A stretch of DNA of 64,000 bases, from the NCBI GenBank assembly GCA_965261475.1, contig OZ253454.1:1-64000 (forward strand), in the 5' to 3' direction. The notes under the pieces are model-generated. The model was given only the letters and a program-made list of their open reading frames with translations. It made no database searches and was not told where the DNA came from. This document shows positions 1 to 64,000 of the stretch, piece by piece. Origin of the DNA: G965261475 sp965261475 [NCBI: bacterium] (GTDB lineage: Bacteria; SAR324; XYD2-FULL-50-16). The position numbers and the translations under genes are program-made. Within the stretch, counting starts at the first letter, position 1. Each line of letters begins with the position of its first letter.

Positions 1-3000
1 GCACGCGGCAGGATTATAGACAATGATGCCCAGCCAACTATTGACTTTGAGCAAGACTATCTCAGTGCTACAGAAGATGCTAGTCTTAATTATAAACTAC
101 AAATAAGCAAAGTAAGCGCTACAAATGTGAGCTTTAATTGGTATGTGCAACATAGCTCAACTAGCGCTGAGGATTTTACGGGAGCTCTATTCGGCACACA
201 GCTAATTAGAGCAGGGGATACTAGCACAACTATTATTATTGAGACTAGCGATGATAGCGCTTATGAGACAGATGAGAACTTTAGCCTAATTATTACCAAT
301 GTCACAGGAGCTACCCCGAGTAGCCTAACAGCAAGCGGCAGGATTATAGACAATGATGCTCAACCAAGTATTGCCTTGTTGAGCTTTGAGCAAGACTATC
401 TCAGTGCTACAGAAGGTACTAGTCTTAATTATAAACTACAAATAAGCAAAGCAAGCGCTACAGACGTCGCTTTTGATTGGTCTATACACCATATCTTAAC
501 TAGCACTAGTGATTTTACAGGTGCTCTATTCGGCACACAGCTAATTAGAGCAGGGGATACTAGCACAACTATTATTATTGAGACTAGCGATGATAGTATT
601 TATGAGATAGATGAGAACTTTAGCCTCAATATTACCAATGTCACAGGAGCTGCCCCGAGTAGCCTAACAGCAAGCGGCAGCATTATAGACAATGATGCTC
701 AACCAAGTATTGACTTTGAGCAAGTAGATAGCGCTGTAACAGAAGGTACTAGTCTTAATTATAAACTACAAATAAGCAAAGCAAGCGCTACAAATGTGAG
801 CTTTGATTGGTATGTGCAACATAGCTCAACTAGCGCTGAGGATTTTACGGGAGCTCTATTCGGCACACAGCTAATTAGAGCAGGGGATACTAGCACAACT
901 ATTATTATTGAGACTAGCGATGATAGCGCTTATGAGACAGATGAGAACTTTAGCCTAATTATTACCAATGTCACAGGAGCTACCCCGAGTAGCCTAACAG
1001 CAAGCGGCAGGATTATAGACAATGATGCTCAACCAAGTATTGCCTTGTTGAGCTTTGAGCAAGACTATCTCAGTGCTACAGAAGGTACTAGTCTTAATTA
1101 TAAACTACAAATAAGCAAAGCAAGCGCTACAGACGTCGCTTTTGATTGGTCTATACACCATATCTTAACTAGCACTAGTGATTTTACAGGTGCTCTATTC
1201 GGCACACAGCTAATTAGAGCAGGGGATACTAGTACAACTATTAGCATTGATACCAGTGATGATAATATTTACGAGAGCAATGAGGATTTTAGCCTCAATA
1301 TTACCAATGTCACAGGAGCTGCCCCGAGTAGCCTAACAGCACGCGGCAGCATTATAGACAATGATGCTCAACCAAGTATTGACTTTGAGCAAGTAGATAG
1401 CGCTGTAACAGAAGGTACTAGTCTTAATTATAAACTACAAATAAGCAAAGCAAGCGCTACAGACGTCGCTTTTGATTGGTCTATACACCATATCTTAACT
1501 AGCACTAGTGATTTTACAGGTGCTCTATTCGGCACACAGCTAATTAGAGCAGGGGATACTAGCACGACTATTATTATTGAGACTAGCGATGATAGTATTT
1601 ATGAGATAGATGAGAACTTTAGCCTCAATATTACCAATGTCACAGGAGCTACCCCGAGTAGCCTAACAGCAAGCGGCAGCATTATAGACAATGATGCCCA
1701 GCCAAGTATTGACTTTGAGCAAGACTATCTCAGTGCTACAGAAGATGCTAGTCTTAATTATAAACTACAAATAAGCAAAGCAAGTGCTACAGACGTCGCT
1801 TTTGATTGGTCTATACACCATATCTTAACTAGCACTAGTGATTTTACAGGTGCTCTATTCGGCACACAGCTAATTAGAGCAGGGGATACTAGCACGACTA
1901 TTATTATTGAGACTAGCGATGATAGTATTTATGAGATAGATGAGAACTTTAGCCTCAATATTACCAATGTCACAGGAGCTACCCCGAGTAGCCTAACAGC
2001 AAGCGGCAGCATTATAGACAATGATGCTCAACCAAGTATTGACTTTGAGCAAGTAGATAGCGCTGTAACAGAAGGTACTAGTCTTAATTATAAACTACAA
2101 ATAAGCAAAGTAAGTGCTACAAATGTGAGCTTTGATTGGTCTATACACCATATCTTAACTAGCACTAGTGATTTTACGGGTGCTCTATTCGGCACACAGC
2201 TAATTAGAGCAGGGGATACTAGCACGACTATTAGTATTGATACCAGCGATGATAGTGCTTATGAGGGTGATGAGAGCTTTAGCCTAATTATTACCAATGT
2301 CACAGGAGCTACCCCGAGTAGCCTAACAGCAAGCGGCAGCATTATAGACAATGATGCCCAGCCAAGTATTGACTTTGAGCAAGACTATCTCAGTGCTACA
2401 GAAGATGCTAGTCTTAATTATAAACTACAAATAAGCAAAGTAAGTGCTACAAATGTGAGCTTTGATTGGTCTATACACCATATCTTAACTAGCACTAGTG
2501 ATTTTACGGGTGCTCTATTCGGCACACAGCTAATTAGAGCAGGGGATACTAGCACGACTATTAGTATTGATACCAGCGATGATAGTGCTTATGAGGGTGA
2601 TGAGAGCTTTAGCCTAATTATTACCAATGTCACAGGAGCTACCCCGAGTAGCCTAACAGCAAGCGGCAGCATTATAGACAATGATGCCCAGCCAAGTATT
2701 GACTTTGAGCAAGACTATCTCAGTGCTACAGAAGATGCTAGTCTTAATTATAAACTACAAATAAGCAAAGTAAGTGCTACAAATGTGAGCTTTGATTGGT
2801 CTATACACCATATCTTAACTAGCACTAGTGATTTTACGGGTGCTCTATTCGGCACACAGCTAATTAGAGCAGGGGATACTAGCACGACTATTAGTATTGA
2901 TACCAGCGATGATAGTGCTTATGAGGGTGATGAGAGCTTTAGCCTAATTATTACCAATGTCACAGGAGCTACCCCGAGTAGCCTAACAGCAAGCGGCAGC

Positions 3001-6000
3001 ATTATAGACAATGATGCCCAGCCAAGTATTGACTTTGAGCAAGACTATCTCAGTGCTACAGAAGATGCTAGTCTTAATTATAAACTACAAATAAGCAAAG
3101 TAAGCGCTACAGACGTCGCTTTTGATTGGTCTATACACCATATCTTAACTAGCACTAGTGATTTTACAGGTGCTCTATTCGGCACACAGCTAATTAGAGC
3201 AGGGGATACTAGCACGACTATTATTATTGATACCAGCGATGATAGCGATTATGAGATAGATGAGAACTTTAGCCTAATTATTACCAATGTCACAGGAGCT
3301 ACCCCGAGTAGCCTAACAGCAAGCGGCAGCATTATAGACAATGATGCCCAGCCAAGTATTGACTTTGAGCAAGACTATCTCAGTGCTACAGAAGATGCTA
3401 GTCTTAATTATAGACTACAAATAAGCAAAGTAAGTGCTACAAATGTGAGCTTTGATTGGTCTATACACCATATCTTAACTAGCACTAGTGATTTTACGGG
3501 TGCTCTATTCGGCACACAGCTAATTAGAGCAGGGGATACTAGCACGACTATTAGTATTGATACCAGCGATGATAGTGCTTATGAGGGTGATGAGAGCTTT
3601 AGCCTAATTATTACCAATGTCACAGGAGCTACCCCGAGTAGCCTAACAGCAAGCGGCAGCATTATAGACAATGATGCCCAGCCAAGTATTGACTTTGAGC
3701 AAGACTATCTCAGTGCTACAGAAGATGCTAGTCTTAATTATAAACTACAAATAAGCAAAGCAAGCGCTGTAAATGTTAGCTTTGATTGGTCTATACACCA
3801 TATCTTAACTAGCACTAGTGATTTTACAGGTGCTCTATTCGGCACACAGCTAATTAGAGCAGGGGATACTAGTACAACTATTAGCATTGATACCAGTGAT
3901 GATAATATTTATGAGATAGATGAGAACTTTAGCCTCAATATTACCAATGTCACAGGAGCTACCCCGAGTAGCCTAACAGCAAGCGGCAGCATTATAGACA
4001 ATGATGCCCAGCCAAGTATTGACTTTGAGCAAGACTATCTCAGTGCTACAGAAGATGCTAGTCTTAATTATAAACTACAAATAAGCAAAGTAAGCGCTAC
4101 AGACGTCGCTTTTGATTGGTCTATACACCATATCTTAACTAGCACTAGTGATTTTACAGGTGCTCTATTCGGCACACAGCTAATTAGAGCAGGGGATACT
4201 AGCACGACTATTAGTATTGATACCAGCGATGATAGTGCTTATGAGATAGATGAGAACTTTAGCCTAATTATTACCAATGTCACAGGAGCTACCCCGAGTA
4301 GCCTAACAGCAAGCGGCAGCATTATAGACAATGATGCCCAGCCAACTATTGACTTTGAGCAAGACTATCTTAGTGCTACAGAAGATGCTAGTCTTAATTA
4401 TAAACTACAAATAAGCAAAGCAAGCGCTACAGACGTCGCTTTTGATTGGTCTATACACCATATCTTAACTAGCACTAGTGATTTTACAGGTGCTCTATTC
4501 GGCACACAGCTAATTAGAGCAGGGGATACTAGCACGACTATTAGTATTGATACCAGCGATGATAGTGCTTATGAGATAGATGAGAACTTTAGCCTAATTA
4601 TTACCAATGTCACAGGAGCTACCCCGAGTAGCCTAACAGCAAGCGGCAGCATTATAGACAATGATGCCCAGCCAACTATTGACTTTGAGCAAGACTATCT
4701 TAGTGCTACAGAAGATGCTAGTCTTAATTATAAACTACAAATAAGCAAAGTAAGTGCTACAAATGTGAGCTTTGATTGGTCTATACACCATATCTTAACT
4801 AGCACTAGTGATTTTACGGGTGCTCTATTCGGCACACAGCTAATTAGAGCAGGGGATACTAGCACGACTATTAGTATTGATACCAGCGATGATAGTGCTT
4901 ATGAGGGTGATGAGAGCTTTAGCCTAATTATTACCAATGTCACAGGAGCTACCCCGAGTAGCCTAACAGCAAGCGGCAGCATTATAGACAATGATGCCCA
5001 GCCAAGTATTGACTTTGAGCAAGACTATCTCAGTGCTACAGAAGATGCTAGTCTTAATTATAAACTACAAATAAGCAAAGTAAGCGCTACAGACGTCGCT
5101 TTTGATTGGTCTATACACCATATCTTAACTAGCACTAGTGATTTTACAGGTGCTCTATTCGGCACACAGCTAATTAGAGCAGGGGATACTAGCACGACTA
5201 TTATTATTGATACCAGCGATGATAGCGATTATGAGATAGATGAGAACTTTAGCCTAATTATTACCAATGTCACAGGAGCTACCCCGAGTAGCCTAACAGC
5301 AAGCGGCAGCATTATAGACAATGATGCCCAGCCAAGTATTGACTTTGAGCAAGACTATCTCAGTGCTACAGAAGATGCTAGTCTTAATTATAGACTACAA
5401 ATAAGCAAAGTAAGTGCTACAAATGTGAGCTTTGATTGGTCTATACACCATATCTTAACTAGCACTAGTGATTTTACGGGTGCTCTATTCGGCACACAGC
5501 TAATTAGAGCAGGGGATACTAGCACGACTATTAGTATTGATACCAGCGATGATAGTGCTTATGAGGGTGATGAGAGCTTTAGCCTAATTATTACCAATGT
5601 CACAGGAGCTACCCCGAGTAGCCTAACAGCAAGCGGCAGCATTATAGACAATGATGCCCAGCCAAGTATTGACTTTGAGCAAGTAGATAGCGCTGTAACA
5701 GAAGGTACTAGTCTTAATTATAAACTACAAATAAGCAAAGCAAGCGCTACAGACGTCGCTTTTGATTGGTCTATACACCATATCTTAACTAGCACTAGTG
5801 ATTTTACGAGTGCTCTATTCGGCACACAGCTAATTAGAGCAGGGGATACTAGCACAACTATTAGTATTGATACTAGCGATGATAGTATTTATGAGATAGA
5901 TGAGAACTTTAGCCTCAATATTACCAATGTCACAGGAGCTACCCCGAGTAGCCTAACAGCAAGCGGCAGCATTATAGACAATGATGCCCAGCCAAGTATT

Positions 6001-9000
6001 GACTTTGAGCAAGACTATCTCAGTGCTACAGAAGATGCTAGTCTTAATTATAAACTACAAATAAGCAAAGCAAGCGCTACAGACGTCGCTTTTGATTGGT
6101 CTATACACCATATCTTAACTAGCACTAGTGATTTTACAGGTGCTCTATTCGGCACGCAGCTAATTAGAGCAGGGGATACTAGCACGACTATTAGTATTGA
6201 TACCAGCGATGATAATATTTACGAGGGCAATGAGGATTTTAGCCTCAATATTATTAATGTTACGGGAGCTGCTCCTAGTGCTCTAGTAGCAGATGGCAGG
6301 ATTATAGACAATGACCCTCAACCAACCATTGACTTTGAGCAAGACTATAGTAGCGTAACAGAAGGTGGTAGTTTGAGCTATACTTTGCGCTTAACTAACA
6401 CTAGTACTACAGATATTAGCTTTGATTGGTCTGTGCAACATAGCTCAACTAGCACTAGTGATTTTACGGGTGCTCTATTCGGCACACAGCTAATTAGAGC
6501 AGGGGATACTAGCACGACTATTATTATTGAGACTAGCGATGATAGTGCTTATGAGATAGATGAGAACTTTAGCCTAATTATTACCAATGTCACAGGAGCT
6601 GCCTCGAGTAGCCTAACAGCAAGCGGCAGCATTATAGACAATGATGCTCAACCAAGTATTGCCTTGTTGAGCTTTGAGCAAGACTATCTCAGTGCTACAG
6701 AAGATGCTAGTCTTAATTATAGACTACAAATAAGCAAAGTAAGCGCTACAGACGTCGCTTTTGATTGGTCTATACACCATATCTTAACTAGCACTAGTGA
6801 TTTTACGAGTGCTCTATTCGGCACACAGCTAATTAGAGCAGGGGATACTAGCACGACTATTATTATTGAGACTAGCGATGATAGTATTTATGAGATAGAT
6901 GAGAACTTTAGCCTCAATATTACCAATGTCACAGGAGCTACCCCGAGTAGCCTAACAGCAAGCGGCAGCATTATAGACAATGATGCCCAGCCAAGTATTG
7001 ACTTTGAGCAAGACTATCTCAGTGCTACAGAAGATGCTAGTCTTAATTATAAACTACAAATAAGCAAAGTAAGTGCTACAGACGTCGCTTTTGATTGGTC
7101 TATACACCATATCTTAACTAGCACTAGTGATTTTACGGGTGCTCTATTCGGCACACAGCTAATTAGAGCAGGGGATACTAGCACGACTATTAGTATTGAT
7201 ACCAGCGATGATAGTGCTTATGAGGGTGATGAGAGCTTTAGCCTAATTATTACCAATGTCACAGGAGCTACCCCGAGTAGCCTAACAGCAAGCGGCAGCA
7301 TTATAGACAATGATGCCCAGCCAAGTATTGACTTTGAGCAAGACTATCTCAGTGCTACAGAAGATGCTAGTCTTAATTATAAACTACAAATAAGCAAAGC
7401 AAGTGCTACAGACGTCGCTTTTGATTGGTCTATACACCATATCTTAACTAGCACTAGTGATTTTACAGGTGCTCTATTCGGCACACAGCTAATTAGAGCA
7501 GGGGATACTAGCACGACTATTAGTATTGATACCAGCGATGATAGTGCTTATGAGATAGATGAGAACTTTAGCCTAATTATTACCAATGTCACAGGAGCTA
7601 CCCCGAGTAGCCTAACAGCAAGCGGCAGCATTATAGACAATGATGCCCAGCCAACTATTGACTTTGAGCAAGACTATCTTAGTGCTACAGAAGATGCTAG
7701 TCTTAATTATAAACTACAAATAAGCAAAGTAAGCGCTACAGACGTCGCTTTTGATTGGTCTATACACCATATCTTAACTAGCACTAGTGATTTTACAGGT
7801 GCTCTATTCGGCACACAGCTAATTAGAGCAGGGGATACTAGCACGACTATTAGTATTGATACCAGCGATGATAGTGCTTATGAGATAGATGAGAACTTTA
7901 GCCTAATTATTACCAATGTCACAGGAGCTATCCCGAGTAGCCTAACAGCAAGCGGCAGGATTATAGACAATGATGCCCAGCCAAGTATTGACTTTGAGCA
8001 AGACTATCTCAGTGCTACAGAAGATGCTAGTCTTAATTATAAACTACAAATAAGCAAAGCAAGCGCTGTAAATGTTAGCTTTGATTGGTCTATACACCAT
8101 ATCTTAACTAGCACTAGTGATTTTACAGGTGCTCTATTCGGCACGCAGCTAATTAGAGCAGGGGATACTAGCACGACTATTAGTATTGATACCAGCGATG
8201 ATAATATTTACGAGGGCAATGAGGATTTTAGCCTCAATATTATTAATGTTACGGGAGCTGCTCCTAGTGCTCTAGTAGCAGATGGCAGGATTATAGACAA
8301 TGACCCTCAACCAACCATTGACTTTGAGCAAGACTATAGTAGCGTAACAGAAGGTGGTAGTTTGAGCTATACTTTGCGCTTAACTAACACTAGTACTACA
8401 GATATTAGCTTTGATTGGTCTGTGCAACATAGCTCAACTAGCACTAGTGATTTTACGGGTGCTCTATTCGGCACACAGCTAATTAGAGCAGGGGATACTA
8501 GCACGACTATTATTATTGAGACTAGCGATGATAGTGCTTATGAGATAGATGAGAACTTTAGCCTAATTATTACCAATGTCACAGGAGCTGCCTCGAGTAG
8601 CCTAACAGCAAGCGGCAGCATTATAGACAATGATGCTCAACCAAGTATTGCCTTGTTGAGCTTTGAGCAAGACTATAGCATTACAGCAGAGGGCACGAGT
8701 CTCGCCTATAGATTACAAATAAGCAAAGTAAGTGCTACAGACGTCGCTTTTGATTGGTCTGTGCAACATAGCTCAACTAGCACTAGTGATTTTACGGAAG
8801 CTCTAGCAGGCTCACAGAGAATTGCGGTAGGGAGTACTACCGTAACTATTAGCATTGATACCAGTGATGATAATATTTACGAGGGTGATGAGGATTTTAT
8901 CCTTAATATTACCAATGTTACGGGAGCGACCCCGAGTAGTCTAACGGCACGCGGCAGGATTGTAGATAATGACGCTCAACTAGCACTGAGCTTTGAGCAA

Positions 9001-12000
9001 GTAGATAGCGCTGTAACAGAAGGTACTAGCTTCAATTATAGGCTACAACTCAACAGAGCAAGTGCTACAAATGTGAGTTTTGATTGGTCTGTGCAGCATA
9101 GCTCAACTAGCACTAGTGATTTTACGGGAGCCCTAGCAGGCTCACAGCTAATTAGAGCAGGGGATACTAGCACGACTATTATTATTGATACCAGCGATGA
9201 TAATATTTACGAGGGTGATGAGAGCTTTACCGTAAATATTACAAATATTAGAGGAAGCACCTCTAATAGTTTATCGGCAGGTGGTAGTATTATAGATAAT
9301 GAAACTCAACTGTTACTGAGCTTTGAGCAAAGTTATAGTACTGCGCTAGAGGGCACGAGCTTCAATTATAGGCTACAATTAAATAAAGAAAGTGCTACAG
9401 ATGTTGTTTTTGATTGGTCTGTGCAGCATAGCTCAACCAGCGCTGAGGATTTTACGAGCGCTCTATTCGGTACACAGCTAATTAGAGCAGGGGATACTAG
9501 CACAACTATTATTATTGATACCAGCGATGATAGCATCCATGAGGGTGATGAGATTTTTACCCTCAATATCACTAAGATCACGGGAGCTGCTCCTAGTGCT
9601 CTAGCGGTAGGTAGTAATATTATAGACAATGATGCTCAACTGTTACTGAGCTTTGAGCAAAGTTATAGTATTGCGCTAGAGGGTACTAGCCTCAATTATA
9701 GGCTAGAATTAAATAAAGCAAGTGCTACAAATGTGAGCTTTGATTGGTCTGTGCAGCATAGCTCAACTAGCACTGAGGATTTTACGGGTGCTCTATTCGG
9801 CACACAGCTAATTAGAGCAGGGAATACTAGCACAACTATTATTATTGAGACTAGCGATGATAGCGCTTACGAGGGAAATGAAGTTTTTAGCCTCAATATT
9901 ACCAAGATCACGGGAGCTGTACCTAATAGGTTATTTGCAAGTGGTAATATTATAGACAATGACGCTCAACTGGCACTGAGCTTTGAGCAAAGTTATAGTA
10001 TTGCGCTAGAGGGTACTAGCCTCAATTATAGGCTAGAATTAAATAAAGTAAGTGCTACAAATGTGAGCTTTGATTGGTCTGTACAACATAGCTCAACTAG
10101 TACTAGTGATTTTACGGGAGCTCTAACAGGATCACAGCTAATTAGAGCAGGGGATACTACTACAACTATTAGCATTGATACCAGTGATGATAATATTTAC
10201 GAGGGCAATGAGATTTTTAGCCTTAATATTACCAAGATCACGGGAGCTGTACCCAATAGGTTAGTTGCAAGTGGTAATATTATAGACAATGACGCTCAAC
10301 TGTTACTGAGCTTTGAGCAAGACTATAGCAGCGCTACAGAAGATGCTAGTCTCAATTATAGGCTACAACTAAACAGAGCAAGTGCTACAGATATTAGTTT
10401 TGATTGGTCTGTGCAGCATATCTCAACTAGCGCTGAGGATTTTACGGGTGCTCTATTCGGCACACAGCTGATTAGAGCAGGGGATACTAGCACGACTATT
10501 AGCATTGATACCAGTGATGATAATATTTACGAGGGCAATGAGAACTTTATCCTCAATATTACCAAGATCACGGGAGCTGTACCCAATAGATTAGTTGCAA
10601 GTGGTAGGATTATAGACAACGACACTCAACTGACGCTGAGCTTTGAGCAAGACTATAGCATTACAGCAGAGGGCACGAGTCTCATCTATAGGCTAGAATT
10701 AAATAAAGAAAGTGCTACAGATGTTATTTTTGATTGGTCTGTGCAACATAGCTCAACTAGCGCTGAGGATTTTACGGTAGCTCTATTCGGCACAAAAAGA
10801 ATTGCTGCAGGGAGCACTACTACAACTATTAGTATTGATACCAGTGATGATAGTATTTATGAGGGCAATGAGATTTTTAGCCTTAATATTATCAATATCA
10901 CGGGAGCTGTACCCAATAGGTTAGTTGCAAGTGGTAATATTATAGACAATGATGTTCAACTGGCGCTGAGCTTTGAGCAAGACTACAACATTGCAGTAGA
11001 GGGTACTAGCCTCAATTATAAGTTACAACTAAACAGAGCAAGTGCTACAGACGTCACTTTTGATTGGTCTGTGCAGCATAGCTCAACTAGCACTAGTGAT
11101 TTTACGGGTGCTCTATTCGGCACAAAAAGAATTGCTGCAGGGACTACCACTACAACTATTAGTATTGATACCAGTGATGATAGTATTTATGAGGGCAATG
11201 AGATTTTTAGCCTTAATATTATCAATATTACAGGAGCTGTACCCAATAGGTTAGTTGCAAGTGGTAGGGTTATAGACAATGATGCTCAACTGGTGTTGAG
11301 CTTTGAGCAAGTAGATAGCGCTGTAACAGAAGGTACTAGCTTCAATTATAGGCTACAACTCAACAGAGCAAGTGCTACAAATGTGAGTTTTGATTGGTCT
11401 GTGCAGCATAGCTCAACTAGCACTAGTGATTTTACGGGAATTATAGCAGGCTCACAGCTAATTAGAGCAGGGAGCACTACTACAACTATTAGCATTGATA
11501 CCAGTGATGATAATATTTACGAGGGCAATGAGATTTTTAGCCTTAATATTACCAAGGTCACAGGAGCTGTACCCAATAGTCTAGCTGCAGGTAGCAGTAT
11601 TATAGATAATGATGCTCAACTGGTGTTGAGCTTTGAGCAAGACTATAGCAGCGCTACAGAAGATGCTAGTCTCAATTATAGGCTACAACTTAACAGAGCA
11701 AGTGCTACAGACGTCGCTTTTGATTGGTCTGTGCAACATAGCTCAACTAGCGCTGAGGATTTTACGGGTGCTATATTCGGCACACAGCTAATTAGAGCAG
11801 GGGATACTAGTACAACTATTAGCATTGATACCAGTGATGATAATATTTACGAGGGCAATGAGGATTTTAGCCTCAATATTACCAATATCACGGGAGCTGT
11901 ACCCAATAGGTTAGTTGCAAGTGGCAGGATTATAGACAATGACCCTCAACCAACCATTTTCTTTGAGCAAATAGCCCGCAGTGTGTTAGAGGGGGCTAAC

Positions 12001-12576
12001 TTCGTTTATAGGCTACGATTAAATCAAGCAAGCGCTGTAAATGTTAGCTTTGATTGGTCTGTGCAACATAGCTCAACTAGCGCTGAGGATTTTACGGGTG
12101 CTATATTCGGCACGCAGCTGATTAGAGCAGGGGATACTAGTACAACTATTAGCATTGATACCAGTGATGATAATATTTACGAGGGCAATGAGGATTTTAG
12201 CCTCAATATTATCAATGTTACGGGAGCTTCTCCTAGTGCTCTAGTAGCAGATGGCAGGATTATAGACAATGACCCTCAACCAACCATTGACTTTGAGCAA
12301 GACTATAGTAGCGTAACAGAAGGTGGTAGTTTGAGCTATACTTTGCAACTAACTAATACTAGTACTACAGATATTAGCTTTGATTGGTCTGTGCAACATA
12401 GCTCAACTAGCACTAGTGATTTTACGGGAGTTTTATTCGGTACAAAGCAGATTAGAGCAGGGAGCGCTACTACAACTATTAGCATTGATACCAGTAATGA
12501 TACTATTTATGAGGGCAACGAGGACTTTACCTTACATATTACCAATGTTACGGGAGCTGCTCCTAGTGCTCTATAG
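1..12576 (+). CDS. Giant Calx-beta repeat protein, N-terminal part (5' partial, frameshifted at 3' end)
   Basis: The frame is open from base 1, so the true start lies left of the window. The visible 4,191 residues are about 38 tandem copies of a ~110-residue unit (330 bp; 339 bp where an extra ALL-type tripeptide precedes SFEQ). Each unit reads roughly FEQ..S..TEG.SL.Y.L...., then FDWS.QH..TS..DFTGAL, then AGDT.TTI.I.TSDD..YE.DE.FSL.ITNVTGA, then IIDND. This matches the Calx-beta pattern, including the acidic calcium-binding DD and E.DE positions. Units between about 430 and 8,200 are nearly identical at DNA level; those toward 9,000-12,500 are more diverged. The reading frame stops at a TAG (12574-12576) created by loss of one base relative to sister repeats, and the next frame continues the same protein. 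The native product is therefore probably one polypeptide with the 12672-20309 frame, of at least ~6,770 residues. Likely an extracellular, calcium-stabilised stalk or adhesin; that function is inferred. Confidence 0.85.
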   Translation, partial: ARGRIIDNDAQPTIDFEQDYLSATEDASLNYKLQISKVSATNVSFNWYVQHSSTSAEDFTGALFGTQLIRAGDTSTTIIIETSDDSAYETDENFSLIITNVTGATPSSLTASGRIIDNDAQPSIALLSFEQDYLSATEGTSLNYKLQISKASATDVAFDWSIHHILTSTSDFTGALFGTQLIRAGDTSTTIIIETSDDSIYEIDENFSLNITNVTGAAPSSLTASGSIIDNDAQPSIDFEQVDSAVTEGTSLNYKLQISKASATNVSFDWYVQHSSTSAEDFTGALFGTQLIRAGDTSTTIIIETSDDSAYETDENFSLIITNVTGATPSSLTASGRIIDNDAQPSIALLSFEQDYLSATEGTSLNYKLQISKASATDVAFDWSIHHILTSTSDFTGALFGTQLIRAGDTSTTISIDTSDDNIYESNEDFSLNITNVTGAAPSSLTARGSIIDNDAQPSIDFEQVDSAVTEGTSLNYKLQISKASATDVAFDWSIHHILTSTSDFTGALFGTQLIRAGDTSTTIIIETSDDSIYEIDENFSLNITNVTGATPSSLTASGSIIDNDAQPSIDFEQDYLSATEDASLNYKLQISKASATDVAFDWSIHHILTSTSDFTGALFGTQLIRAGDTSTTIIIETSDDSIYEIDENFSLNITNVTGATPSSLTASGSIIDNDAQPSIDFEQVDSAVTEGTSLNYKLQISKVSATNVSFDWSIHHILTSTSDFTGALFGTQLIRAGDTSTTISIDTSDDSAYEGDESFSLIITNVTGATPSSLTASGSIIDNDAQPSIDFEQDYLSATEDASLNYKLQISKVSATNVSFDWSIHHILTSTSDFTGALFGTQLIRAGDTSTTISIDTSDDSAYEGDESFSLIITNVTGATPSSLTASGSIIDNDAQPSIDFEQDYLSATEDASLNYKLQISKVSATNVSFDWSIHHILTSTSDFTGALFGTQLIRAGDTSTTISIDTSDDSAYEGDESFSLIITNVTGATPSSLTASGSIIDNDAQPSIDFEQDYLSATEDASLNYKLQISKVSATDVAFDWSIHHILTSTSDFTGALFGTQLIRAGDTSTTIIIDTSDDSDYEIDENFSLIITNVTGATPSSLTASGSIIDNDAQPSIDFEQDYLSATEDASLNYRLQISKVSATNVSFDWSIHHILTSTSDFTGALFGTQLIRAGDTSTTISIDTSDDSAYEGDESFSLIITNVTGATPSSLTASGSIIDNDAQPSIDFEQDYLSATEDASLNYKLQISKASAVNVSFDWSIHHILTSTSDFTGALFGTQLIRAGDTSTTISIDTSDDNIYEIDENFSLNITNVTGATPSSLTASGSIIDNDAQPSIDFEQDYLSATEDASLNYKLQISKVSATDVAFDWSIHHILTSTSDFTGALFGTQLIRAGDTSTTISIDTSDDSAYEIDENFSLIITNVTGATPSSLTASGSIIDNDAQPTIDFEQDYLSATEDASLNYKLQISKASATDVAFDWSIHHILTSTSDFTGALFGTQLIRAGDTSTTISIDTSDDSAYEIDENFSLIITNVTGATPSSLTASGSIIDNDAQPTIDFEQDYLSATEDASLNYKLQISKVSATNVSFDWSIHHILTSTSDFTGALFGTQLIRAGDTSTTISIDTSDDSAYEGDESFSLIITNVTGATPSSLTASGSIIDNDAQPSIDFEQDYLSATEDASLNYKLQISKVSATDVAFDWSIHHILTSTSDFTGALFGTQLIRAGDTSTTIIIDTSDDSDYEIDENFSLIITNVTGATPSSLTASGSIIDNDAQPSIDFEQDYLSATEDASLNYRLQISKVSATNVSFDWSIHHILTSTSDFTGALFGTQLIRAGDTSTTISIDTSDDSAYEGDESFSLIITNVTGATPSSLTASGSIIDNDAQPSIDFEQVDSAVTEGTSLNYKLQISKASATDVAFDWSIHHILTSTSDFTSALFGTQLIRAGDTSTTISIDTSDDSIYEIDENFSLNITNVTGATPSSLTASGSIIDNDAQPSIDFEQDYLSATEDASLNYKLQISKASATDVAFDWSIHHILTSTSDFTGALFGTQLIRAGDTSTTISIDTSDDNIYEGNEDFSLNIINVTGAAPSALVADGRIIDNDPQPTIDFEQDYSSVTEGGSLSYTLRLTNTSTTDISFDWSVQHSSTSTSDFTGALFGTQLIRAGDTSTTIIIETSDDSAYEIDENFSLIITNVTGAASSSLTASGSIIDNDAQPSIALLSFEQDYLSATEDASLNYRLQISKVSATDVAFDWSIHHILTSTSDFTSALFGTQLIRAGDTSTTIIIETSDDSIYEIDENFSLNITNVTGATPSSLTASGSIIDNDAQPSIDFEQDYLSATEDASLNYKLQISKVSATDVAFDWSIHHILTSTSDFTGALFGTQLIRAGDTSTTISIDTSDDSAYEGDESFSLIITNVTGATPSSLTASGSIIDNDAQPSIDFEQDYLSATEDASLNYKLQISKASATDVAFDWSIHHILTSTSDFTGALFGTQLIRAGDTSTTISIDTSDDSAYEIDENFSLIITNVTGATPSSLTASGSIIDNDAQPTIDFEQDYLSATEDASLNYKLQISKVSATDVAFDWSIHHILTSTSDFTGALFGTQLIRAGDTSTTISIDTSDDSAYEIDENFSLIITNVTGAIPSSLTASGRIIDNDAQPSIDFEQDYLSATEDASLNYKLQISKASAVNVSFDWSIHHILTSTSDFTGALFGTQLIRAGDTSTTISIDTSDDNIYEGNEDFSLNIINVTGAAPSALVADGRIIDNDPQPTIDFEQDYSSVTEGGSLSYTLRLTNTSTTDISFDWSVQHSSTSTSDFTGALFGTQLIRAGDTSTTIIIETSDDSAYEIDENFSLIITNVTGAASSSLTASGSIIDNDAQPSIALLSFEQDYSITAEGTSLAYRLQISKVSATDVAFDWSVQHSSTSTSDFTEALAGSQRIAVGSTTVTISIDTSDDNIYEGDEDFILNITNVTGATPSSLTARGRIVDNDAQLALSFEQVDSAVTEGTSFNYRLQLNRASATNVSFDWSVQHSSTSTSDFTGALAGSQLIRAGDTSTTIIIDTSDDNIYEGDESFTVNITNIRGSTSNSLSAGGSIIDNETQLLLSFEQSYSTALEGTSFNYRLQLNKESATDVVFDWSVQHSSTSAEDFTSALFGTQLIRAGDTSTTIIIDTSDDSIHEGDEIFTLNITKITGAAPSALAVGSNIIDNDAQLLLSFEQSYSIALEGTSLNYRLELNKASATNVSFDWSVQHSSTSTEDFTGALFGTQLIRAGNTSTTIIIETSDDSAYEGNEVFSLNITKITGAVPNRLFASGNIIDNDAQLALSFEQSYSIALEGTSLNYRLELNKVSATNVSFDWSVQHSSTSTSDFTGALTGSQLIRAGDTTTTISIDTSDDNIYEGNEIFSLNITKITGAVPNRLVASGNIIDNDAQLLLSFEQDYSSATEDASLNYRLQLNRASATDISFDWSVQHISTSAEDFTGALFGTQLIRAGDTSTTISIDTSDDNIYEGNENFILNITKITGAVPNRLVASGRIIDNDTQLTLSFEQDYSITAEGTSLIYRLELNKESATDVIFDWSVQHSSTSAEDFTVALFGTKRIAAGSTTTTISIDTSDDSIYEGNEIFSLNIINITGAVPNRLVASGNIIDNDVQLALSFEQDYNIAVEGTSLNYKLQLNRASATDVTFDWSVQHSSTSTSDFTGALFGTKRIAAGTTTTTISIDTSDDSIYEGNEIFSLNIINITGAVPNRLVASGRVIDNDAQLVLSFEQVDSAVTEGTSFNYRLQLNRASATNVSFDWSVQHSSTSTSDFTGIIAGSQLIRAGSTTTTISIDTSDDNIYEGNEIFSLNITKVTGAVPNSLAAGSSIIDNDAQLVLSFEQDYSSATEDASLNYRLQLNRASATDVAFDWSVQHSSTSAEDFTGAIFGTQLIRAGDTSTTISIDTSDDNIYEGNEDFSLNITNITGAVPNRLVASGRIIDNDPQPTIFFEQIARSVLEGANFVYRLRLNQASAVNVSFDWSVQHSSTSAEDFTGAIFGTQLIRAGDTSTTISIDTSDDNIYEGNEDFSLNIINVTGASPSALVADGRIIDNDPQPTIDFEQDYSSVTEGGSLSYTLQLTNTSTTDISFDWSVQHSSTSTSDFTGVLFGTKQIRAGSATTTISIDTSNDTIYEGNEDFTLHITNVTGAAPSAL
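137..563 (+). repeat. 427-bp block duplicated at 806-1232
   Basis: Bases 137-563 match 806-1232 without a visible difference (offset 669 bp, two units plus the 9-bp insertion). The flanking differences are A/G at 136/805 and C/T at 564/1233. This is a two-unit higher-order repeat at the left end of the visible array. Confidence 0.85.
2722..3703 (+). repeat. 982-bp block duplicated exactly at 4702-5683
   Basis: Line-by-line comparison shows no difference between 2722-3703 and 4702-5683, an offset of 1,980 bp or exactly six 330-bp units. The match ends at a C/T difference at 2721/4701 on the left and at the ACTAT/TAGAT divergence on the right. This is a multi-unit duplication or very recent homogenisation inside the array. 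Confidence 0.9.
6091..6687 (+). repeat. 597-bp block duplicated exactly at 8080-8676
   Basis: The segments 6091-6687 and 8080-8676 read identically. The offset of 1,989 bp equals six 330-bp units plus one 9-bp insertion. The block carries an unusual unit (DYSSVTEGGSLSYTLRL) that otherwise resembles units near 12300 and 12960, so a distinctive unit was copied along with its neighbours. Confidence 0.88.
12571..12576 (+). other. Single-base frameshift joining two halves of one giant gene
   Basis: Here the sequence reads GCTCTATAGCAGATGG. Sister repeats, for example near 6280, 8270 and 12900, read GCTCTAGTAGCAGATGG. Loss of one G creates an in-frame TAG. The Calx-beta protein sequence resumes at the next codon in the following frame (A-D-G-R-I-I-D-N-D). 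No slippery heptamer or homopolymer lies at the site, so programmed frameshifting looks unlikely. A genuine mutation or an assembly or read error in repetitive DNA are the alternatives. Confidence 0.85.
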
Positions 12577-12671
12577 CAGATGGCAGGATTATAGACAATG
12601 ACCCTCAACCAACCATTGACTTTGAGCAAGTAGCACGCAGTGCGCTAGAGGGAGCTAACCTCGTTTATACT

Positions 12672-15600
12672 TTGCAACTAACTAATACTAGTACTACAGA
12701 TATTAGCTTTGATTGGTCTGTGCAACATAGCTCAACTAGCGCTAGTGATTTTACGGGAGTTTTATTCGGTACAAAGCAGATTAGAGCAGGAAGCACTACT
12801 GCAACTATTAGCATTGATACTAGCGATGATAGCATTTACGAGGGCAATGAGGATTTTAGCCTCAATATTATCAATGTTACGGGAGCTGCTCCTAGTGCTC
12901 TAGTAGCAGATGGCAGGATTATAGACAATGACCCTCAACCAATCATTGACTTTGAGCAAGACTATAGTAGCGTAACAGAAGGTGGTAGTTTGAGCTATAC
13001 TTTGCGCTTAACTAATACTAGTACTAGAGATATTGCTTTTGATTGGTCAGTACAACATAGCTCAACTAGCGTTGAGGATTTTAGAGGCGCTCTAAGAGGC
13101 ACAAAGCAGATTAGAGCAGGAAGCACTACCACAACTATTAGCATTGATACTAGCGATGATAGCATTTATGAGGACAATGAGGATTTTAGCCTCAATATTA
13201 CCAATATCACGGGAGCTATCCCTGATGCTCTAGTAGCAAGAGGTAGTATTATAAATAATGACCCTCAACCAACTATTGTCTTTGAACAAGTAGCTAGCAC
13301 TGTGCTAGAAGGGGCGAGTATCAACTATAAGTTACAATTAAATAAAGCAAGCGCTGTAGATGTCAGCTTTGATTGGTTTATACAACATAGCTCAACTAGC
13401 GTTGAGGATTTTACGGGAGCTACTTTTGGAGCTAAGATACTATTTGCTAGAGATACCACTACTACTATTGAGTTACAAATCAATGATGATGACAGACCAG
13501 AGCAAGCAGAAGACTTTACCTTGCATATCACAAATATTAGAGGAGCTACCCCTAACAGTTTATCTACATTTATAACTATTTTAAAAAATGATATAGATCT
13601 AACCGTAGATTACGATGGCAATGGACTCATAGATATTGTTACACAAGAGTATTTTGATAATATTCGCTATAATTTAGCAGGGACAAGCTACAAAACTAGC
13701 ACTACTGATACAGGTATGAATTGCGGAGGCAGTGTTTGTCGTGGTTATGAGCTATTCGCTAATCTTGATTTGAGTGCGTTTGCAAACTGGCAGCCTATAG
13801 GTAGTGAAAATGATCCTTTTACTAGCATCTTGCAGGGCAATGGTTATAGTATTACAAACCTTGCTATTGACAGAGGAAATAATATTGGCTTATTCTCCGC
13901 TTTATCTGGTGCTACGATTGATGACTTGGTAGTAGAAGTAGTCTCTATTACTGGTGATAATAATGTAGGCGCTCTAGCAGGTAGGGCAGAAAATAGCACT
14001 ATTAGCAGGGTACAAATTAGAGCAGCAAATGCTAGTAGCACACTCTCAGCAACAGGACATAGAGTAGGGGGCATACTAGGAAGAGTAATCACAGACACAA
14101 TTATTACAAATGTTACTAGTGATTTGAATATAGTAGGAGGTAATACAGAGATTGCAGATTATGTAGGTGGAATTGTTGGTTATGTATCAAGTAGTACTAT
14201 TAGCTATGCTACTAGCAGCGGCAGTGTTTTTGCAAATGGTGGCGTTGATAGGGTAGGTGGTTTGGTTGGACATATGTCTAGTTCTAAAATTAGCTATAGT
14301 AGTACTAGTGGTAGTGTTACTAGCAACGGAAATAGCAGTAATTATTACGGTGGTTTGGTTGGATATGTGTCTAGTTCTAAAATTAGCTATAGTAGCGCTA
14401 GTGGTGGGGTAACTAGTAATGGAGATGAGAATTTATTTTACGGTGGTTTGGCTGGAGCTATACTGAATCAAGCTGAAATTAGCTACAGCAGCGCTAGCGG
14501 TAACATGAATTTTAACGGAGATAATGGTGGCAATTACGGTGGTTTGGTGGGATATGTGGAGAATAGTTCTACAATTCGTTATAGTAGTGCTATTGGCAAT
14601 GTTATTGGCACTGGAAGTGTCAATAGAACTGAGGGAGGTTACGGTGGTTTGGTGGGTTTTTCTGATGGAGATATCAGTCATAGTTGGTCTAGTAGCTCTG
14701 TATTTGCAAGCGATGCAGCATCTGGTGCAGCAGGCTTGGTAAATTATAACGAAGAAGAGTTAGAGTTTAGCTATGCTCTAGGTGCTGTCTTTGAGGGTTT
14801 GTCTCCGATAATGAGTGGTTCTGGATTGGTTTCAATAAATAATAGACGTATAACTAATAGCTATTGGAATAGTGAGACTAGCGGAGCACTGACAGCAACA
14901 AAGATAGGAGGTTCCGTAACAAATATTGCCTCTAGTAATACAGCTGGCATGCTAGTCTCCACTGGCTCTGCTAGAGCTACGATTTTTCAAGGTTTTGCAG
15001 GTGCTATCGATGAGCTTGGTAGAAATATTTGGACTTTTACAAGTGGTAATTACCCTGTAATTACAGAGCTAGGAGTAGATAAACAAGCGGTTAGCCTTGC
15101 CTATGGCTTGTTACGCCTTGCTAGTCCCTATGTAGGCGTAAGTAATTTAGATAGCTTCTTAGGAGGCACTCTCAATAATAAAGATATTGAGTTGATTGCC
15201 AATAGTTACAACGCTAGAAACACCCTAGCTATTTTAGATGTTAACTTACTTCAAAGCAATAGCGCTACTTGCGCTGCTGGTAGTGGAAAGACCATAATGA
15301 CTACGACAGGTGCTAATGGTGCTACTATTGCCCTCCAAAAAATAGCAGGAAGTATTGAGATTGAAAAAAGCCCAAGCAATTCTTGTGAAATTATTTTCTC
15401 AAATCAAAAGACCGATGGTACTTTACAACTAGCTGCTATCATTAGTAAAGGAGCTGCTAGTCTAACTAAAAAGTTTGAGATTACTCTAAATGCTATTCAA
15501 TCAATAATTTCTTTGCAACCTAGCACTCTCATCACTAGAGAAGGAGATGAGTTGGTATTTAGGCTAGAGTTAAACCATAGGGCTAGCAGAGATTTTAGCT

Positions 15601-18600
15601 TTGATTGGTCCGTACAACATAGCTCAACTAGCACTAGTGATTTTACGGGAGCTATTTTTGGCTCTAAGACAATCTTGGCTGAGGGTACTGATGCTACTAT
15701 TAGGTTACAAATCAATGATGATGACAGACCAGAGAACGCCGAAGACTTTACCTTGAATATTACAAATATTAGGGGAGTTGCTCATGATAATTTATCAGCG
15801 TCTATCACTATTGTAGCAAATGATTTAAATTTAACCGTGGATTACGATGGCAATGGACTCATAGATCTTGTTACACAGGAGCACTTTGATAATATTCGCT
15901 ATAATTTAGTAGGGACAAGCTACAAAACTAGCACTACTGATACAGGTACGAATTGCGGAGGCAGTGATTGTCGTGGTTATGAGCTATTCGCTAATCTTGA
16001 TTTGAGTTCCTTTGCAAACTGGCAGCCTATAGGTAGTGAAAATGATCCTTTTACTAGCATTTTGCAGGGCAATGGTTATAGCATCGCAAACCTTGCTATT
16101 GACAGAGGAAATAATATTGGCTTATTCTCCGCTTTATCTGGAGCTACGATTGATAATTTGGTAGTAGAAGTAGCCTCCATTAGTGGTGATAGTTATGTAG
16201 GCGCTCTAGCAGGTAGGGCAGAACAGAGCACTATTAGTAGGGTACAAATTAGAGCAGTAGATGTTAACAGCAAACTTCAAGCAACAGGACATACAGTAGG
16301 GGGCATACTAGGAGAAACTATAGGTACAACTATTACAAATGTAATTAGTGATTTGAGTATAGTAGGAGGTAATACAGAGATTGCAGATTATGTAGGAGGA
16401 ATTGTTGGCTATGTATCAAGTAGCACTATTAGCTATGCTACTAATAGCGGTAGTGTTTCTGCGAGTGGTGGAGCTGATAATGTAGGTGGTTTAGTAGGAG
16501 AATTGACTAATTCTACAATTAGCTACAGCAGTAGCAGTAGCAGTGTGAGTAGCAGAGGTACTCGTAACTACGCTTATGGTGGTTTGGTAGGGTATATGAG
16601 CACCAACTCTGATATTCACTACAGCAGTGCTAGTGGCAGTGTTACTAGTAGCGGCGATAGAAATGCTAATTACGGTGGTTTGGTGGGGCAGCAGAGTGCT
16701 AGCTCTGATATTAGTTATAGCAGCGCTAGCAGCAGTGTTAGTAGTAGTGGTGATAGAAACTATTATTACGGCGGTTTGGTTGGAACAATTATAAGTAATT
16801 CTACAATTAGTGATAGTAGTACCAGCGCTAGTGTTACTAGCAACGGATACAATAATTCTGTTTACGGCGGTTTGGTAGGACGTATAAATAATTCTACAAT
16901 TAGCTACAGCAGTGCTAGTACTAGTGTTAGTAGCACAGGTGATGAAGGTAATAAGTACGGCGGTTTGGCGGGGGAGGTACACGATAATTCTACAATTAGC
17001 TACAGCAGTGCTAGTGGTAGTGTTAGTAGTAGTGGAGCTAGCAGTGGACGTTACGGTGGTTTAGTAGGAGAATTGACTAATTCTACAATTAGCTACAGCA
17101 GCGCTAGTGGCAATGTGATTAGTGATGGAGATAATAGTAATCGTTATGGCGGTTTAGCAGGAACGGTAAAAGAAACTTCTAAAATTAGCAACAGCAGTGC
17201 CAGTGGCAATGTTATTAGTAATGGAATTAGTCATACTTACGGTGGCTTATCAGGATTGATGGAGAATGATTCTACAATTGACCACAGCAGTGCTAGTGGC
17301 AATGTTATTAGCAGCGGAGCTAATGGTGATGATTATGGTGGTTTAGTAGGTGAATCTTTCGGAGTAGTCACGCATAGTTGGTCTAGTAGCTCTGTATTTA
17401 CCAGCAACCCAGCAGGTTTGGTAGGCGATAATACAGGTAGTTTAAAATTTAGTTATGCCCTAGGTGATGCGTCTTATGGATTGGTTGCTACGAATACAGG
17501 TACTATAACTAATAGCTATTGGAATAGCGAGACTGGCGGAGCACTGACAGCTTCACAGAGCAAAGGTACTGTGACAAATATTGCCTCTAGTGATACAGCT
17601 GGCATGCTAGCTTCCACTGGCTCTGCTGGAGTAAGTGTGTTTGCAGATTTTGCGGATGCAACCGATAAGCATAACCAAAATATTTGGACTTTTACAAGCG
17701 GTAATTACCCTGTAATTACAGAGCTAGGGCTAGACAAACAAGCGGTTAGTCTTTCCTATGGTTTATTACGACTTGCTAGCCCCTATGTCAGCGACAACAC
17801 TCTAAACAGTTTTTTAGGAGGCACTCTCAATAATGAAAATATTGAGTTGATTGCTAATAGTTACAATGTTAATGGCACTCTAGCTATTTTAGATATCAAT
17901 TTACTACAGAGTAACAGTGCTATTTGCGCTGCTGGTAGCACAGATACCATACTGACTACGACAGGTGCTAATGGTGCTACTATTGCCCTCCAAAAAATAG
18001 CAGGAAGTATTGAGATTGAAAAAAGCCCAAGTAATTCTTGTGAAATTATTTTCTCAAATCAAAAGACCGACGGTACTTTACAGCTAGCTGCTATCATCAG
18101 TAAAGGAGCTGCTAGTCTGACCAAAAAGTTTGAAATTACCCTGAAAAATATTCAATCAATAATTGCTTTGCATCCTACAAAAGCAAGTGCTAGTGAGGGA
18201 GATGAGTTGGTATTTACACTAGAGTTAAATCATAGAGCGAGTAGAAATCTTGCTTTTGATTGGTACTTGCAGCATAGCTCAACTAGCGTTGAGGATTTTA
18301 GAGGAGCTACTTTTGGAGATAAGATATTATTTGCTGGAGATACCACTACTGCTATTACGTTAGAAATCAATGATGATGACAGACCAGAGCGAGCAGAAGA
18401 CTTTACCTTGCATATCACAAATATTAGAGGAGCTATCCCTGATAGTTTCTCTACATCTATCACTATTTTAGAAAATGATCTAGATATAACTCTAGACTAC
18501 GACGGCAATGGACTCATAGATCTTGTTACACAGGAGCACTTTGATAATATTCGCTATAATTTAGCAGGGACAAGCTACAAAACTAGCACTACTGATACAG

Positions 18601-20309
18601 GTACGAATTGCGGAGGCAGTGATTGTCGTGGCTACGAGCTCTTAGCTAATCTTGATTTGAGTTCCTTTGCAAACTGGCAGCCTATAGGCAGCCTAGATAA
18701 ACCTTTTACTAGTATTTTACAGGGTAACGGCTATAGCATCACAAACCTTGCTATTAACGGTGGGTATTTTGCTACTGATGACAGGGATTATCTTGGCTTA
18801 TTCGCCACTTTATCTGGAGCCACGATTGATAACTTGGTAGTAGAAGTTACTTCTATTAGTGGTAATAGCTATGTAGGTGCTCTAGCAGGTAGTGCAGCAA
18901 ATAGTATTATTAACAAGGTACAAATTAGAGCAGCAAATACTAGTAGCACACTCTCAGCAACAGGACATACAGTAGGGGGCATACTAGGCAGAATTACAGA
19001 GACAACTATTACAAATGCAACTAGTGATCTAGATGTAGTAGGAGTAGTAGGAGTAGTAGGAGTAGTAGGAATAGGAGGTGTTAGTCTAGCAGGTTTGGGA
19101 GGAATTGTCGGTTATGCAGAAGATAGCAGTATTAGCCATGCCTATAGTAGCGCTAGTGTTTCTGTAGGGGAATTATTTCATTCAGTAGGTGGTTTGGTAG
19201 GGTATATGACTAACTCTCGTCTTAGCTATAGCAGTGCCAGTGGTAGTGTTAGTGGCGGCGGCACAAATGAGCATCATGGTGGTTTGGTAGGGTATATGGA
19301 GAGTTCTAGTGTTAGTTACAGCAGTGCTAGTGCTAGTGTTATTAGCAGTGGACAATTTGGTCAAAATCACGGAGGTTTGGTAGGGTATATGACTAACTCT
19401 AGTGTTAGTTACAGCAGTGCTAGCGGCAGTGTTATAGATCTTGAATCTTACTTTTCTTTCTTTTACGGTGGTTTGGTAGGTTATGCTACGAATTCTGGAA
19501 AAATTATACATAGTTGGTCTAGTAGCTCTGTAAGAGAAGTTGTGGGAGGTAGTTATGTGGCAGGTTTGATAGGTCATAACGAGATTGATGTCAAATTTAA
19601 TTATGTCTTAGGCACTATCTTACCTAGCGGTTTTGGATTAGTTAATACGAATTTAGGCACTATAGCTAATAGCTACTGGAATAGCGAGACTAGCGGAGCG
19701 CTAGCAGCAGGTCCCGATAGCACTACAAACATTGCCTCTAGTGATACAGCTGGTATGCTAGCTTCCACTGGCTCCGCTAACGCTAGGATTTTCAAAGGTT
19801 TTTTTGATGCTACTGATGAGCATAACCGAAAGATTTGGACTTTTGCAAGTGGTAGTTACCCCGTAATTACAGAGCTAGGAATAGACGAGCAGGCGGTCGC
19901 TCTTGCCTACGGCTTGTTACGACTTGCCCACCCCACAGCTACTGGTAGAGTATCTAGCTTCTTAGGTGGCACTTTGCATAATGAAAATATTGTACTTGAT
20001 GCTAATGATTACAGCGCTGGTAGCCCTCTAGCTATTTTAGATGTTAATTTACTACAGAGTAATAGCGCTACTTGCACTGCTGGTAGCACAGATAGCATCA
20101 TAACTACGACAGGCGCTAACCAAGCAGTAATTACACTGAGTATCACCGCAGCAACTAACAATTTGCATGAGCACATTGTTTATACAGATTGTAGTATAGC
20201 TTTTGATAGAGCAGCTGTGATCCAAGCAGGTGATAGGCTACAACTAGCTGCGACAATTACCAAAGGCTCAGCTATCCTGAGTAAAAAATTCGTGATAAGT
20301 TTTAGGTAA
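12672..20309 (+). CDS. Giant Calx-beta/GLUG repeat protein, C-terminal part (continuation after frameshift)
   Basis: This frame is open from about 12573 and carries on the repeat protein of 1-12576 without a gap in homology. The TTG at 12672 lies inside a repeat and is not a credible start. Order of parts: three more Calx-beta units; header VDYDGNGLID at ~13605; a Cys-pair segment ending CRGYEL; ~7 GLUG repeats (~14150-14740); an IWTFTSGNYPVIT segment; and a ~120-residue C-terminal module with a Cys pair. Then come one Calx-beta unit, a second cassette with ~11 GLUG repeats (~16385-17390), another Calx-beta unit, and a third cassette to the stop. The last C-terminal module differs from the two internal ones and ends in SFR. 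A VVG tripeptide run lies at ~19035. GLUG repeats are known from bacterial surface proteins with predicted beta-helix folds; a surface role here is inferred. Confidence 0.85.
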   Translation: MQLTNTSTTDISFDWSVQHSSTSASDFTGVLFGTKQIRAGSTTATISIDTSDDSIYEGNEDFSLNIINVTGAAPSALVADGRIIDNDPQPIIDFEQDYSSVTEGGSLSYTLRLTNTSTRDIAFDWSVQHSSTSVEDFRGALRGTKQIRAGSTTTTISIDTSDDSIYEDNEDFSLNITNITGAIPDALVARGSIINNDPQPTIVFEQVASTVLEGASINYKLQLNKASAVDVSFDWFIQHSSTSVEDFTGATFGAKILFARDTTTTIELQINDDDRPEQAEDFTLHITNIRGATPNSLSTFITILKNDIDLTVDYDGNGLIDIVTQEYFDNIRYNLAGTSYKTSTTDTGMNCGGSVCRGYELFANLDLSAFANWQPIGSENDPFTSILQGNGYSITNLAIDRGNNIGLFSALSGATIDDLVVEVVSITGDNNVGALAGRAENSTISRVQIRAANASSTLSATGHRVGGILGRVITDTIITNVTSDLNIVGGNTEIADYVGGIVGYVSSSTISYATSSGSVFANGGVDRVGGLVGHMSSSKISYSSTSGSVTSNGNSSNYYGGLVGYVSSSKISYSSASGGVTSNGDENLFYGGLAGAILNQAEISYSSASGNMNFNGDNGGNYGGLVGYVENSSTIRYSSAIGNVIGTGSVNRTEGGYGGLVGFSDGDISHSWSSSSVFASDAASGAAGLVNYNEEELEFSYALGAVFEGLSPIMSGSGLVSINNRRITNSYWNSETSGALTATKIGGSVTNIASSNTAGMLVSTGSARATIFQGFAGAIDELGRNIWTFTSGNYPVITELGVDKQAVSLAYGLLRLASPYVGVSNLDSFLGGTLNNKDIELIANSYNARNTLAILDVNLLQSNSATCAAGSGKTIMTTTGANGATIALQKIAGSIEIEKSPSNSCEIIFSNQKTDGTLQLAAIISKGAASLTKKFEITLNAIQSIISLQPSTLITREGDELVFRLELNHRASRDFSFDWSVQHSSTSTSDFTGAIFGSKTILAEGTDATIRLQINDDDRPENAEDFTLNITNIRGVAHDNLSASITIVANDLNLTVDYDGNGLIDLVTQEHFDNIRYNLVGTSYKTSTTDTGTNCGGSDCRGYELFANLDLSSFANWQPIGSENDPFTSILQGNGYSIANLAIDRGNNIGLFSALSGATIDNLVVEVASISGDSYVGALAGRAEQSTISRVQIRAVDVNSKLQATGHTVGGILGETIGTTITNVISDLSIVGGNTEIADYVGGIVGYVSSSTISYATNSGSVSASGGADNVGGLVGELTNSTISYSSSSSSVSSRGTRNYAYGGLVGYMSTNSDIHYSSASGSVTSSGDRNANYGGLVGQQSASSDISYSSASSSVSSSGDRNYYYGGLVGTIISNSTISDSSTSASVTSNGYNNSVYGGLVGRINNSTISYSSASTSVSSTGDEGNKYGGLAGEVHDNSTISYSSASGSVSSSGASSGRYGGLVGELTNSTISYSSASGNVISDGDNSNRYGGLAGTVKETSKISNSSASGNVISNGISHTYGGLSGLMENDSTIDHSSASGNVISSGANGDDYGGLVGESFGVVTHSWSSSSVFTSNPAGLVGDNTGSLKFSYALGDASYGLVATNTGTITNSYWNSETGGALTASQSKGTVTNIASSDTAGMLASTGSAGVSVFADFADATDKHNQNIWTFTSGNYPVITELGLDKQAVSLSYGLLRLASPYVSDNTLNSFLGGTLNNENIELIANSYNVNGTLAILDINLLQSNSAICAAGSTDTILTTTGANGATIALQKIAGSIEIEKSPSNSCEIIFSNQKTDGTLQLAAIISKGAASLTKKFEITLKNIQSIIALHPTKASASEGDELVFTLELNHRASRNLAFDWYLQHSSTSVEDFRGATFGDKILFAGDTTTAITLEINDDDRPERAEDFTLHITNIRGAIPDSFSTSITILENDLDITLDYDGNGLIDLVTQEHFDNIRYNLAGTSYKTSTTDTGTNCGGSDCRGYELLANLDLSSFANWQPIGSLDKPFTSILQGNGYSITNLAINGGYFATDDRDYLGLFATLSGATIDNLVVEVTSISGNSYVGALAGSAANSIINKVQIRAANTSSTLSATGHTVGGILGRITETTITNATSDLDVVGVVGVVGVVGIGGVSLAGLGGIVGYAEDSSISHAYSSASVSVGELFHSVGGLVGYMTNSRLSYSSASGSVSGGGTNEHHGGLVGYMESSSVSYSSASASVISSGQFGQNHGGLVGYMTNSSVSYSSASGSVIDLESYFSFFYGGLVGYATNSGKIIHSWSSSSVREVVGGSYVAGLIGHNEIDVKFNYVLGTILPSGFGLVNTNLGTIANSYWNSETSGALAAGPDSTTNIASSDTAGMLASTGSANARIFKGFFDATDEHNRKIWTFASGSYPVITELGIDEQAVALAYGLLRLAHPTATGRVSSFLGGTLHNENIVLDANDYSAGSPLAILDVNLLQSNSATCTAGSTDSIITTTGANQAVITLSITAATNNLHEHIVYTDCSIAFDRAAVIQAGDRLQLAATITKGSAILSKKFVISFR
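14150..14740 (+). repeat. GLUG repeat array, first cassette of the first gene
   Basis: About seven copies of a ~25-32-residue unit of the form YGGLVGYV..S.ISYSSASG.V.S.G. The array starts at VGGIVGYVSSSTISYAT and ends at a conserved HSWSSSSVFAS segment that closes every GLUG array in this family. Confidence 0.85.
16385..17410 (+). repeat. GLUG repeat array, second cassette of the first gene
   Basis: About eleven GLUG units followed by the HSWSSSSVF closing segment. The first half (from about 16474) is almost identical in DNA to 43097 onward in another gene of the cluster. Positions 16474-16599 match 43097-43222 exactly, and scattered single-base differences follow up to about 16970. Confidence 0.88.
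19035..19070 (+). repeat. Four perfect tandem copies of 9-mer GTAGTAGGA (Val-Val-Gly)
   Basis: Four exact copies of GTAGTAGGA lie end to end within the third cassette of the first gene, encoding a VVG run just before its GLUG array. Sister cassettes have only one such segment (for example DLSIVGG), so this is a local in-frame expansion, probably by strand slippage. Confidence 0.93.
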
Positions 20310-20336
20310 TTTATTAAAAAAATATCAGAGTATAAT
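20310..20336 (+). promoter_or_regulatory. Promoter-like element upstream of the 20420 lipoprotein gene
   Basis: TTTATT begins at the first base after the preceding stop codon and TATAAT lies at 20331-20336. An A7 tract lies in the 15-bp spacer. The spacer is shorter than the usual 17, so this copy may be weak. A second shared block, TTGTATTTTACTTGATTTA, follows at ~20351. Confidence 0.5.
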
Positions 20337-20376
20337 TCTTTTTTTAAGACTTGTATTTTACTTGATTTAGGTATAA

Positions 20377-20400
20377 GCTCGGGGAGCATTTTTGCTTTTT
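20377..20400 (+). terminator. Weak hairpin followed by T-rich run in a leader
   Basis: GCTC, a GGG loop and GAGC are followed by ATTTTTGCTTTTT, ending 20 bases before the 20420 start codon. The 4-bp stem is short. It could be a weak terminator for the preceding gene or an attenuator in the leader, and the sequence does not decide. Confidence 0.25.
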
Positions 20401-20419
20401 ACAAAGATCTTGATGTCTA

Positions 20420-23400
20420 ATGTCTAATAATTATATTTTTTGTAAAATTTTTGTTTTGCTATTTTTTAGCTTTTTAAGTGTTTCTTGTGGTGTTAATAAT
20501 GTCAACTCAAAGACTGACTCAACAACGAATAACAATATTGTGATAACTCCTCCTGAGCGAGTTGTTAATATAAAAGAAGGAGAAACTTTTAGATTTGTTT
20601 TTAAATTAAACAGAGCAAGCACTACAGATGTGAGCTTTGATTGGTCTGTGCAACATATCTCAACTAGCAGCAGTGATTTTATGAGTGCTCTATTCGGCAC
20701 GCAGCTGATTAGAGCAGGGGATACTATCGCAATTATTAGCATTGATACCAGAGATGATACTATCTATGAGACAGATGAGACTTTTATCCTCAATATTACT
20801 AATATCACGGGAGTTACCCCTAATAGTCTAGTAGCAAGCGGCAGGATTATAGACAATGACGCTCAACCAAACATTGCCTTGTTGGGCTTTGAGCAAGACT
20901 ATAGCACTGCGCTAGAGGGCACGAGCCTCACCTATAGGCTACAACTTAACAGAGCAAGTGCTACAGATGTTATTTTTGATTGGCACGTGCAACATAGCTC
21001 AACTAGCGCTGAGGATTTTACGGGAATTATAGCAGGTACACAGCTAATGAGAGCTGGGGATACTAGCACAATTATTAGCATTGATACCAGCGATGATATC
21101 GCTTACGAGGGTGATGAAAACTTTATTCTCAATATTACCAATGTCACAGGAGCTGCTCCGAGTAGTCTAGCAGCAGGTGGTAGGATTAGAGACAATGACG
21201 CTCAACCAAACATTGTCTTGTTGAGCTTTGAGCAAGACCATAGCACTGCGCTAGAGGGCACTAGCCTCACCTATAGGCTAGAACTAAACAGAGCAAGTGC
21301 TACAGATGTGAGTTTTGATTGGCACGTGCAGCATCACTTAACTAGTACCAGTGATTTTACGGGCGCCCTAGGAGATACAAAGAGGATTAGAGCAGGAGAC
21401 ACTACTATAACTATTAGCATTGACACTAGCGATGATAATATTTACGAGGGTGATGAGAACTTTATCCTCAATATTACCAAAGTCATGGGAGCCGTACCCA
21501 ATAGGTTAGTTGCAAGTGGTAATATTATAGACAATGACACTCAACTGGTACTGAGCTTTAAGCAAAGTTATAGTATTGCACTAGAGGGCACGAGCTACAC
21601 CTATAGGCTAGAATTAAACAGAGCAAGCGCTGCAGATGTTATTTTTGATTGGTATGTGCAGCATCACTTAACTAGCACTAGTGATTTTACGGGAATTATA
21701 GCAGGCTCACAGCTGATTAGAGCTGGGGATACTACTGCAACTATTATTATTGATACCAGCGATGATAATATTTCTGAGGGTAATGAGATTTTTAGCCTTA
21801 ACCTTACCAAGGTCATGGGAGCTGTACCCAATAGTTTAGCTGCAGGTAGCAGTATTATAGATAATGACACTCAACTCCTTTTGAGCTTTGAGCAAGACTA
21901 TAGCAATGAAACAGAGGGCACGAGCCACACCTATAGGCTACAACTAAACAGAGCAAGCGCTACAGACGTCGCTTTTGATTGGTCTGTGCAACATATCTCA
22001 ACTAGTACCAGTGATTTTACAAGCATCCTAGAAGGTACAAAGAGGATTAGAGCAGGAGACACCACTACAACTATTAGCATAGATACCAGTGATGATACTG
22101 TCTATGAGACAGATGAGACTTTTAGCCTCAATATTATCAAGGTCACAGGTGCTGCCCCTGATGCTCTAGTAGCAGGAGGTAGAATCATAGATAATGACGC
22201 TCAACCAATTATGTCCTTACTGAGCTTTGAGCAAATAGATAGCACTACCACAGAAGGAGTCAGCTTCACCTATAAACTAGAATTAAACAGAGTAAGCCTT
22301 GCAGATGTGAGCTTTGATTGGTCTGTGCAACATATCTCAACTAGTACCAGTGATTTTACAAGTATTATAGCAGGCACACAGCTAATTAGAGCTGGGGATA
22401 CTAGCACAACTATTATTATTGATACCAGTGATGATACTGTCTATGAGACAGATGAGATTTTTAGCCTCAATATTATCAAGATCATAGGAGCTACCCCTGA
22501 TAGACTAGCAGCAGGAGGTAGGATTATAGATAATGACGCTCAACCAATTATGTCCTTACTGAGCTTTGAGCAAATAGATAGCACTACCACAGAAGGCGCT
22601 AGCCTCACCTATAAACTAGAATTAAACAGAGCAAACGCTACAGATATCACTTTTGATTGGTTCATACAACATATCTCAACTAGTACTAGTGATTTTACGG
22701 GCATTATAGCAGGCACACAGCTAATTAGAGCTGGGGATACTAGCACAACTATTATTATTGATACCAGCGATGATACTATCTATGAGACAGATGAGACTTT
22801 TAGCCTCAATATTATCAAGGTCACAGGTGCTACCCCTGATAGACTAGCAGCAGGAGGTAGGATTATAGATAATGACACTCAACCAATTATGTCCTTACTG
22901 AGCTTTGAGCAAGTAGATAGCACTAGCACAGAAGGCGCCAGCTTCACCTATAAACTAGAATTAAACAGAGCAAGCGCTACAGATATCACTTTTGATTGGT
23001 TCATACAACATATCTCAACTAGTACTAGTGATTTTACAAGCATCCTAGGAGGCACACAGCTAATTAGAGCAGGAGACACCACTACAACTATTAGCATAGA
23101 TACCAGCGATGATACTATCTATGAGACAGATGAGACTTTTAGCCTCAATATTATCAAGGTCACAGGTGCTACCCCTGATAGACTAGCAGCAGGAGGTAGG
23201 ATTATAGATAATGACCCTCAACCAAACCTTGTCTTGTTGAGCTTTGAGCAAGTAGATAGCACTAGCACAGAAGGCGCCAGCTTCACCTATAAACTAGAAT
23301 TAAACAGAGTAAGCCTTGCAGATGTGAGTTTTGATTGGTTCATACAACATATCTCAACTAGTACCAGTGATTTTACGGGCATTATAGCAGGCACACAGCT

Positions 23401-26400
23401 AATTAGAGCTGGGGATACTAGCACAATTATTATTATTGATACCAGCGATGATACTGTCTATGAGACAGATAAGACTTTTAGCCTCAATATTATCAAGGTC
23501 ATAGGAGCTACCCCTGATGCTCTAGCAGCAGGAGGTAGAATCATAGATAATGATGCTCAACCAATTATGTCCTTACTGAGCTTTGAGCAAATAGATAGCA
23601 CTACCACAGAAGGCGCCAGCTTCACCTATAAACTAGAATTAAACAGAGTAAGCCTTGCAGATGTGAGCTTTGATTGGTCTGTGCAACATATCTCAACTAG
23701 TACTAGTGATTTTACGGGCATTATAGCAGGCACACAGCTAATTAGAGCTGGGGATACTAGCACAATTATTATTATTGATACCAGCGATGATACTGTCTAT
23801 GAGACAGATGAGACTTTTAGCCTCAATATTATCAAGGTCATAGGAGCTACCCCTGATGCTCTAGCAGCAGGAGGTAGAATCATAGATAATGACACTCAAC
23901 CAATTATGTCCTTACTGAGCTTTGAGCAAGTAGATAGCACTACCATAGAAGGTGCGAGCTTCACCTATAAACTAGAATTAAACAGAGCAAGCCTTGCAGA
24001 TGTGAGCTTTGATTGGTTCATACAACATATCTCAACTAGTACTAGTGATTTTACGGGCATTATAGCAGGCACACAGCTAATTAGAGCTGGGGATACTAGC
24101 ACAACTATTATTATTGATACCAGCGATGATACTATCTATGAGACAGATGAGATTTTTAGCTTAAATATTACAAATATTAGAGGAGCTACCCCTGATGCTC
24201 TAGCAGCAGGAGGTAGAATTATAGATAATGACGCTCAACCAAGCGTTACCTTGTTGCGCTTTGAGCAAGACTATCTCAGTGCTACAGAAGATGTTAGTCT
24301 CAATTATAGACTAGAATTAAACAGAGCAAGCCTTGCAGATGTGAGCTTTGATTGGTCTGTGCAACATATCTCAACTAGTACTAGTGATTTTACGGGCATT
24401 ATAGCAGGCACACAGCTAATTAGAGCTGGGGATACTAGCACAACTATTATTATTGATACTAGCGATGATACTATCTATGAGACAGATGAGACTTTTAGCC
24501 TCAATATTATCAAGGTCATAGGAGCTACCCCTGATGCTCTAGCAGCAGGAGGTAGAATTATAGATAATGACCCTCAATCAAACCTTGTCTTGTTGAGCTT
24601 TGAGCAAGTAGATAGCACTAGCACAGAAGGCGCCAGCCTCACCTATAAACTAGAATTAAACAGAGCAAGCGCTACAGATATCACTTTTGATTGGTTCATA
24701 CAACATATCTCAACTAGTACTAGTGATTTTACGGGCATTATAGCAGGCACACAGCTAATTAGAGCTGGGGATACTAGCACAATTATTATTATTGATACCA
24801 GCGATGATACTGTCTATGAGACAGATGAGACTTTTACCTTAAATATTACAAATATTAGAGGAGCTACCCCGGATAGTTTATCAGCATCTATCACTATTTT
24901 AGCAAATGATCTAGATCTAACCGTAGATTACAACGGCAATGGACTCATAGATCTTGTAACACGGGAGCAATTTGATAATATTCGCTATAATTTAGCAGGT
25001 ACAAGCTACAAAACTAGCACTAATGATACGGGTAAGACTTGCGGAGGTAGTGTTTGTCGTGGTTATGAGCTCTTAGCTAATCTTGATTTGAGTGCGTCTG
25101 CAAACTGGCAACCTATAGGTAGTCAACATAATCCTTTTACTAGCATCTTGCAGGGCAATGGTCATAGCATCGCAAACCTTGTTATTGACGGCGTGGATTA
25201 TCTTGGTTTATTCGCCGCTTTATCTGGAGCTATGATTGATAATTTAGTAGTAGAAGTAGCCTCTATTACCGGCGATAGTTATGTAGGTGCTCTAGCAGGT
25301 AGAGCAACAACTAGCATTATTAGCAGGCTACAAATTAGAGCAGCAAATACTAACAGTAAACTCTCAGCAAGAGGAGCAAATATAGGAGGCATGCTAGGAG
25401 AGATTACAGGTACAACTATTATAAATGCAACTAGTAATCTGAATGTAGTAAAAGATCATAATAATGCAGATAATGTGGGAGGAATTGTTGGTTATGTATT
25501 AAGTGGCAGTATTAGCTATGTTACTAGTAATGCTAGTGTTTTTGTAAGGGGTAGCTTTGTTAGTAGTGTAGGTGGTTTGGCAGGGGCTATACGTTCTGCT
25601 ATAATTAGCCATAGCAGTGCTAGTGGCAGTGTTAGTAGCAGTGGATCTAATAACAGTGATTACGGTGGTTTGGTTGGAAAAATGGATGGGTTTGGCTCTA
25701 CAATTAGATACAGCAGTGCTAGTGGTAGCGTTACTAGCAACGGTACTAACAGTGATAATTACGGAGGACTAGTGGGTATGTTGATTGGCCCAATTAGTTA
25801 TAGCAGTGCAAGTGGTAGTGTTATTAGCAACGGTACTAACAGTGATCATTACGGAGGGCTAGTAGGATATGTATTTTTTTCGTCTACAATTCGCTACAGC
25901 AGTGCTAGTGGCAGTGTTATTAGCAGTGGTGATAGCAATGATTATTACGGTGGTTTGGCAGGGGATGCGCAAGAGACTTCTAAAATTAGCTACACTAGCG
26001 CTAGTGGCAATGTTATTAACAATAGTTCTAATAGTAATTATTATGGTGGTTTGGTAGGTGACTCTGACGCAGAAGTCCAGCATAGTTGGTCTAGTAGTTC
26101 TGTATTTGCAAACAGTGCAGCAGGTTTAGTGAGTCGCAATATAGGAAGCTTAAAATTTAGTTATGCTCTCGGTGCTGTCTTGCCAAGTGGTTTTGGATTG
26201 ATTGCAGAGAATACAAAACCTCCAAAGACAAAAATAGGGTCTGTAGATAATAGCTATTGGAATAGCGAGACTAGTGGGGTACTGAAAGCAGCAGATGTTA
26301 CAGATAATACTATAAATATTGCTTCTAGTGATACAGCTGGTATGCTAGACTCCACTGGCTCTGCTGGAGCTAGGATTTTCAAAGATTTTGCAGGTGCTAC

Positions 26401-29400
26401 CGATGAGCTTGGCGATAATATTTGGAGTTTTGTAAATGGTTATTACCCCGTAATTACAGAGCTAGGAGTAGATAAACAAGCAGTTTCTCTTGCCTACGGC
26501 TTATTGCGATTCGCTAGTCCTTATGCAAGTACAAGTACTCTAGATAGCTTTTTAGGAGCTACTCTAAATAATGAAGATATTGAGCTGATTGCCAATAGCT
26601 ACAACGCTAGGGATACTCTAGCTATTTTAGATGTCAATTTATTACAGAGCAATAGCGCTACTTGCGCTGCTGGTAGCACAGATAGCATACTGACTACGAC
26701 AGGTGCTAATGGTACTACTATTACTCTACAAAAAATAGCAGGCAATATTGAGATTGAAAAAAGAGCAGGTAATTCCTGTGACATTATTTTCTCAAATCAA
26801 AAGACCGATGGTACTTTACAGCTAGCTGCTATCATTAGTAAAGGAGCTGCTAGTCTAACTAAAAAGTTTGAGATTACTCTAAATGCTATTCACTCAATAA
26901 TTGCTTTACAACCTACAACTCTCAGTACTAGAGAAGGCGATGAGTTGGTATTTATAGTAGAGTTAAACCATAGGGCTAGCAGAGATCTTAGCTTTGATTG
27001 GTTCGTACAACATAGCTCAACTAGTACTAGTGATTTTACGGGAGCTACTTCTGGACATAAGACAATATTTACTAAGGATACTGCTACTAGCATTGAGTTA
27101 CAGATCAATGACGATAATTTACCAGAGAACTTCGAAGACTTTACTTTAAATATTACAAATATTAGGGGAATTACCTCTGATAGTTTGTCATCACTGATCA
27201 CTATTTTAGAAAATGATCTCACCGTAGATTACAACGGCAATGGACTCATAGATCTTGTCACACAGGAGCACTTGGATAATATTCGCTATAATTTAGCAGG
27301 TACTAGCTATAAAACTAGCACTACTGATACAGGTAAGAATTGCGGAGGCAGTGCTTGTCGTGGTTATGAGCTATTCTCTAATCTTGATTTAAGCGAGTTT
27401 ACAAACTGGCAGCCTATAGGTAGTAAAAATAATCCTTTTACTAGCATTTTGCAGGGTAATGGTTATAGTATCGAAAACCTTGTTATTGACAGAGGAAATA
27501 ATATTGGCTTATTTACTGCTTTATCTGGAGCCACGATTGATAACTTGGTAGTAGAAGTAGCCTCTATTGCTGGTGATAGTGATGTAGGCGCTCTAGCAGG
27601 TAGGGCAGAAAATAGTGCTATTAGCAGGCTACAAGTTAGAGCAGCAAGTGCTAGTAGCACACTCTCAGCAACAGGAGCAAACATAGGAGGCATACTAGGA
27701 GCAATCACAGGTACAACTATTACAAATGCAACTAGTGATTTGAGGATAGTAGGAGGCAATAATGATAATGCAGATAATGTAGGAGGAATTGTTGGTTATG
27801 TATCAAGTAGTGATATTAGTTATGCTTATAGTAGCGATAGTGTGTCTGTTATAGGCAGTGATCCTGATAATGTAGGTGGTTTGGTAGGATATATGCAGAA
27901 TTATTCTGCAATTAGCTATAGTAGTACTAGTAGCAGTGTTACTAGCAACGGGAGCGACAGTTGGGCTTATGGTGGATTGGTCGGAAGAATGAGGAATAAT
28001 TCTACAATTAGCTATAGTAGTGCTAGTGGTAGCGTGACTAGCAACGGAGATAATAGTGATCATTACGGTGGTTTAGTAGGAAGATTGACCAGGAGTTCTA
28101 CAATTAGCTATAGTAGTGCTAGTGGTAGTGTTACTAGCACTGGAAATAATAGCGATCTTTACGGTGGTTTAGTAGGAGAATTGGACATTAGTTCTACAAT
28201 TAGCGACAGTAGTGCTAGTGGTGGTGTGACTAGCAATGGAATTAATAGCGATCTTTACGGTGGTTTAGTAGGAAGATTGATCAGGAGTTCTACAATTAGT
28301 TACAGCAGTGCTAGTGGTAGTGTGACTAGCACTGGAGGTAGTAGCGATCTTTACGGTGGTTTAGTAGGAATTGTAGCGGATATTTCTACAATTAGTTACA
28401 GCAGTGCTATTGGCAATATAATTAGTGATGGAAGGATGAATGAGAATTACGGTGGCTTAGTAGGATGGTTGAGTAAAGATTCTACAATTAGCTACAGCAG
28501 TGCCAGTGGCAATATCATTAGTAGATTTAGTAACAGCAATTACGGTGGTTTGGTAGGTGGGTCTAATGCAGAAATCTCTAAAGGAGAAATCATACATAGT
28601 TGGTCTAGTAGCTCTGTATTTGCAAACAACCCAGCAGGTTTGGTGAATATGCACTCAGGAGACCTAGGTTTTAGCTATGCCCTGGGTGCTGTCTTTCAAA
28701 ATACTTCTCCGGTAATTAGTGGTTTTGGATTGGTTGCTATGAATACAGGAACTATAAAAAATAGCTATTGGAATATTGAGACTAGTGGAGCACTAGAAGC
28801 AGCAGACGCTATAGATAATACTATAAATATTGCCTCTAGTGATACAGCTGGTATGCTAGCTTCCACTGGCGTTGCTGGAGCAAGTGTATTTGCAGATTTT
28901 GCGGATGCAACCGATAAGCATAACCGAAATATTTGGACTTTTGCAAATGGTAGTTATCCTGTAATTACAAAGCTAGGAGTAGACAAACAAGCGGTTAGCC
29001 TTGCTTATGGCTTGTTACGACTTGCTAGTCCCTATGTAGGCGTAAGTAATTTAGATAGCTTCTTAGGAGTTACTCTAAATAATGAAAATATTGAGCTGAT
29101 TGCTAATAGTTACAACGCTAGGGACACTCTAGCTATTTTAGATGTTAATTTATTACAGAGTAATAGCGTTACTTGCACTGCTGGTAGTGGAGATATCATA
29201 CTGACTACGACGGGTGCTAATGGTACTACTATTGCTCTACAAAAAATAGCAGGAAGTATTGAGATTGCAAAAAGCCCAAGCAATTCCTGTGACATTATTT
29301 TCTCAAATCAAAAAACCGACGGTACTTTACAACTAGCTGCGCTCATCAGTAAAGGAGCTGCTAGTCTAACTAAAAAGTTTGAGATTACTCTAAACACTAT

Positions 29401-32400
29401 TCAATCAATAATCGCTTTACAACCTACAACTCTCAGTACTAGAGAAGGCGATGAGTTGGTATTTATAGTAGAATTAAACCATAGAGCTAGCAGAGATGTT
29501 AGCTTTGATTGGTTCGTACAACATAGCTCAACTAGCACTAGTGATTTTACAGGAGCTATTTCTGGACATAAGACAATATTTACTAAGGATACTGCTACTA
29601 GCATTGAGTTGCAGATCAATGACGATAATTTACCAGAGAACTTCGAAGACTTTACTTTAAATATTACAAATATTAGGGGAGTTACCTCTGATAGTTTATC
29701 AGCGTCCATCACTATTTTAGAAAATGATCTCACCGTAGATTACAACGGCAATGGACTCATAGATATTGTCACACAGGAGCACTTTGATAATATTCGCTAT
29801 AATTTAGCAGGTACTAGCTATAAAACTAGTGCTAGTGATGCAGGTAAGACTTGTGGAGGTAATGCTTGTCGTGGCTACGAGCTCTTAGGTGATCTTGATT
29901 TGAGCGAGTTTACAAACTGGCAGCCCATAGGCAGTCAAAATAATCCTTTTACTAGCATTTTGCAGGGCAATGGTTATAGCATCGCAAACCTTGCTATTGA
30001 CGGTGGAAATAATATTGGCTTATTCGCCGCTTTATCTGGCGCTACGATTGATAACTTGGTAGTAGAAGTAGCCTCTATTAGCGGTGATAGTTATGTAGGT
30101 GCTCTAGCAGGTAGGGCAGAGCAGAGCGCTATTAGCAGGCTACAAGTTAGGGCAGCAAATACTAATAGTAAACTCTCAGCAACAGGAGCAAATATAGGGG
30201 GCATACTAGGAGCAATCACAGGCACAACTATTATAAACGTTACTAGTGATTTGAGTATAGTAGTAGGCAGTAATGATAATAGTGCAGATAATGTAGGCGG
30301 AATTGTTGGCTATGTATCAAGTAGTACTATTAGCTATGCTACTAGTAGCGGTAGTGTTTTTACGAGCGGTGGCGTTGATAGGGTAGGAGGTTTGGTGGGA
30401 CAGGTAAGAGATAATTCTAAAATTAGCTACAGCAGTAGCAGTGGTCATGTTAGTAGCACAGGTGATAATGGCAATAATTACGGTGGTTTGGTGGGAGAGG
30501 TAAAAAATTCGCAAGTTAGCTACGGCAGTGCTAGTGGCAGCGTTACTAGTAACGGTCAAGGCAATAACAATTACGGCGGTTTAGCTGGAGGAGTAGAGCG
30601 TAATTCTGAAGTTAGCTACGGCAGTGCTAGTGGCAGCGTTACTAGTAACGGTCAAGGCAATAACAAATATGGTGGCTTGTTCGGAGCTGTGAGCACCAAT
30701 TCTACTGTTAGCTACAGCAGTGCCAGTGGCAGCGTTACTAGTAACGGAAAAAGAAATAACAATTACGGCGGTTTAGCTGGAAGAGTAGAGCGTAATTCTC
30801 AAGTTAGTTACAGCAGTGCCAGTGGCAGCGTGACTAGTAACGGAAAAAGAAATAACAGTTACGGCGGTTTATTTGGTTTTTCTGCTGGAGAAGTCCTACA
30901 TAGCTGGTCTAGTAGCTCTGTATTTGCCAGCAGTGCAGGAGGTTTGATGAGTTTGAACTCAGTAAATCTAGGTTTCAGCTATGCCCTAGGTTTTGCATCT
31001 TATGGATTGGTTAATACGAATACAGGCACTATAACTAATAGCTATTGGAATAGTGAGACTAGTGGAGCACTAGAAGCAGCAGACGCTATAGATAATACTA
31101 TAAATATTGCCTCTAGTGATACAGCTGGTATGCTAGCTTCCACTGGCGTTGCTGGAGCAAGTGTGTTTGCAGGTTTTTTTGATGCTACCGATGAGCTTGG
31201 CGATAATATTTGGAGTTTTGCAAATGGTAGTTATCCTGTAATTACAAAGTTAGGAGTAGATAAACAAGCGGTTAGCCTTGCTTATGGCTTGTTACGACTT
31301 GCTAGTCCCTATGTAGGCGTAAGTAATTTAGATAGCTTCTTAGGAGCTACTCTAAATAATGAAAATATTGAGCTGATTGCCAATAGTTACACTGCCAATG
31401 ACACCCTAGCTATTTTAGATGTTAATTTACTACAGAGTAATAGTGTTACTTGTGCTGCTGGTAGTGGAGATATCATACTGACTACGACAGGTGCTAATGG
31501 CACTACTATTGCCCTCCAAAAAATAGCAGGAAGTCTTGAGATTGAAAAAAGCCCAAGCAATTCTTGTGACATTATTTTCTCAAATCAAAAGACTGATGGT
31601 ACTTTACAACTGGCTGCTCTCATCAGTAAAGGAGCTACTATTCTTACCAAAAAGTTTGAGATTACCCTGCAAAATATTCAATCAAGAATTGCTTTGCAAC
31701 CTAGAACTCTCAGTACTAGAGAAGGTGATAAATTGGTATTTACACTAGAGTTAAACCATAGGGCTCGCAGAGATATTATTTTTGATTGGTTCGTACAACA
31801 TAGCTCAACTAGCACTAGTGATTTTACAGGCGCTATTTCTGGACATAAGACAATATTTACTAAGGATACTGCTACTAGCATTGAGTTGCAGATCAATGAC
31901 GATAATTTACCAGAGAACTTCGAATACTTTACCTTAAATATTACAAATATTAGGGGAATTACCTCTGATAGTTTGTCATCACTTATCACTATTTTAGAAA
32001 ATGATCTCACCGTAGATTACAACAAAAATGGACTCATAGATATTATAACACAGGAGCGCTTGGGTAATATTCGCCATAATTTAGCAGGTACTAGCTACAA
32101 AACTAGCGCTAGCGATGCAGGCGTGAAATGTGGAGGCAGTGATTGTCGTGGCTACGAGCTCTTAGCTAATCTTGATTTGAGTTCCTTTGCAAACTGGCAG
32201 CCCATAGGTAGTCAAAATGATCCTTTTACTAGCATTTTGCAGGGTAACGGTTATAGCATCGCAAACCTTGCTATTGACGGTGAGGATTATCTTGGCTTAT
32301 TCGCCGCTTTATCTGGTGCTACGATTGATAACTTGGTAGTAGAAGTAGCCTCTATTACTGGTGATAGTTATGTAGGTGCTCTAGCAGGTAGGGCAGAGCA

Positions 32401-33985
32401 GAGCACTATTAGCAGGGTACAAATTAGAGCAGTAAATGCTAATAGTAAACTTCAGACAAGAGGATTTATAGCAGGAGGATTATTAGGATTTTTAATAGAT
32501 AGCAATATTATGAATGTAACTAGTGATTTGAGTATAGTAGGAGGTAATAATGTAGGAGGAATTGTTGGGTATGTATCAAGTAGCAATATTAGTTATGCCT
32601 ATAGTAGCGGTAGTGTATCTGCTAGCGGCGGTGTTGATTATATAGGTGGTTTGGTAGGATCTGTGGAGAATAATTCGATAATTCGCCATAGTAGTGCTAG
32701 TGGCAGTGTTACTAGCAACGGAAATAGTAGTACTTATTACGGTGGTTTGGTAGGAGCTATACAGAATAATTCGATAATTAGCCATAGTAGCGCTAGTGGC
32801 AGTGTTACTAGCAACGGAAATAGTAGTACTTATTACGGTGGTTTGGTAGGATCTGTGGAGAATAATTCGATAATTAGCCATAGTAGCGCTAGTGGTGGGG
32901 TGATTAGCAATGGAGATGATAATATATATTACGGTGGTTTAGCAGGGGCTATACAGAATAATTCTACAATTAGCTACAGCAGCGCTAGTGGTAACATGAA
33001 TTGTAACGGAGATCGTGGTGGTAATTACGGTGGTTTATCAGGGTATATAGACATTAATTCTAAAATTCGCTATAGTAATGCTATTGGTAGTGTTATTGGC
33101 AATGGAAGTATTAGTGCCTTTCATGGAGGTTATGGGGGATTGGTAGGTTTCTCTGAGGGAGAAGTCAGGCATAGCTGGTCTGGTAGTTCTGTGTTTGCAA
33201 ATAGTGTTGCGGGCTTGGTAAATCGCAACCCAGGAGATTTAGGTTTTAGTTATGCTCTAGGTGTTGTCTTTCAGGATACTTCTCCGACAACTAGTGGTTT
33301 TGGATTGGTTGCTACGAATACGGGCACTATAGCTAATAACTATTGGAATAGTGAGACTAGTGGAGCACTAGAAGCAGCATCAGCAAATGTCGTAGGTACA
33401 AACATTGCCTCTAGTGATACAGACGGTATGCTAGCTTCCACTGGCGTTGCTGGAGCAAGTGTGTTTGCAGATTTTGCAGATGCTACCGATGAGCTTAGCG
33501 ATAATATTTGGACTTTTACAAGCGGTAATTACCCCGTAATTACAGCACTAGGGCTAGACAAACAAGCGGTCGCCCTTGCTTATGGTTTGTTACGACTTGC
33601 TAGTCCCCATGTAAGTGACAGCTCTCTAGATAGTTTCTTAGGAAATACCGTAAATAATGAAAATATTGAGCTGATTGCTAATAGTTACAATGCTAACGAC
33701 ACTCTAGCTATTTTAGATGTTAATTTACTACAGAGCAATAGCGCTACTTGCGTTGCTGGTAGCACAGATAGCATACTGACTACGACAGGCGCTAACCAAG
33801 CAGTAGTTACACTGAGTATCACTTCAGAGACTAATAATTTGCATGAGCGCATTGTTTATACAGGTTGTAACATAGGTTTTGATGGTGCAGCTTCTATCTC
33901 AGCAGGAGATAGGCTACAATTAGTCGCAATAATTACTAAAGGCTCAGTTAGCCTGAGTAAAAAATTTGTGATAAACTTTCGGTAG
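20420..33985 (+). CDS. Giant Calx-beta/GLUG lipoprotein, four cassettes (4,521 aa)
   Basis: A complete open frame starts at ATG with no clear Shine-Dalgarno site. Residues 1-22 form a signal peptide with a hydrophobic LLFFSFL core and the lipidation Cys at 23 (LSVSC, then Gly at +2). Thirteen Calx-beta units follow (~20555-24915). Four cassettes come next, each a VDYNGNGLID-type header, CRGYEL Cys-pair segment, GLUG array, YPVIT segment and C-terminal module. A single Calx-beta unit separates successive cassettes (~26900, 29410 and 31690). The three internal C-terminal modules share an LQKIAG..NSCDIIFSNQ type, while the last is a different type ending NFR. The unit at ~24260 (DYLSATEDVSLNYRL) looks like units of the first gene rather than its own neighbours. 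Asp is absent at +2, which under the E. coli rule favours outer-membrane sorting. A surface adhesin or shield role is inferred. Confidence 0.92.
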   Translation: MSNNYIFCKIFVLLFFSFLSVSCGVNNVNSKTDSTTNNNIVITPPERVVNIKEGETFRFVFKLNRASTTDVSFDWSVQHISTSSSDFMSALFGTQLIRAGDTIAIISIDTRDDTIYETDETFILNITNITGVTPNSLVASGRIIDNDAQPNIALLGFEQDYSTALEGTSLTYRLQLNRASATDVIFDWHVQHSSTSAEDFTGIIAGTQLMRAGDTSTIISIDTSDDIAYEGDENFILNITNVTGAAPSSLAAGGRIRDNDAQPNIVLLSFEQDHSTALEGTSLTYRLELNRASATDVSFDWHVQHHLTSTSDFTGALGDTKRIRAGDTTITISIDTSDDNIYEGDENFILNITKVMGAVPNRLVASGNIIDNDTQLVLSFKQSYSIALEGTSYTYRLELNRASAADVIFDWYVQHHLTSTSDFTGIIAGSQLIRAGDTTATIIIDTSDDNISEGNEIFSLNLTKVMGAVPNSLAAGSSIIDNDTQLLLSFEQDYSNETEGTSHTYRLQLNRASATDVAFDWSVQHISTSTSDFTSILEGTKRIRAGDTTTTISIDTSDDTVYETDETFSLNIIKVTGAAPDALVAGGRIIDNDAQPIMSLLSFEQIDSTTTEGVSFTYKLELNRVSLADVSFDWSVQHISTSTSDFTSIIAGTQLIRAGDTSTTIIIDTSDDTVYETDEIFSLNIIKIIGATPDRLAAGGRIIDNDAQPIMSLLSFEQIDSTTTEGASLTYKLELNRANATDITFDWFIQHISTSTSDFTGIIAGTQLIRAGDTSTTIIIDTSDDTIYETDETFSLNIIKVTGATPDRLAAGGRIIDNDTQPIMSLLSFEQVDSTSTEGASFTYKLELNRASATDITFDWFIQHISTSTSDFTSILGGTQLIRAGDTTTTISIDTSDDTIYETDETFSLNIIKVTGATPDRLAAGGRIIDNDPQPNLVLLSFEQVDSTSTEGASFTYKLELNRVSLADVSFDWFIQHISTSTSDFTGIIAGTQLIRAGDTSTIIIIDTSDDTVYETDKTFSLNIIKVIGATPDALAAGGRIIDNDAQPIMSLLSFEQIDSTTTEGASFTYKLELNRVSLADVSFDWSVQHISTSTSDFTGIIAGTQLIRAGDTSTIIIIDTSDDTVYETDETFSLNIIKVIGATPDALAAGGRIIDNDTQPIMSLLSFEQVDSTTIEGASFTYKLELNRASLADVSFDWFIQHISTSTSDFTGIIAGTQLIRAGDTSTTIIIDTSDDTIYETDEIFSLNITNIRGATPDALAAGGRIIDNDAQPSVTLLRFEQDYLSATEDVSLNYRLELNRASLADVSFDWSVQHISTSTSDFTGIIAGTQLIRAGDTSTTIIIDTSDDTIYETDETFSLNIIKVIGATPDALAAGGRIIDNDPQSNLVLLSFEQVDSTSTEGASLTYKLELNRASATDITFDWFIQHISTSTSDFTGIIAGTQLIRAGDTSTIIIIDTSDDTVYETDETFTLNITNIRGATPDSLSASITILANDLDLTVDYNGNGLIDLVTREQFDNIRYNLAGTSYKTSTNDTGKTCGGSVCRGYELLANLDLSASANWQPIGSQHNPFTSILQGNGHSIANLVIDGVDYLGLFAALSGAMIDNLVVEVASITGDSYVGALAGRATTSIISRLQIRAANTNSKLSARGANIGGMLGEITGTTIINATSNLNVVKDHNNADNVGGIVGYVLSGSISYVTSNASVFVRGSFVSSVGGLAGAIRSAIISHSSASGSVSSSGSNNSDYGGLVGKMDGFGSTIRYSSASGSVTSNGTNSDNYGGLVGMLIGPISYSSASGSVISNGTNSDHYGGLVGYVFFSSTIRYSSASGSVISSGDSNDYYGGLAGDAQETSKISYTSASGNVINNSSNSNYYGGLVGDSDAEVQHSWSSSSVFANSAAGLVSRNIGSLKFSYALGAVLPSGFGLIAENTKPPKTKIGSVDNSYWNSETSGVLKAADVTDNTINIASSDTAGMLDSTGSAGARIFKDFAGATDELGDNIWSFVNGYYPVITELGVDKQAVSLAYGLLRFASPYASTSTLDSFLGATLNNEDIELIANSYNARDTLAILDVNLLQSNSATCAAGSTDSILTTTGANGTTITLQKIAGNIEIEKRAGNSCDIIFSNQKTDGTLQLAAIISKGAASLTKKFEITLNAIHSIIALQPTTLSTREGDELVFIVELNHRASRDLSFDWFVQHSSTSTSDFTGATSGHKTIFTKDTATSIELQINDDNLPENFEDFTLNITNIRGITSDSLSSLITILENDLTVDYNGNGLIDLVTQEHLDNIRYNLAGTSYKTSTTDTGKNCGGSACRGYELFSNLDLSEFTNWQPIGSKNNPFTSILQGNGYSIENLVIDRGNNIGLFTALSGATIDNLVVEVASIAGDSDVGALAGRAENSAISRLQVRAASASSTLSATGANIGGILGAITGTTITNATSDLRIVGGNNDNADNVGGIVGYVSSSDISYAYSSDSVSVIGSDPDNVGGLVGYMQNYSAISYSSTSSSVTSNGSDSWAYGGLVGRMRNNSTISYSSASGSVTSNGDNSDHYGGLVGRLTRSSTISYSSASGSVTSTGNNSDLYGGLVGELDISSTISDSSASGGVTSNGINSDLYGGLVGRLIRSSTISYSSASGSVTSTGGSSDLYGGLVGIVADISTISYSSAIGNIISDGRMNENYGGLVGWLSKDSTISYSSASGNIISRFSNSNYGGLVGGSNAEISKGEIIHSWSSSSVFANNPAGLVNMHSGDLGFSYALGAVFQNTSPVISGFGLVAMNTGTIKNSYWNIETSGALEAADAIDNTINIASSDTAGMLASTGVAGASVFADFADATDKHNRNIWTFANGSYPVITKLGVDKQAVSLAYGLLRLASPYVGVSNLDSFLGVTLNNENIELIANSYNARDTLAILDVNLLQSNSVTCTAGSGDIILTTTGANGTTIALQKIAGSIEIAKSPSNSCDIIFSNQKTDGTLQLAALISKGAASLTKKFEITLNTIQSIIALQPTTLSTREGDELVFIVELNHRASRDVSFDWFVQHSSTSTSDFTGAISGHKTIFTKDTATSIELQINDDNLPENFEDFTLNITNIRGVTSDSLSASITILENDLTVDYNGNGLIDIVTQEHFDNIRYNLAGTSYKTSASDAGKTCGGNACRGYELLGDLDLSEFTNWQPIGSQNNPFTSILQGNGYSIANLAIDGGNNIGLFAALSGATIDNLVVEVASISGDSYVGALAGRAEQSAISRLQVRAANTNSKLSATGANIGGILGAITGTTIINVTSDLSIVVGSNDNSADNVGGIVGYVSSSTISYATSSGSVFTSGGVDRVGGLVGQVRDNSKISYSSSSGHVSSTGDNGNNYGGLVGEVKNSQVSYGSASGSVTSNGQGNNNYGGLAGGVERNSEVSYGSASGSVTSNGQGNNKYGGLFGAVSTNSTVSYSSASGSVTSNGKRNNNYGGLAGRVERNSQVSYSSASGSVTSNGKRNNSYGGLFGFSAGEVLHSWSSSSVFASSAGGLMSLNSVNLGFSYALGFASYGLVNTNTGTITNSYWNSETSGALEAADAIDNTINIASSDTAGMLASTGVAGASVFAGFFDATDELGDNIWSFANGSYPVITKLGVDKQAVSLAYGLLRLASPYVGVSNLDSFLGATLNNENIELIANSYTANDTLAILDVNLLQSNSVTCAAGSGDIILTTTGANGTTIALQKIAGSLEIEKSPSNSCDIIFSNQKTDGTLQLAALISKGATILTKKFEITLQNIQSRIALQPRTLSTREGDKLVFTLELNHRARRDIIFDWFVQHSSTSTSDFTGAISGHKTIFTKDTATSIELQINDDNLPENFEYFTLNITNIRGITSDSLSSLITILENDLTVDYNKNGLIDIITQERLGNIRHNLAGTSYKTSASDAGVKCGGSDCRGYELLANLDLSSFANWQPIGSQNDPFTSILQGNGYSIANLAIDGEDYLGLFAALSGATIDNLVVEVASITGDSYVGALAGRAEQSTISRVQIRAVNANSKLQTRGFIAGGLLGFLIDSNIMNVTSDLSIVGGNNVGGIVGYVSSSNISYAYSSGSVSASGGVDYIGGLVGSVENNSIIRHSSASGSVTSNGNSSTYYGGLVGAIQNNSIISHSSASGSVTSNGNSSTYYGGLVGSVENNSIISHSSASGGVISNGDDNIYYGGLAGAIQNNSTISYSSASGNMNCNGDRGGNYGGLSGYIDINSKIRYSNAIGSVIGNGSISAFHGGYGGLVGFSEGEVRHSWSGSSVFANSVAGLVNRNPGDLGFSYALGVVFQDTSPTTSGFGLVATNTGTIANNYWNSETSGALEAASANVVGTNIASSDTDGMLASTGVAGASVFADFADATDELSDNIWTFTSGNYPVITALGLDKQAVALAYGLLRLASPHVSDSSLDSFLGNTVNNENIELIANSYNANDTLAILDVNLLQSNSATCVAGSTDSILTTTGANQAVVTLSITSETNNLHERIVYTGCNIGFDGAASISAGDRLQLVAIITKGSVSLSKKFVINFR
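20555..24915 (+). repeat. Tandem array of 13 Calx-beta-type units
   Basis: Thirteen units with a period of roughly 330-340 bp. The dominant local consensus (FEQ.DSTTTEGASFTYKLELNR, SIIAGTQLIRAGDT, SDDT.YETDETFSLNIIKV) differs from that of the first gene. Repeats are therefore homogenised mainly within each gene. Confidence 0.92.
25470..33210 (+). repeat. Four GLUG repeat arrays of the 20420 gene
   Basis: The arrays lie at about 25470-26110, 27770-28620, 30280-30930 and 32540-33210. Each has roughly seven to ten units of the YGGLVG...ISYSSASGSV type and closes with HSWSSSSVF or a near variant. Between the arrays lie the C-terminal module, one Calx-beta unit and the next header. Confidence 0.85.
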
Positions 33986-34014
33986 TTTACTTGAAAAAAA
34001 TAGCAGACTATAAT
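33986..34014 (+). promoter_or_regulatory. Promoter-like element upstream of the 34103 lipoprotein gene
   Basis: TTTACT (33986-33991) starts right after the preceding TAG. A 17-bp spacer containing A7 follows, then TATAAT (34009-34014). This is a near-consensus sigma-70 arrangement. The shared block TTGTATTTTACTTGATTTA follows at ~34034. Confidence 0.65.
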
Positions 34015-34102
34015 AGTATATTTGTATCAAGGCTTGTATTTTACTTGATTTAAGGATGATCTTGCTATGTCATAGTACGTTATTTTATACAAGAATTTTT
34101 AC

Positions 34103-36118
34103 ATGCTTAATACCTACAAAGTTTTTATTTTACTATTTTTTAACTTCTTAATCCTTGCTTGTGGTACGGGCACAAATTCTTCAACAAATAATGATAGTGA
34201 ACTCATAGATATTACCACTCAAAAGCAATTGTCTAATATTCGCTATAATTTAGCAGGTACTAGCTACAAAACTAGTGCTAGTGATGCAAGCAAGGATTGT
34301 GGAGGTAGTGTTTGTCGTGGCTACGAGCTTTTAAATAATATTACTTTAAATCCAAACTGGAAACCCATAGGTAGTGAAGCTAAGCCGTTTACTAGCATCT
34401 TGCAGGGTAATGGCTATAGCATCACAAACCTTGTTATTGACGGTGACAATAATCTTGGCTTATTCGCTGCTTTAGCTGGAGCTACGATTGATAACTTGGT
34501 AGTAAAAGTAGTCTCTATTGCTGGCAATGATAATGTAGGCGCTCTAGCAGGTAGTGCAGAAAATAGCACTATTAGCAGGTTACACATTAGAGCAGCAAGT
34601 GCTAGTAGTAAACTCTCAGCAGGAGGAAACAACATAGGAGGCATACTAGGGAAAATCACAGATGCAACTATTACAAATGTCACTAGTAATTTGAATGTAG
34701 TAGGTAGCAATAATAATGTAGGCGGCATTGCTGGTTATGTATCAAGTAGTGATATTAGCTACGCTACTAGTAGTGGTAGCGTAACTAGTAGTGGCGGTAC
34801 CAACTTCTATTACGGCGGTTTGGTGGGGTGGGTAAAGGATAATTCTGCAATTAGCTACAGCAGTGCTAGTGGTAGCGTAACTAGTAGCGGTGGTAATAAT
34901 TCTCATTACGGCGGTTTGGTAGGGTTGGTGGAGCATAATTCTGTGATTAGCTACAGTAGTGCTAGCGGTAGCGTAACTAGTAGTGGCGGTACCAGCTTCT
35001 ATTACGGTGGTTTGGTGGGGTGGGTAAAGAATAATTCTGCAATTAGCTACAGCAGTGCTAGTGGTAGCGTAACTGGTAGCGGTGGTGCTAACCCCTATTA
35101 CGGTGGTTTAGTAGGAGCCGTGGAGAGTGATTCTGCAATTAGCTACAGCAGTGCTAGTGGCAGTGTGGCTAGTAGCGGCGATAAAAATGATCATTACGGT
35201 GGTTTAGTAGGAGATATGAGGAGTAATTCTGCAATTAGCTACAGCAGTGCTAGTGGTAGCGTAACTAGTAGCGGCGATAACAATGATGATTACGGTGGTT
35301 TGGTAGGTCGCTCTGCAGGAGAAATTATGCATAGTTGGTCTAGTAGCTCTGTATTTGCTAGCAACCCAGCAGGTTTGGTAGGCAATAACACAGGTAATTT
35401 AGGTTTTAGTTATGCTCTAGGCAATGCGTCTTATGGTTTGGTTAATACGAATACAGGCACTATAACTAATAGCTATTGGAATAGCGAGACTAGTGGAGCA
35501 CTATCAACAGCAAAGACAATAGGTAAGAACACTAACACTACCTCTAGTAATACAGTCGGTATGCTAGGCTCCACTGGCTTTGCTGGAGCAAGTGTATTTG
35601 CAGGTTTTGCAGCCGCTACTGATGAATCTAGCGATAATATTTGGACTTTTACAAGCGATAGTTACCCCGTAATTACAGCACTAGGGCTAGACAAACAAGC
35701 GGTTGCTCTTGCCTACGGCTTACTACGACTCGCTCACCCTACAACTACTGGTGGAGTATCTAGCTTCTTAGGTGGCACTTTGAATCATGAAGCTATTACA
35801 CTTGATGCTAATAGTTACAATGCTAATGACGATTTAGCTATTTTAGATGTTAACCTCTTGGCAAGCAATAATGGCTGTAGTATAGAAAATAGTGGCAATA
35901 GTTTAGTTAGTAATAGCGCCAATTCTACAAAAGTTAAACTTATTGTCAATCTAGCAAAAACTAGTAGTAATTTACATAGACGAATTGTTTATCAAGATTG
36001 CAATATAGCTTTTGATAACGCAGCTGTACTTCAAGCAGATAATCGGCTACAACTAGCCGCCACAATCACCAAAGGCTCAGCTAGCCTTACCAAAAACTTC
36101 ATTATAAATTTTCGCTAA
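34103..36118 (+). CDS. GLUG-repeat lipoprotein without Calx-beta units (671 aa)
   Basis: The smallest intact member of the family. The signal peptide MLNTYKVFILLFFNFLILAC gives a lipidated Cys at residue 20 with Gly at +2. There is no Calx-beta unit. The header is shortened to SELIDITTQKQL and lacks the D-x-D-G-N-G loop, but the C...C-RGYEL segment remains. About eight GLUG units follow (~34710-35380), then HSWSSSSVFAS, SYWNSETSGAL and a YPVIT segment. The C-terminal module carries Cys residues in NNGCSI and YQDCNI and ends in INFR. The last ~480 bp are almost identical to the end of the 36233 gene, so the 3' ends were copied recently. It looks like the minimal cassette from which larger members were elaborated, or a deletion product. 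Surface exposure is inferred. Confidence 0.92.
   Translation: MLNTYKVFILLFFNFLILACGTGTNSSTNNDSELIDITTQKQLSNIRYNLAGTSYKTSASDASKDCGGSVCRGYELLNNITLNPNWKPIGSEAKPFTSILQGNGYSITNLVIDGDNNLGLFAALAGATIDNLVVKVVSIAGNDNVGALAGSAENSTISRLHIRAASASSKLSAGGNNIGGILGKITDATITNVTSNLNVVGSNNNVGGIAGYVSSSDISYATSSGSVTSSGGTNFYYGGLVGWVKDNSAISYSSASGSVTSSGGNNSHYGGLVGLVEHNSVISYSSASGSVTSSGGTSFYYGGLVGWVKNNSAISYSSASGSVTGSGGANPYYGGLVGAVESDSAISYSSASGSVASSGDKNDHYGGLVGDMRSNSAISYSSASGSVTSSGDNNDDYGGLVGRSAGEIMHSWSSSSVFASNPAGLVGNNTGNLGFSYALGNASYGLVNTNTGTITNSYWNSETSGALSTAKTIGKNTNTTSSNTVGMLGSTGFAGASVFAGFAAATDESSDNIWTFTSDSYPVITALGLDKQAVALAYGLLRLAHPTTTGGVSSFLGGTLNHEAITLDANSYNANDDLAILDVNLLASNNGCSIENSGNSLVSNSANSTKVKLIVNLAKTSSNLHRRIVYQDCNIAFDNAAVLQADNRLQLAATITKGSASLTKNFIINFR
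34710..35380 (+). repeat. GLUG repeat array of the 34103 gene
   Basis: About eight units with strongly homogenised DNA. The phrase ISYSSASGSVTSSGG recurs almost unchanged, separated by YYGGLVGWVK and similar spacers. Confidence 0.88.
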
Positions 36119-36147
36119 TTTATTTAAAAAAAATAGCATAATATAAA
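36119..36147 (+). promoter_or_regulatory. Promoter-like element upstream of the 36233 lipoprotein gene
   Basis: TTTATT (36119-36124), a 17-bp spacer with A8, then TATAAA (36142-36147). It begins at the first base after the preceding TAA. The TTGTATTTTACTTG block seen at most other junctions is missing here. Confidence 0.6.
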
Positions 36148-36232
36148 CTTAATTTTATTTAAATTATTACGTTTTTTTAATTTTAGAGTACTCATGTTAG
36201 GGTAAACTTTTTTTGTTCTCACATCATTCCCA

Positions 36233-38611
36233 ATGTTTAATAATTGTATTTGTTGCAAGGTTTTTGTGTTGTTGTTTTTTACCTTCTTATTCTTTGCTTG
36301 TAATAGCAAAGCTGTTGTGATAGATTTGCCCGAGCAGTTTGATATAAAAGAAGGAGAAACTTCTAAATTTGTTTTTGAGTTAAATAAAGCAAGCATCCAA
36401 GATGTAACCTTTCATTGGTCCGTACAACATAGCTCAACTAGTGCTAGTGATTTTACGGGAATGATAACAGGCTCGCAGTCAATTATAGCAGGAAGTACCA
36501 CCACAGATATTAGCATTGGCACTAGTAATGATAGCATTTATGAAGGTGATGAGAGTTTTAGCGTCAATATTACTAATATCAGGGGAGCTAGCCCGAGTAG
36601 CTTGTCGGCAAGTGGTAGCATTATAGATAATGACACTCAACCAAGCATTACTTTTGAGCAAGTAGCTAGCGCTGCAACAGAAGGTGGTAGTTTTAGCTAT
36701 ACTTTGCGTTTAACTAATATTAGCACTACAGATGTGAATTTTCATTGGTCCGTGCAGCATCAATCAACTAGTATCAGTGATTTGACAGGAGATAGGTCTG
36801 GACTTGAAACAATATCTGCTGGGGATACCACTGCTACTATTACATTGCGGATCAATGATGATAATTTACTAGAGCCAGCTGAAAACTTTACCTTGAGTAT
36901 TACCAATATCACAGGAGCTATTCCTGATAGCCTAGAAGCATCTATCACTATTTTAGCAAGTGATGTAGATAACAACGGCAATGGACTCATAGATCTTAGC
37001 ACACAGGAGAACTTGGATAATATTCGCTATAATTTAGCAGGTACTAGTTACAAAACTAGTGCTAGTGATGCAAGCAAGGATTGTGGAGGCAATGCTTGTC
37101 GTGGCTACGAGCTTTTAAATAATATTACTTTGAATCCAAACTGGAAACCCATAGGTAGTGAAGCTAAGCCGTTTACTAGTATCTTGCAGGGCAATGGTTA
37201 TAGCATCACCAACCTTATTATTGACGGTGGAAATAATCTTGGCTTATTCGCAGAGTTATCTGGAGCTATGATTGATAACTTGGTAGTAGAAGTAGTCTCC
37301 ATTGCTGGCAATGATAATGTAGGCACTCTAGCAGGTAGCGCAACAAATAGCACTATTAGCAGGTTACACATTAGAGCAGCAAGCACTAGTAGTAAACTTC
37401 AAGCAGGAGCAAATATAGGAGGCATACTAGGGAAAATCACAGGTACAACTATTATAACAAATGTCACTAGTGATTTGAGTATAGTAGGAGGTGCTAATGT
37501 AGGCGGCATTGCTGGTTATGTATTACGCAGTGCTATTAGCTACGCTACTAGTAGTGGCAGTATTACTAATAGTGAAAGTGGCAATAGTAATTACGGCGGT
37601 TTAGTAGGGTTGGTGGAGCATAATTCTACAATTAGCTACAGCAGTGCTAGTGGTAGTGTAACTAGTAGTGGAAATAACAATCGGCATTACGGCGGTTTAG
37701 TAGGAGATATGAGGAGTAATTCTGCAATTAGCTACAGCAGTGCTAGCGGTAGCGTAACTAGTAGCGGAGAAGGCAATAACAATTACGGCGGTTTGGTAGG
37801 TAGCTCTGCAGGAGAAATTATGTATAGTTGGTCTAGTAGCTCTGTGTTTGAAAGTGCTGCAGCAGGTTTGGTAGGCAATAACACAGGTAATTTAGGTTTT
37901 AGTTATGCTCTAGGCAATGCGTCTTATGGTTTGGTTAATACGAATACAGGCACTATAACTAATAGCTATTGGAATAGTGAAACTAGCGGAGCACTAGCAG
38001 CAGCAACAGCAGATGTCGTAGGCACAAACATTGCCTCTAGTGATACAGAGAGTATGCTAACTGCCACTGGCTCCGCTGGAGCTAGGATTTTCAAAGGTTT
38101 TTCAGATGCTACTGATGAGCTTGGCAACAGTATTTGGAGCTTTGCAGATGATAGTTACCCCGTAATTACAGCACTAGGGCTAGACAAACAAGCGGTGGCT
38201 CTTGCCTACGGCTTACTACGACTCGCTCACCCTACAACTACTGGTGGAGTATCTAGCTTTTTAGGAGGTACCTTAAATCACGAAGCTATTACACTTGATG
38301 CTAATAGTTACAATGCTAATGACGATTTAGCTATTTTAGATGTTAACCTCTTGGCAAGCAATAATGACTGTAGTATAGAAAATAGTGGCAATAGTTTAGT
38401 TAGCAATAGCGCCAATTCTACAAAAGTTAAACTTATTGTCAATCTAGCAAAAACTAGTAGTAATTTACATAGACGAATTGTTTATCAAGATTGCAATATA
38501 GCTTTTGATAACGCAGCTGTACTCCAAGCAGATAATCGGCTACAACTAGCCGCGACAATCACCAAAGGCTCAGCTAGTCTTACCAAAAACTTCATTATAA
38601 ATTTTCGCTAA
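36233..38611 (+). CDS. Calx-beta/GLUG lipoprotein (792 aa)
   Basis: An intact member of the family. The signal peptide has an FVLLFFTFLFFAC end with the lipidation Cys at 23 and Asn at +2. Two Calx-beta units follow; their core reads FHWS rather than the usual FDWS. The header is DVDNNGNGLIDLSTQENL. A GGNACRGYEL Cys-pair segment comes next, then about five GLUG units (~37490-37860), SYWNSETSGAL, a YPVIT segment and a C-terminal module ending INFR. The 3' ~480 bp, including the module and the start of the following intergenic element, nearly duplicate the end of the 34103 gene. It probably encodes an outer-membrane lipoprotein displaying a short stalk and a beta-helix-like domain; this is inferred from the domain types. 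Confidence 0.92.
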   Translation: MFNNCICCKVFVLLFFTFLFFACNSKAVVIDLPEQFDIKEGETSKFVFELNKASIQDVTFHWSVQHSSTSASDFTGMITGSQSIIAGSTTTDISIGTSNDSIYEGDESFSVNITNIRGASPSSLSASGSIIDNDTQPSITFEQVASAATEGGSFSYTLRLTNISTTDVNFHWSVQHQSTSISDLTGDRSGLETISAGDTTATITLRINDDNLLEPAENFTLSITNITGAIPDSLEASITILASDVDNNGNGLIDLSTQENLDNIRYNLAGTSYKTSASDASKDCGGNACRGYELLNNITLNPNWKPIGSEAKPFTSILQGNGYSITNLIIDGGNNLGLFAELSGAMIDNLVVEVVSIAGNDNVGTLAGSATNSTISRLHIRAASTSSKLQAGANIGGILGKITGTTIITNVTSDLSIVGGANVGGIAGYVLRSAISYATSSGSITNSESGNSNYGGLVGLVEHNSTISYSSASGSVTSSGNNNRHYGGLVGDMRSNSAISYSSASGSVTSSGEGNNNYGGLVGSSAGEIMYSWSSSSVFESAAAGLVGNNTGNLGFSYALGNASYGLVNTNTGTITNSYWNSETSGALAAATADVVGTNIASSDTESMLTATGSAGARIFKGFSDATDELGNSIWSFADDSYPVITALGLDKQAVALAYGLLRLAHPTTTGGVSSFLGGTLNHEAITLDANSYNANDDLAILDVNLLASNNDCSIENSGNSLVSNSANSTKVKLIVNLAKTSSNLHRRIVYQDCNIAFDNAAVLQADNRLQLAATITKGSASLTKNFIINFR
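37490..37860 (+). repeat. GLUG repeat array of the 36233 gene
   Basis: About five units, the shortest GLUG array in the cluster. Unit spacers such as GLVEHN and GDMRSN are shared with the 34103 array, showing common recent ancestry. Confidence 0.85.
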
Positions 38612-38640
38612 TTTATTTAAAAAAAATAGCAAAATATAAA
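38612..38640 (+). promoter_or_regulatory. Promoter-like element upstream of the 38728 lipoprotein gene
   Basis: TTTATT (38612-38617), a 17-bp spacer with A8, then TATAAA (38635-38640), directly after the preceding TAA. A shortened form of the shared leader block (ACTTGTACTTGATTT) follows at 38659. Confidence 0.6.
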
Positions 38641-38727
38641 TTTGATTTTATATTAAAAACTTGTACTTGATTTGGGTTAAGTTTACACTCAAATATATTG
38701 TCTTAATCTTGTATAAATATTTATATT

Positions 38728-41700
38728 ATGTTTAATTTTTACAAAACTTTTGTTTTACTGTTTTTTAGCTTCTTTGTCTTTGCTTGTAGTAATAATGGTA
38801 TAACTAGCAACACTAAAACAACTATTTCGTTTAAGCAAATGTCTAGTGCTATTACGGAGGGCGCTAGCCTCACCTATAGTTTGCAGTTAAATAAAGCCAG
38901 CGTTGTAGATGTCAGCTTTGATTGGTCTGTGCAGCACAGCTCTACTAGTGTGAATGATTTTACAGGAGCTCTAGCAGGCGTACAGATGATTAGAGCAGGG
39001 AGCACTACCGCAGATATTACTATTTATACTAGTGATGATAGTATTTACGAGGGCGATGAGAGCTTTAGCGTCAATATTACTAATATCAGGGGAGTTAGCT
39101 CTATCAGCTTATCGGCTGGCGGTAGCATTATAGATAATGAGTCTCAACCAGCAATTTCGTTTGAGCGAGCAGCTCGCAGTGCGCTAGAGAATACTAGTCT
39201 CGTTTATAGGTTGCGACTAACTCACACTAGCACTACAGATGTTACCTTTGGTTGGTTAGTACAGCACAGCTCTACTAGTGTGAATGATTTTACGGGAGCT
39301 CTAGCAGGCGTACAGATGATTAGAGCAGGAAGCACTACCGCAGATATTACCATTTATACTAGCGATGATAGTATTTACGAGGGCAATGAGATTTTTATCC
39401 TTAATATTACCAATGTTACGGGAGCTGTCCCTGATGCCCTAGTTGCAAGTGGCAGCATTATAGACAATGACCCTCAACCAGCAATTTCGTTTGAGCGAGC
39501 AGCTAGTGCTGCACTAGAGGGCACTAATTTTAGCTATACTTTACAGCTAACTTACACTAGCACTACAGATGTTGCCTTTGATTGGTCTGTGCAGCACAGC
39601 TCTACTAGTGTGAATGATTTTACGGGAGCTCTAGCAGGTGTGCGACTAATTAGAGCAGGAAGCACTACCGCAGATATTACTATTTATACTAGTGATGATA
39701 GTATTTACGAGGGCAACGAGATTTTTAGCCTTAATGTTACCAATGTTACGGGAGCTGTCCCTGATGCTCTAGTTGCAAGTGGCAGCATTATAGACAATGA
39801 CCCTCAACCAGCAATTTCGTTTGAGCGATTAGCTAGCGCTGTTACGGAGGGCACGCGCCTCACCTATAGTTTGCAGTTAAATAAAGCCAGCGCTGTAGAT
39901 GTCAGTTTTGATTGGTCTGTGCAGCACAGCTCTACTAGTGTGAATGATTTTACGGGAGCCCTAGCAGGCGTACAGATGATTAGAGCAGGAAGCACTACCG
40001 CAGATATTACCATTTATACTAGTGATGATAGTATTTACGAGGGCAACGAGATTTTTAGCCTTAATGTTACCAATGTTACGGGAGCTGTCCCTGATGCTCT
40101 AGTTGCAAGTGGCAGCATTATAGACAATGACACTCAACCAGCAATTTCGTTTGAGCGAGCAGCTAGCGCTGCACTAGAGGGCACTAACTTTAGCTATACT
40201 TTACGGCTAACTCACACTAGCACTACAGATGTTATCTTTGGTTGGTCTGTGCAGCACAGCTCTACTAGTGTGAATGATTTTACAGGAGCTCTAGCAGGCG
40301 TGCTGATGATTAGGGCAGGGAGCACTACCGCAGATATTACTATTTATACTAGTGATGATAGTATTTACGAGGGTGATGAGATTTTTATCCTTAATGTTAC
40401 CAATGTTGTTACCAATGTTACGGGAGCTGTCCCTGATGCCCTAGTTGCAAGTGGCAGCATTATAGACAATGACCCTCAACCAGCAATTTCGTTTGAGCGA
40501 GCAGCTAGCGCTGTTACGGAGGGCATGCGCCTCACCTATAGTTTGCAGTTAAATAAAGCCAGCGCTGTAGATGTCAGTTTTGATTGGTCTGTGCAGCACA
40601 GCTCTACTAGTGTGAATGATTTTACGGGAGCTCTAGCAGGCGTACAGATGATTAGGGCAGGGAGCACTACCGCAGATATTACCATTTATACTAGTGATGA
40701 TAGTATTTACGAGGGCAACGAGATTTTTAGCCTTAATGTTACCAATGTTACGGGAGCTGTCCCTGATGCTCTAGTTGCAAGTGGCAGCATTATAGACAAT
40801 GACCCTCAACCAGCAATTTCGTTTGAGCGATTAGCTAGCGCTGTTACGGAGGGCATGCGCCTCACCTATAGTTTACAGTTAAATAAAGCCAGCGCTGTAA
40901 ATGTCAGTTTTGATTGGTCTGTGCAGCACAGCTCTACTAGTGTGAATGATTTTACAGGAGCTCTAGCAGGCGTACTGATGATTAGAGCAGGAAGCACTAC
41001 CGCAGATATTACTATTTATACTAGTGATGATAGTATTTACGAGGGTGATGAGATTTTTAGCCTTAATGTTACCAATGTTACGGGAGCTGTCCCTGATGCT
41101 CTAGTTGCAAGTGGCAGCATTATAGACAATGACACTCAACCAGCAATTTCGTTTGAGCGAGTAGCTAGCGCTGTTACGGAGGGTACTAACTTTAGTTATA
41201 CTTTACGGCTAACTCACACTAGCACTACAGATGTTACCTTTGGTTGGTCTGTACAGCACAGCTCTACTAGTGTGAATGATTTTACGGGAGCTCTAGCAGG
41301 CGTACAGATGATTAGAGCAGGGAGCACTACTGCAGATATTACTATTTATACTAGTGATGATAGTATTTACGAGGGTGATGAGATTTTTAGCCTTAATGTT
41401 ACCAATGTTACGGGAGCTGTCCCTGATGCCCTAGTTGCAAGTGGTAGCATTATAGACAATGACACTCAACCAGCAATTTCGTTTGAGCGAGTAGCTAGCG
41501 CTGTTACGGAGGGCACTAACTTTAGCTATACTTTACGGCTAACTCACACTAGCACTACAGATGTTACCTTTGGTTGGTCTGTGCAGCACAGCTCTACTAG
41601 TGTTAATGATTTTACGGGAGCCCTAGCAGGCGTGCTGATGATTAGGGCAGGAAGCACTACCGCAGATATTACTATTTATACTAGTGATGATAGTATTTAC

Positions 41701-44700
41701 GAGGGTGATGAGATTTTTAGCCTTAATGTTACCAATGTTACGGGAGCTGTCCCTGATGCCCTAGTTGCAAGTGGCAGCATTATAGATACTGACCCTCAAC
41801 CAGCAATTTCGTTTGAGCGAGTAGCTAGCGCTGTTACGGAGGGCACTAACTTTAGCTATACTTTACGGCTAACTCACACTAGCACTACAGATGTTACCTT
41901 TGATTGGTCCGTACAGCACAGCTCTACTAGTGTGAATGATTTTACGGGAGCCCTAGCAGGCGTACTGATGATTAGAGCAGGAAGCACTACTGCAGATATT
42001 ACTATTTATACTAGTGATGATAGTATTTATGAGGGCAACGAGATTTTTAGCCTTAATGTTACCAATGTTACGGGAGCTGTCCCTGATGCTCTAGTTGCAA
42101 GTGGCAGTATTATAGACAATGACGCTCAACCAGCAATTTCGTTTGAGCGAGCAGCTAGCGCTGTTACGGAGGGCACGCGCCTCACCTATAGTTTGCAGTT
42201 AGATAAAGCCAGCGCTGTAGATGTCAGTTTTGATTGGTCCGTACAGCACAGCTCTACTAGTGTGAATGATTTTACAGGCACTACTTTTGGAGCTAAGACA
42301 ATATTTGCTGGAGATACCACTGTCACTGTTGAGCTACAGATTAATGACGATCGTAGACCAGAGCAAGCTGAAACCTTTGTCTTGAGTATTACCAATATTA
42401 CAGGAGCCACCCCTGATAGTTTATCAAGACTTATCGCTATTTTAGCAAATGATCTAGACTCAACCGTAGACTACAACGGCAATGGACTCATAGATATTAC
42501 CACGAAGGAGCAATTACATAATATTCGCTATAATTTAGCAGGTACAAGCTACAAAACTAGTACTAGTGGTGCAGGTAAGACTTGTGGAGGCGGTGATTGT
42601 CGTGGCTATGAGCTCTTAGCTAATATTGCTTTAAGGACAAATTGGCAACCCATAGGTAGCGTCAGTAATCCTTTTACTAGCGTCTTACAAGGTAATGGGT
42701 ATAGCATTGCAAATCTTGCTATTAGTGGTAGTGATTATCTTGGCTTATTCGCTGCTTTGTCTGGAGCTACGATTGATAATTTGATAGTAGAAGTAGCCTC
42801 CATTATTGGCAATGCTAATGTAGGCACTCTAGCAGGTAGGGCAGAACAGAGCACTATTAGTAGGGTACAAATTAGAGCAGTAGATGTTAACAGCAAACTT
42901 CAAGCAACAGGAGCAAGAGTAGGTGGTATGCTAGGAGAAATAATAGATGTAACTATTACAAATGTAACTAGTGATTTAGATGTAGTAGGAGGTAACAACG
43001 AGAATGCAGGTAATGTAGGAGGAATTGTTGGCTATGTATCAAGTAGTGATATTAGCTATGCTTATAGCAGTGGCAGTGTTTTTGCTAGTGGTGGAACTGA
43101 TAATGTAGGTGGTTTAGTAGGAGAATTGACTAATTCTACAATTAGCTACAGCAGTAGCAGTAGCAGTGTGAGTAGCAGAGGTACTCGTAACTACGCTTAT
43201 GGTGGTTTGGTAGGGTATATGAACACCAACTCTGATATTCACTACAGCAGTGCTAGTGGCAGTGTTACTAGTAGCGGCGATAGAAATGCTAATCACGGTG
43301 GTTTGGTGGGGCGGCAGAGTGCTAGCTCTGATATTAGTTATAGCAGTGCTAGTGGCAGTGTTAGTAGTAGTGGTGATAGAAACTATTATTACGGCGGTTT
43401 GGTTGGAAGAATTGATAGTAATTCTACAATTAGTGATAGTAGTACCAGCGCTAGTGTTACTAGCAACGGATACAATAATTCTGTTTACGGCGGTTTGGTA
43501 GGACATATGAATAATTCTACAATTAGCTACAGCAGTGCTAGTGCTAGTGTTAGTAGCACAGGTGATAATAGTAATAAGTACGGCGGTTTGGCGGGGGAGG
43601 TACACGGGGCTTCCAAAATTAGCAACAGCAGTGCCAGTGGTAGTGTTAGTAGTAGTGGAGATAACAGTGAGCATTACGGTGGTTTAGTAGGAGAATTGAC
43701 TAATTCTACAATTAGCTATAGCAGTGCCAGGGGCAGTGTTATTAGTAGTGGTGATGACAACCGTGATTACGGCAGTTTGGTGGGACATATGAGCACTGGC
43801 TCTGATCTTAGCTACAGCAGTGCTAGTGGCAGCGTTACTAGTAACGGTGATTATAATTATTATTACGGCGGTTTGGTAGGAGAGGTGGAGAGTAATTCTA
43901 CAATTAGCTACAGCAGTGCTAGTAGCAACGTTACTAGTAACGGTGATAACAACCGTGATTACGGTGGTTTAGTGGGACATATGAGCACCAGTTCTGATCT
44001 TAGTTACAGCAGTGCTAGCGGCAGCGTTAGCAGTAACGGTGATAGCAACTGGGATTACGGTGGTTTGGTGGGGAGGAGTATCAATTCTGATATTGGCGAT
44101 AGCAGTGCTAGTAACAGTGTTATTAGTAGTGGTGATGACAACCGTGATTACGGTGGTTTAGTGGGACATATGAGCACTGGCTCTGATCTTAGCTACAGCA
44201 GTGCTAGTGGCAGCGTTACTAGTAGTGGTGTTGACAATCGGGATTACGGCGGTTTGGTGGGGAGGAGTATCAACTCTGATATTGGTGACAGCAGTGCTAG
44301 TGGTAGCGTTAGCAGTAACGGAGATTCTAATTGGGCTTACGGCGGTTTGGTAGGGGAGGTGAGCACTGGATCTGATCTTAGCTACAGCAGTGCTAGTGGC
44401 AGCGTTACTAGCAGTGGTGATTACAATCGGAATTACGGCGGTTTGGTAGGGGAGGTGAGTGTCAGCTCTAATTTTAGCTACAGCAGTGCTAGCGGCAGCG
44501 TTAGCAGTAACGGAGATTTTAATTTGGCTTACGGCGGTTTGGTAGGCAAAATAAGGAGTAATTCTACAATTAGTCACAGTAATACTAGTGGTAGCGTTAG
44601 CAGTAACGGAGATTCTAATTGGAATTACGGCGGTTTGGTAGGGGAGGTGAGCACTAGTTCTGATCTTAGCTACAGCAGTGCTAGCGGCAGCGTTACTAGT

Positions 44701-46026
44701 AGCGGTGTTAACAATCGGGCTTACGGCGGTTTGGTGGGGATGAGTATCAACTCTGATATTGGTGATAGCAGTGCCAGTGGTAGTATTAGTAGCAGTGGAA
44801 ATACTAATAGTCGTTACGGCGGTTTGGTAGGGGAGATGAATAATAATTCTACAATTAGCTACAGCAGTGCTAGTGGTAGCCTTACTAGTGAAGGTGATAA
44901 AAATTGGGCTTACGGCGGTTTAGTGGGGAAGAGCAGCAACTCTAATGTTAGCTACAGCAGTGCTAGTGGTAGCCTTACTAGTAACGGTGTTCACAATTCT
45001 AATTACGGTGGTTTGGCAGGAAGAATAGCAAGTAATTCTACAATTAGCTACAGCAGTGCTAGCGTCAATATCAGCAGCAGTGGTGTTAGCAGTGATCGTT
45101 ACGGTGGTTTGGTAGGATCTGTGAAGACAGGTTCTACAATTAACTACAGTAGTGCTAGTGGTAGTGTTGTTAGTAACAGATACGACAATGATAGTTATGG
45201 TGGCTTGGTAGGTCAGTCTAGTGGAGAAGTCCAGCATAGCTGGTCTAGTAGCTCTGTATTTGCAAATAGTGCGGCAGGTTTGGTGGGTCATAACTCAGGA
45301 GATTTAAATTTTAGTTATGCTCTAGGCGTTGCGTCTTATGGATTGGTTAATACGAATACAGGTAGCATCACTAATAGTTATTGGAATAGTGAGACTAGCG
45401 GAGCACTAGAAGCAGCGACAGTAGATGCTATAAGTTATACAACAAATATTGCCTCTAGTGATACAGCTAGCATGCTTACTTCTACTGGCTTTGCTAACGC
45501 TAGGATTTTTAAAGGTTTTGCAACTGCTACCGATGAGTTTGGCAGAAATATTTGGAGTTTTGCAGATGGTAGGTATCCTATAATTACACAGCTAGGAGTA
45601 GACTCCCAAGCGGGCGCTCTTGCCTATGGCTTACTGCGACTTGCTCACCCTGCGCTTACTAGTGGCTTAAATAGTTTTTTAGGAAGCACTTTTAATCACG
45701 AAGCTATTACACTTGATGCTATTAATTATAATGCTAATGAGCCTCTAGCTATTTTGGATATCAATTTACTACAGAGCAATAGTGCTACTTGTAGCGCTGG
45801 TAGTATAGGTAGCGTAATAACTACGACAGGTGCTAACCAAGCAACAGTAACGCTGAGTATCACTGCAGCAACTAACAATTTACAGGAGCGTGTTGTTTAT
45901 ACAGATTGTAATATAGCTTTTGATGGTGCAGCTACTATCTCAGCAGGTGATAGGCTACAACTAGCTGCGATAATTACCAAAGGCTCAGCTATCCTTACCA
46001 AAAACTTCGTTATAAATTTTCAGTAG
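38728..46026 (+). CDS. Giant Calx-beta/GLUG lipoprotein, one cassette with ~25 GLUG units (2,432 aa)
   Basis: A complete open frame. The signal peptide ends FSFFVFAC with the lipidation Cys at 20 and Ser at +2. Eleven Calx-beta units follow (~38815-42455) with their own consensus (FERAASAVTEGT, FDWSVQHSSTSVNDFTGALAGV, TADITIYTSDDSIYEGNEIFSLNVTNV). One unit has a 12-bp duplication giving NVTNVVTNV. A VDYNGNGLIDITTKEQL header and GGDCRGYELL segment lead into the longest GLUG array of the window, about 25 units (~43010-45290). The HSWSSSSVFA and SYWNSETSGAL segments, a YPIIT segment and the terminal-type C-terminal module ending NFQ complete it. Part of the GLUG array (43097 onward) is nearly identical to the first gene's second cassette 26.6 kb away. 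Calx-beta acidic residues and the header loop suggest calcium dependence. Confidence 0.93.
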   Translation: MFNFYKTFVLLFFSFFVFACSNNGITSNTKTTISFKQMSSAITEGASLTYSLQLNKASVVDVSFDWSVQHSSTSVNDFTGALAGVQMIRAGSTTADITIYTSDDSIYEGDESFSVNITNIRGVSSISLSAGGSIIDNESQPAISFERAARSALENTSLVYRLRLTHTSTTDVTFGWLVQHSSTSVNDFTGALAGVQMIRAGSTTADITIYTSDDSIYEGNEIFILNITNVTGAVPDALVASGSIIDNDPQPAISFERAASAALEGTNFSYTLQLTYTSTTDVAFDWSVQHSSTSVNDFTGALAGVRLIRAGSTTADITIYTSDDSIYEGNEIFSLNVTNVTGAVPDALVASGSIIDNDPQPAISFERLASAVTEGTRLTYSLQLNKASAVDVSFDWSVQHSSTSVNDFTGALAGVQMIRAGSTTADITIYTSDDSIYEGNEIFSLNVTNVTGAVPDALVASGSIIDNDTQPAISFERAASAALEGTNFSYTLRLTHTSTTDVIFGWSVQHSSTSVNDFTGALAGVLMIRAGSTTADITIYTSDDSIYEGDEIFILNVTNVVTNVTGAVPDALVASGSIIDNDPQPAISFERAASAVTEGMRLTYSLQLNKASAVDVSFDWSVQHSSTSVNDFTGALAGVQMIRAGSTTADITIYTSDDSIYEGNEIFSLNVTNVTGAVPDALVASGSIIDNDPQPAISFERLASAVTEGMRLTYSLQLNKASAVNVSFDWSVQHSSTSVNDFTGALAGVLMIRAGSTTADITIYTSDDSIYEGDEIFSLNVTNVTGAVPDALVASGSIIDNDTQPAISFERVASAVTEGTNFSYTLRLTHTSTTDVTFGWSVQHSSTSVNDFTGALAGVQMIRAGSTTADITIYTSDDSIYEGDEIFSLNVTNVTGAVPDALVASGSIIDNDTQPAISFERVASAVTEGTNFSYTLRLTHTSTTDVTFGWSVQHSSTSVNDFTGALAGVLMIRAGSTTADITIYTSDDSIYEGDEIFSLNVTNVTGAVPDALVASGSIIDTDPQPAISFERVASAVTEGTNFSYTLRLTHTSTTDVTFDWSVQHSSTSVNDFTGALAGVLMIRAGSTTADITIYTSDDSIYEGNEIFSLNVTNVTGAVPDALVASGSIIDNDAQPAISFERAASAVTEGTRLTYSLQLDKASAVDVSFDWSVQHSSTSVNDFTGTTFGAKTIFAGDTTVTVELQINDDRRPEQAETFVLSITNITGATPDSLSRLIAILANDLDSTVDYNGNGLIDITTKEQLHNIRYNLAGTSYKTSTSGAGKTCGGGDCRGYELLANIALRTNWQPIGSVSNPFTSVLQGNGYSIANLAISGSDYLGLFAALSGATIDNLIVEVASIIGNANVGTLAGRAEQSTISRVQIRAVDVNSKLQATGARVGGMLGEIIDVTITNVTSDLDVVGGNNENAGNVGGIVGYVSSSDISYAYSSGSVFASGGTDNVGGLVGELTNSTISYSSSSSSVSSRGTRNYAYGGLVGYMNTNSDIHYSSASGSVTSSGDRNANHGGLVGRQSASSDISYSSASGSVSSSGDRNYYYGGLVGRIDSNSTISDSSTSASVTSNGYNNSVYGGLVGHMNNSTISYSSASASVSSTGDNSNKYGGLAGEVHGASKISNSSASGSVSSSGDNSEHYGGLVGELTNSTISYSSARGSVISSGDDNRDYGSLVGHMSTGSDLSYSSASGSVTSNGDYNYYYGGLVGEVESNSTISYSSASSNVTSNGDNNRDYGGLVGHMSTSSDLSYSSASGSVSSNGDSNWDYGGLVGRSINSDIGDSSASNSVISSGDDNRDYGGLVGHMSTGSDLSYSSASGSVTSSGVDNRDYGGLVGRSINSDIGDSSASGSVSSNGDSNWAYGGLVGEVSTGSDLSYSSASGSVTSSGDYNRNYGGLVGEVSVSSNFSYSSASGSVSSNGDFNLAYGGLVGKIRSNSTISHSNTSGSVSSNGDSNWNYGGLVGEVSTSSDLSYSSASGSVTSSGVNNRAYGGLVGMSINSDIGDSSASGSISSSGNTNSRYGGLVGEMNNNSTISYSSASGSLTSEGDKNWAYGGLVGKSSNSNVSYSSASGSLTSNGVHNSNYGGLAGRIASNSTISYSSASVNISSSGVSSDRYGGLVGSVKTGSTINYSSASGSVVSNRYDNDSYGGLVGQSSGEVQHSWSSSSVFANSAAGLVGHNSGDLNFSYALGVASYGLVNTNTGSITNSYWNSETSGALEAATVDAISYTTNIASSDTASMLTSTGFANARIFKGFATATDEFGRNIWSFADGRYPIITQLGVDSQAGALAYGLLRLAHPALTSGLNSFLGSTFNHEAITLDAINYNANEPLAILDINLLQSNSATCSAGSIGSVITTTGANQATVTLSITAATNNLQERVVYTDCNIAFDGAATISAGDRLQLAAIITKGSAILTKNFVINFQ
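38815..42455 (+). repeat. Tandem array of 11 Calx-beta-type units
   Basis: Eleven units of about 330 bp. Each contains FDWSVQHSSTSVNDFTGALA or a near variant and TIYTSDDSIYEG. Identity between units is high but the consensus is specific to this gene. Confidence 0.93.
40396..40419 (+). repeat. Tandem 12-bp duplication GTTACCAATGTT
   Basis: Two exact adjacent copies of GTTACCAATGTT within one Calx-beta unit insert four residues (NVTNVVTNV). Sister units have one copy, so this is a recent in-frame micro-duplication. Confidence 0.92.
43010..45290 (+). repeat. GLUG repeat array of ~25 units in the 38728 gene
   Basis: About 25 units with period 25-32 residues. A higher-order pattern is visible in which spacers of the HMSTGSDLSYSS, RSINSDIGDSS and EVSTGSDLSYSS types alternate between about 43780 and 44760. 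This indicates growth by duplicating two- or three-unit blocks. Confidence 0.88.
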
Positions 46027-46056
46027 TTTATTTTAAAAAAATAACAAAAATATAAA
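46027..46056 (+). promoter_or_regulatory. Promoter-like element upstream of the 46147 lipoprotein gene
   Basis: TTTATT (46027-46032), an 18-bp spacer with A7 and a second A5 run, then TATAAA (46051-46056), directly after the preceding TAG. A related leader block, ACTTGTATTTTGTTTTATTT, follows at 46074. Confidence 0.55.
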
Positions 46057-46146
46057 CTTAATTTTATATTAAAACTTGTATTTTGTTTTATTTTAAGTAA
46101 TAGTTTAAAAACTTTTATTCGGTTAACCTTACTATCAAAATTTATC

Positions 46147-46776
46147 ATGTCTAACAGTTGTATTTTTTATAAAACTTTTATTTTACTATTTTTTAGCTTC
46201 TTTATCTTTGCTTGTAGCAAGGAGACACCTATAGCTACTCAATCAACTATTTCGTTTGAGAAAGGAGATATCACTGTTATAGAAGGCACTAGTTTCACCT
46301 ATACTTTGCGGCTAACTAACACTAGCAGCACAGATGTTACCTTTGATTGGTCTGTGCAACATAGCTCAACTAGCGCTGAGGATTTTACAGGTAACCTAGA
46401 AGGTGCAAAGAGTATTACAGCAGGCAATATCACCACAGATATTAGCATTTACACTAGTGATGATACTATTAGCGAGTCAACTGAGAGCTTTAGCTTAAAT
46501 ATTACCAATATCACAGGAGCCACACCTAGTAACTTATCGGCAAGAGGTAGTATTGAAGATAATGATAGTATAGCTACAGTTGTAGATAGCAACGCTAATG
46601 GACTCATAGATCTTGTAACACAGGAGCAATTGCAGAATATGCGCTATAATTTAGCAGGTACTAGCTACAAAACTAGTACTAGTGATGTAGGTGTAGCGTG
46701 CGAAGGAGGCGTTTGTCGTGGCTACGAGCTCTTAGCTAATATTGCTTTGAGTACAAATTGGCAACCCATAAGGTAG
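46147..46776 (+). CDS. Calx-beta/GLUG lipoprotein, N-terminal fragment (frameshifted)
   Basis: The signal peptide ends FSFFIFAC with the lipidation Cys at 23 and Ser at +2. One Calx-beta unit follows (FEKGDITVIEGTSF ... DFTGNLEGAKSI ... SDDTISESTESFSL). The header VVDSNANGLIDLVTQEQL and the EGGVCRGYELL Cys-pair segment come next. The frame then stops at NWQPIR. The same gene's second cassette reads NWQPIGSTSDSF (~49170), and a one-base insertion of A at 46770/46771 accounts for the difference. The frame beginning around 46772 continues the protein to 51088. As sequenced the product would be a 209-residue lipoprotein fragment. The undamaged gene would encode about 1,647 residues. Confidence 0.85.
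   Translation: MSNSCIFYKTFILLFFSFFIFACSKETPIATQSTISFEKGDITVIEGTSFTYTLRLTNTSSTDVTFDWSVQHSSTSAEDFTGNLEGAKSITAGNITTDISIYTSDDTISESTESFSLNITNITGATPSNLSARGSIEDNDSIATVVDSNANGLIDLVTQEQLQNMRYNLAGTSYKTSTSDVGVACEGGVCRGYELLANIALSTNWQPIR
46770..46776 (+). other. Single-base insertion frameshift in the last family gene
   Basis: This copy reads CAACCCATAAGGTAGTACAA. The second cassette at ~49178 reads CAACCCATAGGTAGTACAA. The extra A makes TAG stop 46774-46776 in frame. Protein homology resumes immediately in the next frame (GSTSDSFRSRLQGNGYS). Either a real mutation or a sequence error. Confidence 0.87.
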
Positions 46777-46897
46777 TACAAGCGATTCTTTTAGAAGCAG
46801 ATTACAGGGTAATGGTTATAGCATCACCAACCTTGATATTAACGGTGAGGATTACCTTGGCTTATTCGCCGCTTTAGCTGGAGCTACGATTGATAAT

Positions 46898-49800
46898 TTG
46901 ATAGTAGAAGTCGCTTCTATTGCTGGTGATAGCTATGTAGGCGCTCTAGCAGGTAATGCAAAAAATAGCCACTTTGCTAATGTAGAAATTAGAGCTGCAA
47001 GCACTAGTAGTAAACTCTCAGCAACAGGAATAAATATAGGAGGTATGCTAGGAGAAATCATAGATACAACTATTATCAATGCAACTAGTGACTTGAGTAT
47101 AGTAGTAGCAGGTAATAATGTGGGTGAGTTTATATTCAATGGTGTAGGAGGAATTGTTGGCTCTGTGCTTAGCAGTAGCATTAGCTATGCTTATAGCAGT
47201 GGTAGTGTTTTTGCGAGCGGCGGTGTTAGTATTGTGGGTGGTTTGGTAGGGTATATAAGCACTAACTCGGATCTTAGTTACAGCAGTACTAGTGGCAGTG
47301 TGAGTAGCAGAGGTACTCGCAGTAATTATTACGGTGGTTTGGTAGGCTTGATATTTGATGCTACAATTAGTAACAGCAGTGCTAGCGGCAGTGTGAGTAG
47401 TAGTGAAGCTAGCAGTGATTATTACGGCGGTTTGGTAGGCTTGATATTTGATGCTACAATTAGCTACAGCAGTGCTAGTGGTAGCGTGACTAGCAAAGGT
47501 AATAATAATGATTTTTACGGTGGTTTAGCTGGAGGAGTAGATCGTAATTCTCAAGTTAGCTACAGCAGTGCTAGTGGTAGCGTGACTAGCAAAGGTAATA
47601 ATAATGGTTTTTACGGTGGTTTAGCTGGAGGAGTAGATCGTAATTCTGAAGTTAGCTACGGCAGTGCTAGTGGTAGCGTGACTAGCAAAGGTAATAATAA
47701 TAATTTTTACGGTGGTTTGGTAGGATCGTTGGGAGAAGCTACAATTGACTACAGCAGTGCTAGTGGTAGTGTGACTAGCAGTGGAGTTAATAATGATGCT
47801 TATGGTGGTTTGGTAGGTGTGTCTCACGGAGACATCAGGCATAGCTGGTCTAGTAGCTCTGTATTTGCCAGCAACCCAGCAGGTTTGGTGGATAATAATG
47901 GAGGAAATTTAGAATTTAGTTATGCCCTAGGTGTTGTCTTGCAAAATACTGCTCCAGTGACTAGTGGTTTTGGATTAGTTGCTACGAATATAGCTACAGC
48001 GAGCATAACTAATAGCTATTGGAATAGTGAGACTAGTGGAGCACTAGTAGCAGCAGATGGTACATATAATACTATAAACATTGATTATAGCGATACAGCT
48101 AGTATGCTAGCTTCCACTGGCTCTACTAGCGCTAGGATTTTTAAAGGTTTTGCAGCCGCTACCGCTGAGGATCATAGCAATATTTGGAGCTTTGCAAATG
48201 GTAATTACCCTGTAATTACAGAGCTAGGAGTGGACAAACAAGCTGTGGCACTTGCCTACGGCTTACTACGACTTGCTAGTCCTAATGTAGGCGTCAGTAC
48301 TCTAGATAGCTTTTTAGGAAGTACCTTAAATCACGAAGCTATTGCACTTGATGCGAATAGTTACAATGCTAATGAGCCCCTAGCTATTTTAGATGTCAAT
48401 TTACTACAGAGCAATAGCGCTACTTGTGCTGCTGGTAGTGGAGATATCATAATGACTACGACAGGTGCTAATGGTACTAGGATTGCCCTCCAAAAAATAG
48501 CAGGCAGTACTGAGGTTACAAAACAAGCAGGTAATTCTTGTGAAATTATTTTATTAAACCAACCGAGTGGTACTTTGCAACTAGCTGCTGTAATTAGTAA
48601 AGGAGCTGCTAGTCTTACCAAAAAATTTGACATAACCCTAAAAAATACTCAACCAACAATTTCTTTGCAACCTACAACTCTAAGCACTAGAGAAGGTGGT
48701 ACTCTGGTATTTACACTAGAGTTAAACCATAGGACTAACACAGATGTGACTTTTGCTTGGTCTGTGGAGCATAATACAGCTATTGCTAGTGATTTTATAG
48801 GAGTTACTTCTAGTGGGCTAGAGACAATATCTGCTGGAGATACCATTGCTACTATTAGCATTTACACTAGTGATGATACTATTAGTGAGCTAACTGAGAG
48901 CTTTAGCTTAAGTATTACCAATATCACAGGAGCCACACCTAGTAACTTATCGGCAAGAGGTAGCATTCTAGATAATGATAGTATAGCTACAGTTGTAGAT
49001 AGCAATGCTAATGGACTCATAGATCTTGTAACACAGGAGCAATTGCAGAATATGCGCTATAATTTAGCAGGTACTAGCTACAAAACTAGTGCCAGTGATG
49101 CAGGTGCAGCGTGCGAAGGAGGCGTTTGTCGTGGCTACGAGCTCTTAGCTAATATTGCTTTGAGTACAAATTGGCAACCCATAGGTAGTACAAGCGATTC
49201 TTTTAGAAGCAGATTGCAGGGCAATGGTTATAGCATCACCAACCTTGATATTAACGGTGAGAATTACCTTGGCTTATTCGCCGCTTTAGCTGGAGCTACG
49301 ATTGATAACTTGATAGTAGAAGTCGCTTCTATTGCTGGTGATAGTTATGTAGGCGCTCTAGCAGGTAGTGCAAAAAATAGCCACTTTACTAATGTAGAAA
49401 TTAGAGCTGCAAGCACTAGTAGTAAACTCTCAGCAACAGGAATAAATATAGGGGGTATGCTAGGAGCAATCATAGATACAACTATTATCAATGCAACTAG
49501 TGACTTGAGTATAGTAGTAGCAGGTAGTAATGTGGGTGAGACTATATTCAATAGTGTAGGAGGAATTGTTGGATCTGTGCTTAGCAGTAGCATTAGCTAT
49601 GCTTATAGCAGCAGCAGTGTTTTTGCAAGCGATGGCATTGCTGTTGTGGGTGGTTTGGTGGGTGCTATATTTGAAAATTCTAAAATTAGCTACAGCAGTG
49701 CCAGTGGTAGTGTGAGTAGTAGAGGCAATGGCAATCACGTTTACGGTGGTTTGGTAGGGTATATGAGCACTAACTCTGATCTTAGCTACAGCAGTGCCAG

Positions 49801-51088
49801 TGGCAGTGTTACTAGTAGCGGTAATAGCAATGCTAATTACGGTGGTTTGGTGGGGTGGGTGGTTAGCTCTGATATTAGCCACAGCAGTGCTAGCGGTAGT
49901 GTTACTAGTAATGGTAATAATGTTCAGTACGGCGGTTTGGTAGGAGGTATGTCTGATACTAAAATTAGCTACAGCAGTGCTAGTGGCAGTGTTAGCAGTA
50001 GCGGAGTTAGCAGTGATGCTTATGGTGGTTTGGTAGGGTTGATATTTGATGCTACAATTAGCTACAGCAGTGCTAGCGGCAGTGTGACTAGCAGTGGAGC
50101 TAATAGTGATCAGTACGGTGGTTTGGTGGGGGTTATATTTGATGCTACAATTAGCTACAGCAGTGCTAGCGGCAGTGTGACTAGCAGTGGAGCTAATAGT
50201 GATAAGTACGGTGGTTTGGTAGGTGAGTCTTACGGAGACATCAGGCATAGTTGGTCTAGCAGCTCTGTATTTGCCAGCAACCCAGCGGGTTTGGTGGGTA
50301 ATAATGGAGGAAATTTAGGTTTTAGTTATGCCCTAGGTGTTGTCTTGCAAAATACTGCTCCGGTGACTAGTGGTTTTGGGTTGATAGCAGAAGATACAAA
50401 TTATTACGGGTTCAACATAAGAACTGTAGCTCATAGCTATTGGAATAGTGAGACTAGTGGAGCACTAGCAGCAGGAACAGGCGGCACTGTCACAAATATT
50501 GCCTCTAGTGATACAGCTAGTATGCTAGCTTCCACTGGCTCTGCTACCTCTAGGATTTTTAAAGGTTTTGCAGCTGCTACCGATGAGCTTGGCAACAATA
50601 TTTGGACTTTTGCAAGCGGTAATTACCCTGTAGTTACAGAGCTAGGAGTGGACAAACAAGCGGTGGCACTTGCCTACGGCTTACTACGACTTGCCAACCC
50701 TAATGTAGGTGGCAGTACTCTAGATAGCTTTTTAGGAAGCACCTTAAATCACGAAGCTATTGCACTTGATGCTGATGATTACAGCATTAGTAATAACCTA
50801 GCTATTTTAGATGTTAACCTCTTGGCAAGCGATAATGGCTGTAGTACAGAAAATAATGGCAATAGTTTAGTTAGTAACAGTGCTAATTCTACAAAAGTTA
50901 AACTTACTGTCAATCTAGCAAAAACTAGTGATAATTTACGGGAGCGCGTTGTTTATACAGGATCAGATTGTAGTATAGATTTTAATAGTGCAGCTGTATT
51001 TCAAGCAGGTGATAGGCTACAACTAGCTGCGACAATTACCAAAGGCTCAGCTAGCCTTACCAAAAACTTCGTTATAAACTTTCGCTAA
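46898..51088 (+). CDS. GLUG/Calx-beta lipoprotein, C-terminal part (two cassettes; continuation after frameshift)
   Basis: The open frame continues the protein of 46147-46776 from about 46772. The start at 46898 is internal to a conserved segment and not credible as native. It holds the rest of cassette one: ~8 GLUG units (~47140-47880) with SYWNSETSGAL, a YPVIT segment, and an internal-type C-terminal module with LQKIAGSTEV...NSCEII. One Calx-beta unit follows at ~48650-48980. A second header VVDSNANGLIDLVTQEQL (~48999), its GLUG array of ~9 units (~49550-50300) and the terminal-type module ending INFR complete it. The two cassettes are near duplicates of each other in their header regions (46580-47230 versus 48990-49640). 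This is the last family member, and the conserved promoter-like element found at the other junctions is absent after its stop. Confidence 0.87.
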   Translation: MIVEVASIAGDSYVGALAGNAKNSHFANVEIRAASTSSKLSATGINIGGMLGEIIDTTIINATSDLSIVVAGNNVGEFIFNGVGGIVGSVLSSSISYAYSSGSVFASGGVSIVGGLVGYISTNSDLSYSSTSGSVSSRGTRSNYYGGLVGLIFDATISNSSASGSVSSSEASSDYYGGLVGLIFDATISYSSASGSVTSKGNNNDFYGGLAGGVDRNSQVSYSSASGSVTSKGNNNGFYGGLAGGVDRNSEVSYGSASGSVTSKGNNNNFYGGLVGSLGEATIDYSSASGSVTSSGVNNDAYGGLVGVSHGDIRHSWSSSSVFASNPAGLVDNNGGNLEFSYALGVVLQNTAPVTSGFGLVATNIATASITNSYWNSETSGALVAADGTYNTINIDYSDTASMLASTGSTSARIFKGFAAATAEDHSNIWSFANGNYPVITELGVDKQAVALAYGLLRLASPNVGVSTLDSFLGSTLNHEAIALDANSYNANEPLAILDVNLLQSNSATCAAGSGDIIMTTTGANGTRIALQKIAGSTEVTKQAGNSCEIILLNQPSGTLQLAAVISKGAASLTKKFDITLKNTQPTISLQPTTLSTREGGTLVFTLELNHRTNTDVTFAWSVEHNTAIASDFIGVTSSGLETISAGDTIATISIYTSDDTISELTESFSLSITNITGATPSNLSARGSILDNDSIATVVDSNANGLIDLVTQEQLQNMRYNLAGTSYKTSASDAGAACEGGVCRGYELLANIALSTNWQPIGSTSDSFRSRLQGNGYSITNLDINGENYLGLFAALAGATIDNLIVEVASIAGDSYVGALAGSAKNSHFTNVEIRAASTSSKLSATGINIGGMLGAIIDTTIINATSDLSIVVAGSNVGETIFNSVGGIVGSVLSSSISYAYSSSSVFASDGIAVVGGLVGAIFENSKISYSSASGSVSSRGNGNHVYGGLVGYMSTNSDLSYSSASGSVTSSGNSNANYGGLVGWVVSSDISHSSASGSVTSNGNNVQYGGLVGGMSDTKISYSSASGSVSSSGVSSDAYGGLVGLIFDATISYSSASGSVTSSGANSDQYGGLVGVIFDATISYSSASGSVTSSGANSDKYGGLVGESYGDIRHSWSSSSVFASNPAGLVGNNGGNLGFSYALGVVLQNTAPVTSGFGLIAEDTNYYGFNIRTVAHSYWNSETSGALAAGTGGTVTNIASSDTASMLASTGSATSRIFKGFAAATDELGNNIWTFASGNYPVVTELGVDKQAVALAYGLLRLANPNVGGSTLDSFLGSTLNHEAIALDADDYSISNNLAILDVNLLASDNGCSTENNGNSLVSNSANSTKVKLTVNLAKTSDNLRERVVYTGSDCSIDFNSAAVFQAGDRLQLAATITKGSASLTKNFVINFR
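47140..50300 (+). repeat. Two GLUG repeat arrays of the 46147 gene
   Basis: Arrays at about 47140-47880 (~8 units) and 49550-50300 (~9 units). The spacer LIFDATIS.SSASGSV recurs in both, so the arrays exchange or share recent ancestry. Confidence 0.85.
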
Positions 51089-51390
51089 TCGCTATTGTTG
51101 TTTTCTTTTTTGATGTTGAGAAAGAGTTTAGATTTTTCGATGCTTTTTAAATCTTCGTTAAAAGCATCTTTGCTCATCATATTGTCTTGTTCGTAAAATT
51201 CTTGCTCCAAGCTTTTTGACTTTTGTAACTCAGGGTGGGGCTCCAGAGTTTCGCAGTCTGTAGCTAAAGCAGAAACACTAGCAGGTTTATTTTTTTTGAA
51301 AATTTTTAGTAAAATAATAATTTGAAATAGCAAACTAACAAACAGGATAAAAAATAATGTTTGATAATCTTGGCTTAAGGAGTAGAGCAT
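51085..51390 (-). CDS. Small single-helix membrane protein of unknown function (101 aa)
   Basis: I do not recognise this family. The ATG at 51390 opens a 101-residue frame. Residues ~11-29 form one hydrophobic helix (TLFFILFVSLLFQIIILL), followed by a basic patch (KIFKKNKP) and an acidic, hydrophilic tail. The positive-inside rule places the tail in the cytoplasm. The composition is non-repetitive and unlike the neighbouring repeats, which argues that it is real. Its stop codon overlaps the 3' end of the giant repeat gene by four bases (convergent), and it is divergent from the ccm operon. An AT-rich inverted repeat at 51425-51468 lies just upstream. It could be a divergently transcribed accessory to cytochrome maturation, but nothing in the sequence shows this. 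Confidence 0.6.
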   Translation of the reverse strand: MLYSLSQDYQTLFFILFVSLLFQIIILLKIFKKNKPASVSALATDCETLEPHPELQKSKSLEQEFYEQDNMMSKDAFNEDLKSIEKSKLFLNIKKENNNSD

Positions 51391-51424
51391 AGTATTTATT
51401 TTTTAATTGGTTAGATTTTTTAGT

Positions 51425-51468
51425 CTAGGAAAACAGCTAAAAAAATAAAATAAATTTTTAGCTCCTAG
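51425..51468. repeat. Inverted repeat in the divergent intergenic region
   Basis: An inner perfect pair AGCTAAAAA (51435-51443) / TTTTTAGCT (51455-51463) is bracketed by an outer pair CTAGG (51425-51429) / CCTAG (51464-51468), with a 5-base bulge on the left arm. It sits between the divergent 51390 gene and ccmC. It could be an operator or a hairpin, and its symmetry does not favour one strand. Confidence 0.5.
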
Positions 51469-51520
51469 TCAAAATACATAGTAGATATTATACGCTAAAA
51501 TACAACCTAAGTCTTTGTTA

Positions 51521-51549
51521 TTTACAAAAATGAAATTTTAGGCTATAAT
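51521..51549 (+). promoter_or_regulatory. Sigma-70-type promoter of the ccm-pls operon
   Basis: TTTACA (51521-51526), a 17-bp spacer, and TATAAT (51544-51549). This is five of six -35 matches with a perfect -10. Transcription would begin near 51556. That places it downstream of the first possible ccmC start (TTG 51549), which favours a later start codon for ccmC. Confidence 0.7.
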
Positions 51550-52256
51550 TGCTAGAAAAGTCAATTTTATCTTTTCTTGTGAACCGTTTTACAATATTTG
51601 CTACTTTAGTAATGGGTTTGCTAACATTTGGTTTTTTGTATCTTGTGTTTCGGGCAACTCCGCTGGAGCTCAATCAAGGCTATGTGCAGAAAATTATGTA
51701 TATTCATGTGCCTGTTATTTTTATGGCATATATCTCTATTTTTATAGTTTTTTTGTGCTCTGTAGGCTATTTATGGCAGGCTAACGAAACTTACGACAGC
51801 GTAGCAGTAGTAGGTGCAGAATTGGGTGCGCTTTTTTGTTTACTCGCTCTAGTGACAGGTGCTATTTGGGGTAAACCTACTTGGAATACCTATTGGACTT
51901 GGGATGCTAGAATTACTTTTACCTTGATTTTATTTTTAATTTTTATGGGCTACACTCTTGTGCGCTACCTAGGAGCAGATGAGAGCTTACCTAAAATATC
52001 TGCTATCATAGGTATTAGTGGGTTTTTTGCTGTGCCTCTAAATCATCTAGCTGTTAAATGGTGGCGCACTTTACATCAACCCTCCACTATTTTTTCTACC
52101 AAAGATACTATGTCTCCAGAGATTAAATTTTTTTTGTTGCTGAGTATGCTGTATTTTTTATTATTACTAGTTTATTTGTTTTTTATTAGGTTGCGGCTAG
52201 AAAGAAAACAAAGAAGTTGGAAACAGCAATTAGCTCTTATGCGTCAAACCTTTTAA
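51549..52256 (+). CDS. ccmC: Cytochrome c maturation heme-handling membrane protein CcmC
   Basis: CcmC delivers heme to CcmE in the inner membrane during system I cytochrome c maturation. The 236-residue frame (within the usual range) has six predicted membrane segments. The tryptophan-rich periplasmic WWD-type motif WGKPTWNTYWTWDAR lies at residues 107-121. Two conserved heme-ligand histidines are visible, in YIHVP (His53) and WWRTLHQPST (His176). Start choice: TTG at 51549 opens the frame but lies within the -10 of the promoter at 51521-51549. GTG at 51579 (VNRFTIFATL) is downstream of the expected transcript start and still leaves the first helix complete, so it is a serious alternative. 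It is first in a compact operon with ccmD 11 bp downstream. Confidence 0.93.
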   Translation: MLEKSILSFLVNRFTIFATLVMGLLTFGFLYLVFRATPLELNQGYVQKIMYIHVPVIFMAYISIFIVFLCSVGYLWQANETYDSVAVVGAELGALFCLLALVTGAIWGKPTWNTYWTWDARITFTLILFLIFMGYTLVRYLGADESLPKISAIIGISGFFAVPLNHLAVKWWRTLHQPSTIFSTKDTMSPEIKFFLLLSMLYFLLLLVYLFFIRLRLERKQRSWKQQLALMRQTF

Positions 52257-52267
52257 TTACAATACCA

Positions 52268-52393
52268 ATGCCTAATAATTTTATTTTTGTACTTTTAGCC
52301 TACAGCATCAGTTTTACTATGCTAGCAGTCTATGTGGCTATAATTTTGACGAGCTATAGGCAAATAAATAAACAAACAAAAGAATATGAATAG
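52268..52393 (+). CDS. ccmD: Small cytochrome c maturation protein CcmD (41 aa)
   Basis: A 41-residue frame, ATG 52268 to TAG 52393, lies exactly where ccmD is expected, between ccmC and ccmE, and overlaps the ccmE start by eight bases. It has one hydrophobic helix (FIFVLLAYSISFTMLAVYVAIIL) followed by a basic, hydrophilic tail (TSYRQINKQTKEYE). That is the standard CcmD layout: an N-terminal membrane anchor with a charged cytoplasmic tail and an A-Y-..-T pattern in the helix. In the known system CcmD helps release holo-CcmE from CcmC and CcmAB. Sequence conservation in CcmD is low, so the call rests on position, size and topology. Confidence 0.85.
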   Translation: MPNNFIFVLLAYSISFTMLAVYVAIILTSYRQINKQTKEYE

Positions 52394-52820
52394 TCAAAGA
52401 AAAAAATTAGCTCTTGCTATTGTATTTGTTATTAGTATTTCAATAGCTATGTTTCTTGCTCTGAGCAAAGATCAAATTACCTATTTTTATACCGTAGATG
52501 AAATTTTACAAAGTCCGCAAACTTTTCAAAAAAAAAGAATTCGTGTAATGGGTTTGGTAGAAAAACAATCTGTTTCTTGGAATCCGCAAAACACTAGCTT
52601 ACAGTTTTCTATTACCACAGACGGCAAAGAAAATTTAAAAATTGATTTTATGGGTATTAAACCAGATTTGTTTCGTGAGGGGCAAGGCGCTGTAGTTGAG
52701 GGTTTTTTACAAGGTAGTATTTTTACCGCAGATACGCTTTTAGTTAAACATAGCGAAGAATACAAAGTAACTAGTCGTTTGCAACAAAAAACGCATAGTT
52801 TAGATGCTATTATTCAATAA
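52386..52820 (+). CDS. ccmE: Heme chaperone CcmE
   Basis: CcmE is the periplasmic, membrane-anchored heme chaperone that binds heme covalently through a histidine and hands it to the CcmF/H ligase. The 144-residue product has an N-terminal anchor helix (residues ~8-26), an OB-fold-like beta domain (FYTVDEILQSP ... RIRVMGLVEKQSV ... IDFMGIKPDLFREGQGAVVEGFL), and the heme-attachment motif LLVKHSEEY. The ligand-type His is at 122 and the downstream Tyr at 126. The length matches the family. The start ATG overlaps the end of ccmD, and an A-rich stretch rather than a clear Shine-Dalgarno site precedes it. The His-containing form rather than the CXXXY variant is present. Confidence 0.95.
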   Translation: MNSQRKKLALAIVFVISISIAMFLALSKDQITYFYTVDEILQSPQTFQKKRIRVMGLVEKQSVSWNPQNTSLQFSITTDGKENLKIDFMGIKPDLFREGQGAVVEGFLQGSIFTADTLLVKHSEEYKVTSRLQQKTHSLDAIIQ

Positions 52821-52833
52821 TTTTATCAATATA

Positions 52834-53364
52834 ATGCAAAAAAAATACTTTTGGGGGTTGTTGTTTTTAGGTAGTTTTTTATCTTTGGTATCTTTGTTTT
52901 CTTATGGACTGTTTTGGGGAGATGACCCTAAAAAAATTCCTTCTGCCCTTATAGGAGCACAGGCTCCTGATTTTTCTGCTGTTAGTTTGTTTCAAAAAGA
53001 GCAGATTAGTCTAACAAATTTTATTGGCAGACCTGTAGTTATCAATTTTTTTGCTTCTTGGTGTTTGCCTTGTAGAAAGGAAGCAATAGAGCTAGAATAT
53101 GTTTGGAGACAAAAAAAGAATGAGGTTTATTTTTTAGCGATTGCTTTAAATGATACCGAGCAAGCAGCTAAAAATTTTTTAAAAGAGCAAGGTGTAAGCT
53201 TTCTTGCTATTAGAGATGACGATTCTGGCTCTATTGCTATCAATTACGGGGTTACAGGAATTCCAGAAACATTTTTTCTAAATGCAAAAGGGGTTATTAT
53301 GCATAAAATTATAGGCTCAGTAGATAGAGAAAAAATAATATCTGTTTTAAATATAAACCTCTAA
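52834..53364 (+). CDS. ccmG: Thiol:disulfide interchange protein CcmG/DsbE
   Basis: A membrane-tethered periplasmic thioredoxin that keeps apocytochrome c or CcmH cysteines reduced. I chose ATG 52834 (MQKKYFWGLLFLG) rather than the in-frame ATG at 52804, because the latter lies within ccmE and adds an untypical leader. The product is 176 residues: an anchor helix at ~5-27; a GAQAPDFSAVSL opening; the active site FFASWCLPCRKE with Cys77 and Cys80; and the cis-Pro loop GVTGIPETFFL with Pro144. The GVxGxPE pattern is typical of the DsbE/CcmG group. The gene follows ccmE directly; ccmF, which often separates them, is not here. Confidence 0.94.
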   Translation: MQKKYFWGLLFLGSFLSLVSLFSYGLFWGDDPKKIPSALIGAQAPDFSAVSLFQKEQISLTNFIGRPVVINFFASWCLPCRKEAIELEYVWRQKKNEVYFLAIALNDTEQAAKNFLKEQGVSFLAIRDDDSGSIAINYGVTGIPETFFLNAKGVIMHKIIGSVDREKIISVLNINL

Positions 53365-53414
53365 CTGCTTTTGGTGGTAGGCAATTAAATTGCAGCTAGG
53401 ATTTAAAAAGAATT

Positions 53415-53813
53415 ATGAAGTATTTTTTATTTGCTTTGGTGTTTTTTTGGTGTTTTTCGCTTTTTGCTCAAAGTCTAACAGAAGAGCCCCTAACCGAAGA
53501 GCAAATAACGCAACAAGTATTAGCGCTCTCGTACGAGCTTCGTTGTCCAGTTTGTCAAGGGTTATCTGTGAAGGAATCTATGAATGCTATCTCTGTCAAT
53601 ATGAAGCATAAAATTCGTTCTTTGCTTTTAGAAGGTAAAAATCATCAAGAAATTCTTACTTTTTTTGAACAAAGATACGGAGAATGGATTTTACGAAACC
53701 CTAAAAAAACAGGGTGGAATCTTAGTTTGTGGTTGGTACCCTTGACAACTATTTTACTCGCTAGTCTTATTGTATTTTTAACTTTGAAGCGAAAATACAG
53801 CAAGCTACTTTGA
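53415..53813 (+). CDS. ccmH: Cytochrome c maturation thioreductase subunit CcmH
   Basis: CcmH is the periplasmic CXXC protein of the heme ligation complex. The 132-residue product has an N-terminal signal or anchor (MKYFLFALVFFWCFSLFAQS), a helical domain with the active motif ELRCPVCQGLSVKES (Cys44 and Cys47), the conserved RYGEWILRNPKK segment, and a C-terminal membrane helix (~LSLWLVPLTTILLASLIVFL) with a short basic tail. This is the short CcmH type, with the TPR-containing part encoded separately as CcmI where present. A 13-bp palindrome (GCAATTAAATTGC, 53381-53393) lies in the 50-bp gap upstream. The start ATG 53415 follows an A-rich AAAAAGAATT stretch. Confidence 0.94.
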   Translation: MKYFLFALVFFWCFSLFAQSLTEEPLTEEQITQQVLALSYELRCPVCQGLSVKESMNAISVNMKHKIRSLLLEGKNHQEILTFFEQRYGEWILRNPKKTGWNLSLWLVPLTTILLASLIVFLTLKRKYSKLL

Positions 53814-53852
53814 AGATTAGAGTATTATATTGATGACACCAGCAATTTTAAA

Positions 53853-54086
53853 ATGATTTTTCTTATTTTATCTTTTTTCTTGGTTTTAATTTTTTTTTTT
53901 GTTTGCCTGCAACCCCTGTTTTTGACCAAGCAAAAAAAACTTTCAGACTACCTACAAGCTAGAGATTTTGAGGTCATTGACAAAGAAAATAGATTAGCAG
54001 AATTATCAAAAGATTTACTACAAAAAAAAATTTCAAAGCAAGATTTTCAAGTGCTCCGTACAAAATTCTTACAAAATAAAAAGTGA
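53853..54086 (+). CDS. Short CcmI-like membrane protein (77 aa)
   Basis: A 77-residue product with one N-terminal helix (MIFLILSFFLVLIFFFVCLQPLFL) followed by a charged helical segment: LAELSKDLLQKKISKQDFQVLRTKFLQNKK. This matches the N-terminal membrane plus leucine-zipper part of CcmI, which commonly reads LAEL..DL..G.I....F..L...L. The long periplasmic TPR domain of full-length CcmI is absent. The position right after ccmH supports a role in heme ligation. Its stop codon overlaps the GTG of the next gene (GTGA). It could be a naturally minimal CcmI or a remnant; its intact frame and tight packing favour the former. The family assignment is by pattern only. Confidence 0.65.
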   Translation: MIFLILSFFLVLIFFFVCLQPLFLTKQKKLSDYLQARDFEVIDKENRLAELSKDLLQKKISKQDFQVLRTKFLQNKK

Positions 54087-54712
54087 TATTTTTAGACAAT
54101 TTGCGTATGCAGCCCTACTGGTATTTTTTTATTTTGCTTCCTTATTTTATTGGTGCTATTCCGTTTTCTTATTTGGTGACCAAGTTTTGTAGCAAAAAAG
54201 ATATTAGAAAATTTGGTAGTAAAAACGCAGGCTCTACTAATGTTACTCGCGTTGCTGGTAAAACAGCAGGTATTTTTGTTTTTTTGCTAGATTTTACTAA
54301 AGCAATATGCGCTTTATTGTTACTAGATATTTTTATTATGCATCAGACTGCTTTGTGGTTACAAATAGGTTTATTTTTAGTTTTGCTAGGGCATACCAAG
54401 AGTATTTTTTTAAATTTTACAGGTGGTAAAGGAGTAGCTTGTAACTTTGCTCTTTGGGCTTATCTTAGTTTTCCTGCTAGTTTATTGATGTTTTTTGTGT
54501 GGTTGCTCTTTTATCAATGGAAAAAATTGGTTAGTCTTGCAAGTATTTTTGGCTGTTTATCTTTGCCACTATGGGTGTGGTATTTTTCTAGGGAATATTT
54601 TTTACTTGCTATTTTTAGCTCTTGCTACATTATTATACTTCATAAGTCTAACATTATCCGTATCATCAAAAGAAAAGAAAATTCTTTTATCAAAAAGACT
54701 GCTGATAAGTAG
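54083..54712 (+). CDS. plsY: Acyl-phosphate:glycerol-3-phosphate acyltransferase PlsY
   Basis: PlsY transfers an acyl group from acyl-phosphate to glycerol-3-phosphate, making lysophosphatidate at the inner membrane. Family motifs are clear: FGSKNAGSTNVTRVAGKTAG near the N-terminus, GHTKSIFLNFTGGKGVA in the middle, and VSLASIFG. Several hydrophobic segments and a basic C-terminus (RIIKRKENSFIKK) fit the five-helix fold, and the length of ~200 is typical. GTG 54083 overlaps the previous stop by four bases, suggesting translational coupling. ATG 54107 (MQPYWYFFILL) is an alternative that starts directly at the first helix. Phospholipid genes follow further down the same operon. Confidence 0.94.
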   Translation: MIFLDNLRMQPYWYFFILLPYFIGAIPFSYLVTKFCSKKDIRKFGSKNAGSTNVTRVAGKTAGIFVFLLDFTKAICALLLLDIFIMHQTALWLQIGLFLVLLGHTKSIFLNFTGGKGVACNFALWAYLSFPASLLMFFVWLLFYQWKKLVSLASIFGCLSLPLWVWYFSREYFLLAIFSSCYIIILHKSNIIRIIKRKENSFIKKTADK

Positions 54713-54744
54713 TATGATTAAAACTTTAGATTTTATTTTTTATT

Positions 54745-55482
54745 GTGGCACAGTATTATTTTTTTTCTGGTATTTTGGTTATAGGGCAGGAATTTTGCGT
54801 CAAGGGTGTTGATGTAGTTAATATTAGAAAAGACTCCAAACCAAAGCTAGCAGCTAGTTTATACTTTCAAGATGATTGCCATAAAAGATATCTATGTCAA
54901 ATTCAACAAATTAAAAGCAGGTTTCTCAAACTTTTAGTCATTAAACAGCAGCTTATTGTTTATCCTAAATTTTTACTCTACCTTTATTTGCCTATGCTAC
55001 CTAAAGTAATATTAAATCAATTTTTGTTTCAAGCTACAGAGCTAGGCATACATTCTTTTTATTTTTTTGAGAGCGAATATAGCCACAAAATTCCCTCTGA
55101 TGTCAAAAAAGAAAAAATAAAAATATCTTGGGAGTGGATTTGTAAAAGAGCTTGTGAAAATTCTGGTGTTACTCTGCTGCCAAAATTTTTTTTTTGTGGG
55201 AAGTTGGAGTTAGCTCTACGGCAATTAAATACAAAGAAAATTCCTTTTTGTGTACTACAAAAAGACGCAAACAAAGAAAAAACACTTCCTGCTTCTTGTG
55301 CGGAACTTGCGGTTTTTGTCGGTCCTCAGCGAGGATTCTCAAAACAAGAAATAGAAAAAATGGATTGTCCTCAAATTGCATTAGGAAAACATTGGTTGAA
55401 ACCGCAGACAGCCGCTCTGAGCTCTCTTGCTATTTTTCAGCATCTATTTGGTGAGTTTCAATTTTATTTATCGAACAAATGA
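54745..55482 (+). CDS. rsmE: 16S rRNA m3U1498 methyltransferase RsmE (diverged)
   Basis: RsmE methylates U1498 of 16S rRNA using SAM through a SPOUT-type knot. Recognisable parts are the QATELGI segment, WEWICKRACENSG, and the C-terminal knot region (VFVGPQRGFSKQEIE ... IALGKHWLKPQTAALSSLAIFQHL), with a length of ~245. Two core motifs deviate from the usual form: GPEGGFS is GPQRGFS, and LR-TETA is LK-PQTA. The N-terminal PUA-like part is also weakly conserved. SAM binding may be altered, or this may be lineage divergence. GTG 54745 is the first start; the true start is uncertain. The stop overlaps the next start (ATGA). Confidence 0.85.
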   Translation: MAQYYFFSGILVIGQEFCVKGVDVVNIRKDSKPKLAASLYFQDDCHKRYLCQIQQIKSRFLKLLVIKQQLIVYPKFLLYLYLPMLPKVILNQFLFQATELGIHSFYFFESEYSHKIPSDVKKEKIKISWEWICKRACENSGVTLLPKFFFCGKLELALRQLNTKKIPFCVLQKDANKEKTLPASCAELAVFVGPQRGFSKQEIEKMDCPQIALGKHWLKPQTAALSSLAIFQHLFGEFQFYLSNK

Positions 55483-56855
55483 CTATATTTTATTTTTTAG
55501 TAGTAGGAGCAGCGCCGCTAGTACTTTGTTTTATGGCGGAGAGATTCTTTTTTACCTATTATATGACCCGCAGTGAAAAGAGAAAAAATCTCATACGGAA
55601 TTGTAAGTTTTTGCAGCCCAATTTTATAGGTAGATTGCGCTATCCTATGGGCATAATTTCTATCGGTATTTTACATCTATCACAAAATACCAATTTTGCT
55701 GGTATTTTGATTTCTGACAAAACGGCTTTTTATTTTTGGACCTTGTGGATGATTAGTGATATTACAGATGGCACTATTGCTAGACGCTATAGTTTAAATA
55801 CTAAAGCGGGTGAAACTATTGACCCTTTGTCCGATAAATTGATGCAGTTTCCGCTAATTTTATACTTATCTTATCTCGGTTATGCTAACTTTTGGTTGGT
55901 GCTCGTTTATGTTGGTGTAGATAGTGCTGGGCAGTTATTAAGAAAACTCAAAACTCAGCAAAAAGCAAATATCTTTGGCAAAGGAAAAACTTTTTTGGTT
56001 GTTATTCTCATAGCAGTTGTTTATTCGCAATATATTTTCTGGGGTAAGCTGTTCTTTAATCCTGCTAACCTCTTGATGGTTTGTGTTATTTTTTTAGCTA
56101 TCTCAAGTATTTTTTTTCGTTTTGTACCAAACTATCAGTATGGTAATGTCTTAAGTTTTACTAATTTTTTTTGCGGCATAGGGGGTATTGTTTTAGTAAT
56201 AATGAGTAAAGAAAATATAATCTATGCTTTTTTACTTGTTTTTTTGGGACAATTTTTAGACCTTTATGACGGTAGGGCTGTTAGAAAGTGGGGAGGTACC
56301 TTGCGCGGTGAGCTCTACGATGACATAGCAGACGGCACAAATTTTGGTGGCACTATTAGCTTAATTATCTTTGCTACTGTCTCTAATTTATATTTGGCTA
56401 TATTTTTAATGACAATATATTTCACTTTTACTGTTTATCGGCTTTACTACTTTATTATCAACAAAAGAAAAGAAAATATAGAAAAAACTCAAGCTGTAGA
56501 AGTGTTTCAAGGGCTACCTACACCTGCTAGCGCTTCTTTTGTGGGCTCTAGTTTAATCTTGCTAGTCAAATACCAAATGATTTTTTCAGAGAAAATTATT
56601 CTATTTTTACAAGCTTTTATAGTTATCTTTGCTAGCTTGCTGATGGTATCTAAGATACCCTACATACATTTTGCGCAAAAAATTCTACCAAAAGTATCTA
56701 ATACTATCAAAGCTATCAGTATGATTTTTATTATTCTTTTGTTGCTCTGGAGTTTTGATAATATGAATTTTGTTTATCTCATATATTTTTTATTTACCTG
56801 CACTATGCTGTATCTTGTGTTTGGTATTGAGTTTAGCAAAAAACTAACTAAATGA
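55479..56855 (+). CDS. Tandem PgsA-like/PssA-like CDP-alcohol phosphatidyltransferase (458 aa)
   Basis: This membrane protein carries two CDP-alcohol phosphatidyltransferase units in one chain. The first has the full signature D94..DG..AR, 8 residues, G111...D115...D119, preceded by QPNFIGRLRYPMG and followed by IFGKGKTFLVV, resembling PgsA. The second (residues ~217-300) has VPNYQYGNVLSFTNFFCGIGG, a PssA-like opening. Its signature is D261..DGRAVR, 7 residues, G277...D281...D285, where the usual Ala is Val and the spacing is one shorter. Family knowledge implies CDP-diacylglycerol is the lipid donor. The acceptors would be glycerol-3-phosphate and serine if the resemblances hold. Single-domain enzymes are ~180-260 residues, so this is a true fusion or duplication. 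It overlaps rsmE and plsC by four bases each. Confidence 0.82.
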   Translation: MTIFYFLVVGAAPLVLCFMAERFFFTYYMTRSEKRKNLIRNCKFLQPNFIGRLRYPMGIISIGILHLSQNTNFAGILISDKTAFYFWTLWMISDITDGTIARRYSLNTKAGETIDPLSDKLMQFPLILYLSYLGYANFWLVLVYVGVDSAGQLLRKLKTQQKANIFGKGKTFLVVILIAVVYSQYIFWGKLFFNPANLLMVCVIFLAISSIFFRFVPNYQYGNVLSFTNFFCGIGGIVLVIMSKENIIYAFLLVFLGQFLDLYDGRAVRKWGGTLRGELYDDIADGTNFGGTISLIIFATVSNLYLAIFLMTIYFTFTVYRLYYFIINKRKENIEKTQAVEVFQGLPTPASASFVGSSLILLVKYQMIFSEKIILFLQAFIVIFASLLMVSKIPYIHFAQKILPKVSNTIKAISMIFIILLLLWSFDNMNFVYLIYFLFTCTMLYLVFGIEFSKKLTK

Positions 56856-57601
56856 TAAAAATAGTTGCATTTTTAGCGAGTGTTTTGTTGTTTATTCCAA
56901 TACTCATTACTCCTATTTTATTTTTTTGGCTTTATTTTTTACCTGCACCGCTTAGGTCTAAAGCTATCAGACCTATTGTGAAACTTTGGTGCAATGTTTG
57001 TTTTCTTAAATTATTAGCTATTGATTTACATACCGAGCTCCCTACAAAAAAATTCAAAGGTGCTACTCTAATTATTAGCAATCACCAATCTTTTATAGAC
57101 ATAGGAATTTTAATGACTTTGTATAGGTGCGGATTTATTTTAAAAAAATCGTTGAGCTATACACCATTTGGTTGGATTGCTGCTTTGGTGGGCTCTGTGT
57201 CTTTAGAGAGGTCATCTCTCAAGAGTTTTATGTTAATGTTAAAAAAATGCGCAAAAAGAATTCAGCAAAAAGAAGTTATCTGCTTTTTTCCTGAAGGTAC
57301 TCGTAGCAAAACAGGTGAGTTACTCCCGTTTAAAAAGGGTATATTAAATTTTTTTTACAAAAAAAATATTCCCACTTTAATTTTGGCACAGTACGGCACT
57401 GCTGATATTTTACCGCATAAATCTTGGCTACCTAGATTGGGTAAAAAGGTTGTGATTTTAGAATGCGGATTTTTACTACCTCAAGATTACGCTAGTTGCC
57501 AAGAATTTACTTCTGTTTGCTATCAAAAAATACAACAAAACGTGCAAAAAGCAAAAATAATGCAGGCACAGCTAAAGAATAATGCCAAAGCTAGTAGTTA
57601 A
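56852..57601 (+). CDS. plsC: 1-acyl-sn-glycerol-3-phosphate acyltransferase PlsC
   Basis: PlsC converts lysophosphatidate to phosphatidate. The NHQSFID motif (His78 and Asp83, the HX4D catalytic pair) and FPEGTRSKTGELLPFKKG (from residue 146) are both intact. An N-terminal hydrophobic region (~residues 5-30) serves as membrane anchor, and the 249-residue length is typical. The ATG overlaps the upstream fused phosphatidyltransferase stop (ATGA). With PlsY upstream and the CDP-alcohol enzyme between them, the operon covers glycerol-phosphate acylation and head-group attachment; CdsA is not in the window. It ends convergently 17 bp from waaA. Confidence 0.95.
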   Translation: MIKIVAFLASVLLFIPILITPILFFWLYFLPAPLRSKAIRPIVKLWCNVCFLKLLAIDLHTELPTKKFKGATLIISNHQSFIDIGILMTLYRCGFILKKSLSYTPFGWIAALVGSVSLERSSLKSFMLMLKKCAKRIQQKEVICFFPEGTRSKTGELLPFKKGILNFFYKKNIPTLILAQYGTADILPHKSWLPRLGKKVVILECGFLLPQDYASCQEFTSVCYQKIQQNVQKAKIMQAQLKNNAKASS

Positions 57602-57618
57602 TTTTGTTATTGGAATAT

Positions 57619-58833
57619 TTAGTTTTTGTAAATTTTAGCTAGCATTGCTACTGTTTTTGGAAGGGCTTTTGACTGTTTGGCAATAATTCTTTGAGCTTTG
57701 AGCAGGTTGGCGTGGAATGCTGTAGGGTTGTTGATACAGTTTTTGAGAAACTCTACTAATTCTTGTGTATTATGCACTTTCACAATGGAATTGCTAGCTA
57801 AAAATAACTCCATCGCAAACTCAAAATTTTTAGTATTGTATCCTGTGGCTGTAGGCTTGGTATAGTTGAGTGCTTCGATCATATTTTGTCCTCCCCTATT
57901 ACACAGACTACCACCTACAAAGATGCTATCCGCACAAGCATACCAAGCTGGTAGAACGCCTAGTAAAGGGACAAAAAGAATTTGTCTGTTCACTTGCTTT
58001 TGGTTTGGATGATGGCTTAATTTTTGAAACGCGCAACCTTGTAATTGCTTTAAAAATTGTTTTTGTTTGTCTGGGTGTCTGGGAATAATAACCAAGTAGG
58101 TCAATTTTTTTGTATGGCTGATTTTTTTGAAAGCAGCGAGTATAATTGGGAGCTCTTCTGCTTGCAAGGAAGCAGCGACAAACACAAACGCATTTTTTGG
58201 AAAAATTTTTCTCAGAGAATCTGGTGATTGTTTTTGATGATTATAAAATTTAAGGTTGCCGTTGCTGTAAATATGAGGATTGTTGGTAAGAGATAAATAA
58301 AATTTATAAACTTTATTGCTAGAGGCAGTAACTAGTGTAAATTTTGCTAAAAGCTCTTTGTATATTATCTTGTTACAACTACTTTGCATCTTTTGCGGGT
58401 GCACTCTACCATTTATCAAGCATACAGGGTGATTTTTTGACATAATGCCTACAAGGTTAGCCCAAAGCTCTGCTTCTATTAGCACTAAACCCTTGGCGCG
58501 CATTCTTTTTTTCCAGAGACTAATAGCAAAAGCAAAATCAAGTGGTGAGGCGTAGGAGTGAGGTTGAAAGGTTTTGGCTTGGTGTAAACCTCCAAGTGTA
58601 TTTGTAGTAATAAAAAAATTTATATTCCAGTTTTGAGTAATTTTTTTTACTAGCTGGACTTCTCCTAGCGAGGCTGCGTGAAACCATAAACGAGCTTGTT
58701 GACAACTAGGGGGACAAAAAGTATTTTTTATTTTTTGAAAGTAAAAACTTCTATTTTTAGAAAAAAGTAGAGCAAAAATACAAAGATCTAACAAACATAG
58801 CGCTACCAAAGAAGAGCAAATTCTAAGAAACAT
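57619..58833 (-). CDS. waaA: 3-deoxy-D-manno-octulosonic acid (Kdo) transferase WaaA
   Basis: WaaA adds Kdo to lipid A precursors at the inner-membrane face, so this cell makes lipopolysaccharide. The 404-residue product has an N-terminal membrane helix (~5-24), the WFHAASLGEV motif (residues 50-59, with the catalytic-base-type Glu58), EAELWANL (E120/E122), the PRHPDKQ segment, and GGSLCNRGGQNMIEAL in the C-terminal GT-B domain. It is slightly shorter than the usual ~420-430. ATG 58833 follows the ispG stop by 11 bases, so the two are probably co-transcribed. Whether it adds one or more Kdo units cannot be read from the sequence. Confidence 0.94.
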   Translation of the reverse strand: MFLRICSSLVALCLLDLCIFALLFSKNRSFYFQKIKNTFCPPSCQQARLWFHAASLGEVQLVKKITQNWNINFFITTNTLGGLHQAKTFQPHSYASPLDFAFAISLWKKRMRAKGLVLIEAELWANLVGIMSKNHPVCLINGRVHPQKMQSSCNKIIYKELLAKFTLVTASSNKVYKFYLSLTNNPHIYSNGNLKFYNHQKQSPDSLRKIFPKNAFVFVAASLQAEELPIILAAFKKISHTKKLTYLVIIPRHPDKQKQFLKQLQGCAFQKLSHHPNQKQVNRQILFVPLLGVLPAWYACADSIFVGGSLCNRGGQNMIEALNYTKPTATGYNTKNFEFAMELFLASNSIVKVHNTQELVEFLKNCINNPTAFHANLLKAQRIIAKQSKALPKTVAMLAKIYKN

Positions 58834-58844
58834 TTTTTAATTTT

Positions 58845-60548
58845 TTATGGTGCTACCCATTTTCCTTCCTTTTTGATGAGTTCAATTAAGCTATCTACGG
58901 CAAGATGTTCAGGGATAGAGCGTTTGATTCTCTGGTGCCCTAAATATAAATCTACCTTGCCACTAGCAGAGCCTACATAGCCAAAATCTGAATCTGCCAT
59001 TTCGCCGGGACCGTTTACCATACATCCCATAATTCCAATTTTTATTCCTTTTAAATGATTGGTTTGTTGTTTGATTTTAGCAGTAATTTTTTGTAAATTA
59101 AAAATAGTTCTACCACAAGAAGGACAGGCAATGTATTCGGTACGCGAAATTTTTGTCTTTGTAGCTTGTAGCAAAAAACTCAATCTTTGTAACTGAGTGA
59201 TTGTAGAGTGAGGATGAATTAGCAAAAAATCTAACAATCCTTCGCCTAGTAGGCAAGCTTGTTGTACTTCTAAACTATAGTCTGTACTAGAGGTTTTTGG
59301 TGGTAACAAGATTCCAGCAGGGCAAGGGAGTTTTTGGTATTTTTGATAAATTTTTCTAATACTTCTAATAGGATTATGAAAATCAAATAAAATAGCTATG
59401 TAAGTTTCTGGTGGTGGTAACTCTTGCAAGCTATCTCGCCAAACAAATAATGGTGCTTGTTCTTTTGTAAAGAAAAGCTGGTCTTCTGTGAAGATATAAT
59501 TAAAATCAGCGGTAAAAAAATCTTTTTCTGGTAATTGCAATTTTTGAGGTTTACCTATTTTGACATTACTAGCTCCCGCAAGTTGTATTTTCTCTTTGCT
59601 CTTTAGAGCTGTATTTTCTATGCGGTATTGTGTTATATTTTGGTGGTATTTTTTTTCTTTCCAGCATACTTTTTCGTAATTTGAAAATTTTGCTAAAAAT
59701 TGTTTAGCAAAAACAACTTCGTTGATGCTATTTTCGGTCAAAGAAATACGCAAGGTATCTCCAATGCCATCAAACAACAAAGGTGTTATACCTACTAAGC
59801 TTTTACTCCTGCCGGCTGTCTCATTACCAGCCTCTGTAACTCCTAAATGTAGAGGAATTTTTGCTTTTGATTTTTGACAAAATAAACGATATGCTTTTTG
59901 AACTACCAAAGGGTTAGATGATTTTAAAGAAACTATGATTTGATGAAAATTGTGCTCTGCAAATAATTCTATAGCTTCTAGCGCTGAGGCTACCATACCT
60001 AAAGGAGTGTCTCCGTAAGCTTGCAACATACGAGACGACAAAGAGCCTTGATTAACTCCAATACGCAGAGCTAATTTTTTTTCTTTTAATTTTTTGACTA
60101 AAGGGATAATTCTTTGACGAAACCGCTCCCTACCTTCTTGTAGGTCAAAGGCTAAATGTGAACGAGAGCTAGAATTTTTAGCACGGTCAGAAAAGTTTCC
60201 CGGATTGATTCTAATTTTTTCAAAAAATTCGCAAGCATCTAGGGCTAGGTGAGGGGCAAAATGAATATCTGCTGCCAAAGGAATAGTAATTCCTTCTTCT
60301 ATCATCAATTTACGAATTGTTGCCATGTGGGCTAGATCTCTACGGCTAGGAATAGCCAAACGAATTAACATGCAACCTGCTTGTTGTAGTTGTTTAATTT
60401 CTTTCAAGCAAGCTATAGGATGGTAAGTATGCGAGGTCAGCATAGACTGCACTACAATAGGGTGTTTACTACCTATAGGTAAATCTCTTACCCATACAGT
60501 TTTAGTTACTCTTCTTTGATAAAATAACGGGTAGGTTAACTTTTGCAT
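58845..60548 (-). CDS. ispG: 4-hydroxy-3-methylbut-2-enyl diphosphate synthase IspG, long form (567 aa)
   Basis: IspG is the [4Fe-4S] enzyme converting MEcPP to HMBPP in the MEP isoprenoid pathway. The TIM-barrel part (PIVVQSMLTSHT ... IPLAADIHFAPHLAL ... KIRINPGNF ... LRIGVNQGSLS ... HLGVTEAG) and the cluster-binding C-terminal domain are clear. The cluster ligands are ACPSCGR (Cys475 and Cys478) and GIMGCMVNGPGEM (Cys509 and Glu516). At 567 residues it is longer than the ~370-420 of most bacteria. The extra ~170 residues lie between the two domains, as in the plant, Chlamydia, Bacteroidetes and Leptospira type (the A* insert). ATG 60548 is preceded by AGAGG about 12 bases upstream. Confidence 0.95.
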   Translation of the reverse strand: MQKLTYPLFYQRRVTKTVWVRDLPIGSKHPIVVQSMLTSHTYHPIACLKEIKQLQQAGCMLIRLAIPSRRDLAHMATIRKLMIEEGITIPLAADIHFAPHLALDACEFFEKIRINPGNFSDRAKNSSSRSHLAFDLQEGRERFRQRIIPLVKKLKEKKLALRIGVNQGSLSSRMLQAYGDTPLGMVASALEAIELFAEHNFHQIIVSLKSSNPLVVQKAYRLFCQKSKAKIPLHLGVTEAGNETAGRSKSLVGITPLLFDGIGDTLRISLTENSINEVVFAKQFLAKFSNYEKVCWKEKKYHQNITQYRIENTALKSKEKIQLAGASNVKIGKPQKLQLPEKDFFTADFNYIFTEDQLFFTKEQAPLFVWRDSLQELPPPETYIAILFDFHNPIRSIRKIYQKYQKLPCPAGILLPPKTSSTDYSLEVQQACLLGEGLLDFLLIHPHSTITQLQRLSFLLQATKTKISRTEYIACPSCGRTIFNLQKITAKIKQQTNHLKGIKIGIMGCMVNGPGEMADSDFGYVGSASGKVDLYLGHQRIKRSIPEHLAVDSLIELIKKEGKWVAP

Positions 60549-60563
60549 AAAAAGCTATTGCCT

Positions 60564-61022
60564 CTAATTTGCTAAATGCTTGTAGGCAGCAAAGCATTTG
60601 TCTAGCTCTAGACAAAAGATAGGTTTGTTTCTTTTTATATACATTCCAGAAAAGATGCCAGATAATAAATTTTGAGGGAAGAGCTTGAGACTCTTTTTAT
60701 TCAAAGGAACTTTCTTGTTTTCTAACGCAATATAATTACCAACTATATTGTTAGTAAAAATACCAAAAGTACAATTTTCAAATTTTTTGAGCATCAAAAT
60801 TCCTTTGTTAGAAAACTTAACATATCCATCAGAGAAAAATAAATCTAGGTGCACAATAAAGCCCTTTTCATTAGAATTCTTTTTGTGATAATTCCAAATT
60901 ATATGAGAAAACTTATTTTTAGACAAAACTAAATTATTTAAATTGGTAATTTTTTCCAATATTTTTTGCTCAATAGTGATAGAGCAGCTACCTTGTGGAA
61001 TTAAAAGATATTGTTTCTTCAA
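60564..61022 (-). CDS. Unknown protein, possible diverged CheW-like domain (152 aa)
   Basis: I do not recognise this firmly. The TTG start is supported by an in-frame stop four codons upstream and the lack of a nearby ATG. No signal peptide or membrane helix is visible. The C-terminal half (NCTFGIFTNNIVGNYIALE, then LNKKSLKLFPQNLLSGIFSGMYIKRNKPIFCLELDKCF) follows the order of a CheW fold: a G-I-x-V-D-x-V-x-G-like strand, a linker, G-x-x-x-x-x-x-x-x-I-x-L-L-D-x-D-K. The N-terminal half has shorter beta-like stretches. CheW-like proteins couple receptors to CheA, but no chemotaxis partner is in the window. It sits 15 bp upstream of ispG and is probably co-transcribed. The assignment is tentative. 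Confidence 0.45.
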   Translation of the reverse strand: MKKQYLLIPQGSCSITIEQKILEKITNLNNLVLSKNKFSHIIWNYHKKNSNEKGFIVHLDLFFSDGYVKFSNKGILMLKKFENCTFGIFTNNIVGNYIALENKKVPLNKKSLKLFPQNLLSGIFSGMYIKRNKPIFCLELDKCFAAYKHLAN

Positions 61023-61040
61023 AATAAATTTTTAGAAAAA

Positions 61041-61116
61041 TGAACTATACTAGTAACTTGTCATAAATAGCGTAATGTTTCAATGATAAATTGACTATAT
61101 TGGCTGTAACTTGCAA
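61041..61116 (+). repeat. Two related 23-26-bp elements in a divergent promoter region
   Basis: TGAACTATACTAGTAACTTG (from 61041) and TTGACTATATTGGCTGTAACTTG (from 61091) share an ACTATA...GTAACTTG core, 50 bp apart in the same orientation, between the divergent 61022 and 61160 genes. They may be paired promoters on the minus strand (TATAGT as -10) or binding sites. Confidence 0.35.
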
Positions 61117-61159
61117 GAAACTTTTTTTTAACATACTCTTGCAGGAATAATAAACTATT

Positions 61160-61720
61160 ATGGAACACAACAAATTTCAACTAAACTTTGGGTGGGGCAA
61201 TATTGTTGTCTTTGTTTTTTTTTCTCTAGTGTCCTTTACTACTATTTTTTTGCTAGGAGTTCTAGTAGGCAAAAATTCTGCAATTTCCGTTCAGGAGATT
61301 ATTTTACCAGTTGAGACCAAGACAAAAGTAGAACAAAATACACTTCAAAAACAAACTACTCCTGCGCTAAAAATAGAGCAAAATACATCTCAAAAACAAA
61401 CTACTCCGCAGCAAAAGAAAAAAAAAGCAAAACCCAAGAAGCTAGTTATTTCTCAAGAAACCCAAGCTCTTTTTGGAAAAAATGACTATGTCATCCAGCT
61501 CATATCCTACAAGAGCAAAACTAAAGCAGAAAGTTTGCAGCGTTTGCTAAAGGATAATTTTTACCCCGCTTATATTCTAGTATTTTCTAAAGACAAGCAA
61601 ACATATTATCGTGTGAGAGTAGGCTCCTACTCTCTAGCAGAAGCTAAAAGAGTGACTAAAGACTTAGCAAAACAATTCCCTGTTTTTACCAATACTAGAA
61701 TATTTAAAATCAGGAAGTAA
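61160..61720 (+). CDS. Membrane-anchored SPOR-domain protein (186 aa)
   Basis: A single N-terminal helix (~residues 14-36, VVFVFFSLVSFTTIFLLGVLVG) is followed by a basic, Gln/Thr/Lys-rich linker containing two imperfect copies of EQNTxQKQTTP. A C-terminal SPOR domain (~107-186) reads YVIQLISYKSKTKAESLQRLL, then YRVRVGSYSLAEAKRVTKDL. SPOR domains bind denuded peptidoglycan glycans and commonly mark division-site proteins such as FtsN or DedD. The topology fits an FtsN-like inner-membrane protein with a periplasmic SPOR domain, but the FtsN essential core is not recognisable. An AGGA lies 14 bases before the ATG. Its 3' end overlaps the convergent RND gene by 11 bases. Confidence 0.88.
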   Translation: MEHNKFQLNFGWGNIVVFVFFSLVSFTTIFLLGVLVGKNSAISVQEIILPVETKTKVEQNTLQKQTTPALKIEQNTSQKQTTPQQKKKKAKPKKLVISQETQALFGKNDYVIQLISYKSKTKAESLQRLLKDNFYPAYILVFSKDKQTYYRVRVGSYSLAEAKRVTKDLAKQFPVFTNTRIFKIRK

Positions 61721-64000
61721 AATTCGCTTCTACTTTTTGATATTTTTGAGAGTTGAGCTTGAATAGTTTAGTAAAATTAATTTTAAAATTTTCTACTATA
61801 ATATACAAAATAGGTAGCACTACTAGGGTTAGTATAGTAGAGATACCAAGCCCGTAGATAATGGCGTAAGCCATAGGAATCCAAAAGGCACCGCTTGCTG
61901 AGCCAAACTTAATAATTTGAGGGAACTCGTAGAGATTGATATCCATACCCCAAACTACAGGTAGCAAACTGATAATGGTAGTGATTGCTGTGAGTACAAT
62001 TGGTCGCAATCTAGTCATAGCAGCAAGTATTACGGCTTCTTGCAGCTCAATACCTCTGTTTCTTAATTGTCTAATATAATCAATCAAGACAATAGAATTA
62101 TTGACTACAACTCCTGCTAAAGAAACCGTACCAATGCCTCCTAAAATAATACTAAATGGTCTTTGGTGAATAAGTAATCCTGCAATTACTCCCATCAAAC
62201 ATAAAAATACAGAGACAAGTATCAGTATAGGATGAATAAGCGAATTGAATTGACTGACGAGTATTAAGAATATCAAGAAAATAGCAACAATAAAACTTTG
62301 TACTAAGTAGCCTTGCGATTCTTTTCTGTCTTCGTTTTCTCCCGTGTAGCTTAGGTGATAACCTGCTGGAAGTACATAGCCTGCGAGTGTATTTTGGACT
62401 TCTTTGAGGAGGTTAGTTCCAGAGAGTCCCTCAGCAGCGTCGGCGCTGATGGTAATTACTCTTTTTTTATCCACTCTGCGGATTGAGCCAAATGCTGGAC
62501 CTTGCTGAATTTTTGCTATTTCTTGTAAGGTGATGCTTTCTCCGTTAGCGCTAACAAAGTTGAGCTGTTCTAAATCTGTTATTTGTTTTTTGTAGTCGTC
62601 TTTGATACGCACAAGTATATCATATTCCTCGTCACCTATTTTGTAGGTTGAAGCATTAGTGCCTGAGATTGCCGTGCGTAAGATACCACCTACTTGAGCG
62701 GTAGTTAAGCCTAAACGAGATAGTTTTTCCCTATCCAAAATTACGCGCACTTCTGATCTGCGGAGCTCTAGGTCATCTTCTAGATTTATAATTCCTACTA
62801 TTGTTTTTATTTTATTTTGCATATCTAAAGAAATCTCTTTGAGTTTTTGCAAGCTCTTGCCACTGACTTCGATGTTAATAGGTTTGCCCGTCGGGGGTCC
62901 GTCGCTACTTCTTGTCATAGTAACTTGAGCACCTGCTATATTGCCTAAAACTTTTCTAACTTTGGAGACCACAACAGATGGAAAATCTTTCCAGTCTTCC
63001 CATCTTGGAAATGTTAACAAAATATTACTCTTAGAAGGACCGCTATTTGATGTTTCTCCTCCTGCACGAGATTGCCCTACACTAGCAACAATAGATTTTG
63101 TTTGCTCTTTAAATTCTAAAATTCTATTTTCAACTTCTAGTACAATATTGTCTGCTGCATCTAGGGAAATACCAAAAGGAGCTTCTATATTTACTACTGC
63201 TTCTTCTGGTTCTCCTTGAGGAAAAAATTCTGTTCCTAAACCAGATCTTGCAAAAAATACCATAATACCCACCCAAATAAATATTACCAAAGCAATGACT
63301 AACCACCGCCAACGAATACAAAATTCTAAAAGTTTTCTATATTTTTGTAGCAAAGTAAATTTTTGAATGAGTTCTATGTCGTCAATATGACGCACTATTT
63401 TTGGCTTTTTAATTAGTTTGGAACAAATTACGGTATTATAAAACAAGGCTACAAACAATGAGGACGACAAGGTAATTATGAGTGTTAATGGCAGGTACTG
63501 CATAAATTCTCCTATAATTCCCGGCATAAATAGCAGTGGTAAAAAAGCTGCTAGAGTTGTAAGTGTGGAGCTAATCACAGGATAGGCGACCTCTCCTATT
63601 CCTATTTTTGCTGCTTCTTGCCGAGTTTTTCCTCTTTGTACATGTCGGTAAATATTTTCTACAACAACTATAGCGTTATCTACTAGCAGTCCTAGTGATA
63701 AAATCAAGCTAAACAACACAATAAAGTTTAATTCAATACCTACTATAGATAAAATAATAAAACTAACTAGCATAGACAAAGGAATAGCTACGCCTACTAA
63801 AATTGAGTTTTGAAGCCCCATAAATAAAAACAAGGCAATTACCACAAAAAACATTCCCGTATAAATGTTATTTTCTAAATCTGCAATGTTTTGTTTAATT
63901 TCTATGCTTCTGTCGCTCAAAACATCAAAATTCATTTTAGCAAATCTAGTTTGAAAATCATCTAGTATGCTTTTTACTTTATTTGCGACTACCACAATGT
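61710..64000 (-). CDS. RND-family efflux permease, AcrB/HAE1-like (5' partial)
   Basis: About 762 C-terminal residues of a proton-driven tripartite efflux pump subunit. The frame is open to the right edge, and roughly the first 280 residues lie outside the window; the GTG near 63995 is internal. Visible parts are the TM2-TM6 block with the relay motif GLLVDNAIVVVENI in TM4 (the second Asp of AcrB is Asn, common in this group), the large periplasmic loop with FFPQGEPEEAVVNIEAP and the docking region, and a second TM block (FIVAIFLIFLILVSQFNSL ... GIVVNNSIVLIDYIRQLRNRG-type segment ... RLRPIVLTAITTIISLLP). The C-terminus ends in a short basic tail. Substrate is unknown. No membrane-fusion or outer-membrane partner is in the window; they may lie upstream, beyond the right edge. 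Confidence 0.93.
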   Translation of the reverse strand, partial: IVVVANKVKSILDDFQTRFAKMNFDVLSDRSIEIKQNIADLENNIYTGMFFVVIALFLFMGLQNSILVGVAIPLSMLVSFIILSIVGIELNFIVLFSLILSLGLLVDNAIVVVENIYRHVQRGKTRQEAAKIGIGEVAYPVISSTLTTLAAFLPLLFMPGIIGEFMQYLPLTLIITLSSSLFVALFYNTVICSKLIKKPKIVRHIDDIELIQKFTLLQKYRKLLEFCIRWRWLVIALVIFIWVGIMVFFARSGLGTEFFPQGEPEEAVVNIEAPFGISLDAADNIVLEVENRILEFKEQTKSIVASVGQSRAGGETSNSGPSKSNILLTFPRWEDWKDFPSVVVSKVRKVLGNIAGAQVTMTRSSDGPPTGKPINIEVSGKSLQKLKEISLDMQNKIKTIVGIINLEDDLELRRSEVRVILDREKLSRLGLTTAQVGGILRTAISGTNASTYKIGDEEYDILVRIKDDYKKQITDLEQLNFVSANGESITLQEIAKIQQGPAFGSIRRVDKKRVITISADAAEGLSGTNLLKEVQNTLAGYVLPAGYHLSYTGENEDRKESQGYLVQSFIVAIFLIFLILVSQFNSLIHPILILVSVFLCLMGVIAGLLIHQRPFSIILGGIGTVSLAGVVVNNSIVLIDYIRQLRNRGIELQEAVILAAMTRLRPIVLTAITTIISLLPVVWGMDINLYEFPQIIKFGSASGAFWIPMAYAIIYGLGISTILTLVVLPILYIIVENFKINFTKLFKLNSQKYQKVEANFTS

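What the first reader, a model, noticed from the sequence alone, without database searches (positions are those of the whole stretch)
1..51088. A 51-kb tandem family of giant modular lipoproteins that may be a size- and phase-variable surface system
Seen: six adjacent co-oriented genes share one parts list. It comprises a lipoprotein signal, n Calx-beta units, a calcium-loop header, n GLUG units and a terminal module. Stalk copy number ranges widely (about 41, 16, 0, 2, 11 and 2 Calx-beta units), and GLUG number per array runs from 5 to ~25. Lipobox +2 residues are Gly, Gly, Asn, Ser and Ser, never Asp, which in E. coli would favour the outer membrane. Inference: repeat-number change alters stalk length while conserved modules display it, as in variable lipoprotein systems such as Mycoplasma Vlp, but with entirely different domains. 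I know of no described system with this architecture.
Basis: partly seen in the sequence, partly recalled or inferred. Interest (0 to 1): 0.8.

Follow-up and report, generated by a model that had tools for sequence, protein, structure and literature searches.

The report
Giant multi-headed repeat lipoprotein gene family
A bacterium of unknown lineage carries six neighbouring genes for very large, probably surface-anchored proteins, most with a calcium-binding stalk and each with one or more spiral-shaped heads, and the longest gene shows clear marks of recent growth by copying blocks of its own repeats.

Summary
The observation largely holds, with corrections. Window 1-51088 carries six co-oriented paralogous genes: a lipoprotein signal (visible in 5; gene 1 is cut by the window edge), 0-43 Calx-beta units, and 12 head cassettes (header + GLUG beta-helix + terminal module), 3, 4, 1, 1, 1 and 2 per gene. 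In 9 of 11 comparison classes dN/dS is 0.24-0.47. Size change has within-sequence support: a 982-bp exact repeat six units apart and a six-unit periodicity in gene 1 (0 of 2000 shuffles). No strain comparison was possible. Phase variation is unproven: no long simple repeats, but all five spacers hold an A7-A8 tract in a promoter-like layout, recalling Mycoplasma Vlp. Relatives exist: tandem GLUG lipoproteins in a Leptospirales MAG's phylum, with TSP3, FN3 or no recognised stalk, and multi-cassette proteins in a Cellvibrionales MAG's phylum. Neither Calx-beta beside GLUG nor the terminal module was found in the 30 GLUG-bearing genomes searched. Best reading: a lipid-anchored, fibrillar-adhesin-like family whose stalk length evolves by recombination; a new variant of a known kind.

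The parts
1..12576 (+). Gene 1, first open frame: 38 tandem Calx-beta units of about 330 bp; 5' end and any lipoprotein signal lie outside the window
2078..8676 (+). Recently duplicated blocks in the gene 1 stalk: exact repeats of 982 bp (2722 and 4702, 1980 bp apart), 697 bp (2078 and 2408) and 597 bp (6091 and 8080)
   Evidence: six-unit lag signal
12567..20309 (+). Gene 1, second open frame after a one-base frame break near 12570: 5 Calx-beta units and three head cassettes (13596-15479, 15828-18134, 18483-20306)
20420..33985 (+). Gene C, 4521 aa: lipoprotein signal, 13 + 3 Calx-beta units, four head cassettes (24914-26872, 27215-29383, 29726-31660, 32003-33982)
34103..36118 (+). Gene D, 671 aa: lipoprotein signal, no Calx-beta unit, one head (34172-36115) with a degenerate calcium loop
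36233..38611 (+). Gene E, 792 aa: lipoprotein signal, 2 Calx-beta units, one head (36956-38608)
38728..46026 (+). Gene F, 2432 aa: lipoprotein signal, 11 Calx-beta units, one head with about 25 GLUG units (42457-46023)
46147..46776 (+). Gene 6, first open frame: lipoprotein signal, 1 Calx-beta unit and part of a header, then a one-base frame break near 46770
46772..51088 (+). Gene 6, second open frame: rest of the first head, 1 Calx-beta unit, second head (48986-51085)
20310..20336 (+). Promoter-like layout with A7 tract in the spacer
33986..34014 (+). Promoter-like layout with A7 tract in the spacer
36119..36147 (+). Promoter-like layout with A8 tract in the spacer
38612..38640 (+). Promoter-like layout with A8 tract in the spacer
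46027..46056 (+). Promoter-like layout with A7 tract in the spacer

Best explanation
The locus encodes a family of lipid-anchored, fibrillar-adhesin-like envelope proteins. Each is exported by Sec, lipidated at its N-terminal cysteine, in five of six genes extended by a calcium-binding Calx-beta stalk, and carries one to four beta-helix heads built from GLUG turns, each capped by a terminal domain that was found nowhere else in the genomes searched. Stalk length and, more slowly, head number change by recombination between the tandem repeats (unequal crossing-over of multi-unit blocks), and paralogues exchange segments by conversion. Shown: gene family, module order, signs of purifying selection, duplicated blocks, patchy identity between paralogues. 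Inferred: lipidation and surface location, calcium binding, ligand binding by the heads, the recombination route, and that size change continues in present populations.
For: Module anatomy and counts. Five conserved lipoprotein N-termini. Stalk: Pfam Calx-beta and the AlphaFold2 model of E (mean pLDDT 57.6; ten-residue means 58-84 over residues 31-220), whose best fold matches are the NCX1 and CALX calcium-binding tandem domains, E 2e-10. Head: the profile of 8 of the 12 heads matches pneumococcal IgA1 protease chains (E about 5e-14); the model of D has a beta-helix with ten-residue means 71-98 over residues 111-410; IgA1 protease entries rank 1, 3 and 12 in its fold search, but weakly (E 0.04, 0.11, 0.54; no match at E <= 0.001). 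dN/dS of pooled unit pairs 0.24-0.47 in 9 of 11 classes. Recombination: 982-bp exact repeat six units apart, 697-bp one unit apart, 597-bp about six units apart; lag-6 identity 0.926 against 0.895 in order shuffles of the first 27 units, 0 of 2000; D-E identity runs between 0.81 and 0.99 in blocks within the head, and an 84% block of 1770 nt is shared by gene 1 and F. Tandem lipoproteins with GLUG repeats recur in relatives.
Against: No known adhesive domain matched. No ligand, expression or localisation data; no signal-peptide program was run, the lipobox was read by eye. Two of six genes are frame-broken as sequenced, which may mean decay or sequencing error. The 8 near-identical GLUG pairs gave dN/dS 1.16. 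The C-terminal part of the heads was poorly predicted. No second strain was found, so present-day variation is untested.
Confidence: 0.62

Rival explanations
1. A true size- and phase-variable surface system in the Vlp manner: each gene has its own promoter with an A tract between the two hexamers, slippage switches genes on and off, and repeat change alters length.
For: The only five A runs of 7 or more on the + strand of 1-51088 lie one in each of the five spacers, 6-8 nt after the stop and 97-105 nt before the next start. A layout TTTA(T/C)T, 15-18 nt holding the tract, TATAA(A/T) occurs five times in 64 kb, all there. Spacer lengths differ (15, 17, 17, 17, 18). Vlp phase switching by an A tract in the promoter of all vlp genes is described in PMC10502178 (passages).
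Against: Tracts are only 7-8 long; a run of A7 or more in 115 nt of this composition is expected in 5% of spacers. T7 runs also occur, six in the region, three of them in two of the spacers. The layout was defined after seeing the sequences, and the five spacers are paralogous, so not independent; the general promoter scan of 33900-46300 found no excess (28 against 30.8). The two frame breaks are not in long homopolymers. In the relatives' tandem arrays upstream runs showed no position kept along an array, though a neighbouring pair in G129 and two genes in G170 share runs (by eye).
Confidence: 0.17
2. The lipoproteins stay on the periplasmic side and serve as structural or scaffold proteins of the envelope.
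For: A lipobox alone does not fix the leaflet or side; surface export was not testable here.
Against: A stalk of 41 beta-sandwich domains would be far longer than a periplasm is wide (inference from recalled domain size). Proteins with related GLUG repeats carry other export ends, two of them with filamentous-haemagglutinin-like N-termini (named by eye).
Confidence: 0.15
3. A decaying, self-expanding repeat locus with little function left.
For: Two of six genes are frame-broken; repeats have expanded recently.
Against: dN/dS well below 1 in stalk, header and terminal modules. After the breaks the frames stay open for more than 2500 and 1390 codons, so the breaks are recent or artefacts. Four of six genes are intact.
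Confidence: 0.1
4. Secreted or surface peptidases related to M26 IgA1 proteases.
For: Peptidase_M26_N and ZmpA profile matches, IgA1 protease structures.
Against: The matches cover only the GLUG beta-helix region; no peptidase catalytic-domain match in the Pfam scans of the eight open frames.
Confidence: 0.02

Closest known systems
Fibrillar adhesins (FA-like proteins; PMC8286594, PMC9210967, passages read)
   Same: Very long protein, repeated stalk domains, terminal adhesive region, usually a surface anchor; clusters predicted as beta-solenoids are among the candidates of the 2022 paper (heading and one sentence seen)
   Different: Lipid anchor at the N-terminus; the words Calx and GLUG do not occur in the main text of either paper; heads repeated along one chain; six genes in tandem
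Tandem lipoproteins with GLUG repeats in genomes G129, G039 and G170 (phylum of the Leptospirales MAG G001)
   Same: Lipobox, GLUG beta-helix repeats (in G129 also the same header); paralogues side by side on one strand
   Different: TSP3 (2 of 3 G129 proteins scanned), FN3 (the one G170 protein scanned) or no recognised stalk (2 of 2 G039 proteins scanned); other C-terminal ends
Multi-cassette header/GLUG proteins of G435, G647 and G744 (order of G435, in the phylum sample of a Cellvibrionales MAG)
   Same: Four, three and two header-GLUG matches in one open frame; in G435, the one read, joined by calcium-binding-type repeats
   Different: In G435, TSP3-like repeats instead of Calx-beta, no lipobox, and a hydrophobic C-terminal tail (by eye)
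Mycoplasma hyorhinis Vlp system (PMC10502178, passages read)
   Same: Lipoprotein gene family with repeat-number size change; A tract in the promoter region of every gene
   Different: Host with LPS genes nearby rather than a wall-less bacterium, unrelated domains, far larger proteins, A tracts of 7-8, no population data
LapA / BapP-type calcium-dependent large adhesins (PMC12153261, PMC7616799, passages read)
   Same: Calx-beta-like repeats in large adhesins
   Different: [quoted passage not shown] GLUG is not mentioned in the BapP paper; lipid anchor not described in the passages seen

Membership tests
Fibrillar adhesin-like protein | Large length with repeated stalk domains | tested here: met
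   74 Calx-beta units over five of the six genes; Pfam and Foldseek. Gene D has none
Fibrillar adhesin-like protein | Adhesive region, usually at a terminus | tested here: inconclusive
   Beta-helix heads on the C-terminal side, but no known adhesive domain matched
Fibrillar adhesin-like protein | Surface anchor | tested here: inconclusive
   Signal plus lipobox cysteine in 5 of 5 visible N-termini, read by eye; surface side not testable
Vlp-type variable lipoprotein system | Family of lipoprotein genes with in-frame repeat arrays | tested here: met
Vlp-type variable lipoprotein system | Homopolymeric A tract in the promoter of every gene | tested here: inconclusive
   A7-A8 tract in 5 of 5 visible spacers within a promoter-like layout; short, and promoter activity unknown
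Vlp-type variable lipoprotein system | Observed repeat-number and on/off variation between clones | not testable with these tools
   No second isolate or close relative was found
M26 IgA1 protease | Catalytic metallopeptidase domain | tested here: not met
   Only the N-terminal GLUG region matches
Tandem GLUG lipoproteins of the Leptospirales MAG's phylum | Lipobox + GLUG repeats, paralogues in tandem | tested here: met
   Same arrangement in G039 (15 ORFs, lipobox visible in 13), G129 (4 of 4), G170 (4 of 4); the window's own phylum is not resolved

The most novel reading that the evidence does not exclude
A diderm, multi-headed analogue of the Vlp system: six lipid-anchored fibrous proteins whose length changes by six-unit block duplication and whose expression is switched by slippage of a promoter A tract, giving a cell surface that varies in reach and composition.
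Probability: 0.15. Interest if true: 0.75.

Novelty: new variant of a known kind. Interest (0 to 1): 0.47.

Why it matters
It joins two repeat families, Calx-beta stalk and GLUG beta-helix, in lipid-anchored giants, repeats whole heads along one chain, and preserves a readable record of how such genes grow (six-unit blocks). With the relatives found here it points to a recurring kind of tandem lipoprotein locus, not described in the papers our searches listed, in which the head repeat is kept while the calcium-binding or Ig-like stalk is exchanged. If strain data showed changing lengths, it would be a test case for length variation as a surface strategy outside Mollicutes.

Tried and rejected
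Protease reading: rejected, no catalytic domain. Some family names in the Pfam scan of the first open frame (for example metallothionein, galectin, leukocidin) have no stretch passing on its own and are taken as sums over repeats. Phage or plasmid origin: no match to gene D in phages, one weak Calx-only match to gene E on a plasmid, and no confirmed relative among 56 candidate stretches in IMG/VR. Rfam at gathering threshold and tRNA scan of the window: nothing. Host lineage: the long-form IspG next door matches genomes of the Leptospirales MAG's class (best 46%, E 8e-77) and of the Balneolales MAG's phylum (45%, E 2e-73) almost equally; the PgsA/PssA-like protein and the RND pump did not resolve it. 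Among the fetched loci only IspG and the PgsA-like protein matched; those carrying IspG are under 4 kb, so this is no fair test of gene order. The host is left open. Terminal module elsewhere: 2 of 30 genomes at E <= 0.1, best 0.01, taken as noise; a weak aBig_2 match in 9 of 12 copies; none in PDB sequences. Slipped-strand switching inside the genes: the 9-bp tandem repeat at 19035 keeps the frame. Paper searches for Calx-beta with GLUG, GLUG with spirochete, GLUG with IgA1 protease: 0 papers each; GLUG motif with lipoprotein: 1, an archaeal genome paper seen in the listing only; Calx-beta domain with lipoprotein and repeat: 3, listing only. A six-term search on repeat-number change in adhesins gave 0; the last broad search held 466 papers, of which 10 were listed, none relevant by title. 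Limits: the genome scan used two short peptide patterns, and the head profile A1 was given 8 of the 12 heads.
Full report
What is there. Window 1-51088 holds six co-oriented paralogous genes. Five show a hydrophobic signal ending in a lipobox cysteine followed by Gly, Gly, Asn, Ser or Ser; the first gene is cut by the window edge. Calx-beta units number 43, 16, 0, 2, 11 and 2 per gene. The header, GLUG array and terminal module form one head, and there are 12 heads: 3, 4, 1, 1, 1 and 2 per gene, with 5-25 GLUG-like units each by motif. Within multi-head genes a single Calx-beta unit joins one head to the next. The calcium loop of the header is recognisable in 11 of 12 and degenerate in gene D. 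The Pfam score for Calx-beta is a sum over repeats; few single units pass on their own, so the fold match matters.

Frame breaks. Genes 1 and 6 are each split by a one-base length difference from paralogous copies, near 12570 and 46770, outside long homopolymers. Downstream frames stay open for more than 2500 and 1390 codons. The breaks are therefore recent or errors of the sequence; I cannot tell which. Intact paralogous copies of both places exist in the window.

Selection. Pooled Nei-Gojobori estimates: Calx-beta 0.39-0.41 (73 of 74 units), headers 0.43-0.47 (11 of 12), terminal modules 0.24-0.31 and 0.03 in a single near-identical pair (10 of 12), GLUG units 0.35-0.37, except 8 near-identical GLUG pairs at 1.16 (87 units cut out by motif). 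Pairs are not independent, so this is indicative only. It speaks for translated, constrained products.

Repeat-number change. In gene 1 the longest exact repeats are 982 bp at a distance of 1980 bp (six units), 697 bp at one unit and 597 bp at about six units. Over all 38 units of the first open frame, identity is raised at lags 1-8 (0-20 of 2000 shuffles), partly because the array has two zones: the first 27 units are alike (0.895), the last 11 less so (0.805). Within the first 27, a cut made after seeing the zones, lag 6 stands out (0.926 against 0.895, 0 of 2000), lags 2 and 8 are also raised (4 and 41 of 2000), and lags 1, 3-5 and 7 are not (158-493 of 2000); 14 lags were looked at. This is what block duplication by unequal crossing-over would leave. 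D and E differ by a gap of a few GLUG units, and their identity runs from 0.81 to 0.99 along the head; gene 1 and F share a 1770-nt block at 84%, where the other listed matches between them reach 71-77%, as expected of conversion or transfer between paralogues. All this shows change in the past of this genome, not in a present population.

Switching. The longest homopolymers in 1-51088 are A8. Yet the only five A runs of 7 or more on the + strand sit one in each spacer at nearly the same distance from the stop, within a layout TTTA(T/C)T - 15 to 18 nt - TATAA(A/T) that occurs nowhere else in the 64 kb on either strand. Position-shuffled spacers never held it in more than 3 of 5 (5000 rounds), but the pattern was drawn from these sequences and the spacers are paralogous. 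T7 runs occur too, six in the region, three of them in two spacers. The first 38 nt after the stop are more alike (0.70) than the rest of the spacer (0.48), while the preceding gene end is more alike still (0.83), so the conservation may simply trail off from the gene. The generic promoter scan of 33900-46300 shows no excess. I keep a Vlp-like switch as a rival, not as the result.

Structure. AlphaFold2 on window-only alignments (11 rows each) gave the two stalk domains of E at moderate confidence, matching NCX1/CALX tandem calcium-binding domains, and a well-predicted beta-helix for D, nearest to IgA1 protease by sequence profile and, weakly, by fold (ranks 1, 3 and 12, none at E <= 0.001). 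The C-terminal part was poorly predicted; the terminal module has a weak aBig_2 match.

Relatives. A pattern scan of one genome for each of 84,980 species gave four distant relatives of the head, in Leptospirales, Balneolales, Cellvibrionales and Cloacimonadota MAGs; matches cover header and GLUG, not the terminal module. In the Leptospirales MAG's phylum 15 of 198 genomes, that MAG included, match at E <= 1e-10. G039 has 15 ORFs with at least four GLUG pentapeptides on one strand over 48 kb, 13 with a lipobox visible in the printed start; G129 and G170 each have four in a row, with lipobox in 4 of 4. G129, in the class of that MAG, has 14 matches at E <= 1e-20; 2 of its 3 scanned proteins have TSP3 repeats before the header. 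Of 48 genomes of that class only these two starting genomes match at that level. G170's one scanned protein has FN3, and the two scanned from G039 have no recognised stalk. In the Cellvibrionales MAG's phylum 13 of 299 genomes, that MAG included, match at E <= 1e-10, and in the order of G435 4 of 197, G435 included, at E <= 1e-20; three of these have four, three and two cassettes in one open frame. Calx-beta occurs in 5 of 30 GLUG-bearing genomes, never at a listed GLUG place; but the search asked for E <= 1e-5 per match and single units of the window itself score weakly, so units of this kind could have been missed.

Meaning. The parts and their order fit a fibrillar adhesin: anchor, repeated stalk, head (definition from passages of PMC8286594 and PMC9210967). 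Calx-beta in large adhesins is known (LapA, BapP; passages of PMC12153261 and PMC7616799). New here, as far as these searches reach, are the lipid anchor with a Calx-beta stalk and GLUG heads, heads in series on such a stalk, a terminal module not found elsewhere, and the block-duplication record. I file it as a new variant of a known kind.

Noticed in passing
window 1-51088 against 52000-64000: G+C is 0.38-0.44 in the array against 0.32-0.36 in the flank, with strong positive GC skew over the GLUG arrays; may reflect repeat composition or acquisition.
   Followed up: no
window 55479-56855: One 458-aa open frame matches PgsA in its first half and PssA in its second, both below the curated cut-off: an apparent fusion of two CDP-alcohol phosphatidyltransferases.
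   Followed up: partly
window 58845-60548, - strand: Long-form IspG (567 aa) of the kind with an insert; nearest in the sampled genomes are the Leptospirales MAG's class and the Balneolales MAG's phylum at similar identity.
   Followed up: partly
window 51549-53813: Cytochrome c maturation cluster with a CcmC match and open frames that look like CcmE, CcmG and CcmH, with no CcmF-sized frame between them (names other than CcmC by eye).
   Followed up: no
window 19035-19078: A 9-bp tandem repeat (4.9 copies) inside a head of gene 1; its unit keeps the frame, so slippage would change length only.
   Followed up: no
L031-L033, G039:C1:1628502-1676363: Fifteen GLUG open frames, 13 with a visible lipobox, on one strand over 48 kb of a 2.68-Mb contig; a good subject for strain comparison.
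   Followed up: partly
L057, G435:C1:3265024-3275991: A 3656-aa protein with four header-GLUG cassettes, a long TSP3-like aspartate-rich array and a hydrophobic C-terminal tail.
   Followed up: partly
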